Shown: piece by piece, positions 1 to 64,000 of the stretch | Layout: each line of letters starts with the position of its first letter | Position numbering within the stretch: position 1 is the stretch's first letter | Source of the DNA: Enchytraeus crypticus | Lineage: Eukaryota > Annelida > Clitellata > Enchytraeida > Enchytraeidae | Assembly: GCA_905160935.1 (NCBI GenBank) | Contig: CAJHZI010000741.1 | Location: forward strand, 322,501-386,500 | Direction: 5' to 3' | Length of the DNA: 64,000 bases | Translations under genes and position numbers: made by a program | The notes under the pieces: model-generated | The model's database searches: none | Told to the model about the DNA's origin: nothing | Seen by the model: only the letters and a program-made list of their open reading frames with translations

Positions 1-189
1 TTGTGTAATGTGCATTTTGCAAGCGACTGAGGAATGGACACTAAAAGTATCAAAATCGGACCCAGCCATCAATGTAGAATATACAGAAGAACGATTTATG
101 ATGGAGACTTAAATCGATTTACTTGTTCATTGCTTAATATAACTAAATATAATGATTAGAATTAACGGTTAAGCGTTAATAGACAAGAC

Positions 190-238
190 ATCATCATCAT
201 ATTCCCTTCAATACAAGTTTAACTAGGGTCGGGATACG
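190..238 (-). repeat. LINE 3'-end fragment with (ATC)n tail
   Basis: A short stretch runs from a CATCATCAT tract into 'tttaactagggtcggg'. The same motif, usually in reverse complement as an 'aaactaggattcaaggg' core followed by (ATG)n, recurs near 15810, 19880, 36290, 52290 and 53890. This looks like the 3' end of one non-LTR family whose copies finish in an ATG-repeat tail. The rest of 1-340 shows nothing recognisable. Confidence 0.4.
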
Positions 239-339
239 AGTAGACTGTATCAAATCCTCTCTGTCGTACATCATATCATCTATCAGTCCATCCCGTATTT
301 GAGACTTTTCCATTCGTTTAAATTTTTGTATCAATTTCT

Positions 340-485
340 GGAGCCTAGGCGCTCACCAACCGAATGCCCTTTCTGACGTTGGTGTGGATCTTAGTGCTTT
401 AGTCGCCTTCTACGACACGTGCAGTCACCAGTTGGTCAATTCTTCTAACAACCCGGACACAACACGGGGAATAGACAAGACACGT
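340..485. repeat. Dispersed SINE-like repeat, copy 1
   Basis: About 140 bases here align by eye with 15240-15383. Shared landmarks are 'gcctaggcgctca', 'ccgaatgccctt', 'cgccttctacgac', 'ttggtc' and 'aacccggacacaacacgggg'. A related core ('cgtgtcgtaagag') also occurs near 19985. The family resembles short non-coding SINEs, but no clear pol III boxes were identified. Open frames across it are not coding. Confidence 0.5.
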
Positions 486-579
486 GCAGTTTATGATACG
501 TCAATTCTTCAGCGTCCTGGACATAACACAACTCGAAAGAAATTGTTGTTGGTTCAGGATTTATATGAATAATATTGAT

Positions 580-582
<3 letters not shown>

Positions 583-619
<37 letters not shown>
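583..619. repeat. (TA)n microsatellite
   Basis: A run of about 37 bases of alternating T and A. Similar (TA)n tracts lie at about 22422-22461 and 61527-61565. Confidence 0.9.
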
Positions 620-621
<2 letters not shown>

Positions 622-869
622 TTATTAAATAAATTGTCATATATGCATTGTCATCATAATACATATGATGACATTGCATATTTCATGCATTTTGGATGAT
701 AAATATATTCATTAGCCAGTAGCAGATCCAGGAATTTCTTAAGGAATTTTTTCCACCTACAACGTCTTTCCTTTTGGTTTTGTATCCAAAGCAATGCTTT
801 TGCATGGTTTACCTCATTTCTTACGGATCGTACTCACAGTGTAAAAATACACTACACCTTTAAGCCCCT

Positions 870-1020
870 TGATTTTCTCTCATTCACTCGACCACCTACT
901 ATTCGCTGACAACACTCAGCTATACACATGCTTCACCCGCACTCATATCCTGATGCCAAAGCACGTCTACAGCCATTCTTCCAGTCGATATCTTCATGGA
1001 TGTCTGCTATTTCTTAGCAC
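870..1020 (+). mobile_element. Non-LTR reverse transcriptase fragment
   Basis: Conceptual translation with a frame change gives LLFADNTQLYT and then a stretch ending QSISSWMSA. This matches the palm-domain region of L2/CR1-type reverse transcriptases, where YADDTQLY is followed some 40 residues later by ISSWM. The second catalytic Asp reads as Asn here and the frame is broken, so this is a dead scrap of about 50 codons. Confidence 0.5.
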
Positions 1021-1042
1021 ACTTAGTCTACCAGTTTAATCG

Positions 1043-1265
1043 CAAAGGCTCCAGTCACCCAGCTTACAGTCACCCAGCTTACAGTCACTCAGCTTACAGT
1101 CACTCAGCTTACAGTCACCCAGCTTACAGTCACCCAACTTAGAGTCGACCAGCTTACAGTCACTCAGCTTACAGTCACTCAGCTTACAGTCACCCAGCTT
1201 ACAGTCGCCCAGTTTAGAGTCAACAAGCTTACAGTCACCCAGCTTACAGTGGACCAGCTTGCAGT
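1043..1265. repeat. 15-bp minisatellite
   Basis: About 14 copies of a 15-bp unit of type 'agtcacccagcttac', with point variants (cactcag, gaccag, caacaag). It lies about 200 bases beyond the stop codon of the UPF0449 gene. No open frame of interest runs through it. Confidence 0.85.
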
Positions 1266-1458
1266 CATCTCAGCTCTTACACTGTCGTAAAATCATTGGG
1301 TCACATTTACATGGCTTTGTCATTTGTGTCTATCTCATATTATTTAATTGGATTTGTTGCTAGCAGTGGTTCAATAAGTTTTTAATGACATGTACCACTA
1401 GAGTTATTTAATATAGTTCTAATTATATTATTATTACACTTACTTAATATTATTATTG

Positions 1459-2634
1459 TCACAATACGACAGTGTTACCACTGCTGAATGTTTTAAGTTC
1501 ACTGGCTTGACGCCGCAGCGCCTCAAGAGTTTGCTTCAGATTAGCGCCAGCTGACTCCAACTTTGCGCAGCGCAACTCTAAACTCTCCGGTGCCTCACGC
1601 AGCCTGTCCATTGAGCTAATGAACTCTGCTGCTTTCTGATAGGCTGTCTCCACATCATCTCGACTGTGGTTCGCTGAAGGGGCTGTATTGTGCGTGTTTT
1701 GTAGTGACAGCGAGGAGCTTGGAGAGGATGGAAGATTCTGACTGATTGATGTTGCCAAGTGGGCAGAGACATCCCTCGTTGACTCGTCTAAAATATGAGG
1801 AAAATGACATTTGCAATCAATCCAAATTTAATGTAGACTAACAACAAAATCAGGGTCAATAATAGATCACCTTCAAAGTTTATAATTTGCGTTAATTAAA
1901 TATATTACTAACCCATATCGTTTTGTTTGGACTGCTGCGAGACAGATTAAAAGTACTTTCTGATTGAAGTAGCAAATTTGTTTAGTACTATACTCAGATA
2001 ATTAATATCAGAGTACAACTAACACTTCCCCTTCAATTAAACTTATGCAAAATCACATTTGGTAATACTACCTGTTAGATTCAAATAACTAGTACAGTTG
2101 AAGTAAAAAAATTATCGCACTGGAAGGACACTGTCATAAACTGTCATAGACTGACAGGCTGATGTTCTAAGCAATGACCTCTAATTCTCGAGCAAGCATG
2201 CCACCATCTCGGCGACCCAGTCAGAAGAACATGACAAGCCAATGTATAATCTATACTATTTCATCATATGATAGTGACTTAACAACAACAGCAACATTTT
2301 GTATTTTGTAATGCTTCTGTCGTCAATGGCAACATTAAAAGCACTAAGAAACCCAAGCCATGCTGACAAGGCAAAAAATAATGTCTTACATGATGCAAAT
2401 CCAATATCCAGAAAATCAGTCGAAAGATAAGGAAAGGAAGTTTACGCGATGAAAGCAATGACGTAAGACATATCACATAAAACTGCTAAATTGCTAACCT
2501 GAACTAGTCATGTGCTTGTTTAATGTGAACACAACATCTTGCTCCTGTGCAGATTTTAAATCCTCCAGTATCTCAGCGACAGATGGGGGTTCAGGCCTCT
2601 TCACGAGTAAAGAATCCTTCTTTCTTCTCTGCAT
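1459..2634 (-). CDS. UPF0449 family protein (C19orf25-like), 2 exons
   Basis: Two coding exons on the minus strand: 2634-2499 and 1787-1459 (stop included). They join in phase 1 across a GTTAGC donor and a TTTTAG acceptor, giving 154 residues. The start MQRRKKDSLLVKRPEPP is followed by VAEILEDLKSAQEQDVVFTL; both match the N-terminal block of human C19orf25 as I remember it. The middle (about 50-95) is low-complexity Ser/Thr/Asn. The C-terminal third (YQKAAEFISSMDRL, then LRCAKLESAGANLKQTLEAL) is a predicted helical coiled coil, also a family hallmark. The function of UPF0449 proteins is unknown. The frame stays open upstream of the ATG as far as an acceptor-like cag at about 2675, so a non-coding first exon is likely. 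The neighbouring ALDH16A1 gene is on the same strand, more than 4 kb upstream. Confidence 0.85.
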
Positions 2635-4270
2635 CTTAACTTCCTCAATTACATAAAGAAAATTGTTAAAAATCTGAAAAAGACAATTTTATATACAACA
2701 ACCTTAATTAAATAAAATTTATGGACACAAATTTCAAGCATACATTTTTGCTAAGTAAAATGTCTGAAATAACAACATGTCCAAAATTTGTTCTGCCCTG
2801 AGTGATGTGAATAATTGAAGAACGGAATATCAATGCAGTTCATTTGCCATTTGAAGAAAAATTAAACTATCACTTATCGCGTAGATCTTACTGAAGTATT
2901 AAATTTAAGTAAGTATTAAAGTAGTATGGCTTCCATCCTTAAGAATAATTTAGATAATAGATGGCTTAAAATAGTTCATCAAGAATGGTAATGGTATTAT
3001 GGCACTATGATAATTTGTGCAATTTTTCTAAAATTCTACCTAAAAATCCAGTGCAAAATATAAATAATTATTCCTACATTTAAAAGCATATTTCCAATCT
3101 TATTTATTTACCCAATTAATTATAGAAAATTATATGTTTTCAGAAAAATTAAATTCAATGATGATAACATTTACGTATTTATCTTAACACATCAGCTGAT
3201 GACAATTTCTAATTTCTATTCATCTTCTTTTACTAGCTTCCAGTAATGCAACTTCATAGCTGTTTCGCGAAGTTCGTAAACGGTTGCAAAAATTAAGCTA
3301 CATGACTTTTAGTTAGCTGTAATTCCAAAAAATGTTAGAATCATTTTATTGAAGCGCATTTCAATCATTCATATTTTATATTAGATATAAAATACAATAA
3401 AATGTATGAATTTATATTGGATATAAAAGTAATTTTTTATTCTATGGTCTGTAGGCCTATGGTAGGGCCTACTGTAATTCATCTCCTTACTGATACTACA
3501 TTTGAATTGACGCTATTTCATTCGATTTTTCTGCGAACATAAGAAAGTTTGCTCCTTTCGTGGTCGGAAAATTAAAATTGCGTGACATTACCTGCTACTA
3601 AGTGAGCTGCTTAATTATAGCCTTCATTTATTATGTAATTATTGCACGTTGCATGACGATCTAAGTAAGTCAGGGTGTGCAACATCGAGGGCTAAACAAC
3701 AGCTACATAGGTTTGCTGAATAGGTTGAAATTTGACAAAGCGCTATAGTTAGAATATAAGAGAGCTCACATCTAATCGACCGCTCGTGCTATGACTCAGC
3801 ATAAAGGATTAGCAATCGAATGTCACTTGTTTCATCATTGGTACCTTCGATCACTACCATGAAAGTAGACTGTAGTATAATTGTTAGATCCGGTACTAAA
3901 TACTGCTATAACGACTCAATAGAATAAAGAAAAACAATTGTTTCATTGTCATTGTCCTTAATTTAAAGATCTTTGAACGACCCCTATTAAGCAGAAATAA
4001 CATCAATATAATAAACAACAGCAACACGATTAGAGTGATACTGTTGTCCATGACAACATCGAGCACTATGGAACTAAATCGAAACCGATGATCATCATGG
4101 GATTGTCAATAAACGGTGCGCGCATAAATCCGGATAATCAGTCCAAGGAAAGGTACTACAGCAATGGAGGTTGATGTGTTGGCCTCAGGTCGTGGACATT
4201 TGGTGGATAGGAAATGTCAAAGAGAAAAGCTTTCAGCCACCTATGAAACTGTTATTAAAGTAGGAAAAGC
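2635..4270. other. Intergenic, no gene recognised
   Basis: AT-rich DNA upstream of the UPF0449 gene, presumably holding its promoter and a possible 5' non-coding exon. I see no conserved coding segment, RNA gene or tandem array. The region 4070-4270 leads into the LINE remnant at 4274-4465 and may be part of it. Confidence 0.5.
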
Positions 4271-4273
4271 AGA

Positions 4274-4465
4274 TCAGGGTAGATGAGTGGTGCGCAAAGT
4301 GGAAGGAAGAGAATTCCAGATCTGTGAGGCCAAAAACTGGAAGGAGCGCCTAGACAGCTTGCTACGTGAAGGAATGTTCGGTCTCTCTAGAGTAACTAAC
4401 GTAGAGGACCTGGTAGACGACTGTCGGGATGTAGGTTGCCCCACTTGTAGCAAGTGACACATGTA
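4274..4465 (-). mobile_element. LINE ORF2 C-terminus remnant
   Basis: On the minus strand the reading STLVTLERPNIPSRSKLSR followed by RSFQFLASQIWNSLPSTLR matches the conserved tail of CR1/L2-type ORF2 proteins (V-P-R-T...R-S-F...A-P-x-x-W-N-S-L-P). Only this end is preserved. The sequence from 4470 to 5765 shows no further recognisable element or gene. Confidence 0.6.
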
Positions 4466-5765
4466 ACCATTGCCGGGTGTAGTGATGGACTTGTATGTTA
4501 GAGAAACTGTCTTGAATAAAATACGTTCTCTAACTTTGAGTCAGTGCAAGGACTTGAGAATTGGAGTAACATGAGAGTATTTGAAGCTACGAAAGACTGC
4601 AAGTGCAAGGGAATTCTGAATGAATTGCAGTTGCAAGTGCAAGGGAAACTGAATGAACCTAACAATCTCGCAAACTGGGAAGATTTGGAAACAGGGAGCT
4701 TCAGTAGTCCAGTTTGGATTGCACGAGAGCAGCACCACGAATTTATACCTTACTTGCAAGTTAATCACTAAACTGAAAACGCTTGTTCACTTAATTTGTT
4801 AAATTTTCCAACACTGAAGAGTTTAAGCGCATTTTCAAATATTTTGCGGGTACTTTCCTCTATCATAAAGATTGTTTATCGCTCATATCCTTGTGGATTG
4901 CCCGAAGTATTGAAGATTGATAGCTATATTATATATGCAGGGAAGTCCACACAATATGCAGGGGCGTACACAGAACGATGCAACTTCCTTCATTGTTAAC
5001 ATAACATTATGTTAACAATGACATAAGTTGAGTCGTTGAAAAAACAGTGGAGAAATGGAAAAAGGTACAAGTTTAAATAAGAGGGGGTAATGAAATATTG
5101 CGCATCGACAGGTATGCGAGAACTAGATAGGAGATCGCAGTTTGCGTGAATGCGTCGTTTCTCTAGGGGGATGGACGCCCCTGTCTATTTCATACAGAAT
5201 GTCACTAAATTCCGCTTCAGTCTCATCCAAAATTGTCTTGAAATGTCTATGCTTCAGACCCTTGGAGCTAGTGCAATTTATTATGCTTTAAATATCTACG
5301 AAATAAAATAGGACTACATACAAGATAATATATTAACAAATCTTCAGTATTACAGACATATTTCAAATGGCAACAAATATTAATATCAATGATTACATAG
5401 TAAACAAACTAAATAAACGAAGTTCAGATCTGAGCACGTCAGAACAGATATAGCATTAATTAATAAACAATATTAAACACGCCATGTCAAACATGTCAAC
5501 TATATAGGTTGTCTAGTAAAATTAAATAACAAATACAAAAAAATCCTTATAACAAGTCCTAGCATGATCTAGAATAATTTTAAGGCTGCTCTTAGCGACT
5601 TCTGCGAAAGGCTGTTACACCGCATGCCAGATGGACAAGAATATTAAAAACAGCAATAAGTCTCCAAAGAAAAAACATTTCTAAAATAAATATAATACTG
5701 ATAGATCTGAAATGAGAAATTAACAATGGCTAATACAAGTATCATCAATAAGTGAACTGGATCTT

Positions 5766-6160
5766 TCTTTGTCTCCGAGAGCACTGCCCAACGTCCGGTC
5801 CATGAAGTATAACTCTTTCAACAAATTCTCTCCTCAGCTTGCCATCCTATATATGAATTTGTTATAAAATCATTCAACATCCCATGTCTTGGACTGCTTC
5901 TAACTCTCTTCCCTGCATACTTCCTTTTATGACATCATCCAGCAAACCATTCCCTGTTATACTATGTCCCATCCAGCTTTTCCTTCTATGTTTTATCAAA
6001 ATCAAATTTATTATAATAACTATCTCTCTGCACCCACTCTTTTAAATTTTGTGATTACAACTAATCTTTTCCATCTTTCTCAATATCCACATTTCCAATG
6101 CTTCAAATTTCCCTATATCCTTTTTTTAATGTCCACATGCGTATAGAAGTGTAGACCACA
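5766..6160 (-). mobile_element. RT-element 3' fragment (LLYGCETWTL family)
   Basis: The plus strand begins 'gcactgcccaacgtccggtccatg' in degenerate form and continues with CT-rich reverse-strand coding similar to 19610-19800, 55215-55430 and 62997-63410. In intact copies this family encodes a C-terminus reading YGCETWTLRKED and then ISWTQKVTNEEVL, typical of RTE/BovB-like non-LTR elements. This copy is decayed. From 6161 to 6767 only ALDH16A1 downstream sequence is seen. Confidence 0.5.
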
Positions 6161-6767
6161 TCTGTTTTTTATAATCTTTATCCTTGTGTTTGTCCCAACA
6201 CCTTTGATCTTTATCTTCTAGTAATTCATCATAAGTTTTGATCAATACATAAAGCCAAATCAAAGTATCGACAAAAAATATTTTCAGCTGATCTGAGTAT
6301 ATTGTTCTGTATGATGTTTCTTTTTTCTTATACACTTTGTGCTGGTACCAAGTGCAGTAGTCTAAAGAGCCAATACCAGAATCCTGCTCGAAATCATTCA
6401 ATAATTGTCCTGAACATATGATTTAATAAGTATTTTTATATAAAATATTTATCCTACATGATTAAGCAAAACTAGTTGATTAAAATACAAAAGATTAAAT
6501 CATGCAGACCAATCTATTGATAAAATATAATGTTTACATATAAATTCATGGAAACTTCGTTCCACCTAAATAATAAACTACAATTCAGAGGTAAGCTCGC
6601 AGACATGTAGCTTTAAATGTAACAATTGGTTTTATATCAAATTAACCACAATCAATCAATAAATCAACCTTTAAATTGAACAATATCACAGCGCTTGATT
6701 TAATAAATCAATCAACTACATAAACAAAGTCAATTACCCGAAATTACTAAACTAATCAATAAATCTA

Positions 6768-9700
6768 TTAATTGGCAAATATTTCCCCCATAGGTATCCA
6801 AACATTTTTCACTTGTGTCGAGTGATACAGAAACTCCTCCCCCTGACCTTGAAGAGGATCTGCCCAGTCACGTGACTGCCCATAGTTGACCCAAGTGCGC
6901 TTAACGTTCTCAGCCGATGTGTACTCAATGAACCTTGACCCCTGAGAAGTACCGAAGTACCAGACGGCCTGAACGTCCTGATGCTCGACGAGAGTGCGTG
7001 CTAGATGATCTCTCTCACCCGTGATGATGTTAACCACGCCCCCGGGCAGGTCTGACGTGTCAAATACCTGAACAATCAATCAGTCAGTCAAATCATAGTA
7101 CCTCCAAGATCAATCAATCAGTCAAATCAAAATACCTAAAAAATCAATCAATCAGTCAAATCATAATACCTCAAAAATTAATCAATCAGTCAAATCGTAA
7201 TACCTCAAAAATCAATCAATCAGTCAAATCATAATACCTCAAAAATCAATTAATCAGTCAAATCGTGATACCTCAAAAACCAATCAATCAGTCAAATCAT
7301 AGTCTTTGAGGAGTTTAGTTTAATGCGTTAAAAAGAGAGTTAAATTAATTAACCATTAATTAATTAACTGTTAATTAATTGTTTGAATCACATATTACAA
7401 ATTGTGCATTGTGTGCTTAGGTATCTGTTCTATGTAATGCAAGAACTGGTTTTAAATTGCATCAATCAATCCATCAGTCACACAATCAATTAATAAAGCG
7501 TGAGTCCTAAATGGTTGCAGTCATCGATGATGACCGCTAGCTTTGATTAACACACAAAGAGCTTTGATTAACACACAAAGAGCTTTGATTACAAAGAGCT
7601 TTGATTAACACACAAAGAGCTTTGATTAACACACAAAGAGCTTTGATTAACACACAAAGAGCTTTGATTAACACACAAAGAGCTTTGATTAACACACAAA
7701 GAGCTTTGATTAACACACAAAGAGCTTTGATTAACACACAAAGAGCTTTGATTAACACACAAAGAGCTTTGATTAACACACAAAGAGCTTTGATTAACAC
7801 ACAAAGAGCTTTGATTAACATACAAAGATCTTTGATTAACATAAAAAGAGCTTTGACTAACATACAAAGATCTTTGATTAACATAAAAAGAGCTTTGACT
7901 AACATACAAAGATCTTTGATTAACATAAAAAGAGCTTTGAGTAACATACAAAGATCTTTGATTAACATAAAAAGAATTTTTATTTGTATGTTAATCAGTC
8001 AATTCCTACAAACATCCATATAGAAATCAATCACAATGGTCAACAGTGACTTTTCATCAACTTGAAGAAATAAATATGAAAAATAAACAAACTTGAAAAC
8101 ATAAATAAACATAAATAAACTTGGCCATCGATGATGACCGCTACAGAGCTACAAGAGTTTTTTTAAAAACTCTTACCTGATAGAGATCCAAGGCAAGTAG
8201 CGGGTGTTTTTCGCTGGGAATGATGACAACGCAGTTGGATCTGACAATGGCGGGAGCAAGGAGCGAGACGAAGCTGAGCAGAGGTGACTCATCGGGGCAG
8301 GCTATTCCTACCACACCCAGCGGCTCGTGGATCTTAACTGTGGCGCCGTACAGCGTCGTCTCCTGATACATAGAAATACATTGTAATACATCACTCACAT
8401 CACCTGATACACATCACCTGATACATAGAAATACATTATAATACATTATAATACATCACTCACACCACCTGATACATAGAAATACATTATAATACATCAC
8501 TCACATCACCTGATACATAGAAATACATTATAATACATCACTCACATCACCTGATACATAGAAATACATTATAATACATCACTCACATCACCTGATACAT
8601 GAAAATGATACATGACACATGATACATGATAAATACGTTATAATACATCACTCACACCACCTGATACATAGAAATATATTATAATACATCACTCACATCA
8701 CCTGATACATAGAAATACATTAAAATACATCACTTACATCACCTGATACATAGAAATACATTATAATACATCACTCACATCACCTGATACATAGAAATAC
8801 ATTACAATACATCACACTAGGAAACAGATAGATTTATTTATACCGAAAAATTCACAATATGACAAAGAAATCAATTTCCTACAAATGGAAAATAATAACT
8901 AATAAAAAGTCATAAAATTATTTATTTTACACAAAAATTCACAATATGATAATGTAAATAATAAATTTTTTGGACATTAAAAATATGCTTTATAAAAAAT
9001 AAATATAAATTATAACTTATTATCGATATCATCAGTACTAAAATAACCACATGTTAAACTCTGAGATTCAGCACTATATTAAGCAAGGAGATCTACATGC
9101 AGTTCTACTAAGAAAGAACAAGTGTTCTACTGAAGCCCCGTAAAATAATAGATTTAATGTGATGTAATTAGGTATAATAATGTAAAATTTAATGCAAGCC
9201 ACAAATACTACTCATTACATTTGATAACCTGCCTACAGTATGAGGAACTTTCAGTTTTAGAATCATAGAACTAGCATATACGATCCAGTCATATTAACAC
9301 CATGGGTTTAACCCGTTCCAAGTTGGTTAACCTTTCTTATTTAACATTTAGGCCTTTTTATTAAAAATAACCATAGGTATCATTAAACTATGACACTCCC
9401 AGCAACAGAGTTCAAGCCGGCTGGTTACAAATTTATGATAAAGAATACTGACTTGAGACATCTGGTTAACATCTGGTTACTTTAACATCTGGTTACTTTA
9501 ACATCTGGTTAACATCTGGTTACTTTAACATCTGGTTACTTTAACATCTGGTTACTTTAACATCTGGTTACTTTAACATCTTTAACATTACTTTAGTAAA
9601 GTAACCACATGTTAAAGTAACCACTTTAACATGTGATTACTTTAGTAAGATTCTACGATTTAGTGCAATATTTACAGCATTTAAAATAGAAACGATAATA

Positions 9701-12700
9701 TTATTGGTGACACATTTCTATTATACTATAGACATGCTATTTTAATTTCATAAATTCCTGTGGCAATATTAGGAGACGACGCTATAAGGTGTCGCATTTA
9801 AGCCATATTAGACCAATAGAATAATATCAAACTAATAATTACAATAATTAAAATTATTATATTGATGTAATCATATAACCACTAACCTGCACGCCGCCAC
9901 CGTATTTATCAGCATAAGCTCCCCAGTGGAATAGCCTACAGATAGATAGCTCCACCTCCTGCCTAGCGCTAGCCAATGAGCTGCCAGTCATATCTGCCAA
10001 CCTACCAGCAAACTCCTCCTTTCTCACTTCCAGGTTCTCGGCCATATAGTAAACTATCTGAGCACGATTATGAGCAGCACGCTTGCTCCATCTGTCAAAA
10101 TTAAAACAATAAGATCAATAACTAATAGTAAAGGCAACTAAAAGTGAAATTCAATCCCGTTTCTTATGCAATGTAGACAAAAGAAGTTTCCTGCATGATA
10201 TTATTCTCTCACTGTCTTGTACATACCGACTAAATCGTCTGGAAAATTCTACAACCCCGAAAACAGCGAAGACTTAAAAGCCTTACAGCGAGGCAATGAT
10301 CCCAGAATATTTTTGATACGAAATAGCAAAAGTAAAATAAAAGAGTCAATATTGTCAAGTCAAAGGAAACAACTAAAATAACTGGCAGTGATTAACATAA
10401 CGAAAATTGATTGATATAAAAAAAAAAGAAGAAATATATAAACTTCTTGAACTTGCTACCCTGTAGGCGCATCGACCAAATATTACACAATTACAGGTAT
10501 TCTATTTTTCTCCCAATCAATGCACTGACTAGTGGCAGATTCACGAAATACATCTCTACATATACTTATCCCCTGTTTTTCATATTCATACCGGAATGTG
10601 CTATACAATCATAAGATGAAGAAAAGAAATATTCCAAGATTTTACAGAGCCTTTGCATTCATTATAGCCTTAGAGTGCATAAAATCACGCTTAACATGCC
10701 AATATGATACGTACAGTAGTACATATGTTTATTTAGAAATTCATCAAACACTGACAAATAATTGTGAAACAGATAAATCAGCAGACAAAAGTGAGAATCA
10801 ACATATGTAGCATCAAACAGAAACTAAAATTTGCTCATCACGGCCATCAGAGAGGGTACTGAAATACCCTATCGAGCTGACCACCGCAGTAAACAAAGAA
10901 GAAGGAAATCGAAGAAACACTAGTTTTGTCTAAAACATGACAACAGTAATATGTTACGTTTATGTCACTAGGATTGTAAATAGATTACCCAAAATAATAT
11001 ATGACACGATTATCTAATATATATCAGATTTTAAATAGTAATTCAATAATTACCAAGATTCCATAAGAAAAAGTCTGTATGACACCTTAAAAGAATTAAA
11101 AGAGTTTAAGTTGCGAATTGCAATAGGTATAGCATTCCATATTGAGCATCCTTCAAATACATTAGATGAGAAGTTAGAACGATTCGTAGATAATTGGATA
11201 CCGAAAGCCTAGTCTGATAGCCGCTATTTAAAAGATTAGATATAAACATATCCTTTATAACTTTAGACATGAATCCTTTGTGATATAAGCACTTATAAAT
11301 CATATTGGCAGTCATAGACTTATACAACAGATGTATCGGCAAGGTACTGTAGTTCTCATAAAGGAGCTTGATTTTATATCGTCTGTCTTGAACCTGGAGA
11401 ATCCTAAGGGCTCTATTATTCGCTACATGCAGAGGATGAAGTGCTTTTTCCGAATTATTTCCATAAATTATAAGGCCGTATGAAATTCTACTGAACACCA
11501 AAGAAAAATATAAATTTTTACGACATATTGCAGGCAATAGCTCTCTGCGTCTGTATAACATACTACAGATGCTATTGATTTTAGAGGTTATACATTTGAT
11601 ATGTTCACAAAAAGTTAAATTATCATCAATATTTACACCAAGAAACTTAACCAGTTTAATTCTTGACAGAGCATTTCCATTAACAGTAACAGAAAGGCTA
11701 TTAGCTAATATATAATCCTCATTACATTCGGATGGGTAGAAGAGCATGTGGACAGATTTGGAGCAGTTAATAGTTAGTTTATTAGCCTTACTCCATTCGC
11801 TAATTGGCATACATTCAATGTTAGCCTTTTTGTAGAGGTATGTTAGATTATTGGCATTAACAAAAGTATTTGAATCATCTGCAAATAATTTGCGACATCC
11901 TCCAATAGAGGCATTTTGAATATCATTATTATATAGTAAAAATAAGATAGGACCCAAGATTGATCCTTGGGGTACACCAATTTTCATCAGAAAACAGTAG
12001 ATTTAACACTATCAACGACAACATATTGGGAACGGTCTGAAAGATGATTTAAACCAAGTATGAGTAATACCGCGTATCCCATAATGCCAAAGTTTATTGA
12101 GTAAAATACTGTGATTGACTGTGTCGAATGCTTTTGTAAAATCAAAGAATAGCCCCATAACCAAGTTCTTATTAGCCTTTTCTATACGTATCACATTGAC
12201 ACAACTATAGAGTGCATCGATCGTTGAATGACCCGGTCTAAATCTAAATTGATTTTCATGCAAAATTTCATTTTTATCTAGAAAACCAACTAATTTCTTG
12301 TACATAATTTTTTCGAACACCTTACTGAAATTGCTCAAAAGGGAAATTGGTCTGTAATTTTCTTTTTTATCAGGACTTCCATTTTTGTGTATTGGGATAA
12401 CTTTTGCGATTTTAAAATTGATACTGCATCTAGTCACCCACCCAGCCGAAGCATTGTGAGCTGCGGCGACAGCATTTCTGATATCTTTTCTGTTACCATC
12501 ACCGACATGACCTATGACCTTTCCAGTAGGATCAGTGATAGCACGAGAGTACTGGCCATCAGGTCTCTGTTGAGCTCCTCCATAGTACAGCTTGTAGGTG
12601 CGATCAATTCTAAGTCATACATAATACAGCTTGTAGGTACGATCAATTCTAAGTCATACATAGTACAGCTTGTAGGTGCGATCAATTCTAAGTCATACAA

Positions 12701-15700
12701 TTTTTAATTTCTTAAAAAATAAAATAAAACTCTTTAATGCTTAAAAAACCGTAAAATATAGTACACTGCTAGTGGAATCATCGAAGGATTTCGTTAATAA
12801 ATATAGTCAATGTGAATTATACTACAACGCATCATAGGTTGGAAATTCGTAAATCTTGGTTAGATAAGTAGTTAAATTATCATTGACTAAAATTCTAATT
12901 AAAGATAAATTCATTTGTGGCAATGAAGAGGAAAACTGCAGCGAGAAGAGTAGATGCGTTATATGGCATGGACCTGCCAGTGGGAAGTGAACTAAGAGAA
13001 GAGAGGTCACAACATGAAAAACAACCGGTATAGGATAAAAAAAGAAAATTCTCAAGTAATGTTGTAGTTTGTTTGAGATCTCCAATTAATAGATAAGTAT
13101 TACGTAGCTTACCCCACGATTGATTGAGAGCTGTCAGTCTGAATAACCAAGCCCTCCAGAGGGGCTGTTGGCCTGCCAGGAAGACTACTGCCAAAACGTT
13201 TCAGTTCATCGGCCAATTGCGCAGCAGCAGGGGCGGGAATGTATTTAGACTCCTCCCATTTAGGGCGAACATACTCGAACAGACCCTATAATTATAATGT
13301 AAGAATGAACCAAACAATTAAATATAATCAATAGTAGTATCTTTGTATTAACCTTTAGTATACAACTATAATATCTATGATATTATTGTTATTATACAGT
13401 CTGAACAGTTACTATTAATTACAATACCTCACAGAAACTAAGTTTTTTAACTTTTCAGTTTATTTTAAACTTAATATGCTACTAAGAACTATTGTGTTAT
13501 TTGTACGTATATTTGAACAGAGATAAAAATTTAAAAGAATCCGTCCAAAAATAGTAGAAATATTGCAGTAAACAAATATTAAAATAAACAAATGCTAGAC
13601 AAGAATATTATTGTTATTATTGTTTCAATTTATTAAATAAAGAAGTAATTTTTATAATAGTAAAATATCATGACTTCAGCAAGGTTAATTATAAAAAGTC
13701 ACATAGAAGTTCTAATGACACAGACCACCTACCTCTTTGCCGCCATCTCTTCCAAACCCGCTCTGCTTGTAGCCGCCAAATCCCGCCGCCGAGTCGAACA
13801 GGTTGTGGCTGTTGACCCACACGGTGCCGGCTTTGATCTTTAGCGCCACCTCCAGAGCCAAACTTACGTTCTCTGTCCACACACTGGCACCCAGACCAAA
13901 CTTGGTATTGTTCGCCAGCTCAATGGCTTCCTTGGCTGTTCGGAATGGAAGAACTACCGCCACGGGACCAAATATCTGTAGAGCATTAAGCATCGATCAA
14001 AGTTATTAACATAACATAACATAACCGCACACTGGGTCAGGAAGCACAGATGCTTGTTTAAGGCCTATTTCCTCTTTTCTCTCAACGGTTATTAGTAATC
14101 GTTGCCTTTTGATTGCGCATCAATTGCAACCAGCACGAATTTAAGAATAACCTTCCATCACCTTGAGAATGGAATTCAGAGGATGGAAATATTCAGAGGA
14201 TGGAAAAGTTAGCTAGAAAATAATAACAATAATAATAATAACAATAAAGGTTTAACGTCTGCTTCCTCATACAAGGGTGATGTCAGGTACGTCAAAGAAA
14301 AGATTAGGCAATTACAGAATAGCTTCAGTGGTTGTTCTGAACTGAAAGGCTAGGTAGTTGCTAGAAGAATCGCATGCAGTGAGTTCTTGTCAGTCATCAT
14401 AATTAGAATTAATAATCATCATCATCATAGTTAAGCCCAGATATACCAAGTCATTCAGATTCGTTCATCGATATACCTATCTATTAAGCAAAACGCCTTA
14501 AAATATTTCGACTGGAACTAACTGACAACTTAGGGATACAATTTGCCAGGCAGCTTACAGAAACAACTAAACTGACAACTTGGGGATACAGCTTACTTGA
14601 CAACTTAGAGATACAACTTACCTGAAAACTTAGAGATGCAACCCATCTGACAACTTAGAGATATAACGAACAGAAGTTTTAAAGATATAACTTGACTGAC
14701 AACTTAGAGATACAAGCTCTACCTGAAAAAAATTATGAAGACAATTCGTGATGAGAAACAATATAATATTAAAACCAAGCTTGGCTGTTTCACCCTAACG
14801 TTGTAGTGCCGTAAAAGATTAATGGTTAATGAGCTGAGAAAATTCAGCAGAATCCTTAGCTGAGAGAATTCAGTAGAATCCTTCGCTGAGAGAATTCAGT
14901 AGAATCCTTCGCTGAGAGAATTCAGTAGAATCCTTCGCTGAAAGAATTCAGCAGAAGACTTAACTGAGAGAATTCAGTAGAATACTTAACTGAGAGAATT
15001 CAGCAGAATCGGCCTAACTGCGAGAAATAGTAGTACATCGTGAAATAAACACAAACTGTCACAAGCACATACACTTACCTCTTCAGTGACAACTTTAGAC
15101 ACAGTTTGAACTCCAGTTATGAGCGTAGGAGGATAGAATAAAGGAGATTTCTCCACGTCTCCTGCTTTATTGACGCATGCCTGATATACCTGTACACAGA
15201 GTTACAATAAACGATAATACAAGAGTTACAATCGTAACAATTTCTGAAGCCTAGGCGCTCAACAACCGAATGCCCTTCCCGACGTTGGTTTGGATTCAAT
15301 TTTTATATCGCCTTCTACGACATGTGCATATTTACACGGTTGGTCTATTCTTCAAGCAACCCGGACACAACACGGGGAGATTACATTAATTAAGCCAAAC
15401 AAAAAAATAATAATTTAAGGAACAGAATTGAATTTTAAGATTTACATTAACCAGAATTTAATTTTGAATCAAACTACAAATCTAGATCCGCAAAAATATT
15501 TGTCATTGCAAACTTCTGATAAGTTCTAAGTGCCTCTGTAATTATTTAAAAAAGGAATTTTAGAAGAATCATTTGCGTTGTTTTATATATAACTGGCTGC
15601 AACTAGCTCGCTTTATGTGTATAGATTCAATATAGTAAAAGAAATTCTTTTACTGGACAATATGGCTCCTCCACTTATGACTTCATTCTTACAAAAATGA

Positions 15701-18700
15701 AATATCAGTAAATAAATGACAAAAGAAAATTGTAAAAAGCTCAATAATAAATCCACAAACTCTTAGTCTCATTGCTGTCAATTTCGTCGTTCATACTATT
15801 ATTTATTCATCACCATCTTCCATCGAATCCTAGCTCAACTAGGGTCGGAATTAGATTAAGATTCATTAATTTCTTAAATATCCATGCAGTAACTTATCAG
15901 ATTAAAGGAAGTGGGAGAAACATTTAAAGGAAGTGGGAGAAGATGAAGGAGAACTACCTCAGCGCCCTCACTGCGAGCAGACTGGACCAGAGCATCCACA
16001 CTGCTCCACTGGGAGGCGTCCACGAGAGGTCCCATGTCGATGTCCTTCTCCAGGCTTCCACCCAACTGTAGATGAGTCATTCGCTCCTTCACGCGTCTCA
16101 CAAACTCCGCCATGATTGTCTCCTGAACCAATAGTCGTGACCCAGCGCTGCACACCTACATAAACACACACAATAGTCGTGACACAGCGCTGCACACCTA
16201 CATAAACACACACAACAGTCGAGACCCAGCGCTGCACACCTACATAAACACACACAATAGTCGGACCCAGCGCTGCACACCTACATAAACACACACAATA
16301 GTCGTGACCAAGCACTGCACACCTACATACACACAAACAACAGTCGAGACCTAGCGCTGCACACCTACATAAACATACACAGTTTTTTTCTTCTCTCTCT
16401 ATTTCTCTCTTTCTTTGTTTCTCTCTCTCTCTCTCTCTGTCTCTTTCTACCTCTCTCTCTACCCTATCTCTCTCTCTATCTCTCCCTCTCTCTCTCTCTC
16501 TATCTCTGATATTCTGACAAGAGTCAGGGTACACAGTCTGCCTGTGCAATATGAAAGAACACAAGCTGATGCAGTCGGGAAGGCACACCCGTTGGCCTAT
16601 CCAAAGAGTAAATTCGAGTTTGAGACACACTCATATAAGTGGCTTTCCTTTTCTGAATCAGCATTTAGAAAAGGTGAAAGGTTTAATTTCGTTTTATTCA
16701 ACAATTTCTCGACTCAAACAATTTATTTGCACTTGTAATTATAATGGATTTACCAAAAAGGAATCAAGAGTGTATATTTAGAACACTGAAGGTAAATTTT
16801 TGAGATAGGGAGAAGAGAACAGAGACTGCATTAATTATAATTATAGATTACTATGAGTTCATTCTGGTGCACGAATTACTTCTAAAATGTTAACATAAAT
16901 ATGGTAATACCACATTACTCTAAAAACTACTAAATCAGCAGATAAAACTAAATTCTCTAAAAATACAAAATGTATTTTACTTTCCTATTCACATATTTCC
17001 TTTTTATTTTTTCTTCAAAACTTAATGTCAGTCAGAAATTGTTATATGTCATGTCATCAGATAGTATTAATTGTTTAGGTTAAAGAAATGTCCTGTTGAT
17101 AAATTACAGAGATATAAATACTGATTAATTGCAATGAAGACACTAAGGGAGAAGACAGCATGTAGTATGTTCAAGAAACCTGTCCCTGATTGAACCAAAT
17201 AGCGTCCACCACTCCCTCCACCGTACTGTCCAGATCAGTCGTGTCAAACACCACCACCGGTGACTTACCTCCAAGCTCTAGAGACAGCTTCTTACCAGTG
17301 CCAGCTGTCTCTCTACGCAACACCTGCCCTATCTAAATATATAGACACAAACACATACATACATACATACATATACATACACACAATACGCAAGCACATA
17401 TATGTACATGAAAGAACATACATATAAAATGATGTAAATATACATCAAGCTACTTAACATCTAGTGCAAGTGAGCGCTTCCTTAGAGAAGCATCCAGGTT
17501 AAGATGTGATTAAAAAAACAGTGGTTCTCAAACGAACAATTGATTTTGTTACCAAATAATTTGTTACCAAATAATTACTAATAACTATAAAATCATTCAA
17601 AAGTCATGGCAAAGAATCAGCGATTACGTCAGAAAAAATACTAAAATGAGCAACATCTATTTCAGACCAACCTCAGTGGATCCAGTAAAGGCAACCTTAT
17701 TAATGAGTTTGTGATTGGCCAGCAGACTGCCAATAGAACCAGGACCTGTCACCACGTTGAACACGCCAGCAGGAAGCCCCGCCTCCGCACATATCTCAGC
17801 GAATAGAAGTGCAGAGAGACGCGTGTAGGTGGCAGGCTTGAGCACGACCGTGTTGCCCATGGCTAGGGCTGGGCAGACCTTCCATGCCAGCAGCATCAGT
17901 GGAAAGTTCCATGGAACTATCGCCCCCACGACACCTGTCGAATGAAATAAATATATAAGAATTTAACATTCGGTTCCTCGCCATAAGGCAATGTCAAATA
18001 GAATCAACAGTCTATTAGAAAATATCAGAAAACTTATGAGTTACAGTTTAAAAGCACAAGATTGTTTAACTTTCACTTTATCTTCTGACGATGATATCAA
18101 GAAAGTTTCAGAAAACAATTGGCATCAGTTCATCCACACAAAGTATGATCGCACAAGTAGATGGTAAGAGAAATTAGGAGTTAGACAAGCATGATGCAAG
18201 TCCACCTACCTTACATAATCCATTAAAAGCGTGGGCACTTAAGAAACATAAATCAGGCTGTGCTAAACTTAAAATTTAGTAGTCAATCAACCAATAAATC
18301 TACCAAAACAATGTAATAGAAACAGTGCAATAGAACAGTGTTTGCAATAGAAATAATGAAATTATAAAACTTAAAAAAGAAATATTTGTAATAGAAACAA
18401 TGTAATAGAAACTGTGTTTGTCAGTACGTCAACAGTAGCTTGTCATTATATTTTTTGTATGATTGTGACATGCAAATATTTGAACCACACTGTACAAAAT
18501 AAATGACATCATGCATAGTCACAGAATTATTTGAATGCTATCGGGTTTCTTAATTTCTAGAACTACAGATCAACATTTAATCCATCTGTAAATGACTCAA
18601 TGAAAGTAGCTAAGTAGAAAGCATGTAAACATTTAAAAAACAAATTTTTACACAATTTATGATGAATAAATAATAAAACCTTTACCATTTAATGATAGAC

Positions 18701-21700
18701 ACATAGTTTGAATCCTACATTTTATTTTAATATGTATATATGTACAAGAAGCAGCATGCTAAAGTAGTAAGGTAGTACGTCCCCTGCAAGCATAGTTATA
18801 CATGCTTTAAAGAGCTGCTCATATTTGTAGGGAGTCAGATGGTGGGTCAAGGTTCAAAACCAGTGTTCGCCAAAGCACTCAAATGCATCGGAGATAGGAA
18901 ACTCACATTATACTTGGCCTTACCTTTTAGTTTGTGCAACTCCAGCATAGCTGTTGATCTTGAATACCAAGCTAAAAGCACAGTTGAGAGCTGAAAAACA
19001 GACGAAGTGAGAATAAGAACTGGACTTGCACTGTTTTGATCTCGCTTTCTCTTGTGGTCTCTGTGTACTTAGTTGTCATCGTGTGGTGCTTTGGCGCCTG
19101 TTTGTGTAGTCTGCACGAGACTTCCCTGACATTTCCTTATGGTGAAAAACTGGACGTTAAATTCTTATTGATTGATTGAAGAATAAACAAGTTGTTGATG
19201 GAGGACTGTTCGACAGACAGACGTAGATAAGACGCATACCGACAGGTTTCCATGCAGACATTTCAGTGTCACAGAGCTGAGCCCAGCCTGCGTGATGATA
19301 GAGATGTCTGACGACTATCGGTATATCGGCATCCCTCGTCTCTCTGATGGATTTACCGTTATCAAGACTCTCAACTACACTGATCACTCTCTGGTGCTTC
19401 TGCACATGACGTGCTATGCTGGTAGAGTGTAGAGAACAATGCATTTAAAGTTAAATATACCTATATGGGAACATGGCATAATTCTCACATATTGATATTT
19501 AACATATAATTTCTTTTATTATTGTGCATAACGTTTAAAAATATAGTTTTATAACTTTATTTTAAAACTTTACGCATAATAAAACAATAAATTCTTCTTC
19601 TTCTTCTAGTGCACTGCCTAACGGCAGGTCCATGGCATAGAATTCTTCCAACCAATTCTATCCTCAGCTTTTCTTTTCATCTATATAGGCCTAAAAGACT
19701 TTTTTTAATCAAACCATCCAACACTCAATGTCTTGGTCTGCCTTCAACTCTTTCCCCTACAATCTTCATTGTACCTCATTATTCTGCAAACCATTCCCCC
19801 TTACCTAATAAATTTTAATATAATAATACAGTAAAAATAGGTTCATAAAGTTAAATTATAAAGTTATTTGACCTTAGTTAAACTGGGATTCAAGAGAAGA
19901 TAATGATGATGATGATGATTGTGCATAAAGCATTAAATTGTGTCTGGGATGCTACACAATATATCAACCATTAACTGCACGTGTCGTAAGAGCCATCTAA
20001 GAAAGAACTGAGGAAGGCAAATGGAAACCAGCTCAGTGGCCACATTTTTCCAGGCTATAGGTTACATAAGGTATGGATAAGAGTAGCCTTTTACGAAAGG
20101 CTTAACTTGTTGACCTATGGAGTTCTCTCTTTGGAGCGTGAAAGCAGACTTTGACTATGAATAAATACCTTGGATCTGTCACTTGGCAAAAGACTAGAGA
20201 GAGAAATATAGTAAGAATTATATATCTGTATAAGATTGATATAAGCTACATACTTCACTAGCAACCTGAGATTTGACTTACGCTAGCAGGTCTAAATCTT
20301 ATTTCAGCATAACAGAGGAATACAGCGTTAGAAAGAATCAGAATTGCAGCTGCTGTTTAATGGCATTTATATATTTTCAGCTTTAAAAGCTAAAAAGCTT
20401 AGGTAAAGCTAAGGTTAACGTCAGTTTCCTCACTCGAAAGCGATGTCAGTGATGGGCGAGCCCAGGATTTGAACCCGCACCTACTGATCAGCGGTCGAGT
20501 ATCTTACCGACTTCGCCATTGGCTGGAGCCAATGGCGAAGTCGGTAAGTCAGTAATATTTAAATATTATCTCAGAATATTTAGAAGAGGATGTTCGCTCG
20601 ATTATGTTACGTTTATCATTGTAGTCAGAAGCTACCCTTAAAATCACGTATAATAGCGCCTAATACCTGTAGAGAATCCTGGCCCTATAGTGACCTGATG
20701 TCTTACTCCAACTGTCAAATGCTTTGTGGGCAGCGGCCACAGCTTGATTGACATCTTCCTCTTCACCCTGAGTGGTCGATGCTAAAACTTGACCTAAAAC
20801 AATCATCTTACTATCTATAAAAGGCAAAATCTTAACTACACTTAAAATCACTTTTAAAATTGAAATTTTAAAATTTGAGACAAATTTACCATCAATTAGC
20901 TTATAACAATAGACAATGCCATAACATAAGAGCCAAATTCTTCAACTATATTGATACCAGCTGTGGTATCTAATATTCTCAGCAAAAAGGCAACAGTGTT
21001 GCCTCATGACAAAATTCCTAACTTAAACATAGTTCTGATGGTAAATAACGAGATAAAAAATAATACTAAATACTAAAAGGTTTATTCAAATTAGCAGAAA
21101 ATTAACACTTTCATTTTTTATCTACACGTATGTCATTCAACATGTAAATTAATCTACAATCACATGTTGCACAAAGTAAAAAATTAGTTTCCCGCAACTG
21201 CCATGTCTCTAGCGTATTACCTGTGGCAGGACATTTTGTCTCGTAGGTTTTTCTGCCTTCCGGTATTACCCACTGGTTGTCTATAAAGTGACCAAACCTT
21301 CTCTTGTGATCTTCTAGCCACGCCTGCAATAAAACAAAACAACAAATCTCATGAGAAATTTGTATGGGCTACCATTTCCTTTGGATAAACAGTGACGAGT
21401 CTCAAACCATAGGTGTAGAGTGAGTGGAATAGTCTGAGTCCACAAATCTTGAACCTATGAAATAATTATCTGTAAAATATGGAGCTTATGCAGTAGAGAT
21501 TCCCACATATTTAAGGAACATGATGTGAGGCCACAGACCCATTTTGACTGTCAATGAAAGTATGCTATATTACTATAATACACCTAACTTAAACAGTAAA
21601 TTTTCTGGCTCCGTAACCTCTGATAAATATTAATGTTTCTTGTTTAATAGAGTATATCATGCAAAGGCATCTCAATACTTTACAACAATTAAATATATAA

Positions 21701-22292
21701 GTAAAACAAGTAAAACACAATAAAATGCACATATTAACAAGCACAGCAATGTCAAAAAACTCTAATACATAATCTAGAATTATCTATTTTGTAGAATAAG
21801 TGTCACTCCATTTTTTAAATTAAGATTCTATAATAAATTTGAATGGGCTATTCAAACGACAATAATCTCTTGTTCAATCAAACTACGTAAGTACTGTACT
21901 GGCTGGAGCCAGTGGCGATGTCGGTAAGATACTCGACCGTGGATCAGTATGTGCAGGGTTCAAATCCTGGGCTCGGCCATCACTGACATCGCTTTCAAGC
22001 GATGAAACTGATGTTAACATTCACCTTAGATTTTTTAGCTTTTCCTTTTACTAACCAAATCAGGTTTTAGATTAATAATAATGTAACAAAAGAAATTTGC
22101 AGCCAGTATTATGACTGTTATAACATAATAGCAGCATGCCTGAGCCACGTTGTCAGCTTCAGGGCAAGGCCCGTAGCTCAAATTCTCAAAGATATCTCTG
22201 ATGCTATCTGAAGTCTTCTTGTCAACAATGTTCTTGTTCCTTTGCTTGCCACCACTTTCGACAGAATTCACTACGACTGAATCAGCAGACAT
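6768..22292 (-). CDS. ALDH16A1: Aldehyde dehydrogenase 16 family member A1, 14 exons
   Basis: Exons: 22292-22140, 21323-21221, 20793-20667, 19418-19240, 17934-17672, 17332-17180, 16155-15958, 15189-15079, 13975-13733, 13285-13113, 12609-12442, 10091-9887, 8362-8177, 7067-6768. The sum is 2562 nt, 853 residues, close to human ALDH16A1 (802). All phases agree. The N-terminal ALDH domain has PWNFP (Asn197), FTGSTE, LELGGK (Glu294), GQVCSAGSR (Cys328) and EEIFGPV, so it looks catalytically complete; mammalian ALDH16A1 lacks the Cys. The C-terminal domain (about 568-853: [31 protein letters not shown]) is the truncated second ALDH-like domain and has no Cys/Glu pair. The expected role is oxidation of an aldehyde or scaffolding, substrate unknown. 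Intron 1 appears to use a GC donor; a GT 9 nt upstream would also keep frame. Acceptors of exons 7, 11, 13 and 14 carry tandem copies, and intron 11 holds a LINE. Confidence 0.93.
7068..7310. repeat. 34-bp array spanning ALDH16A1 exon 14 acceptor
   Basis: About seven copies of a 33-35-bp unit directly abut exon 14. On the gene's strand each copy reads gattgattgatt...AG|GTATT, matching the real acceptor attgttcag|GTATTTGAC. The AG|GT junction is therefore repeated along with the TGATTGAT tract. Copies drift (ttgag, ttaag, tggag, ttcag). In-frame TGA codons would stop translation if an upstream copy were used. Confidence 0.8.
7541..7975. repeat. 21-bp satellite with 42-bp dimer section
   Basis: In ALDH16A1 intron 13, about 12 near-identical 21-bp units (gctttgattaacacacaaag + a) fill 7541-7815. 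After that the array changes to a 42-bp dimer alternating aacatacaaagatct and aacataaaaagagct to 7975. Because 21 is a multiple of three, long open frames appear on both strands ([14 protein letters not shown] repeats). They have no family resemblance and are a by-product of the period. Confidence 0.9.
8363..8815. repeat. 41-bp array spanning ALDH16A1 exon 13 acceptor
   Basis: About ten copies of a 41-bp unit lie immediately upstream of exon 13. On the gene's strand each copy ends tttctatgtatcag|g, which is the sequence of the real acceptor (ctatgtatcag|GAGACG). The shared part is the intron 3' end, with only one exon base. One copy is truncated (about 8400-8416) and one is disrupted (about 8590-8640). 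Confidence 0.85.
9465..9592. repeat. 17-bp minisatellite
   Basis: About seven copies of taacatctggttacttt in ALDH16A1 intron 12, followed at 9593-9650 by imperfect inverted pieces (agtaaccacatgttaaag) that could fold back on the array. It is about 250 bases from exon 12 and does not touch a splice site. Confidence 0.8.
11106..12437 (-). mobile_element. 5'-truncated non-LTR retrotransposon in ALDH16A1 intron 11
   Basis: Two minus-strand frames, 12437-12012 and 11987-11106, carry a reverse transcriptase. The first has [44 protein letters not shown] and [13 protein letters not shown]; the second has [19 protein letters not shown] and the catalytic box KLFADDSN, then the thumb and C-terminal region. 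The domain order fits a Jockey/CR1-superfamily LINE. Between the frames (about 11987-12055) at least one frameshift and stop codons break the ORF, so it is inactive. The endonuclease part is missing: homology begins within about 12-20 bases of the 5' splice site of ALDH16A1 exon 11. It lies in the same orientation as the host gene. Confidence 0.9.
12582..12698. repeat. 39-bp triplication of ALDH16A1 exon 11 acceptor
   Basis: Three 39-bp copies. Each holds, on the gene's strand, the intron end gtatgacttag| and the first 28 exon bases encoding IDRTYKLYY. Acceptor AGs precede 12609 (used), 12648 and 12687. The unit is 13 codons, so frame would be kept, but each upstream copy runs into TGA in the intron part. 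Only the innermost acceptor gives a full protein. Confidence 0.92.
12897..13013 (+). mobile_element. RT-element 3'-end fragment
   Basis: Contains 'aatgaagaggaaaactgc', 'gcatggacctgccagtggg' and 'aactaagagaagagag'. These match the ends of the copies at 33376-33484, 25545-25945 and 57566-57985. It is a short 3' end of the YGCETWTL-type RT family, in ALDH16A1 intron 10 and antisense to the gene. Confidence 0.6.
14006..14085 (-). mobile_element. LINE 3'-end fragment with (TAACA)n
   Basis: The tract 'aacataacataacataac' followed by 'gtcaggaagcacagatgctt' closely matches 40663-40720, the 3' end of the LINE at 40661-42080. It is probably another truncated copy of that family, in ALDH16A1 intron 8. 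Confidence 0.5.
14520..14720. repeat. About 21-bp degenerate minisatellite
   Basis: Seven or eight diverged copies of ctgacaacttagagatacaa in ALDH16A1 intron 8. It is not at a splice site. Confidence 0.7.
14829..15018. repeat. 26-bp minisatellite
   Basis: About seven copies of a unit of type 'gctgagagaattcagtagaa' plus 'tccttc', ending some 60 bases before exon 8 of ALDH16A1 on its 3' (donor) side. It lies wholly inside the intron. Confidence 0.8.
15240..15383. repeat. Dispersed SINE-like repeat, copy 2
   Basis: Second copy of the element at 340-485, in ALDH16A1 intron 7, with the same landmarks ('gcctaggcgctca', 'aacccggacacaacacgggg'). It is in the same orientation as the first. Confidence 0.5.
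16131..16381. repeat. 42-bp six-copy array of ALDH16A1 exon 7 acceptor
   Basis: Six copies of a 42-bp unit. On the gene's strand each has tgtgtttatgtag|GTGTGCAGCGCTG, that is, the intron end plus the first exon codons V-C-S-A, including the catalytic Cys codon. Acceptors precede 16155 (used), 16197, 16239, 16280, 16322 and 16364. The spacing is 42 except for one unit of 41. Reading through a unit from an upstream acceptor meets the acceptor's own TAG in frame, so only the innermost copy works. Long frames over this array (CRCAALG, CVCLC repeats) are by-products. Confidence 0.93.
16391..16506. repeat. (CT)n tract
   Basis: Imperfect (CT)n/(TCTC)n low-complexity stretch in ALDH16A1 intron 6, adjoining the acceptor array. 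Similar tracts occur at about 56598-56690 and 57073-57166. Confidence 0.9.
19018..19183 (+). mobile_element. LINE 3'UTR with TTGATTGA tail
   Basis: Shares 'gcactgttttga', 'tcgctttctcttgt', 'gtggtgctttggcgcctgtt', 'ccctgacat' and a final 'cttattgattgattga' with 58040-58206, and more weakly with 60726-60885. At 60391-60885 this 3' region follows a LINE ORF2 C-terminus, which identifies it as that family's 3'UTR. This copy is in ALDH16A1 intron 4. Confidence 0.65.
19605..19815 (-). mobile_element. RT-element 3' fragment (LLYGCETWTL family)
   Basis: Plus-strand text begins 'gtgcactgcctaacggcagg' and runs through CT-rich sequence matching 62997-63200 in reverse-strand coding. It is a decayed copy in ALDH16A1 intron 3. 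A LINE-type (ATG)n tail fragment of another family follows at about 19870-19920, and another dispersed repeat lies at about 19975-20165. Confidence 0.5.
20408..20548 (-). repeat. tRNA-derived SINE (family 1) with palindromic end
   Basis: A minus-strand copy whose pol III A box (TGGCGAAGTCGG) and B box (GGTTCAAATCC in the reverse complement) match the copy at 21901-22023. It ends in a perfect 22-base inverted repeat with a 2-base spacer (20503-20524 and 20527-20548), as though two SINE heads met. It lies in ALDH16A1 intron 3. Confidence 0.75.
21901..22023 (+). repeat. tRNA-derived SINE (family 1), full copy
   Basis: About 123 bases starting 'ggctggagcc'. An A-box-like TGGCGATGTCGG is at 21912-21923 and a canonical B box, GGTTCAAATCC, at 21957-21967. 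The 3' part ends in 'gatgaaactgatgttaac'. Other copies lie at 20408-20548, 44141-44258, 44683-44806 and 45637-45763. This is a SINE promoter head and not a functional tRNA, because no cloverleaf or anticodon arm can be closed. Confidence 0.8.
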
Positions 22293-22416
22293 TACAGATA
22301 ACTACTCCAACTCAGGATCAGTATGCTGAAACTGTCAAAACAGAAATTATTAACTAATAATTTAGTGAAACATAGAAGACAGCCTGTAAAGTAGCAAATG
22401 TTCACACACATTTTTC

Positions 22417-22465
<49 letters not shown>

Positions 22466-25264
22466 TCTTTAAGATTTGCAAAGACACGTACATTTAAACT
22501 GATTCAAGAAAATAATCAAATAATGCACCATTGAAAATTACCAGTTTTTTGATGAATTGCAACTCACGCTAGTTCCTACAAAACTTACGTTCATAGGAAT
22601 GAGATCCCTTCGGTTACTTCTTTAGACCTCGTTTTTTGTAATGCAACCCATTTTTTGTTTTTCATATCATAATAAACAACAAATACAGCATACTTAACTA
22701 GAAACAAATAGTCAGGAACATGGTAACACAAAAGAGCCTAAGCAGTGTGACGTAATACAGAGCTTGGTAATACATTTGATCATCTTCTACAAAATGTCAA
22801 GTACTCAGAGTAAAAATGACCTTAGTGATGTAAGTATAAATTTAAAGATACATACAATAAGGTATTGCATAGGACTGTAAAAGATATGTACGTAAAATCT
22901 TTGTCAGATGGCAAAATGTGAAATACAAATTATCTAAATTACTTAGCAATATTAAGGAGAAACACTTATAACTTATCTAAATACAACTCCTTAAGCACAA
23001 TATGCCGTAACTATTGAATAAAGCTAGGTGAAATTTAATGAAAATTATGCTATAAAGTCTAGAAAAAGATTAATTCTGATAAAAATTCTGCATTACTAAA
23101 AGAAAATTTTAAATCGGTCAGTGACATTTCAACTAGCTAGAATTTGGACGAATGGCTGAGCGTCATAAAATTCATTTATTAATATATTACTTTACATACT
23201 AATCCCATATTCTACAATTAAAGATAAGTATAGCTGTATTAAATGGCAGAGAACGCAAGATTACTGATATTAAGTTGACTCTATATTCAAAATTTCTTTC
23301 AATATTTAATATGATATAATTGAACTTTGATCCAGATTAAAGTTCAATTAGCCTTAGCCACGTTGTTTTATTACACTGATATGCCATAATTTAAGAATAT
23401 CATACTAATTGCTTCAATTAGTTTGTTAATGGCAGCGATTAGCGACTATTACATTGGAATATACATACATTTCAGAAGTAACAATTATGAATCTAGATAT
23501 CTGTAACATGGTATCCACATTTAAACAATATTTTCGCAAATTAAATGTATTATGAATTCACATTATCGAAAATTAAACAAAAGTTTATAACTTCAACTTA
23601 AATGCTATTTTGAATCAATTTAGATGGTCGAACTTCAGGGAACTAAAATTCTTATACAGTGCAACAAGCATCGACTGGGCGAAATTTTGCACACTTTTCA
23701 GTTTTATTTACACTACTCTTGCTTATATTGCAAGTTTTATGACTGAAGTTGTAAATCAATAGAAAACAACTTAATCTGCAAAACAAGAAGCATTTGCAAA
23801 CCCTTTGAATTCCGAAGTATATTAACTCAATACTGATCCCCGTAACTAACTGCATATACCAAAAATTTAGGCAAAAATAAAAACTGTAAATAAATCATAA
23901 ACATTACAGTTTTGGCATGAAAACGATAAAGATAACTTACTTTACAAGTTTAATCAGCTGATCCATGAGAAGCTACCATTTGCATAGAAAACTACACTTG
24001 CGAAAACTGCGGCTAATAACAGCAACAACGAATCTAAGAATATTAAAACCTGTTCAAACACATTTCTTACTCTATTTCTGCACTGCTATAGTGAAACACG
24101 TTTGTAAATTTATAATTTTATAGATTTGAAGCTCTTTGATGGCTTATATTCATTCGTCTGGATCTAGTTCAATCTTGATTAAATGGTCAAATTGCGTTGA
24201 AAATACTGTAGTTAAGAATTTAAATTTTTGCACTGTTGTGTCGTGATCATTCATGATACTATCCAGTGATTAACATGCATGGGCACTAACTCAATTTTTT
24301 ATTTGCCAGTCATTCAAAATATTCATTATTCCTAAATGCTACTTTCTGCATCATGTATATCTGCACCATGGCCTACAGTACAGACTAATGTCTATAAAAA
24401 TTCTTTATTGTATGGTAGACCTTCGATATCAACAGGTCCCTAATGGATCTCAGTACGAGTGAATTAATATAGGCCAACACCTTAAATTTCAGGATCTCTC
24501 CAAACACGTCTTCTTCTTCAGCGCACTGACAAGTGGCAGCTTCAAGGTACATATTCATACTCAAAGTCTATTTTCTCGCTCCACAAGAACACTCCTTAGA
24601 TAAACAAGTTTATCCCTTCACAAAGTCTATGCCTTAGCCATACCTTATTTAGCATATATCTTGATGAGAAAAGTATGGCTTCTGAGGTGGTTTCCCGTTG
24701 CCTTCCACCCATACATATGTAGCCTCCTTTAATAAAATTTCACTAATGTTGAAGAAAGACTATCGAAAATCTCTACAATGAGGCACGTGGGCAGTGTTTT
24801 CCAAGAGATGGCGATTCCAACGATCCTCCAACTCCGTGTACCTGCTTTTGTAAAAACCGAAAACTATTTCTTTTACATTACAAAACTATTAATATAGGTA
24901 TTTATTTTTAATATAGACAGATTTTTTTACAATTCTTGCATAAATTAAAGAATAACTATGAATTTCTTTTACTGTTTTACACCTTTGTTATAAGCCATTT
25001 AGCATAAGGTACAGTTAGAGTGCTTTTCAAGCATCCCAATCCCATACAGTCAGCACTCCATATCTCATTTACAGATAATGATAACCCATGAGGACAAAAT
25101 GTATGAGGAATTTACAAAGGGATCATAATCTTGTTATTATTTATCATTCTGAACCTTGGGTAATTTTAATGATCGAATTCTTACATTTTCGCTCGCTGGA
25201 TTGAGTTTTGGATGCAAATGGTTGACACGATTTCGTATATAGTACTCGATATTGTCCAGTTACT

Positions 25265-25470
25265 GTACAGGCAAGGTATAGGTAAACACGCATTGTTGTG
25301 AAATGATCAACTATGTTGGTGTCTATCACTTTTAATACCGCATGCATAAACCGTTAGGCAATTTAGACCATTTTCCGTAGTTGAACGATGGCTCAATTCA
25401 CCTTAGGATCTGTTATTTAAAAGTTCATGACGCTAACCCTACGCTATTAAGACATTCTATTAGGCCTACT
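25265..25470 (-). repeat. tRNA-derived SINE (family 2), internally deleted
   Basis: Shares 'gaaatgatcaactatgtt', 'ctatcacttttaatacc', 'gttaggcaatttagacc' and the A-box end (minus strand TTAATAGCGTAGGGTTAGCG) with the full copy at 39940-40163. The part with the B box is missing. Confidence 0.7.
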
Positions 25471-25544
25471 CTTCTCTCTCTTGCTGTGACTATCATCGAG
25501 AGGACAAGGAACTGCTATGCGAAAAGATTCATTTAGCAAACAAC

Positions 25545-25945
25545 ACCAAGAAACTCAAAAGTGTAATTCCGACTAATTCGCCGTGAATTACCACAGCATC
25601 GCAGCTCTGACAGCTGGACGGAAAAGACTAGTTGGACTGACAAAATTGCACATGAAGAAGTTCTTGAAAGAGTCGGTACAGATAGACAATTAATGAATAT
25701 GATAAGAAATAGAAAGAAAAGCAGGATAGGACATAGTAGAAAGGGGATGGTTTGCTGAATGAAGTGATAGAAGGAAGAATGCAAGGGAAAAGAGTTAGAG
25801 GAAGACTGAGACATGGGATGCTGGATGATCTGATAACAAACTCATATAGAGAGATGAAAAGGAAGGCTGAGGATAGAAGGGTTGGAAGAGCTATATGCCA
25901 TGGTCCTGCCGCTAGGGAGTGCACTAGAAGAAGAACTTCAAATCT
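25545..25945 (+). mobile_element. RT-element ORF C-terminus and 3' end
   Basis: Plus-strand translation with frame breaks gives an SWTDKIAHEEVLERVGTDRQ-like stretch, then LLNEVIEGRMQGKRVRGRLR and [19 protein letters not shown], ending with the conserved 'ccatggtcctgccgctaggg' end. This is the C-terminus of the YGCETWTL-type RT family. It is truncated at its 5' end and frameshifted. Confidence 0.7.
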
Positions 25946-27085
25946 AAAACAACTATAAAATGGTTTCCGTTATCTCTTACTTCAGATTTAGTTTATATGT
26001 TTTACTTTATCAAGGGAAATGGGCATATACAGATGCAGTACGTCGATTGTTTGAGTAGGCACCACAAGTGACTTACTTTAATAATAAAACATACATTACT
26101 AACGGGTACCAATAAATGACAATAAACATATTGAATTTCATTACGCAGTTATGCTTGATTAGCAGAATGTTGAAAATAAAAGGAAATAAAATGCATAAGC
26201 ACTAAATTGATCACTAAATATGGCGAAATGTTCACCAAGGCGGTGATGCACAAATATATATGTACTAGATGTAACCGTGTGCAAAAATGAACAAATCTAG
26301 GAAAAATGGCCAATTTTAACTGAACCTGGCCTTAGAACCTTAAGCTCTTAATCCTAAAACGAATGTTCTACCAATGTAACATACGTCTCTCAAGAAACCA
26401 ATATCTGAAAATTTATTACAAATGAAGAAGGTGATTTTGTTAGGAATTATAAATATAAAGCTGCGCGTAAATTGATACTTGCCAGATCACAGCGCTGTAA
26501 CAAGCATTACTTCGGACAGACAGAACTGATCCATTATATTTATAATATAACCTCAAACAGTGTTTGCAACCCATCCAAGTATACAAGATAGAGACACATT
26601 AATTTAATACTTCGTTTTGGAGGTGGAGAACTTAGAAGTTAAAAGTACAGTTCTCTATAATTCTGGAATTAAATTTGGCTGGCGGGCAGAGTGGAGGCAA
26701 CATCCATTCGTCTTGAACGTGACAAACACGGTTAACTTACGGGTGAATCAGGAATGCCAGTACAAAAAAGTTTGTCAGAGACTTCGGAGAAAAAGATAAG
26801 TATTGCATAAATCGGTGATAAATATTCTTAAATATGAAAGATTAATTTTCAAAATAGTATGATAATTATATATAATCAAAGTTAATGGTGTTACATTATA
26901 AAGGTGTGTTACAATAGGTACAGCCATAATTAATAGTCTAATTAAACGTTGGTTATGACACTTTAAATAATAACTATGATGAAGATACATAGAGAATATC
27001 AATCTACGAAATGATAACGATGATAACGAAGAAGATGAAGATAATTACTATCATCATTATCATCATGACAATCCGCAGAGATTAC

Positions 27086-27091
27086 TTTATT
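27086..27091 (-). terminator. Candidate poly(A) signal for RNFT
   Basis: TTTATT on the plus strand reads AATAAA on the minus strand, about 200 bases downstream of the RNFT stop codon at 27286. No transcript evidence is available, so this is positional inference only. Confidence 0.4.
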
Positions 27092-27285
27092 CTGCAGAAA
27101 AACGCTGCTGAAGTTTGTCACTCTTGAGATTGATGCTAAAGATGAAAAACTACAGAGTAGATATAATTCTGATGATTAACTGGAATTGAGAGACCATCAT
27201 GTTACAGTGCTCCATGTTGCGTGGACAACGGTTTCACAGTTATTGTGTTGTTGTTGTTGTTGCTCTCGATGAAGATGACTATGAA

Positions 27286-30200
27286 TCAGTAGATCTGAAA
27301 CCCGCCCCACGTTGAGCCGTCCCTCCACAGCGGGTCATCGGCGATAGCCGTGCGGCACATGGGACACGTGCGATCACGATCAAACCACATAGCAACACAT
27401 TCCTCACAGAACACATGCTGTAACATACAAACACATGGAAAGATTAAATCACATAGCCATACATTCCTTACAGAACACATGCTGTAACATACAAACACAT
27501 GACAAAATTAAATCACATAGCCACACATTCCGCACAGAACACATGCTGTAACATACAAACACATGGAAAGATTAAATCACATAGCCATACATTCCTTACA
27601 GATCACATGCTGTAACATACAAACACATGACAATATCAAACCACATAGTAACACATTCCTCACAGAACACATGCTGTAACATTACTGTAACAAATTTACA
27701 TGTGTGATCAATATCAAGTCAGCAGATTATATAGTCTTCAGATATCTGCATAAAGCACAATCTTATTAACACACAGGCTTTAGAAATAAGGAGAAAATGC
27801 GTCTATTGTACTTTGAGAAGCCTATCTACACAATCTTGACATACAGTGGATAGGCTAACCTTGCAGTTGAGTAGGACAGGGTCGTTGAACTTGTCCTGAC
27901 AGATAGGACAAATATTATCATAGGACTCCAGTAAGCTTCTGTCAGCCACCGATCCGTAACTCTAGACAATCCGTAAGTTGATCAATCAGTCACAAATCAA
28001 TCAATCACTCATTGTAATAACACAGCTGATATGACGACATGCCGGCTGATATAGAACCTATAATATATAATTATTTACAAAGAAGAAACTGATTTTATGC
28101 ATTCTATAGAAATTTTATCATATATTATTATTACATAGAGAACTTCATAGTTTATCAAAATCTTGATGACCAATATACGAGAGTCTATAAGGACCAATGA
28201 AAGTAATACCAAATATTAAATGGATAAATAGGACTAGACTTCGTTTTATATAAATTGTACACAAATACTAATAAATGATGCACCTGTTTATTGCATCTAA
28301 AGGTAATGAGAGAGCACAGGCTATGTACTAATATTGAGGCGTCCTGATTACAGGTTAAAGAATAAGTACACTGTCGATTGCTCTTGTATGATCTCTCTTT
28401 AAGCTTGGAATTCGGAATAATTTTAATTACGAAATGAAAAAACAGAAAAGCTACTCACGAAATTCATTCTGAACTTTGCAAGGGCAGCCATGAATTCTTT
28501 GACTTTCTTTAAAAGATGAAGAAACTGAAAAAAACATATGTATATAAATCGCTTGGCATGAAAATCTTATATGATTATACATACATAGAGGCTCAATTAA
28601 ATTAATCAAAATGGCTTAATAACCTTTTGAAATTGTTTAAATAGTGATAAAAAGATATTAAAATTATATGTCTCTAATTCTCTATCGTCTTCAGTACATT
28701 AAGAAAAAATAATAATAATATAACACTCAGAATCAAACCAGCCAGTTTATTAAGTAAGTTATCAAACGTACAAGCTTATTTAACCTAATAAACCTTACCT
28801 TACCTTTATTAATTTATCTTTTTTTTAATTTTAGAATTCACTCTGGAGTGCATTCCAGAAAAAAAATAATAGATATAAAATTTTCACTTCTGCTTAAGTA
28901 GAAGTCATATAATAAAGCAGATAGAAACCTCTGCAGATAGTTTATCTTTTCATTCTTGAAAAACAACAGAAAAACTCGTGCTAGCATAGCTATAAAGTAA
29001 CTGGTAACAAAAGCTTACACGTGTTAGTTGTTTTATTTATTTATATTTATTTGATCACATTCGGGGGTCTTAGATCCATGCTCGATCCCTCACACTGAAA
29101 GACAAACTGACTCTCAAGGGGGGATGGAAGACTAGTGGTGACGTCACTGTATGGGGGTGCCTCACCGTATTTAGCTGCTTCGCTGCTGAGGACTATAAGC
29201 GGCTTGCTGATAAAGTGTTTGTTTATTTGATTATTTTTATTGGTGGTGTTTTATATCCTAAATCACTGGCATCATAATCAATCAATCAATCAATTACCTC
29301 TTCAATTTAATAAATCATACAGTCATCCGCTAAATTGAGTTGACTGATTGATTTCCTAACCAACATTTTGATAGAAATCGTTTAACAGATGCGCAGATGG
29401 ATGTCTTCAGGTCAAAGATGATACCTTAGCAATGGCGTAGAGAACGACAAGCATGGAGGCGACCCACTGACCCCCGTGCTTCTGGTCTGTGATGAAATAG
29501 AACCACGGCAGAATGGGCAGCAGACTTCTGTACAGCTGGCTTAGTGTTTCTAGCATCATGTGATATCGTCCCTAGCGACAGCAACAACAACAACAATATT
29601 ATTTATACCAGACGAGTAGCAAGTGCTGTATGCATGAAACCTCAGAACAGCAATATTTGGATACACGGGTAGTAGCAAGAAGCTTAGCATGACATAGTGA
29701 CCAAGCTCCAAGATGAGCAAAACCCTCGTTAGAAGGGCAGCCGTTCCTCTGACTGACTAATTCTAAAATTACAATACTAAATTAAAGATTAGCAGCCACT
29801 GAAAAATTGAATGAAATGGCACATTAATTACTAGAAAAATAGTTCAAGGTTTACTTAATAATAATTAGTATTTTGTTAATTATGAGTTCATATTGAATAC
29901 TTAATTTATGGTCAAAAAATTTCAAAAAGATATCTTATAGAAAAGTAAAGACCACAGAATAAGGAATTATACAAAAAATCTATTCATTCGCTCTTCTGAT
30001 ACCACCACTGACCATCAAAACTTTCTTATTGGAAGGTTTTGCACTTTCCGCAACATAAATGATGCCTTCGTTTCAAGAAAATTAGCTTTCTAACGGTCTC
30101 TTCAGTACTTGAGTCAGTTGCCACTCCCCAAATAACAAGAAAGTTTTGTTGATTTTTACATTCTCTGACTCAAGATGAAACGAACGACTTTGACGTGAGC

Positions 30201-33200
30201 TTCACTTTCTTCACTAGTACCTGCTAGTCAGTAATTAAAGAGTGCACATTTTATATCTGGCGCACCTTATTTCTTAAATCTTCATGACTGCTTACCTTTT
30301 GACTGTAAGGCATGCAGAATCGAGGCAGGGCCACAACCATTGTTTTGAGCAAAACAGTGGAAAACTTGACAACGTAGTCAGTTGTACCAGTAATCCACAG
30401 CATAGTCCATAGGTTTATCTCATCAAAGTGAGGGCATGTAAAGTATAGCCTAAAACATACAAAAAACTCATCAAGTGGCGGAATGTAAAATATAGCCTCA
30501 AACGTAAGTACATATTCAAAGTCCAAGTCCATACTCCTCAGTTTTTCTCCTTCAATTTGATGAGGTTGAATACCCGGGGGGGGGGGCACTCGTACTCAAG
30601 TCAGGGGAACACGTACAATCCTACATTTGTTTTGGAAAAAGTAGGTTAATTTTTCACCTCTGAAGAAACTCAGCGGATTGGACGAATTACAAAAAGACCT
30701 AATTTGGCGGTGGGGGGGGGGGGGGCTTAAGCCCCCCCCAGCCAAGACTGTTTGCACCACTGCTCCGGGACAGAGTTTACATTTTTTACTTACACCCTTT
30801 TTTCTTCTTATACAGTGGTTAAAGTGAAAATTGAGAGCTAGTGAAACGGTCAACATTTTATCTTTCGGGCCCCCGTCCATTATACAGGGCTCCTAGTATA
30901 CGAAATATGGGCCTCTAGTGGGACCCATACTTGAAAAAAATCGAGCTAATGGAACTGTTCGAGCTTCCTCTCGTCCCCCCCCCCCCCAACCACTGCCCTC
31001 ATAGACATATTTACACATAGAAATTTCCATAGAAACAATGAAAATATAGTGTAAAAATTTTTTCGGCGAGCCTAAGGGGGGGAGGGGTCCGGGTCCCCTG
31101 GATCCGCCACTGCATGACTGATACTTATTTACTGATGCTCACTGGATGCTCATTAACTGATTCCTTTATTTCACAACTAAATTGAAGAATTTCGGCCACA
31201 GTAGTTTTACCAGTCACTCATATCACATTCCCCAGTCAACTGAAGTCAAAACGATGGTTGAACGAGTGCGACACACGCTAAAAAGAAAAATGACTGTTTA
31301 TAGACCAATATATACTCGGATACCGAACTCTACAACTGCCGGCATACATAAATGGAAGTCCAAATATCCAGTATAAAACAATAAAAAGAAAGTTTATTCA
31401 AATGTACCCTGTATAACTTAGAAACTGCCAACATAATGCCATGTCTTTTAAATTACACTTTATATTTCTACAAATCCTCAATTCGTTACACCTCCACATA
31501 TAGCATTAACTCACCCAATCTAATCTAATATTGAATCCACTATAATCATATCAAATTTAATCTATTCTAATAAAATAATAGCTAATCTATTCTAATAAAA
31601 TAGTAGCTAATCTACTCTAATAAAATAATAGCTAATCCATTCTAATATAATAATATATAATCTATTCTAATAAAATAGTAGCTAATCTGTTCTAATAAAA
31701 AAATAGCTAATCTATTCTAATATAATACTAGTTAATCTATTCTAATGAAATAATAGCTAATCTATTCTAATAAAAGACTAGTCAATCTATTCTAATATAA
31801 TACTAGTTAATCTATTCTAATGAAATAATAGCTAATCTATTCTAATAAAAGACTAGTTAATCTATTCTAATAAAATAATAGCTAAGCTATTCAACATAAC
31901 CAACACGTCCGACATGTAAGGGATACTCAATTGAAAGTGGTACATATGACTAGAACGGACTAATCATATTATTACTAAGCAATACTAGTCAACAAAAGAC
32001 TGACGTAAATAAACTATACTCATTCAATCAATCAATCAAAGATGCACAGACAAGTAAAACTATTATATATTCATCCGTGTATAAAGAATAGTATAATTGA
32101 AACCATTAAGCATTTAACCATAAATAAAGTACTAACAGTAAGAAAGCAAAAATTCAAGATAAAAATGATAAATTTTCCGAGCTGCATGTTGAGCGAGAAA
32201 TGATTGCTTTGAAGCATACGCTTTATATAGGTGCTGATCGCTGAAGAAGTAATATATAGAGAAGATATTGAGAGCTAAAAAGAAGATAAGCCAAGCCATG
32301 TTCTTTGCATGCTCTCCAGCGTTTGTATTGTCCTATAACATATCAATCAATCAATTTGACAGTCAATATATCAATTATGAATCAGTATATTAATCAGATA
32401 ATGAAATTAATCTAAATTAAGGCTAAAAAGTTAAACATACACTATAGAGGACTAGGGCCACGGTTGTCAGGCAATTTTTGGGTCCTAAAAATATAGAATT
32501 GAAAAAAATGATCATTCGAGATGACATGTATTACAATTAATATTACATGCTTATAATATCAGGCAATTAAGTCAATTATCTGTGCCCCAGTCTAGTGAAA
32601 GTCCAAGATTTTATTCTGTAACCAGTTCGCCTAGGAATCTAAACCACGAGGACTGAAATCACTGCAGGATTGCCCGTTTAGAATTTCATGACGAGCCCTG
32701 AGGCTCACAGCTTTGGAATGTGCTGCAAACATAGTAACATACCCTATTTACGTCTTAACGGAATAGACGCTAACACGTTTTGAATACAGTTTCGATTGCA
32801 AATTATAATTATAAGGGTCTACAATTTTATTATTCCGATACAGTATAGAAATTTAATAATAAGCTTGATATCATTATCAAAGAGCTTAATACAAAACCTA
32901 TTGAATGTGACAATATACACAAAAATTTATCAGAGATATTGAAAAAGTATATCTTGCATCACTTTTGCCATTTGTCAGTCAAAAAATAATTTATAGTATC
33001 AGATTTATATATGACGAATGTAGAGTTGTAAACACTAAGTTTTACTGAAATCTTCCTGCCTTCTCATTTCAATTACACTGAACAGCTTTGACTATTAAAT
33101 TCTTCAGTGAGATAAGCCTGGGAGAGCTTTGCCTTCAATGGGCAAGAGATTGGGCACTGACAAGCTTCTAGCCAGACTGTGATTGACTGTGCACTTGAAA

Positions 33201-35533
33201 TGACATCAGATGGCAAACATAGGATTGTATGGGTATACAGGATTGTTTTCTCAGGAAATGACGCCCCTGCCCAGTAAATGTTAGTCTAAGCAGAGAAGGC
33301 ATAGGGGCCCACCTCATCATAAGCAGAATTCCCCAAGAATTATGGTATATCACGAGGAATGTTATAAATAATTTAAAGATTCATTCGTACGTGAACATGA
33401 AGATAAAGACGGTAGACGGAGATGGGTAGAGGCGTTGTATGTCATGGACCTGCCAGTAGGCAGTGCACTAAGAGAGAGAGAGAGTAAACAGATCTATTGT
33501 AAACATAGATCTATTGTTGCTTTTCACTATTCTTACAGATGTAGGCTACTCACTCTTCGTGTTGCCAGCTTGCAAAGCTTGCTGTTAACATGGTGAAACG
33601 TCCCAAACAGTCCAATAAACACCAATATACCTGTGAAGACGTTATAAAACAAATGTAGAATCAATAAATGAGTACAACAAGAATTCAATTAATTTAATGA
33701 ATTAATCAATTTGGAAATCAATTAAGTGATTTATAAGTCTTTGTGTTAATTAGAAATAAATTAAGCAATCATTAATTATCAATCATCCATCTATTATAAT
33801 CATCGTTTAAATCGATTTACCTCATAAATTATTGTATTTATTTCTTATGTATTTACAAAAGTCAATTGTTACTTTAATTTCCTCAATATTAAATGACAGG
33901 TCAAACATGAACCAACTCAGAAACTGAGGTCACAAGGCCAGCGCTTACTCGCGAAACCTGCTGGACTTAAGTCAGCACTGGCATCAAGGTCCTTCACAAG
34001 GGCAGCCGAATCAATATGAATTAAACTACCGGCATCGCTGCGAAATGAACTCGGAACTTTTTTGTTTAAATCCAAGCTTAAAACATTTGATTTAGTGGAG
34101 TGGATTAGGGACTAGTGTGCTGCCTTCTTTTCCCATACCAACGATTGCAAGTGTTGCTTGCACACATCGGTGCGCAGAAGTGCATACTACTATTACTACT
34201 ACTACTACATAGCAGAGGCAAATAAGACTGATATTTATAAATTACAATAATAATATTAATTATACATAATTTTTTACTGATTTTGTGCACAAGTTGATTT
34301 GTAGGCCTAGGCCTACTTCTCAGCTCAGTTTATTTCTTAACTAATTTATTGTAGTTATATCCACTGCATTGTTTGTATGTTTGTTTGTATGAGAAGCATG
34401 ACTAATCACACTAAAAAAATATAAATTATTACGCCAATATATTTATAATCAGATGCATCTAGTAATAGCGAACCTAGTCTGTGGTCATACAAGACTTTGA
34501 CCAACACGAGCAGCAAAAAAGGCAGGAAATCTTCGACGGCTTTGAAGACCGTTTTGAGAATGGTAAAGATTTGACCTTGTAGTCCTGCAAGGTCACCAAG
34601 CTGTGTGGCAGCGCCTGATTGGCTGGCTCCTCCACCAATCGAAGAGCCTGATGGACTGCTGTTTGGCTGATTAGAACTCTCAGCTAGAAATGTTCCCAGA
34701 TCTATCACCGTATCCTGATAGCACAAAATAGGACGAAATATCATAATGAAAGAATAAAGAAAAAAATTTCAGCCAAATGCTAGCCATCCAAAATCTAGTC
34801 AAGCCTAAGCAAATTTTAGTAATGGTTTAGCCGATGGTTAGATCAATTCAGTGTTCGACTGCTGATCAATAGCTAAAGGGTTCACATGCAGTAGGACTCA
34901 TCACTGATGTTGTTTTGGGATAGAAACTGACGCTAAACTAGGCTTTACCTTTAACCTATAACAAAATAAAAGTTAAAATGAGGCATCCTTAGAGGCTTAA
35001 AACTCTTGTAAGTATTTCAGTAAATACTTTGATAAACAGATAGGCATCTGTTGCAGCAGAGCCTCCTAGAAACGTTCCTGACGTTGTCTTACGATGAAGA
35101 ACACGACACTAGATTCTTACTGATCGATGGATTCATTAGTTTAGTCGTTTAATATTTATCAGATAAGTATTTGATGAAATAGCAGTGAAATAACAATATT
35201 TACCTGCTCATCATGTTGATGCTGATGCTGGTGATGATGAGCTGAGTGATGTTGATGATGATGATGTGACGGTTGCCCGACAGATGGCCGGAATGCTATC
35301 CTCACTGGCTGCATCTGCCCACCAACATTAGTCATGTAGACCGTACTAGGCTGCCCCATCAATTCACCTGAACCCACTGCAGCAGGACGCACCAAGCCTT
35401 GATTTATAATCTGTGTGCGTAGAGCGTCCTGAGCCATGTTTGCCAGTTGTCCACGGGCTCCTTCAAACATGGCCGCCACGTTCTGTCCAGATACATTCAA
35501 GAACCTATGCGTCTGCCCCGGAGTGTCTGCCAT
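27286..35533 (-). CDS. RNFT1/2: RING finger and transmembrane domain protein (RNFT1/RNFT2-like), 9 exons
   Basis: Exons: 35533-35204, 34714-34474, 33630-33554, 32332-32220, 30449-30296, 29571-29425, 28524-28459, 27961-27860, 27417-27286. The sum is 1362 nt, 453 residues, near human RNFT1/2 (about 440). Residues 1-110 are polar, with a His/Gln-rich run at about 91-107. Exons 2-6 encode several hydrophobic segments (FLPFLLLVLVKVLYDHRLG; MAWLIFFLALNIFSIYYFF; VASMLVVLYAIAK). Exons 8-9 encode a C3HC4 RING: Cys394, Cys397, Cys409, His411, Cys414, Cys417, Cys428, Cys431, with all ligands present. It ends FQIY, like the vertebrate proteins. The expected role is a membrane (probably ER) ubiquitin E3 ligase. 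I cannot assign it to one vertebrate paralogue, and it may predate their split. Exons 5 and 9 have duplicated acceptors; intron 8 splits the RING between its third Cys and its His. Confidence 0.92.
27387..27684. repeat. 64-bp five-copy array of RNFT exon 9 acceptor
   Basis: Five copies with an exact 64-base period. Acceptor copies precede 27417 (used), 27481, 27545, 27609 and 27673. Each has, on the gene's strand, gtatgttacag| (shorter in the outermost) plus about 30-40 exon bases coding HVFC.EC, which are RING zinc ligands. The three middle copies read TGA where the exon has the Trp codon TGG. The outermost keeps TGG and is nearly identical to the true exon for about 39 bases. Confidence 0.93.
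30420..30500. repeat. 47-bp duplication of RNFT exon 5 acceptor
   Basis: The start of exon 5 (GCTATACTTTACATGCCC...) has one diverged upstream copy starting at 30496 (GCTATATTTTACATTCCG...), agreeing at most of about 30 bases. It is preceded by an AG (gtttgag|). The offset of 47 bases shifts frame and leads to a stop if the upstream copy is used. Confidence 0.85.
30580..31117. repeat. G/C-tract element, possible DNA-transposon remnant
   Basis: In RNFT intron 4. It contains a G10 run (about 30581-30590), a G14 run followed by CTTAAG and C8 (30712-30739, an inverted repeat), a C13 run (30975-30987) and a right end 'cctggatccgccactg'. In reverse complement that end is CAGTGGCGGATCCAGG, resembling termini seen on some hAT-like non-autonomous DNA transposons. 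No matching left terminus was found, so the class is unsure. Confidence 0.4.
31560..31890. repeat. 25-26-bp minisatellite
   Basis: About 13 copies of 'taatctattctaataaaata' plus 'atagc', in RNFT intron 4. Variants alternate (aatagc, actagt), and late copies suggest a partial two- or three-unit higher-order pattern. It does not touch a splice site. Confidence 0.85.
33376..33486 (+). mobile_element. RT-element 3'-end fragment
   Basis: Contains 'gtcatggacctgccagtagg' and 'cagtgcactaagagagagag', the terminal motif of the YGCETWTL-type RT family. It lies in RNFT intron 3, antisense to the gene. Confidence 0.65.
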
Positions 35534-36664
35534 CCTTATGGTGGCTGTTGTGAAGCTTTAATCACAAACAGACTAACTGAGACTGTCAGTGACTGACTAT
35601 CCTGATTTATCTCGATAAGACACTGAATTGCTGCTAACACATAGCCCCACATATATACATGTTTATAATGTACAGAATGCAGCATGAACAAACCATGTAA
35701 AATATTAAAACTGAAAATTTCTTCACAAAATGTTCAGTTATTTTAAGTAAGATAACCAGACTTGGTAGCTTAAAATTTTATTGAAAATCTTAGTTCATCA
35801 GAGAGTTAAGGCACTTTAATGACATAACTCTTGTATAATACGATAGGTAAAGATAAGTTAAGGTAGCTAAATTAAAATAAAACTTTATAGTTATTAGTAT
35901 ATTTTATATATTGCTTAGAAATTTACACAGTCGTTCCTTAAAACTGCTTTTAGACATTTGTTGGGCAACTTGGCGGTGGTTGATGTAACGGATTACACAA
36001 CAATGAAGAATACATCTGTAATTCACTTTATATAAATTTAATATATTAAATATATCAATACAGCATGGCTGAGTCTGCAGCTCAACTACGTTCATATTCA
36101 TAATAGCCAAAGTTAAATAAAAAAATCATTATTACTATTAGATTTTAATTTATGAAAAATTCAATTAAAGACATTCTATTTAATATTATAATAATTTTCT
36201 AATGTTATAACTTATAATAGTATTTTAGAGGATTGACTGATGATAAGGTATGGTGCAGAGAAGAGTGGAGAAGGTCTATTTGTATCCTGACCCTAGCTAA
36301 ACTAGGATTCAAGGGAAGATGATGATGATTATAATATTGTCAAATTACAAAAAGGATCAGCAAAAAATGCACTTCAAATAATAAATAAATTCAGAAGGTG
36401 TTTAAAAAAAGCAAACAAAAACCGAAAAAATCACAGAAGAATAAAGGCAGAATTTTATAGAGTACTAGTTTACATCCTCTTGAATCTAGTACTCAGTAAA
36501 ATTCTAGCATTCGATTCAAATTAGGCTCCTTTAGTATGCACATGTTATAGATCTTCTTGCTAGAGCCACCTACAATCATAGCTCTGTATCTACTAATAAT
36601 TACTACTAAATTTAATAAAGATTCCGTATACCGAAGACTATGATTACGTATTTCCAACAAGAAC

Positions 36665-37537
36665 CAATTGAATTCTTTAGACGAAGGATAAATTGAATTC
36701 TTTAGACGAAGGATAAATTGAATTCTTTAGACGAAGGATAAATTGAATTCTGTAGAGGAAGGATAAATTGAATTCTTTAGACGAAGGATAAATTGAATTC
36801 TTTAGACGAAGGATAAATTGAATTCTGTAGAGGAAGGATAAATTGAATTCTTTAGACGAAGGATAAATTGAATTCTTTAGACGAAGGATAAATTGAATTC
36901 TGTAGAGGAAGGATAAATTGAATTCTTTAGACGAAGGATAAATTGAATTCTTTAGACGAAGGATAAATTGAATTCTGTAGACGAAGGATAAATTGAATTC
37001 TTTAGACGAAGGATAAATTGAATTCTTTAGACGAAGGATAAATTGAATTCTGTAGAGGAAGGATAAATTGAATTCTTTAGACGAAGGATAAATTGAATTC
37101 TTTAGACGAAGGATAAATTGAATTCTGTAGAGGAAGAACCAATTGAATTCTTTAGAGGAAGAACCAATTGAATTCTTTAGAGGAAGAACCAATTGAATTC
37201 TTTAGAAGAAGAACCAATTGAATTCTTTAGAGGAAGAACCAATTGAATTCTTTAGAGGAAGAACTAATTGAATTCTTTAGAAGAAGAACCAATTGAATTC
37301 TTTAGAGGAAGAACCAATTGAATTCTTTAGAGGAAGAACCAATTGAATTCTTTAGAAGAAGAACCAATTGAATTCTTTAGAGGAAGAACCAATTGAATTC
37401 TTTAGAGGAAGAACCAATTGAATTCTTTAGAAGAAGAACCAATTGAATTCTTTAGAGGAAGGATAAATTGAACTCTTTAGAGGAGGGATAAATTGAACTC
37501 TTTAGAGGAAGGATAAATTGAATTCTTTAGAGACATC
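36665..37537. repeat. 25-bp EcoRI-site satellite with 75-bp higher-order repeat
   Basis: About 35 copies of a 25-bp unit, each with GAATTC. In 36720-37130 the units cycle as two 'tttagacgaaggata' and one 'tgtagaggaaggata' (period 75). In 37130-37450 another trio rules: two 'tttagaggaagaacc' and one 'tttagaagaagaacc'. The last units are a third variant. The 171-residue minus-strand frame over the array follows from 75 being divisible by three and is not a gene. Confidence 0.95.
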
Positions 37538-39837
37538 TAGAAATCTTCTACTAGGTTAATTTGTCATGCCTTTTTTTTTTTTTTTTTCCTCAACTCTAGA
37601 GAATGAATAAAACCTAGTAAATAAACTTCAAATGGTTCTGATTAACACTTAAAACTGGTCAAAGCTGATCAGGACAAGTTCTCATTTTGGATATATAGCC
37701 TTTAATAATTTAAAAATTAACACTTTGCTAAAAAAATTGGATAAATTGATACGATATATTTAAAGAGCATCTAATTGATGTTTCTTAGGAATGATATAAA
37801 TTTGCAATTTAGAGAACAAATTACAAAAATCTATAACAGAGAGGAAAGGATCACCTGAAATTAACTACTTATTAAATACCTATTACATTTCCATAAGTAT
37901 TTTATGCAAAGTTGTAGGTTATTCAAATAAGATAGTAAGCTTTATCAGAGGTAGTTTAGAAACCATAAGCAGCAACAGCACTTAACTTACTTGAGGGTCG
38001 AACATAAACAACACTATCTCATTATTTGAATAATTCCACCACTATGTCACATTCGTGAAACTTGTAAACATTGATGATACATGTATTCTCATAGAAGGGT
38101 GATAGTTATGAAATGCTCTAATTAAATACTCTCTGCCTCCTGATCTTCGCATATGTTCTACTATTTCCACTTTCCGTTGTAAGTTAAAAACATATCTGAT
38201 GTTAAACCTTTATTATTTATTATTATAAAGGGGTATTAGCAAAAAACTTTAAGCTACATGTTATGTCTGATAAAGAGAGAATTAATTATAGGCCCGTCAT
38301 TCACTCTGAATTCTTTGTTATTGCAAAACAAATATTTAAAATATGAACATTAGAGAAACGACATCAGATAAATCTAGTAAATTTTAATAAAATGTAAAAA
38401 GGTCTACAATCAGCTGGCATTTCATACAGACAAATACAGCTTCAAAAAGTTAACAAATAGGCACTCAGCCTTTGTATTCAACCGATAAAAGAGTGTAAGA
38501 ATTTCAGTTAGGAAAATCGTCAAAAATACACAGGATTAATATCTTTAAACGAGAGAAGACTGAGAAGAGTTATGGATATCTTATAAATCTGGAATTGTTT
38601 ATTTAAAACTGTAAATAGATTTAGTAAAGTTTACTGTAACATTTGGTTTACTTTCCCAAATTGCTAGAACTTGAGGTCATAAGTATAAACCTATTAAATT
38701 TAGAAGTAGGCTAAATATATGAAAAAATGGCAGCGAATTGTTGATATTTTGAATGGGCTCTCAGAAGTGGTGAACATATTATACACTGCATGGCCTAGAT
38801 ATGTGACATTCTAAATTTCACATATTTAGTTGGTTATTTCCTTATTGATAAGAACTTTAAGTACCTATATCTTACTGAGCTATGTATTTGCGTCGGCTTA
38901 GTGTATTTAGTGGGTCTCAAATAAGCATTTAATTGCTTCTGATCCAGTTGTCTACCGTTATGTTATATTTATTGTTTTAACTCTTTAATAAAATATTGTC
39001 CTCGATATCAACATATTTAAAGTTAGGTCACTATACTTGTATTAACAATTTCATTAGTCTAACTTTACTAATTACTCACAAAATTTAATCGAATTTAATA
39101 ACTTCAAGGATCGTTTGTCTCATTGAAGTATATCTTAGAAATAAAGTAAAATACTGTTATAAATAAGGAATTTATAAATTTCAATCGTAAACAAACAACA
39201 ATACCAAAATAGATCGGCGGGTTTTCCAAATCAAACTTCCGCCGCAGTTAAAAGTCATGTCGATTTTCAATCTCTTCGCATTCTCACTATCCTACACCAG
39301 GATTGTAATCAAATAGTATGATAATTATAATCAAAGTGATAAAATAGCAACAATTAAGGTTTATATCATATGATATAGTTTACTTACAAAAGTAGGTTTT
39401 AGTGCTAGTCTCAACTATTGATCATTAACATTAGAAGAAACTGAAACAACGAAAGGAGAACGTATGTAAATACGTGATAGCATGAGAAAGTCTCCAATAT
39501 GGGCAGGCCTGAAGATCAGGATACATGGGCGTCTAAACCACAAGTGTAACTTAATAGCACGATGGTCTAAATGATCCACTGGGGCTATTATAACGGTTCA
39601 GCACGTATCAGAGATATAGAATTATAATTCTTTATTATATGGCACGTATACACTATGCTCGAGTGGTATCGACGAGGAGGACGTTAATGCGCCAAAGATA
39701 TACCTTATGCACTTAAAGCAGTGCTGCCTGATTTATGGAACAATTTACTCTACAAGATCTAAAATAATGTAATTTATGACTCAACGAAAAATTAAGAACA
39801 CTAACGCTGCCTCCAACTGTTTATTGGAGTGCAAATT

Positions 39838-40163
39838 ATGACTAGAGTAAAACACGCATTATAGTGAAATGATCAACTATGTCGATATCTATCACTTTAG
39901 ATACACATACTTGCACGGTCAAAGTTAAAAAAAGTAAACACGCATTATAGTGAATAATCAACTATGTTGATATCTATCACTTTTAAAACCACATGTTTAA
40001 TCCGTTAGGCAATTTAGACCATTTTCCATATACCAGTCCAGTGAATGTCCGAGATTTTACTCTCAGATCAGCGCGACCGGGATTCGAACCCACGAGGATT
40101 CAAATCACCTTAGGATTTGTCATTTAAAACGTCATGACGTTACCCCTACGCTATTTAGACATT
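39838..40163 (-). repeat. tRNA-derived SINE (family 2), full copy plus partial
   Basis: On the minus strand the full copy begins with an A-box-like TAGCGTAGGGGTAACG (about 40140-40155), followed by a canonical B box GGTTCGAATCCC (about 40079-40090). It ends with the 3' part 'gttgatcatttcactata' in derived form at about 39940. A second partial 3' end abuts it at 39838-39935. Confidence 0.75.
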
Positions 40164-40442
40164 ATTATTTAATCATTATTATTTAATATTTACACTGCAA
40201 TCTTGTACTAATTAGTAATTACTCTTGTGCGATCTAGCATGCCGTAGCACTGCAATCTTGTTGTCTGATTGACAGGTCCAAAAGCGACAGCGGCCCGGGA
40301 GTTTTTACTCAAATTAATCTTATGGATGGAGATCCTAAGCTCGTATTAATTATTGTTTGTTTTTTGTTGTTACTTGCTGTGAAAGTGTGCTAGAGTGATA
40401 GTTTGGTGGATTAGGCGATAATATTTCAAGCTCTGTGAAATA

Positions 40443-43400
40443 ATGGCCGGACGTTCTGCTACCGGTGGATCGGGGTCTTCTGATGTCAATGAACGTCGAT
40501 TGCGCCCAATTTATGGTTAGAATTTTAACTGAATGGTCAAATGCGTTCAGTGAACTTAGTATTTTTACTACACCGGCTTTATTTCCGTCATAGTAAATAA
40601 TTGGCAAAAAAGTAAACACGCACTATAATGAAATGATCAACTACGTTGATATCTATCACTATTTAACATAACATAACATTTACAGAGTCAGGAAGCAATT
40701 GTATGCTTGTTTAATTTTAAGAGCATTCTCATCAGAATGCTCTTAAAATGTAAATGAACCTAAAATGAATCTAAATGAACTAAAATGCTCTTAACTAAAA
40801 CCAATTAATATTAATCAACTCATACAGACTTCATGTCACCATGTCAAATTTATACATAGCCTATGTATAACACTGAACATGCAATTAGCTTCTAATTTAC
40901 ATGTTCTTATGTTTATCATATTTATTTTTAAAATCATTCACTGATTTTGCTTCCACAACTTTGCTTGGCAAACTATTCCAAGCATTTATAACTCTCTGAC
41001 TAAAGAAAAATTTCCTTAAATCTAGTCTATTTTCTAAATTTATTAAGTTTATAAATATGTCCCCTTGTGTTTCTGTTGTTTGATAAATTAAACCAAATAC
41101 TATGGTTAACTTTGCTGAAGCCTTTGAGTATCTTAAAAACTTCTATAAAATCTCCTCTAGTTCTTCTCTCACTTAAAGAGGTTAATCCTACGAATTTTAA
41201 TCTATTCTCATAACTAAGTTTTTGACAGTCAAATACCAGCCTTGTTGCTCTGGCTTGTATCCTTTCTAATTTGTCGATATCTTTCTTAAGATATGGGCAC
41301 TAAGCCTGAACGCAGTATTCAAGTTTGGGCCGTACAAGAGCCTTATATAGCCTTACCACAGTATCTTTATTTCTACATGCAATTGTTCTTTTAATCATTC
41401 TTAATACACAATTACCACTATTTACAACTTTATTACAATTTTCACTAAATTTAAAAGAGCTATCCATAAAGACTCCTAAACCCCTCTCACTGTTTGTGGA
41501 TTTTAGTTTAATATTGTTCAATGTATACTCAATTTCTAAATTATTATTCCCTATATGCATAACTCTACATTTCTCAGCATTGAACTCCATTAGCTAATCG
41601 CTAGACCACTTCTGTAATATTTTATATCATACTTTAAAATCTCAGCATCTTCAATGTTATTTACTACCTTTGCTACTTTAGAATCATCTGCAAATTTACT
41701 AAATTTAGATACAATATCTATGTCAATGTCATTGATGTAAACTAAAAATAATTAGTTTTCTATTGCTTAAACAATTACCTATCCACTTTAAAAGATTGCC
41801 CGTTATTCCATGTGCTTCCAACTTACTAGGTAATCTTTTATGTGGAACTTTATCAAACGCTTTAGCAAAGTCTAGATATAAGATATCAATGCTATTATTA
41901 TTATCTACTTCCTTTATAATATATTCTAAAAAATCTAGCAAATCAGTTAAACAAGAATGCCTACCAATAAAACCATGCTGACTATTTCTAATTAAGTTAT
42001 ATTCTTCCAAGAAACTAATTATTTTATCCTTAATAATGCTTTCAAATGTATTACCGATTATACTTGTTAAGCTTATAGGCTTTTAATACCACATGTTTAA
42101 ACCGTTGGGCAATTTAGACCATTTTTCGTATAACCAGTCCAGTGAATGTCCGAGATTTTACTCTCAGATCAGCGCGGCTGGGATTCAAACCTACGAGGGT
42201 CCATTCATCTCAGGAACTGTCATTTAAAACTTTATGACGTTACCCCTACGCTACTAAGACATTCTAATTGGCGTAGCAAATATCATATCAAGGCTGCATA
42301 GTGAAAATAAGAATTTGTCAGAAATAAATATTGATAATATATCAATCTGAGGATCATATAATTTATTAATTTAATGGTTTTGTAATCTTATATGAATACT
42401 AAATTGTTCTTTAAATAGTATTTTAGGCTAAGCTAATTTTTATAGTTTTGATGCGAGGCGAAGATCTTTCGTTCGGTGATCAAGACAAATGGTACACCTG
42501 AACCTTCAAGTTCTACGATGACCCTGGATGAGACTACGGACTGAACTTCATGCCGGAAGATGGTATTGACCTCTGCAAATAGAGATTGATTTGTTGGCAG
42601 TCGCTGCTATACAGGATCAACGCTACGACTGGAGATACTAAGCACTTAACTATTGAGCTGTGCTACCTACTCCTTGAGACAGCTGCTTACTTACTTTGTA
42701 ATTTCATTAGCACGCTAGCTTAGGAGTGGTCAAAACAATTTGTTATAGAGTGATTACTCTTCTAGAAAATCTGTAAAAGTCAGGAATTTGAGAGTGGTCA
42801 GGGAAATGTCAGGGAAAATGAAAAAGTCAGGGTAAGGTCAGGAGGAGCAGAATTAGAATTAGTTAACATTTTCAGTATATAAATTTAAAAAAATTTAAAC
42901 TCATGCATTTGAAAAAATTCACAGGCTATGTTGGTATTGAACTAAAACGAATATTAATCAAGATATCAATGGCAACACTTCAAAACCTTCAAAAAATGTT
43001 GGCATTGTCATTCTATTCAGAAGTCGATGCTGCCACGACAATAGAAATATCGAGACACACGGACTGTCAGGAAATAAGGTAGAAGTCACCCTCATTAGAG
43101 GGTCAACTTGTTGTCAGCAGCAGAGCTCGATGCAGTGAGAGTCAAATGCAGATATTTATTATGATAATTGGAATTTATTCTAATTGTATTTAATTATAAT
43201 TATCCCCTTCATATTCTTGTTATGTCCTGAATTTGATGAGTCACCAGTACACATGTATAATGTTTCTATGAGTTATTTGATGAGTCACCAGTACACATGT
43301 ATAATGTTTCTATGAGTTATTTGATGAGTCACCAGTACACATGTATAATGTTTCTATGAGTTATTTGATGAGTCACCAGTATACATGTATAATGTTTCTA

Positions 43401-46400
43401 TGAGTTATTTGATGAGTCACCAGTACACATGTATAATGTTTCTATGAGTTATTTGATGAGTCACCAGTACACATGTATAATGTTTCTATGAGTTATTTGA
43501 TGAGTCACCAGTACACATGTATAATGTTTCTATGAGTTATTTGATGAGTCACCAGTACACATGTATAATGTTTCTATGAGTTATTTGATGAGTCACCAGT
43601 ACACATGTGTAATGTTTCTCAATTATATTTTAGATTGTCTGGACAGTGGAAACAACAAGAAAGCGCTGGCAGAAGCTGAGCGTGTGTTGAAGAAGCAGAA
43701 AGATTTGTATTGTGCCAAGGTATGCCTCTTATGTGATTGTTTGGTTTAAGACACTTGTAAAAGTCTAGTAATGATTTCTATGTTTTAACACCAATTGAGC
43801 ACATTGCAAACTTGAATACCACTGGGCTGCTTGACTTTCATTGTCCATTTAGCGCTACTCTGTGACGCTTTACATAGAGCTTTATAAATTAATTTATTGA
43901 TGGATTATGCTAGAGATAATAATTTAATATTTAAAGGATAGTGCAATTACTAATTAGAGATACTTTTAATATTTTTTATAGGGTACATTTTATTGTTTGA
44001 TCGCTTGTTATAAATAAACTTTTTGAAATTGGTCTGCAGTGCTAAAATAATGTAAGACGACTCTTATGTCATCCTCAAAGACGAAAAGAATTTAAAGTTT
44101 GCATAAACTGATTGATAAAAGCTAAAGCTGGTAAAGCTAGTGTTAACGTCAGTTTCCTCACTCGAAAGCGATGTCAGTGAGACGAACCCAGGATTTGAGC
44201 CCCGCATATACTCTCCGCGGTCGAGTATCTTACTGACATCGCCACTGGCTCCAGCCAGTGACTGATATTCACTTATTGAAATTCATGATACTGCTGATTG
44301 AGATGCTATTCAATGTCTAAATTTAAAAGCATGGTAATTTACAAGTAAATTATGGCGAAACCAAGTAACTGTATTAACAGAGTTATTATTGACTTTCTTT
44401 TAGTTAAATGTTGAATTAGTGATTTGACATATATTGATACTTCTTAAGCCTACTAATAATTGTACCTGACACTCAACAGTGTTTGTTGGTGTTCTAAGAA
44501 GCTTGTTCTCATGTTGTAGGCTCTCAAGGCGTTGGCAATGATAAGACTGGGCAAACGGGATGAGGCTTTGCCGCTGTTAGATGAGGTACAGTGCCAAAAG
44601 CCCTCTGATGACAACACACTCACAGCCATGTCCATATGCTACAGGGAACTTAGCAAATGTAAGTAAAAAGCAAACTGGTAAGGCTAATGTTAAAGTCAGT
44701 TTCCTCAACCGAAAGCAATGTCAGTGACGGGCGAGCCCAGGATTTGAACCCCGCACATATTGATCCGCAGTCAAGTATATTACCGACATTTCCACAAACT
44801 CTCCTGTAGTTTAAGAGCTCAAACTATATTCCTTTTATAATAAGCTCCGTGATTTGATCTAATTTTAATAATATTTTAGTAGACTCACTGGGTTACGTAA
44901 TGTCTGCTCACTGTCCTTTTCTTATCTATTGGTATTGTATGAGATTATTTTATAGTATAAAATCCTTTGTATATGGTCTAATTTCTGCATTCTTAATTTT
45001 AATCTTCTTAAAATTCTTCCTTATATTAGTTGGAAACTTGACATTTCAAGATGTAGCTTCTGCGATATAAGTTAATTAAAATAAAGGTAAATTTAGTTAT
45101 TTAGACTAGATCTTCAAATGTTCCACCAATGTAATGATTGTACTTCGGGTGCTAACCTACTTTCTTTTCCGGACAATTAATCTTTTCTCAGTAGCTGCTT
45201 ATTAAATTTTGTTATTTCTAAACTGGAATTCGTTATCAATGGTTAATGGCATAAACTTTATGTGACATTCAAGTGCAAGTTTAAGACTAAAATCTTTTCT
45301 CTATGCTCTTAAGATTTTTTGTTTACTATTTTTACCTTATCTACCTTGCAGTTTTGCATCGTGCAGTAATGGTGTGATATACCTGTAGTAGTATAGTTTT
45401 AAAACGTATTTATATTGTTTGCTTCAATGTAGTTGTATAGTTTGCTTCAAAGTAGTCATATAGTTTACTTCTAAGTTATTGTATTGCTTGCTTCATTGAC
45501 ATTTCCTTTGGGTGAAGGGTTTTGACTTTTAAAAATACATTGACAGGCTGACTGATTGATTAATTGATATATTTTCTGCTTTCATAGCTGATAAATTGAA
45601 TGATCAATTAACTAATAGCTTCATTTGCCATTCATATGGCTGGAGCCAGTGGCGAAGTCGGTAAGATACTCGACCGCGAATCAGTTGGTGAGGGGTTAAA
45701 AACTTAAAATCCTGAGCTCGCCCGTCATTGACATCGCTTTCAAGCGAGGAAACTGACGTTACTTGATTTATTGGCTGACCGGTTGTACAGTCGACATGAT
45801 TGATTTATTGGCTGACTGGTTGTACAGTCGACATGATTGATTTATTGGCCGACCGGTTGTACAGTCGACATGATTGATTTATTGGCTGACCAGTTATACA
45901 GTCGACATGATTGATTACCGGTTGTACAGTCGACATGGTTGATTTATTGGCCGACCAGTTGTACAGTCGACATGATTGATTTATTGGCTGACCGGTTGTA
46001 CAGTCGACATGATTGATTTATTGGCTGACCGGTTGTACAGTCGACATGATTAATTTATTGGCTGACCGGTTGTACAGTTGACATGGTTGATTTATTGGCT
46101 GACTGGTTGTACAGTCGACATGGTTGCGGTCCTCTATGAGAACGCTCATGCAGTGAGACCAGACTCGGAGGAAGTACTGAAGTCGCTGTTCTTTGCCTAC
46201 GCGTGGCTGGGTAACTATAAGAAGCAGCAGCAGTATGGCATGGTCCTGCACAAGCTCAAGCCTCTCAAGAATCCCTACTACTTCTGGGCGGTCATGAGCA
46301 TCGTTATGCAGGCATGTGGCTTCTCTTAACTAATTTTATTATTATTATTTTTGAGTTAATATTGTTTGTCTTTACAGATCACTGGTTAACTTAACCTGGC

Positions 46401-49400
46401 GGCTCGTTTTGGCACAGCATGCATGTTTACCGGCATCTGAAAAGTATAGATTTTAAGTAATTAATTTAATTCTTCTTATATATGGATTTAGACTAATCAT
46501 TTGGTCTTAGAGGTTAGGTACCTATTTTATTTGCTTAGGGCAAAATATATGGGAATAATTAATTGCACTACTAAGTATTAAGCTACCGATTTTTAAGACT
46601 TTTTGAAGTACTGAGGTGGTTTGTATATCGACATTAATAAATGAACATCGACTGTGGTGCATAGTACTATCAAACGTCTTTTCTTAATGTTTGTATATAG
46701 TAAAAATGTAGGTTCTTAAAAACATGAATTGGCATTTAGTCTGCTCAATAACAATAAAAATATATATATTGCCTAATTGATGGTTGAATGGTTGCATTTT
46801 AAAAGCTTCTTTCAAAGTTTAAATGATTGATTGGTCGTTGATTAATTATTTAGGCAGAGGATGATAAAAAGTTAGGTCAGACCATGTTTCTGCCGCTAGC
46901 TGAGAAAATGACTCTAAAATATATACAGGATGGAAAGCTTGAGGTTGAAGCAGGTTTGTGGATCACTTTACTGTTGAACATGAGTTGATTAATTATAATT
47001 AGTTAAGTTATTCTGTTGCCGCTCACTCTTCAATCCTGTACTATGATTGGTAGTATAGTTTTACAAATCTTTGAGGATACTGATATGGACATTGCATTTA
47101 TTATTGTTTTGCATTTGCTTGCGGGGTCAGACGGTGCTGAACTGCTTGTAGTTGTATGTTACGTTTGAGATGTCCCTGACATCGCATTTGAGCTAGGTAC
47201 TGGACATTAGATCTTGGTATTGCACCATATTGTATATTTGAGTGATGCCTTGTTATTGAAGAGTTTTAATTTATACATGTATAACTAGCATTCTTGTACC
47301 TACAAAGACCACATAGTGCATCAAAATTAATTTTTATGTCTGTTTTCTATGTTTAAAAATGAAAGTTCATACTTGAATAGTGTTTGTATAATGTAAATAG
47401 ATATATTGGATTGATTGATGATATCTGATAGGAGTACATCTTTTTTTTACTGATTTTATATAATTAAACTTTATTTTCTTTTCTATTAAGGATATAGTGT
47501 TATTTTATGGAAAGTTCAAGATCGGATTGATTGATTGATATCTCTCTAGTTTTTTTCTAAGTAGCATATTCTAGGTAAATTTTCCTACTAGCATTCTGCT
47601 TTTGCACACCGTAAGGAGCACTTCTTTGATTAAGGAGCTAATCCATTCACAAAAAGGCTATGCATAGCCACTCCTTAATGCAGCCTGTATCTTAGGAATT
47701 GTATGGCTTCCAAGGTAATTTCCCTTTTTCGTCCTTATTTCTTGCTCAGTTGCTAAATTATTTCACGCACAGTCTTGATTGGTCTATAATTCAGTCTACC
47801 ACACATAACGAAGGTAAATTGAATGATATATTGATGCTATTTAATAGAACTGCTTCTGTCAGTATTCTTCATCCTATCGTTTGTCACATTTTTCAATTAT
47901 CATTTGGACGTCACTTGTCTGATAATATTGTCGTTGTATTACAGAACTGTGTGTGATAGTACTCTCGTTGTATACAAAGCTGTGTGTGACAGTATTGTCG
48001 TTGTATGTGTGATAGTATTGTAGTTGTATTACAGAGCTGTGTGTGATAGTATTGTCGTTGTATGTGTGATAATATTGTAGTTGTATTACAGAGCTGTGTG
48101 TGATAGTACTCTCGTTGTATACAAAGCTGTGTGTAATAGTATTGTAGTTGTATAACAGAGCTGTGTGTGATAGTACTCTCGTTGTATACAAAGCTGTGTG
48201 TGATAGTATTGTAGTTGTATTACAGAGCTGTGTGTGATAGTACTCTCGTTGTATACAAAGCTGTGTGTGATAGTATTGTAGTTGTATTACAGAGCTGTGT
48301 GTGATAGTATTGTCGTTGTATACAAAGCTGTGTGTGATAGTATTGTCGTTGTATTACAGAACTGTGTGTGATAGTATTGTCGTTGTATTACAGAACTGTG
48401 TGTGATAGTATTGTAGTTGTATTACAGAGCTGTGTGTGATAGTACTCTCGTTGTATACAAAGCTGTGTGTGATAGTATTGTCGTTGTATAACAGAGCTGT
48501 GTGTGATAGTATTGTCGTTGTATTACATAACTGTGTGTGATAGTATTGTAGTTGTATTACAGAGCTGTGTCTGATAGTATTGTAGTTGTTTTACATAACT
48601 GTGTGTGATAGTATTGTCGTTGTATTACAGAACTGTGTGTGATAGTATTGTAGTTGTATTACAGAGCTGTGTGTGATAGTATTGTAGTTGTATTACAGAG
48701 CTGTGTGTGATAGTATTGTCGTTGTATTACAGAACTGTGTGTGATAGTATTGTCGTTGTATTACAGAACTGCGTCTACTAGTATTGTCGTTGTAGTACAG
48801 AACTGTGTGTGATAGTGTTGTCGTTGTATGTGTGATAGTATTGTAGTTATATTACAGAGCTGTGTGTGATAATATTGTAGTTGTATTACAGAGCTGTGTG
48901 TGATAGTATTGTCATTGTATTGCGTCTGATAGTATTGTCATTTTATTACAGAGCTGCGTCTGATAGTATTGTCGTTGTATTGCGTCTGATAGTATTGTCG
49001 TTGTATTGCGTCTGATAGTATTGTGTTGTATTGCGTCTGATAGTATTGTGTTGTATTGCTTCTGATAGTATTGTGTTGTATTTATAGAACTGCGTCTATT
49101 AGTATTGTCGTTATATTGCAGAGCTGCGGCTCTACCTGATCATACTGGACTGCCTGGCTAAGCACGCAGAGGCTGTGGAGGTGCTGCGAGGACCTCTCTC
49201 AGCCAAGCTCACGTCTGAGCCTGACTTTGTGCGACGCTATGAGGCTGAGCTCCTCGTTAAGCTTGAGCGATGGTCCGAGGCGTGCGAGGCTTATAGGAAA
49301 CTTCTTGTTGACAGGTTAGTTAGCTTGATAAAAGCCATGACTTGTAAGACATTGATTTATACACAGATATGCAAACATATAGTTAAAGTAATTATGTATG

Positions 49401-50704
49401 TTAATCAATTTGTATACACTTATGTGAAACTTCTTTTGCGTTTTGAATATATTAAAATGCATAGGAAGTGATTTTGCCATTAACGAACAGGACACCTAAA
49501 GCAGGCAAACTTCTAGTTCGTAATAGCTCAGTTAAATTGATTAGGTTATAGTTGCTTCTTAATTGCTTAAACTTATTTATGTAATTTCTGCACTTATATT
49601 GTTTGTTATGTCCTACTGCATGTGTCATTATTTTTCTTTGTGTGCATGTGTTTTTGTGTTTGGCTATGTGTACTTGTCTATGTTTGTAGTTTGAATGTAG
49701 GCTAGTGTTAGTATGTAAATCCTATCTCGAGAGCTAATCTTTCTTTCTGTTAATGCAATGCCTACTGGCAGGTCCATGGAATTGAAAGCCTTCACTCTTC
49801 TCTATCTTCTGCTTTCAAGAGCTAATGTCATGGAGTTAATGTGCACTCACTGGCTATCATTGTTCTCGAAGCACAGCTATTTTAGTGTAGCTATGCTACT
49901 TTCTAGTTTAGTCTAGGTGCTATATAGTAATAATAATAGTAGTAGTAGTAGTAATAATGATAATAATAATAACAATAATGATAGAAATATGTGGAGGAGT
50001 TATATGCCATATATCTACGAATAAGCAGTACATTCACAGAGAGAGGCCAGCTAATCACAGAGCAAACCGCCAATAGGCGTCAGATTTTCTTTCTCTTAAA
50101 ATCTTGTCTGTGACCTTGCAAAGGTTCAATGCTATTTGCTTCAGCAGTTATTTTCAACTGCAAGGTCTTCAGTAGCAAGGCAGCGCTTCGACATATCTTG
50201 CTAAACTTATTTCTAATAAACGCTGTACTTTTTGCACCTGGGTTAAAAAAGTAATTGATAAAATTATAAGAATAATGATAATGATGACAATAATATTGCT
50301 GCTGCTACTAATAATAATAATAGGGTCTAGAGTCTACTGATTTAAGAAAATTTTTATGAAACAGATACGACTAGGTTCGCACAATTTTAGCAAAATTTTA
50401 GAGAAATTTAGCAATAATTTCATGAGTTAACTGAAGTTTTAATTCATTAAAACTTTTTATTTTTAGAATTTTTAATCTTTTAGACTAATTAAATCAATTG
50501 AGTCGTCTATCTAATACTTTGTGCCGTTATTATCATGCATTGTAAATTTTTATTGTATTTTGTGTAGTTTAATCGAAACATGTAAGTGCCATTGTTGGCC
50601 TTTGTTTTTCCGTTCACGCATACACTTGATAGTTTTGCACGCAAGAATTGACACGTATAATTACATGTATGATGTGATAAATGAAATAAATAAATAAATA
50701 AATA

Positions 50705-50739
<35 letters not shown>

Positions 50740-53700
50740 TAATAATATTTATAATATAATAATATAATTATAAGTACTTGCTAAACAATCTGTTGATCTC
50801 ATTGAAACTTCTTTCCATTTGTAAAGATTGTCTATCAACCTGCTAGGATTTAATGGAGCGTGCTTTCACAGCTTAGTTAAACGAGACAATCTTGAGTAGC
50901 CTGGCTGTGGTTCAACCCTTTCTTTCTATTTTTAATCTCTTCCATCGAGTCCCACGGCCGTTACAGGATAGGTTTTTTATTTTACAATGTAAAATGTTAT
51001 AATTTAAAAATAATAATAACAATGTAAGGGCATTCTATGAAAGCGTAATGTTTTTTATTTGAATGAAGGTTATTAGGGTAGCAATTATTTTATGAAATTG
51101 GGGGTTCTTTTTTCATATTTTAAGTTTGAAACTTCGGATCAGATAAGATGCGGGATTCAGATCCTCTGTTCACTTCTTTGCTTACTTGTATTCAATAATT
51201 TAAACAGACACTAAATTATATCATTGAGCCTTTTATATATTATAATTATTATATCTTACTGTATGCTGCATAACACTGGATTATTATTTGTTGTAGTCCA
51301 GACAATTGGTTGTTCTATAAAGAATATCTGAGATGTGCAGTTGAGTGCATACAGCCTAAGGACGACAGGTACTTTTGTCTTATCTTCTTTTTGGAATGTG
51401 CTGAATGTACATAGGCTCTCACGTGCAAATGGCACGAAGTCAATTTTTATTAATTTTAGTTTATTGCAGTCGTAATTACTTTCTTTAACAAAAATAAATA
51501 TGCACATGCAATGGTAATTTGTCATTCACTGAATTAATTATGTAGTATATTTCTAATTAAATAAAATTTTTATGTTAAATATTAATTGGTTGTTTGATTT
51601 ATTTACTTGTACTGGATATATTAAAGCCAAAGACAAGCCGCCAATATACTTAAAGCTATCTTTAACTTTTTGTAGTTATTGCAGTAGTTATGTCAATTAA
51701 TGGAGCGTTTTTGTATACTAAGTTATTAAAGGTGTGTACTATACAAATTTGAATCAGTAGACCTAATGTGTGCTTCAAGGACTTTTTTGATTTTATTAAG
51801 AGTTTCTTTATCTATGGGTAGAAAGGCTACAGCTGAGATTTATCTCAGTTTCCTGACTGAAAAGTATGCCAATGATGAGGCGAGTACTGAATTTGAACCT
51901 TGAACCTACTTCGTTGAAGTTGAAAACCTAGCCGATCTTGTTACTTGATGTTTAGCTCGTTAAACTGATTGATTGGCTCGCAGCACTGCGGCCACTGACG
52001 CAGTTTCTTTGTCGACTGTGGTGGAGTTTTTGAAGAGTCAATTGGCAGCATCGTCAGAGGCTAGCTATCCACTGCGCGGACCCTACCTGGCTCAGCTTGA
52101 ACTCATCAGGGTTTTAAAACAACATGGCAACTCTACTTGGTCGACGTTACTAGGTTTGATTGACATTCACTCTAATATATATTCTGCATAGTAGATTTAA
52201 TATGAATATTGTATTCATTTTATACATGAGGTGATCAATGTCCTAATTAATGAGGTGATCAATTACCCGACTATAGCTAAAAACTGGGATTGAGGGAAAG
52301 ATGAATCTGATTATATTCATTTTATACAATATTATTACAATCTTAAATAATTATTTGATTGTAATAATATTGTATAAAATGAACTTATATAAAATATAAT
52401 GATTCGATCACATCAATATCATAGTTATGATAATTATGGGTTCGAGCAGTACTCCATAGTGGGTCTGACGAAGACAGTAAAAGAAACCTTTAAAAGCTCT
52501 AGCAGGAATTTCATACCTGGACTTAAAACAATTAAGAATCTTTAAACTTAGAACAATTAAGAACCTTTGGACTTCAAACAATTAAGAATCTTTGAACTTA
52601 AAACAATTAAGAATAATGGAAGCTTTTCCAAATGATAGAGACGATTGGATTACCTCTAATAGTAAGTGTGTCTCTTTGTGGCATTATGATTGCTTACTAA
52701 TTCTTAATCAAAATTCATCTTCTCGTCAATAATTTCGGTTGCTTGAAATTATGAGTTTCTTAATCTAAAGAATGAAACAAGTTACTCTAATTTTATATGA
52801 GCATAATTAATTGTATTTTTCTTGATCAACTCAGACGCATAGTTATTAATCGATTAACTGATTTATCTCTAGAAACTTTCTAGAGGTGATCTTTTTTTAG
52901 ATAATTTGCTAGCAAAGTGGCACCAAATTTTGACTGACTAATTTAGTGATTGTTGAATTGATTTATTTATAAATTGATTGCTGATTAATTATTGATATAT
53001 ATTTATAGGCAGTCCATTAGATCTGTTGGGTCAGTATTGTGAGAAGTTTGGCAGCAAGGCCTGTTGCTTTGCTGATATCTATGAGTTTATACAGCTTCTA
53101 GAGAGCGATCAACTCAATAAGGTATCAAATAATAAACAAGAATCTAATATCTGACTTCCAATACAAAATAAACTGACCTTTACAGTAACAACATTGAACT
53201 CCTAAGTTATTGTTTAGCATCCATTTCCACATCTTCTCTTCCTAATCAAACTTGTGTCACTTTCAGATTTATGCTATTTTTTTATAGTCTTGCCTCAGGA
53301 TGAGAGTTTTTTTATTCACTTTTGTTTTAACTGTGCTGCTAAGACGGTTGAGAGTATATTGTGTAGAATGATTTCACGGATTTTGATTGCACTCACACGC
53401 TTACAGCAATTCACTCTTGACACATTTCATCAGTTATATCATGATGGACAATTGGAAATGAAACATATGTAATGGAAAAGTTTTGAATATAAATTTTAAT
53501 TTTTTGAGCTTATATTTATACATTCACCTTATATTTATAAATTCACCTTGATTCATCTAAGCGCTCTAATTAATGTACAAGTTGGTGAAGCTATCCCATA
53601 ATGCATTAAATGCACTGCAGTGGAGGTTGATCAGTTTGTTGTGAAGCATTTCTATGGGAAGTTTCTAATTAAATTCCGTTGGTGCATAATGATATTACTG

Positions 53701-56638
53701 GACCTAGTAGATGTGTGGAGGGCAACAGCATCATAGCTGACCTTCTCAATTTCCATAAAATAACTAATCACTTTAGTGTACATTATCTTAAAAAAATGTC
53801 TTACTGTTCAATCATCATCTGTAGCACTTTGATATATTTGATCTCATTTCTGTCTATTCTGCTTCGTAGGGCTTAGAATTAGATCATCATCATCATCCTC
53901 CCTTGAATCTCAGTTTAACCAGAATTACATAATTTTGTATATTTATATGGCTGGCTGATTGGTTGATGAATGCGGGATGACTATAATTGATGTGCATATG
54001 CGTCGTATAATTTTGCTACGATTGTTGGCACATTGACAGGATTTTTACTTTGATTAGTTAACGTATCATGTATTTTTTGTGCACCAGTGGGTTAGTGACA
54101 TGTCAGCCAAAGTCAGTCTTAGGAACCCAGATGATACCATTGTCTTTCCTGAAGATGTATGTAACACATTTTCTACATCTTTTTATGCGAGATTAGTTTA
54201 TTAATTATTTATTGATTAGTTACTGATGTTGTTTTAGAAATTTACTTACAACAAACATTATCTAATGTCAGTTTTCTATGTGACAGTGAAATTATGTGGA
54301 ATACCGTACGGTACTGTAGCTTTGATGTTAAGACCGTATACATGTCGTAATGTGGTAAAGTAAAGTAAATACGTATTATAGTGAAATGATCTTTGTTGAT
54401 ATCAATCACTTTTAATACCACATGTTTAAACCGTTAGCAATTTAGACCATTTTCTTTTATTATCTTGGTGTCGTTAGTGAATCAATATGTTACTTGCTGA
54501 GGATGGTAATTGTATTGCGAAAGCTCAAGTGAGATTAAAAATTTATTTCTCAGTGTTACATTCCTTTTGCAATATACTTCAATTTTATTGAAAATTAACG
54601 CAATGAACTACATGCACAGCAAAATGTACTTCTAATAAACTATCATGCTTAGCGAGTCATCAGCAGACGAACTTGACTGACTGATTGACTGATGATTGAA
54701 TGATGGACTGACTGATTGATTGAGTGACTGACTGATTGATTGAATGTTTGACTGATTGATTGAGTGACTGACTGATTGATTGAATAACTGACTGATTGAT
54801 AGATGGACTGACTGATTGATTGAATGATGGACTGATTGATTGAGTGACTGACTGATTGATTGAATAACTGACTGATTGATAGATGGACTGACTGATTGAT
54901 TGAATGATGGACTGATTGATTGAGTGACTGACTGACTGATTGATTGATGGACTGACTGATTAATGGACTGACTGACTGATTGACTAATTGATTGATTGAT
55001 TGGTTGACCGACTGATTGATTGATTGATAGATTGGAGGCGCACAGCGTCATATCCTCTCTGTGCAGCTCTCTCGCTATGCAGGACAACACGCTGGGTTGA
55101 GCCTGAAGGAAACACTTAGTCTGGTCAATGAGCTCTTACAAAGATACAGAGATGGACTGAGATTTGGTATGTTAGTCACACTGTGGTATTGCGTCTAAGT
55201 CAAATATCTCTCTCTTAGTGCACTGCCTACTGGCAGGTCCATGGTATATAACGCCTCCACTCTTCTCTGTCTTCCGCCGTCCTCTTCATTTCCACATATG
55301 AGTGGGTCTTTAAATCATGTAACATACCTAATCTCGGCTTACCTCTGCCTCTATTTCCTTCCATTCTGCCTTCTTTGACCTCTTTTAGTAGACCTTTCCC
55401 CCTTAGAATGTGTCCTATTAATTAGAATGTGTTTATATTAATTGTTATTGCACCAAATTCACATAGATTGATGGTTATTGCAACTAAGTCACATACACTG
55501 ATGGTTATTGGACCTAAGTCACATATGTTGATGGCTATTGCTCCTAATTCACATGCATGCATGGTTTGAATCTTTGAACTGCTGCTACTGGTGATTCAGA
55601 TTTACACTAAAGAAAATAAAGCCTTTTTTCGCTTGACAGGTGTAGTTATGTTGTTTTTTGCTACCACTTACTAAGGTAGATCTATGATTTTGTTTATATG
55701 CCTACTGTATATAGGTCTAATTGAAATTTACTGATAGATGAACAGGTCTTGTGCTGTCTTTTTGTTTGTAATATTGTATTATAATATTTTCAACGTATAC
55801 AGTTGCTGATATATCTAAAACAAGCACAGTTTTAAATTGGATTTTGCAGATGGATTCTCTTGTTATATTATGTGTGTGTTTCATAGTGTAGTACTGTGTT
55901 GTGTTATGCAGGTGCTGGTATATCTAAGACAAGCATACAGTTGGTAGATTGGAATATACAGATGGCCGTTCATCTACTGCATGATCTCTATCAAACTAAC
56001 CGACAATCTGATGGCAAGTGTCGTAACTTTAATTATTTAAATTCCATTTTGTTCATCTGAAGTCAACGAGGTAGGAATTGGTTATTGATTATAATTATCT
56101 TAAACCTCGTACATTCATAGATTTAATGACATCAGTTGATTTACTTTCGCATATTTGAAATAATGTTGATAGAGGATGATGATGATGGTGAAGATGATGA
56201 TGGTTGAAATAATGTTGTTAGATGATGGTGATGATGGTAAGCTTGGTAATGGCAGTGATGATAATATTGTTGGCAGTGGTGATTGGTGGTAGTGGCAAGT
56301 TTTATTTCCCTTTGATTAATTTAGTAGTTTTGTTGTTTAACTGTTATATTGATTGATTGAAAATTGATTAATTTATTGATTGTAGGTTGGCAGTATTTGT
56401 TTTCGGCGGTAACTCTGCTAGAGGACGCTCTGAGCAGAAGCCCGTCTAATGCTCAGCTCACTCTGCTGCTCACAAAACTCTACACTGAGTTAGGGGCTGC
56501 TGATGCTTGCCGCGTGACATATGAAACCATGGACGTCAAACATATACAACACGACTCAATGGGGTAGGATATCTTAGCCTTTCTGTGTTCTCTAGACTTG
56601 CAGATCTCTCTCTCTTTCATTCATTCTCTCCCCCCTCT

Positions 56639-56685
<47 letters not shown>

Positions 56686-57071
56686 CTACTAGTAAGTGAT
56701 ACGTCGATATGGGTTAGTGCATTAGGTATTACACATTGATTGGTTGTAACGCATTCACATGTTTATATATGGGTTATGATGCATTCACACGTTTATATAT
56801 TATCCTAATTTTTCTATTTGATTGAATTAATTTTAATTAACGATCTATGACTTAAAACGTTACAATCTTTTTGTTTCAGCTGGGTCATATTTAACCCGCT
56901 GTTGAGGTTTGGTCACTTATCATCTGCTAATACTCATTTAGATAACATGCTACAGTTCTTCAGTGGTGTTCGCAAAGAGGTCAGTTTGATGCATTATTTT
57001 ATTTGCTATATAGTACGGTTAAGAGTACTACTTGTAATGTAGATTTGTGACGCTTTTGAAAGTATAGTTTG

Positions 57072-57120
<49 letters not shown>

Positions 57121-59269
57121 CCTCTCTCTCTCTCTCCCTCTCTCTCTCTCTCCCTCTCTCTCTCTCTGTCTCTGCTTGGTCATAGATATTCATATCATGT
57201 TGTGCTTTCATGCTCCTGAAAGAGCAGTCCATTTCCCTTTGCCTTCCTGAGCTTTTGATATGTCGCCTCCTAAGGCACTTGCAGCTTTACGGTTTGTATA
57301 TCCTTCAGTTGCCCAGTGACAACAAGGAAATTACAGTTATGGGTATTAGATGAAAATCACAAGACAATTCCCCTTTCTTTCTTAACAGCGTAAGAACGTA
57401 AATGGCCGTACTGTTGCTAATGAAAAACTGTATAAAGGTAAAGGTATTGATACCTTTTGAAATGTGACATCCTGTTGCCTGACATCTACCTCCTATTTGT
57501 CAAAATAGTGTTTTTAGCTAGTGCTTGTAAGCTGTAACTTTTATTCCTAGTTTCTTTTCTTTGAAGTTCGTATGAATTGTTGTTTATTATGTGCGCTGTT
57601 ATATGGATGTGAAACATGGACCTTGAGGAAGGAAGATACGAGGAAACTGGAAGCGTTAGAAAAGATTAGCTGGACCCAAAATGCAACAAATGAAGAAGTT
57701 CTGGAGAGATTTAGTACAGATAGACAGTTGATAAATGCATTAAGAAATAGAAAGAAGAGCTGAATAAAACACATTCTAAGGGTGGAAAGTTTATTGAAGG
57801 AGGTCAGAGAATGTAAAATGGCAGGAAAAGAAGCAGATGCAGATCGAGATTAGAAATGTTAGATGATTTAAAGATTCACTCATATGTGGACATGAAGAGG
57901 AAAACAGAAGACAGAGAAGAGTGGAGGTGTTATATGCCTTGGACCTGCCTGTAGGCAGTGTATTAGGAGAGATAGAGAGACGTCTGTTTATTTACTGAGC
58001 TTCCTGTAGCTAATTATGATAGGTATTGCCTTGGATCTTGGACTTGCACTGTTTTGAACTCGCTTTCTCTTGTTGTCTCTGTGTACTCAGTCGTCATTGT
58101 GTGGTGCTTTGGCGCCTGTTTGTGTAGAATCTGCAAGAGACGTCCCTGACATTGCCTTATGGCGAGGAACCGGACGTTAAACTCTTATTGATTGATTGAT
58201 TGATATTTGTTGATTGATGTTTCAGACGTGCGACTATCTCATAAATGCCTACAAATTCGGTTCATTTCCTAAGGTAAGCCACTATGCTGCTTTGTTGAGT
58301 ATTTTCAGTTATATACTTATCGTCTACAATATATCTATCCAACTGATTTGGTAACCAATCGCTTATATATAATTCTTTCTATAAAACATGACAAAATATT
58401 CTATTGCACGAACAAAAGGCAAAATTAGAACTGGTAAGTTGCTATCTGATTAAATTCAATATTATGGTACTGTTAATTGATTGATATTTAACTGGCTGAT
58501 GGAATGACAGATCGATTGATAAATTGACTGATATATATTTGATGGACTGTTTGTTGAAGATCAAGGAGTTTATCAACTTCAAAGATCGTTTGGAGAATTC
58601 TATGCAGTTTGCTTGTGCCACCACTGAGAAGCTAATACTGGACGTTATATCGGAACCCAATAAGTGAGTGAAAGAATAGAATTAATTGTTATTTTTAATT
58701 ACTCTTGTTAGTAGCAGTATTTAATTAATTATTATTAGATTTAAAGTTAGATATAAATATAAGATTAAAAATGATTAACATTAGTACATTAGTTACTAAA
58801 ATTATTCTATAAAAGTGCCTGGCTTAATATATGGTAAAATTAAGTATCAGCTATGAAAATCATCAGGTATAAAGTGGTAACAATAAAAATGTAATAAGTA
58901 GCTGCGTGGCCTATTGCATCAGTTGATTGGCTAAGTTGATACCATGCTTATCTGATGTTAGAAGGCTTTCAGGTCTTATCATAGCCAGACCGACTCTGAC
59001 AATGTCATTGTGATGGCGATACGTACAAACTAAGCTTTAACAGTATCTGTTGATCGTGCCTTTCAATTTTACTAAAAAAATCATTTTAATCAAATGTTAT
59101 AAAGATCTATTTAAATTAATAGATTATTTTAACTTTTTTCTTACTTGATCATGCTAATCACTTTAACTGTTATGTCTCTTTTCACAAAGTGGACATTGTG
59201 ATATATTCATGTGCCATTAATATATTAAAATAATTATATCAGCACTGGGAATTGTGATGTATATTGTCC

Positions 59270-59303
<34 letters not shown>

Positions 59304-61526
59304 TGCTCTCATATATGTTATGTGGCAGGTCCAATTTACTTAGTTCTATTCATTTTCAGCTTTCATGCTACATAAGAGAACTCCATCGATCAACTCACTT
59401 TCATCAATCTTCTCCATCTGTTTGGTTAATCCTGTTACAATTATATTTGGCTTATCTGTGCTTGTAACTTGGAATTGTGTGACCACCGAGGTGGTTTCTC
59501 GTTTTCTTCCTAAGTTCTTGCTCAGTAGCCTCTTCAATAGCATATGCTGTTTATGTATAGTCTATTATTGAGTGGCTCGAATTAGACATGAATGATATAA
59601 TGTAGTGTTCATATTGTAGCTGTTGTTGTGTCACAGTTGTTATTGTTGTTGTATCAGTCACAGTGCCACAGTTAACGAGGTGGTCAGAACTTCTATTAAC
59701 CTGTTGTTGTTGTTGTTGTTGTATCAGTCACAGTGTCACAGTTAACGAAGTGATCAACTCTTCTATTAACCTGTTGTTGTTGTTGTATCAGTCACAGTGC
59801 CACAGTTAACGAAGTGATCAACTCTTCTATTAACCTGTTGTTGTTGTTGTTGTTATTGTTGTTGTATCAGTCACAGTGCCACAGTTAACGAGGTGGTCAG
59901 CACTTCTATTAACCTGTTGTTGTGTATCAGTCACAGTGCTACAGTTAACGAAGTGATCAACTCTTCTATTAACCCAGCTCTGGAGAAGATCAACGTTGAG
60001 CTGCTCTCTGATAACAGAGACCTAGACGTCGCCTTCTGCTGGGATCCTCAGTTCAGGTATTGACTTCTGTTTTTTGTCATAAGACTTTACTGACTAACTT
60101 TTTTTTTTGTCTGTCAAGCTGATTTACAATGCATTTGATTTTTATAAATTTGTGTGTTTTTTGATGATTAATATTACGTTACGGTGACTTGATATATGAC
60201 TGCTTGCAAAGCTACATTAGTAATATTTTCATTCTGATTATACTAAACATTGCCCAATGAAACATTTAAACCAAGGCTGTACGCCAGTTTTCCTTTGCGT
60301 CAGTGCTTTCTCTTGTTACAGTAACTTTATTGTCATCATTTTATTTTACATGTTATCTATCTATCATGACTGATAGAGATCACTCAACGTATGAAATTCG
60401 ACATAGTTTCTTTATCTTTCAAAGGATTAAATTACAGTAAACAATTCTACATAGTTTCTTTATCTTTCAAAGGATTAAATTACAGTAAACCATCTTATCT
60501 GTCTGACCTGTTTTCAATCTATAAATCTTCGCGTTGTAATCACTCCTCCAGTAAAAATCTACTTACTGTACCGGACACTAGATCTGCCATTGGCAGATGC
60601 TACTTCAAGTTTTCTGCTCCATCATTATGGAATTCTCGATCACAATATCTTCAATATTCTATTGTATTAGCACTTTCCTGGGCAATCTAAGAACCCATCT
60701 CTTTCCGCCAATAGTCGGTATTCTGACTCTCTTTTCATTCTCGCTTTCTGTTGTGGTCTTTGTAGTTAAGTTGTCATCGTTTTGTGCGTTTGAGTATGTT
60801 GATGCTGAGTCTGCTTGAGACGTCCCTGGCATTGCCTTATGGTGAGTGACCAGATGGTAAATTCTTATTGATTGATTGGTTGACTATAATTTATGTTTTG
60901 GAATATGTAAACGAATTTAGGAAAACTTTTCGGTTCTCTTGCTCCATCTAAGTCAATCATCAGTGACCTTCTTTCTAGTTTATGTTTCTATTGAAAGTTA
61001 TGTGAAGAGGGTAATTTCTACAGAGCGTGTTGGTGCCTTGAGGCCTTTATGTCTTGTATCATATTCTCTGAGTCAAATGTATTCAGTGTTGGATTATTCT
61101 TATTTTCGTGATCGCTATTCTCTTTCTATTCTGTTCTATCTTAAATTTAATGAGGGTCTTGTTCAACATACTTGTTTATAAAAACTATGTAAACTTATTC
61201 GTTTTACAGGCAAATTATTGAAGACTTCAAGCAGAAATCGTATAAAGAAGAGGTATTTATTTTTATATATTATTCTCATACTTTTCTTTTTGTTTAACAA
61301 TAATATATTTATTTTACAATAGTGTTGACAACGTGGCAGTTTAGAATTTTTTACATGACAATTATTTTTAGCTAACATTTTCTATTGAATTTTATGTTAA
61401 ATCTTCTGTTTATTAAAAGCTTATTAAAGTTTTAGTTGCAGATCTAGCATATCTTATTATATCAACAAGGATTGCGTCAGCATTAATATTATTAAAAAGT
61501 GACACTAGGTTAACTTTTATATGCAG

Positions 61527-61558
<32 letters not shown>

Positions 61559-63848
61559 ATATATACATACATACATATATATTAGTACACTGCCTACCGG
61601 CAGGTTCATTGTATATAACGCTTCCTCTCATCTCTATCTTCCGTTAATCTACACACAATATGATATATACACGCACAATATTAATATCTAGCTAACAGCA
61701 ATTATCAAGTGTTTGCTGCTGTGGTGAAGTTAAGATCAGATTGGATTCCGTTTTCCTTTTTGTGAATGGCTATGGTGAGGGTAAGATCTGATCAGATTCC
61801 ATTTTTCTCTTTGGGAATGCTTTGCTACGCTATGTGGACATTTTTGATAGTTCATTAATTTTAAGATTTCTATGTACGTTGTTCAGCTGTCGTGGCTACA
61901 GCTGCGCCACCTGATGATACGATGTGTCATTGCCGCCGTGCTGCTGAGCGAGTCTGAGACAAACCAGCCTGGGAAGGGTCCGAATGGGGAAGGGAGTCCC
62001 ACAGAGAGCTCTAAGGGATTGATGAATATGCTGAGTCAGCTGATCGATGAGCTGAGTCAGTGCCTCCAGCGGTTGCAGGCTGAGGCGGGGAATCAGTCTA
62101 CATCTTGCGTAGGTGCTTCATAGTAATAATGTAGATGATTAGTTGTAAAATTTAGCCCTAGATGTTCTCTCTATCACTGCACTGCCTACTGGCAGATACA
62201 TGGTATATATCGCCTCTACTTTTCTCTCTCTCTCTTCCTTTTCTTCTTCATGTCCACGGACTAGTAGATCTTTAAATCATCTGTAACATTCATATTGATA
62301 TACCATTATTCTTAGGGGTTTCTGCTTATGACGAGATGGGCTCCCTATGTCTTCCTCAGCTGGACTTATATTTACTGGGCAGGGGCGTCATTTCCTGAGA
62401 AACAATCCTGTTTACCCTACATGTTAACTCTAGTTATATTGGGATTTAATGGAGGCTGATGATGATGAATAGTTGTAACATTTCACTTATTATATACAAG
62501 GCGCATGTTTGCCAACTCTATAGTTACTTTTATATTCAGTTTACTTTTGCTCCACTCTTTATCTCGCGACTTTTATACACTTTTAGTAATTGCCACTTTG
62601 CGCTATAACTTTTTTACATTATGATATATTTGCAGCAAACAGAGCTTTTTTGATCAACCTTGGATTTGATCTCGGCAGTTTTCAACGCATTTTGCAGTGC
62701 ATAAATATCATAAAGAGATATAGATAATATTTTGTTAGTAAATTCATTTCACAATCAGGTCACAATCAGGTTCTTCTACTAATCTTCACAATCAGGTTCT
62801 TCTACTAATCTTCACAATCAGGTTCTTCTACTAATCTTCACAATCAGGTTCTTCTACTAATCTTCACAATCAGGTTCTTCTACTAATCTTCACAATCAGG
62901 TTCTTCTACTAATCTTCACAATCAGGTTCTTCTACTAATCTTCACAATCAGGATCTTCTACTAATCTTCATAATCAGGTTCTTCTACTAATCACTCCCTT
63001 AGTGCACTGCCTACTGGCAGGTCCATGGTACATAACGCCTCCACTCTGTCTTCCGCCTTCCTCTTCATTTCCACATATGAGTGGGTCTTTAAATCATCTA
63101 ACATACCTAATCTCGGCCTGCCCCTGCCTCTTTTTCCTTCCATTCTGCCTTCTATGACCTCTTTTAATAGACCTCCCCCCTTAGAATGTGTCCTATCCAT
63201 CTCTTCTTCTTATTTCTTAATACATTTATCAACTGTCTATCTGTGCCAACTCTCTCCAGGACTTCCTCATTTGTAACCTTTTGCGTCCAGCTAATCCTCT
63301 CCATTCTTCTCCAAATCCACATTTCCAATGCCTCCAGTTTCCTAATATCTTCCTTTCTTAAGGTCCATGTTTCACATCCATATAACAGCGTGGTCCAAAC
63401 CAAAGTTTTATCTTTGTGTCTTTCTTTAGACTTTTTGTTAATAGTTCTTTTCTACTACCAAAGGCCGCTTTTGCTTGTGCAATCCTACTGCATATTCTAT
63501 TAATCATGAATGAAATATAAGCAATATTGCTGAATTTCCCTTAAGTTGGACAATTTGTAATTCTAATTTTTCATAAACAAATTTATAGTAGGCTGTAATG
63601 CTATCCGTAATGTTTTTGGCTATTTCTATATTGTCTGCTGTAGTTACTGTAATGGAATTGACTAGATTTGTGGTGAGTTACTGATAATCTCACTTAAGAT
63701 GATTGTTTTATTTTGTTACTTCAGTCAGAGCCTCTAACTGGTCCAAGTAGGAATGGGCTGTCTTCATTTCTGACTCTGGATATCGGTACACATTTACTGA
63801 ATGCTCTCAACCTGGTCATCTACTTCTGGTCTGCTGTATATGATAAAG
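40443..63848 (+). CDS. NAA25: N-alpha-acetyltransferase 25, NatB auxiliary subunit (partial, 20 exons)
   Basis: Exons: 40443-40515, 43634-43719, 44520-44658, 46115-46311, 46854-46953, 49122-49314, 51297-51368, 51984-52153, 53009-53121, 54088-54156, 55046-55166, 55912-56013, 56386-56563, 56880-56979, 58226-58273, 58560-58663, 59937-60056, 61210-61252, 61887-62108, 63725-63848. They give 2374 nt (791 codons) with phases consistent throughout; the C-terminus is off the right edge (human 972 aa). Landmarks shared with human NAA25: NERRLRPIYDCLDSGNNKKA at the N-terminus, NPYYFWAVMSIVMQ, TMFLPLAEKM, LRGPYLAQLELIRVL, SRSPSNAQLTLLL, DVKHIQHDSMG and DNRDLDVAFCWDP. The family is a TPR-type helical scaffold that holds the catalytic subunit NAA20 and the ribosome; NatB acetylates Met-Asp/Glu/Asn/Gln N-termini. 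Intron 4 uses a GC donor. Exons 4, 6 and 17 have tandemly copied acceptors. Confidence 0.94.
40610..42275 (-). repeat. SINE family 2 copy split by LINE
   Basis: The left piece, 40610-40660, ends 'gatatctatcact'. The right piece, 42081-42275, resumes 'ttttaataccacatg' and continues through the B box (degenerate) to the A-box end near 42262. The intact family reads 'ctatcacttttaatacc' at this point, so the LINE interrupted an older SINE. Confidence 0.8.
40661..42080 (-). mobile_element. Truncated LINE nested in a SINE, NAA25 intron 1
   Basis: Minus-strand coding pieces read ISLTSIIGNTFESIIK, LDFAKAFDKVPHKRL, then after a deletion VYINDIDI and FADDSKVA, then MEFNAEKCRVMHIGNNN and LVRPKLEYCVQA, then the region up to about 40870. 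This order is a Jockey-superfamily (CR1/L2-like) reverse transcriptase. The PQG motif before FADD is lost and there are stops and frame breaks. The 3' end has a (TAACA)-like tail. Flanks 40610-40660 and 42081-42275 join to one SINE family 2 copy with no obvious target duplication. Confidence 0.88.
43240..43615. repeat. 44-bp minisatellite before NAA25 exon 2
   Basis: About eight near-identical copies of a unit containing 'gatgagtcaccagtacacat' and 'gtataatgtttctatgag'. The array stops about 15 bases before the acceptor of exon 2, and the splice site itself is not clearly part of the unit. The copies are highly uniform, suggesting recent growth. Confidence 0.9.
44141..44258 (-). repeat. tRNA-derived SINE (family 1)
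   Basis: Minus-strand copy in NAA25 intron 2 with the A-box-like TGGCGATGTCAG and B-box region GGCTCAAATCC. It is followed by a short inverted piece 'ggctccagccagtg'. Confidence 0.7.
44683..44806 (-). repeat. tRNA-derived SINE (family 1)
   Basis: Minus-strand copy starting about 25 bases inside NAA25 intron 3, close to the exon 3 donor. The B box GGTTCAAATCC is intact and the A box is decayed. Confidence 0.7.
45637..45763 (+). repeat. tRNA-derived SINE (family 1)
   Basis: Plus-strand copy with an intact A box (TGGCGAAGTCGG). The B box is disrupted by an insertion (ggttaaaaacttaaaatcc). It sits immediately upstream of the 37-bp acceptor array. Confidence 0.75.
45770..46127. repeat. 37-bp ten-copy array of NAA25 exon 4 acceptor
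   Basis: Acceptor copies precede 45791, 45828, 45865, 45902, 45930, 45967, 46004, 46041, 46078 and 46115 (used). The spacing is 37 except for one 28-base unit. Each copy has ggttgtacag|TCGACATG, the intron end plus about 8-12 exon bases. Thirty-seven is not a multiple of three, so the adjacent copy would shift frame. Confidence 0.93.
47935..49126. repeat. About 34-bp array (about 35 copies) at NAA25 exon 6 acceptor
   Basis: Nearly 1.2 kb of units of type 'agctgtgtgtgatagtattg' plus 'tagttgtattacag'. The real acceptor ttatattgcag|AGCTGCGG is the last member. Each unit holds a T-rich stretch, an AG and about five exon bases (AGCTG). Many units have tattacag, others tatacaaag without the cag. 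The 3' section (48900-49090) turns to shorter units with ttgcgtctgatag. Confidence 0.9.
50703..50740. repeat. (AGT)n microsatellite
   Basis: About 11 AGT units in NAA25 intron 6. This intron (49315-51296) otherwise has only AT-rich sequence, short ATA/ATG runs and a small RT-element end fragment at about 49762-49805. Confidence 0.9.
54367..54455 (-). repeat. SINE family 2 fragment
   Basis: 3' half of SINE family 2 ('attatagtgaaatgatc', 'cacttttaataccacatg', 'agcaatttagacc') in NAA25 intron 10. Confidence 0.65.
54660..55033. repeat. TGACTGAT/TGATTGAT array before NAA25 exon 11
   Basis: About 370 bases of four-base-based repeats (gactgactgattgattgaa/g) with an apparent higher-order period of about 60. 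It ends only 12 bases before the exon 11 acceptor (gcgcacag|CGTCAT). The minus-strand 152-residue Ser/Gln/Asn frame across it is a by-product. Confidence 0.9.
55215..55430 (-). mobile_element. RT-element 3' fragment
   Basis: Reverse-strand copy of the YGCETWTL-type family end (plus strand 'gtgcactgcctactggcagg', 'tccatggtatataacgcc'), closely similar to 62997-63200. It lies in NAA25 intron 11. Confidence 0.7.
57566..57985 (+). mobile_element. RT-element C-terminus and 3' end
   Basis: Plus-strand reading CALLYGCETWTLRKEDTRKL, then EKISWTQNATNEEVLERFST and DRQLINALRNRKKS, then frame breaks and the end 'cttggacctgcctgtaggca'. This is the C-terminus of an RTE/BovB-like element. It lies in NAA25 intron 14, same strand as the gene. 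Confidence 0.75.
58040..58206 (+). mobile_element. LINE 3'UTR ending 19 bases from NAA25 exon 15
   Basis: Copy of the 3'UTR also at 19018-19183, ending in (TTGATTGA)n. The exon 15 acceptor (gatgtttcag|ACGTGC) starts only about 20 bases further on, so the tail probably supplies the branch-point region of intron 14. Confidence 0.7.
59600..59976. repeat. 60-79-bp five-copy array of NAA25 exon 17 acceptor
   Basis: Acceptor copies precede 59664, 59734, 59798, 59877 and 59937 (used). Each has gtatcagtcacag| plus about 40 exon bases (TVNEV.NSSIN). The intronic part is a (TTG)n run of varying length, so the spacings are 70, 64, 79 and 60. The last spacing is divisible by three and the stretch 59877-59936 is open in the NAA25 frame. 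Confidence 0.93.
60391..60885 (+). mobile_element. LINE ORF2 C-terminus with 3'UTR, NAA25 intron 17
   Basis: Plus-strand reading SYLSDLFSIYKSSRCNHSS, then LTVPDTRSAIGRCYFKFSAP and SLWNSRSQ is the CR1/L2-type ORF2 tail. It is followed by the 3'UTR block shared with 19018-19183 and 58040-58206 and by a ttattgattgattgg end. A 49-base direct duplication (60393-60490) precedes it. Confidence 0.75.
62165..62290 (-). mobile_element. RT-element 3'-end fragment
   Basis: Short reverse-strand copy of the 'actgcctactggcaga' end, about 60 bases inside NAA25 intron 19. A related short piece lies at about 61585-61645 in intron 18. Confidence 0.55.
62752..62993. repeat. 26-bp minisatellite
   Basis: About nine or ten near-identical copies of 'cacaatcaggttcttctact' plus 'aatctt' in NAA25 intron 19. 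The array directly adjoins the start of the RT-element fragment at 62997. Confidence 0.92.
62997..63510 (-). mobile_element. RT-element C-terminus and 3' end (best copy)
   Basis: Minus-strand reading TTLLYGCETWTLRKEDIRKL, EMWIWRRMERISWTQKVTNE, VLRNKKKRWIGHILRG, then LLKEVIEGRMEGKRGRGRPR and [20 protein letters not shown], ending at the 'ccatggacctgccagtaggc' motif. It is typical of the C-terminal region of RTE/BovB-like non-LTR elements. It is 5'-truncated with one frame change, and lies antisense in NAA25 intron 19. Confidence 0.8.
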
Positions 63849-64000
63849 GTAGTCTTAATAGAGATCAATATGATAGGTCATTAAGAAATTTTTACCGAGT
63901 AAAATGTGGGTGTTGATAAACATGTATGATTGTAAGAACTTCTTTAGATAAATGTATAGGAGGTAAAAAAGGATGCCCGTGTTTTGTCTGTGTTACTGAA
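63849..64000 (+). other. Start of NAA25 intron 20
   Basis: Begins with a GTAGTC donor after phase-1 exon 20. No further exon can be supported before the window ends. Confidence 0.5.

Follow-up and report, generated by a model that had tools for sequence, protein, structure and literature searches.

Minisatellites that span splice junctions, named 'mirages', have been described in lancelets, in the Adh3, globin (BflGb6, BflGb9), TnC and PGBD5 genes, and at both intron boundaries (PMC3087553, PMC3902484). Splicing of the lancelet mirages is reported to be undisturbed, with RT-PCR support, and mirages have been proposed as a source of intron gain (PMC3087553). Variable tandem repeats at exon-intron boundaries are also reported for human segmental-duplication genes and are linked there to new introns, with 162 alignments before manual inspection and 27 intron modifications after it (PMC2812944). 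Two further systems are related in part: intron gain by tandem duplication of proto-splice sites, with cases in Drosophila (PMC2891723), and the tandem arrays with mean monomers of ~180 bp in intron 1 of earthworm metallothionein (PMC12783039).

The arrays reported here come from one stretch of DNA of 64,000 nucleotides (the window) and from a sample of other introns of the same genome. As far as the cited descriptions go, they resemble the lancelet mirages in the units of tens to ~160 bp, composed of an intron end and an exon start or the reverse (PMC3087553, PMC3902484), in the retention of AG or GT in many copies, in the intact authentic exon adjoining the array, and in the use of either boundary (here both in the sample, and acceptors alone in the window). 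In lancelets the copy number varies among haplotypes; here the presence of copies varies among paralogs. The differences concern the host, whose ALDH16A1 groups with annelids and which so represents another phylum (a lancelet host is not part of the definition), the rate, measured here over 134 introns, and the size of one array, with ~33 copies. Normal splicing was seen by RT-PCR in lancelets, whereas here the splice choice is read from reading frames alone.

The human repeats share the variability and the location at exon-intron boundaries, but in the account given they belong to recent paralogs, many are exonic, and the transcript is altered, whereas here the additional copies are intronic and leave the exon as it was (PMC2812944). 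Proto-splice-site duplication likewise copies splice-site motifs; in contrast to it, the introns here are pre-existing and a new intron is not among the findings. The earthworm arrays are also tandem units in annelid introns, but no splice-site capture appears in the part of their description consulted (PMC12783039). A sequence-only reading of the window had taken repeated acceptor capture for an undescribed trait, which the earlier lancelet and human reports contradict. We consider it likely that the arrays are minisatellites of the mirage type, i.e. non-coding tandem duplications arising genome-wide, some of which straddle exon edges and are nearly silent. They would extend the mirage type to another phylum, in which such arrays are frequent and probably near-neutral.

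Genes of the window and host lineage

ALDH16A1 (6768..22292, minus strand) has 14 exons and an intact frame of 853 aa. The gene model at 27286..35533 (minus strand) has 9 exons and an intact frame of 453 aa; its product is an RNFT-like RING protein, for which the analysis itself shows a RING domain only, the name RNFT coming from the sequence-only reading. NAA25 (40443..63848, plus strand) has its first 20 exons inside the window, and its frame is open throughout after a 4 bp shift of the exon 19 donor. The intact models of the three genes give 40 introns, instead of the ~41 counted previously, and these form the window set. Scans of the window for Rfam families (gathering threshold) and for tRNAs gave no match.

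In the ALDH16A1 tree, built from 47 hand-picked rows of 120 listed homologs, the window protein clusters with the Capitella and Helobdella sequences (97/93, 100/99). The NAA25 tree (31 hand-picked proteins) places it outside the clade of Branchiostoma, other deuterostomes and arthropods (93/99), and is unresolved inside the lophotrochozoans. A lancelet origin of the sequence was rejected on the basis of both trees.

Acceptor arrays in the window

Junction copies were identified by gapped local alignment spanning the junction, at p ≤ 0.01 against 100 shuffles each. The earlier ungapped test (acceptors 7/40, donors 0/40 in the window) overlooked copies with indels, e.g., at NAA25 exon 17, and the gapped test is therefore relied on. 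By this test, 11 of the 40 window acceptors have a nearby junction copy and none of the 40 donors does (Fisher p = 0.0004). All nine acceptor captures named in the sequence-only reading (ALDH16A1 exons 7, 11, 13 and 14, RNFT exons 5 and 9, NAA25 exons 4, 6 and 17) are recovered in the upstream intron, with unit lengths and a longest-array size in agreement with Tandem Repeats Finder (TRF), and its statement that the three genes have no donor array also holds. NAA25 exons 11 and 12 pass the gapped test in addition.

In ALDH16A1 the arrays lie on the minus strand. The exon 14 array (7063..7301, junction 7068/7067; TRF and gapped alignment) has a unit of 34 bp in ~7 copies, with 5 bp of exon within the TRF interval, and the exon 13 array (8362..8815, junction 8363/8362; TRF) a unit of 41 bp in ~10 copies, with 1 bp of exon. 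Larger portions of exon are taken in at exon 11 (12581..12699, junction 12610/12609; unit 39 bp, 3 copies, 29 bp of exon; TRF) and at exon 7 (16129..16381, junction 16156/16155; unit 42 bp, 6 copies, 27 bp of exon; TRF); in both of these the unit is in frame and contains a stop. The RNFT exon 9 array (27378..27682, minus strand, junction 27418/27417; unit 64 bp, ~5 copies; TRF) includes 40 bp of the RING-finger exon. At RNFT exon 5 (30420..30506, minus strand, junction 30450/30449) gapped alignments show a single diverged two-copy duplication, with the copy at 30468-30506, which is absent from the TRF output.

The NAA25 arrays are on the plus strand. At exon 4 (45763..46126, junction 46114/46115; TRF) the unit is 37 bp, with ~10 copies and 12 bp of exon. 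The longest array, at exon 6 (47916..49122, junction 49121/49122), consists of 32.7 copies of 34 bp according to TRF, plus shorter variants (~33 copies); the TRF intervals stop at 49082 and the final copy reaches the junction. At exon 11 a TTGA-rich array with a unit of 20/80 bp (54674..55031, junction 55030/55031) extends up to the acceptor, and the best copy in gapped alignment is TTGA-type sequence without the AG. In gapped alignments the start of exon 12 (55796..55965) has a degenerate copy at 55796-55853, which precedes the functional acceptor (55911/55912) by ~110 bp. The exon 17 array (59636..59974, junction 59930/59931) has units of ~60-79 bp in ~5 copies, with 44 bp of exon. As a contrast, the intronic TRF array at 43231..43619 (plus strand), with nearly identical copies of 44 bp, ends 14 bp before the exon 2 acceptor and was not accepted as a capture.

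Arrays such as the one of ~33 copies are difficult to assemble, and it was judged from the assembly alone, which would favour an assembly or sequencing artefact. The copies, however, vary in sequence and length, the functional copy is undamaged and its frame open, and the pattern is repeated on many contigs; an artefact is thus extremely improbable, and assembly error was rejected as the main cause.

Six of the 28 TRF arrays in window introns span an acceptor, where 1.3 are expected from the unit lengths (p = 0.0015; 0.001-0.003 across the TRF settings tried), and random exon-avoiding placement of 34 arrays gave means of 0.35-1.4 acceptor captures against the 6 observed. Acceptor capture in the window therefore exceeds random placement by the unit-length null and the placement test alike, and this counts against the reading of mirage-type arrays formed all over the non-coding DNA. 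Copies in the exon interiors of the window number 16/1546.

Splice junctions outside the window

The wider sample, chosen blind to repeats, comprises 94 introns from two gene families only, the dyneins and the myosins. They derive from the 170 exons contained in the stretches retrieved; two exons were not joined by an intron when they belonged to different families, when their profile coordinates ran in the wrong order or were >14 positions apart, or when <30 bp separated them. Acceptors are copied in 17/94 and donors in 12/94 (gapped test, p = 0.42), the introns being partly non-independent because the dynein genes C199 and C109 are near duplicates with one common captured acceptor. The ungapped test gave 14/94 and 11/94, respectively, and the raw profile edges of the 170 exons 30 left and 20 right. 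Among 70 TRF arrays, 8 span an acceptor and 7 a donor, with ~3.9 expected for each; the numbers are ~2 times the unit-length expectation at both sites (p = 0.04 for acceptors and 0.09 for donors; 0.03-0.11 and 0.09-0.20 across TRF settings), so pure chance may not fully explain them. Plain donor arrays are seen in C440 (69 bp), C131 (70 bp) and C410 (41 bp, ~6 copies). The last of these belongs to a myosin gene.

Mock junctions placed 100 bp inside the introns are copied in 10/38 (window) and 24/86 (sample) on the acceptor side, and in 2/38 and 20/86 on the donor side; at 200 bp the values are 6/30 and 17/66, and 2/30 and 14/66, respectively. In the sample the mock junctions match or exceed the real ones, and the introns are therefore rich in local tandem duplications, both splice sites included. 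The copy profiles fall across both junctions, reaching 0-5% at ~40 bp into the exons. In the sample there is thus no enrichment of acceptors over donors or mock sites, an outcome that the sequence-only reading had named as refuting its proposal. A high rate of junction-spanning arrays in unrelated genes does characterize the lineage, as had been proposed; the part of that proposal that restricted the process to acceptors is not supported, and an acceptor-only process was rejected as a genome trait, since sample donors are captured nearly as often.

With the window and sample pooled, acceptors are copied in 28/134 and donors in 12/134 (p = 0.0095, a value that includes the window which prompted the question), so that a weaker acceptor excess remains, driven by the window. 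Copies of high identity (≥ 87%) number 12 at acceptors and 2 at donors of 134, and sense TTGA tracts occur in the last 60 nt of 18/120 introns versus the first 60 nt of 2/120. These figures, together with the window asymmetry, speak for a process in which duplication, or its retention, prefers intron 3' ends, e.g., by a branch-point-rich, repeat-prone last 100 bp that seeds slippage, or by better tolerance of extra acceptors than of extra donors. The near equality of acceptors and donors in the sample, by gapped test and TRF, speaks against it, and we regard such a bias as unlikely.

In total, 40 of 268 sampled splice junctions (~1 in 7) have copies. In the literature found, earlier mirage reports proceeded gene by gene and in lancelets; at this frequency in an annelid-like genome the phenomenon is no chordate oddity, and its rate is now given. 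A broader claim, that the lineage generates or retains tandem duplications preferentially at splice junctions, mostly acceptors, with decoys at roughly 10-25% of exon edges, is rather doubtful. If true, exon definition would have to be strong for series of decoys of full strength to be passed over, and new introns and exons would keep emerging from the arrays.

For paralogous genes (15 intron pairs), 12 junctions are copied in one or both of the two paralogs, 10 of these in one only; this is turnover, not allelic variation. When the assembly was searched with 4.1 kb of NAA25 for a second haplotype of its arrays, the matches listed were dispersed repeats and a single similar array, with no second full-length copy among them.

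Proposed origin of the arrays

As mirage-type minisatellites, the arrays would start from short tandem duplications arising throughout the non-coding DNA of the genome, the first duplication being probably due to slippage or repair. A duplicated unit straddling an exon edge would carry the splice site, together with a bit of exon, over to the intron side, where the array could afterwards expand and contract. The duplications would persist because they are nearly silent, with the spliceosome using the copy adjoining the intact exon. The last acceptor or the first donor would be picked, most likely via exon definition, while mis-spliced products, frame-shifted or stopped, would be degraded. Duplications within exons would be purged.

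Upstream copies as splice sites

The frames were analyzed for 70 ungapped upstream copies, so that 8 of the 11 captured acceptors are represented. The authentic exons beside the arrays are intact, with all three window genes open-framed, and the outer copies are non-coding. The AG is preserved in 55 of the 70 copies, as would be expected if the copies were functional sites, selected as back-up acceptors or for recursive splicing. A junction with an exon beginning with GT could serve as a ratchet point in recursive splicing, and 3 of the 11 captured exons start in this way (ALDH16A1 exons 7 and 14, NAA25 exon 12); the other 8 do not. Selection for such sites, suggested in the sequence-only reading, is nevertheless highly improbable: 24 upstream acceptors are in frame and all 24 run into a stop, so that none of the 70 gives an open frame into the exon, the AG letters are little better preserved than their neighbours (124/140 vs 1305/1540), and arrays of the same kind are present at donors. 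The reading frames suggest instead that the exon-proximal copy is used.

Each array is thus a natural test of splice-site choice, with similar decoys in a row, of which the frames examined permit only the one touching the exon. The arrays separate exon definition, where the site nearest the exon wins, from intron definition, where the shortest intron wins, and make the proposal that they seed new introns testable. At ALDH16A1 exon 13 the functional acceptor is outscored by 8 of the 9 upstream copies.

Acceptor arrays in the window

The tandem arrays that the sequence-only reading had reported at nine acceptors (ALDH16A1 exons 7, 11, 13 and 14, RNFT-like exons 5 and 9, and NAA25 exons 4, 6 and 17) are real, and the observation was a true and striking one. 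All nine pass a gapped test in which the alignment is required to cross the junction, and TRF also reports the arrays, apart from the diverged two-copy duplication at RNFT-like exon 5. Upstream junction copies are found by the gapped test at 11 of the 40 window acceptors, the two additional ones being NAA25 exon 12 and NAA25 exon 11 (the latter with a copy lacking the AG), and at 0/40 donors, so that the reported absence of donor arrays also holds here. The stricter ungapped test gives 7 acceptors and 0 donors. The array preceding NAA25 exon 2 ends 14 bp before the acceptor. Six of the 28 window arrays span an acceptor vs 1.3 expected under a null adjusted for unit length (p = 0.0015); when arrays are placed at random outside exons, the means range from 0.35 to 1.4 vs the 6 observed.

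The array unit consists of the intron end, the AG and 1 to over 40 bases of the exon. The copy-by-copy anatomy covers the 8 acceptors reached by the ungapped search, with 70 upstream copies. The AG is intact in 55 of these, its letters being little better kept than the others (124/140 vs 1305/1540). In-frame copies number 24/70, and a stop is met in all 24. Nine of the 70 outscore the functional acceptor, eight belonging to ALDH16A1 exon 13; therefore, strength is not always the mark of the right site, and position beside the exon is. A stretch elsewhere in the assembly (G000:C483:443459-443799) resembles the NAA25 exon 6 array, with 75% identity over about 340 bp.

Junction copies outside the window

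The assembly (524 Mb, 802 contigs) was searched with profiles for dynein heavy chain and myosin exons, chosen blind to repeats, and 232 kb fetched around them defined a sample of 94 introns. These introns are only partly independent of one another, coming from two gene families and including a near-duplicate pair of dynein genes (contigs C199 and C109). Junction copies occur at 17/94 acceptors vs 12/94 donors (gapped test, Fisher p = 0.42), or at 14 and 11, respectively, in the ungapped test. The TRF arrays of the sample (n = 70) include 8 acceptor-spanning and 7 donor-spanning ones, with about 3.9 expected for each; both junction types are thus ~twofold above the unit-length expectation (p = 0.04 for acceptors, 0.03–0.11 over settings, and 0.09 for donors, 0.09–0.20). 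Part of this excess may arise because a conserved exon copy keeps old duplications recognisable for longer. Plain donor arrays are seen on contig C440 (69-bp unit), in a myosin gene on C131 (70-bp unit) and in another on C410 (41-bp unit, about six copies), the last drawn from a single-exon set outside the 94 introns. An intron-poor dynein heavy chain gene was also noted (G000:C178:628153-639147), whose domain matches lie in open frames of 1052, 1225 and 1177 aa; the other matches sit in much shorter frames.

Mock junctions 100 bp inside introns are copied at 10/38 (window) and 24/86 (sample) on the acceptor side and at 2/38 and 20/86 on the donor side. At 200 bp the values are 6/30 and 17/66 (acceptor side) and 2/30 and 14/66 (donor side), while 45 bp inside exons they are 2/40 and 6/94, and 0/40 and 3/94. 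The copy profiles show an intronic plateau and a decay across both junctions. Thus, the copying rate at junctions is about that of the neighbouring intron or lower, with exons protected; acceptors of the sample are not enriched over donors or intronic sites. The proposal of a lineage-specific process making acceptor satellites keeps its first half, a special lineage, and loses its second, since donors are copied too.

Acceptor bias

A moderate acceptor bias in array capture may nevertheless exist. The window is strongly asymmetric (p = 0.0004), pooling all 134 introns gives 28 acceptors vs 12 donors (p = 0.0095), and among copies of at least 87% identity the pooled counts are 12 vs 2 (within the sample, 8 vs 2, p = 0.11); these three excesses therefore leave room for such a bias, against which stands the sample, with no significant acceptor excess. 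Donors differ between window and sample (p = 0.018), acceptors show no clear difference (p = 0.25), and the donor sides of window introns are repeat-poor altogether, which may be local chance.

In introns of 360 nt or more, a sense (TTGA)n tract lies within the last 60 nt in 18/120 and an antisense one in 0/120; the first 60 nt hold 2/120 and 1/120, respectively. Such tracts occur, for example, in dynein introns and in those preceding NAA25 exons 11, 13 and 15. Each TTGA unit fits a branch-point consensus. By eye, some tracts resemble the 3' tail of a dispersed retroelement.

Turnover, origin and known counterparts

In 15 paralogous intron pairs, 12 junctions are copied in at least one paralog, 10 of them in one paralog only. 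The arrays come and go; the exons persist. Most likely, small tandem duplications arise frequently and would be silent if the unit is intronic or straddles an exon edge, and harmful within exons; arrays would then grow and shrink on the intron side. Exon definition predicts choice of the exon-proximal copy (the last site in acceptor arrays, the first in donor arrays), whereas a shortest-intron rule predicts the opposite; choice by exon definition is the more likely here.

The arrays are of the type called mirages in lancelets (minisatellites spanning intron-exon boundaries), here in a new phylum and with a measured rate, and are neither acceptor-specific nor, as had been supposed, undescribed. 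Lancelet mirages are described in the Adh3, globin, TnC and PGBD5 genes, at either boundary (PMC3087553, PMC3902484), with PGBD5 and TnC covered by the second of these papers. Human genes in segmental duplications are reported to carry tandem repeats at exon-intron boundaries (PMC2812944). Earthworm metallothionein has minisatellites in intron 1 but, unlike the arrays here, the available part of that report mentions no splice-site capture (PMC12783039). Among the matches listed from CC-licensed literature (titles and abstract beginnings), none reports mirages by name outside lancelets.

Gene models and other features of the window

The spliced models were hand-built from splice signals and reading frames and verified through translation. 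On the minus strand, ALDH16A1 has 14 exons coding for 853 aa and the RNFT-like RING protein has 9 exons coding for 453 aa; on the plus strand, 20 exons of NAA25 fall inside the window. All three frames are open, and the models contain 40 introns in total. Homologs cover most of the length of ALDH16A1 and NAA25, and solved structures also confirm both; in the RNFT-like gene the RING domain alone is supported, the label RNFT coming from the sequence-only reading. Three of the 40 introns start with GC, not GT (ALDH16A1 exon 1, 22140, minus strand; NAA25 exons 4 and 12, 46311 and 56013, plus strand), a share above the ~1% typical of animals.

The best named ALDH16A1 matches listed are molluscs and annelids (70–72% identity); one further protein reaches 74%, and Branchiostoma has 67%. 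A tree built from 47 hand-picked rows places ALDH16A1 with Capitella (97/93) and, within this group, with Helobdella and two further proteins (100/99); Owenia, another annelid, is placed elsewhere. NAA25 falls outside a clade of Branchiostoma, other deuterostomes and arthropods (93/99), its tree giving no resolved position within lophotrochozoans. The genome is probably an annelid's, a reading based on the ALDH16A1 tree, with the NAA25 tree excluding only a lancelet.

ARAGORN finds no tRNA in the window. In ALDH16A1 intron 11 (10900-12440, minus strand), open frames resemble, by eye, a non-LTR retrotransposon reverse transcriptase. A partial small gene of family UPF0449 lies at 1462-2700 (minus strand), with a 15-bp-unit tandem array downstream (1052-1267, TRF). 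A dispersed repeat of ~120 bp at about 45637-45761, seen by eye also near 20430, 21900, 44150 and 44690, was found by one search in at least about 40 places in the assembly, with 74–94% identity.
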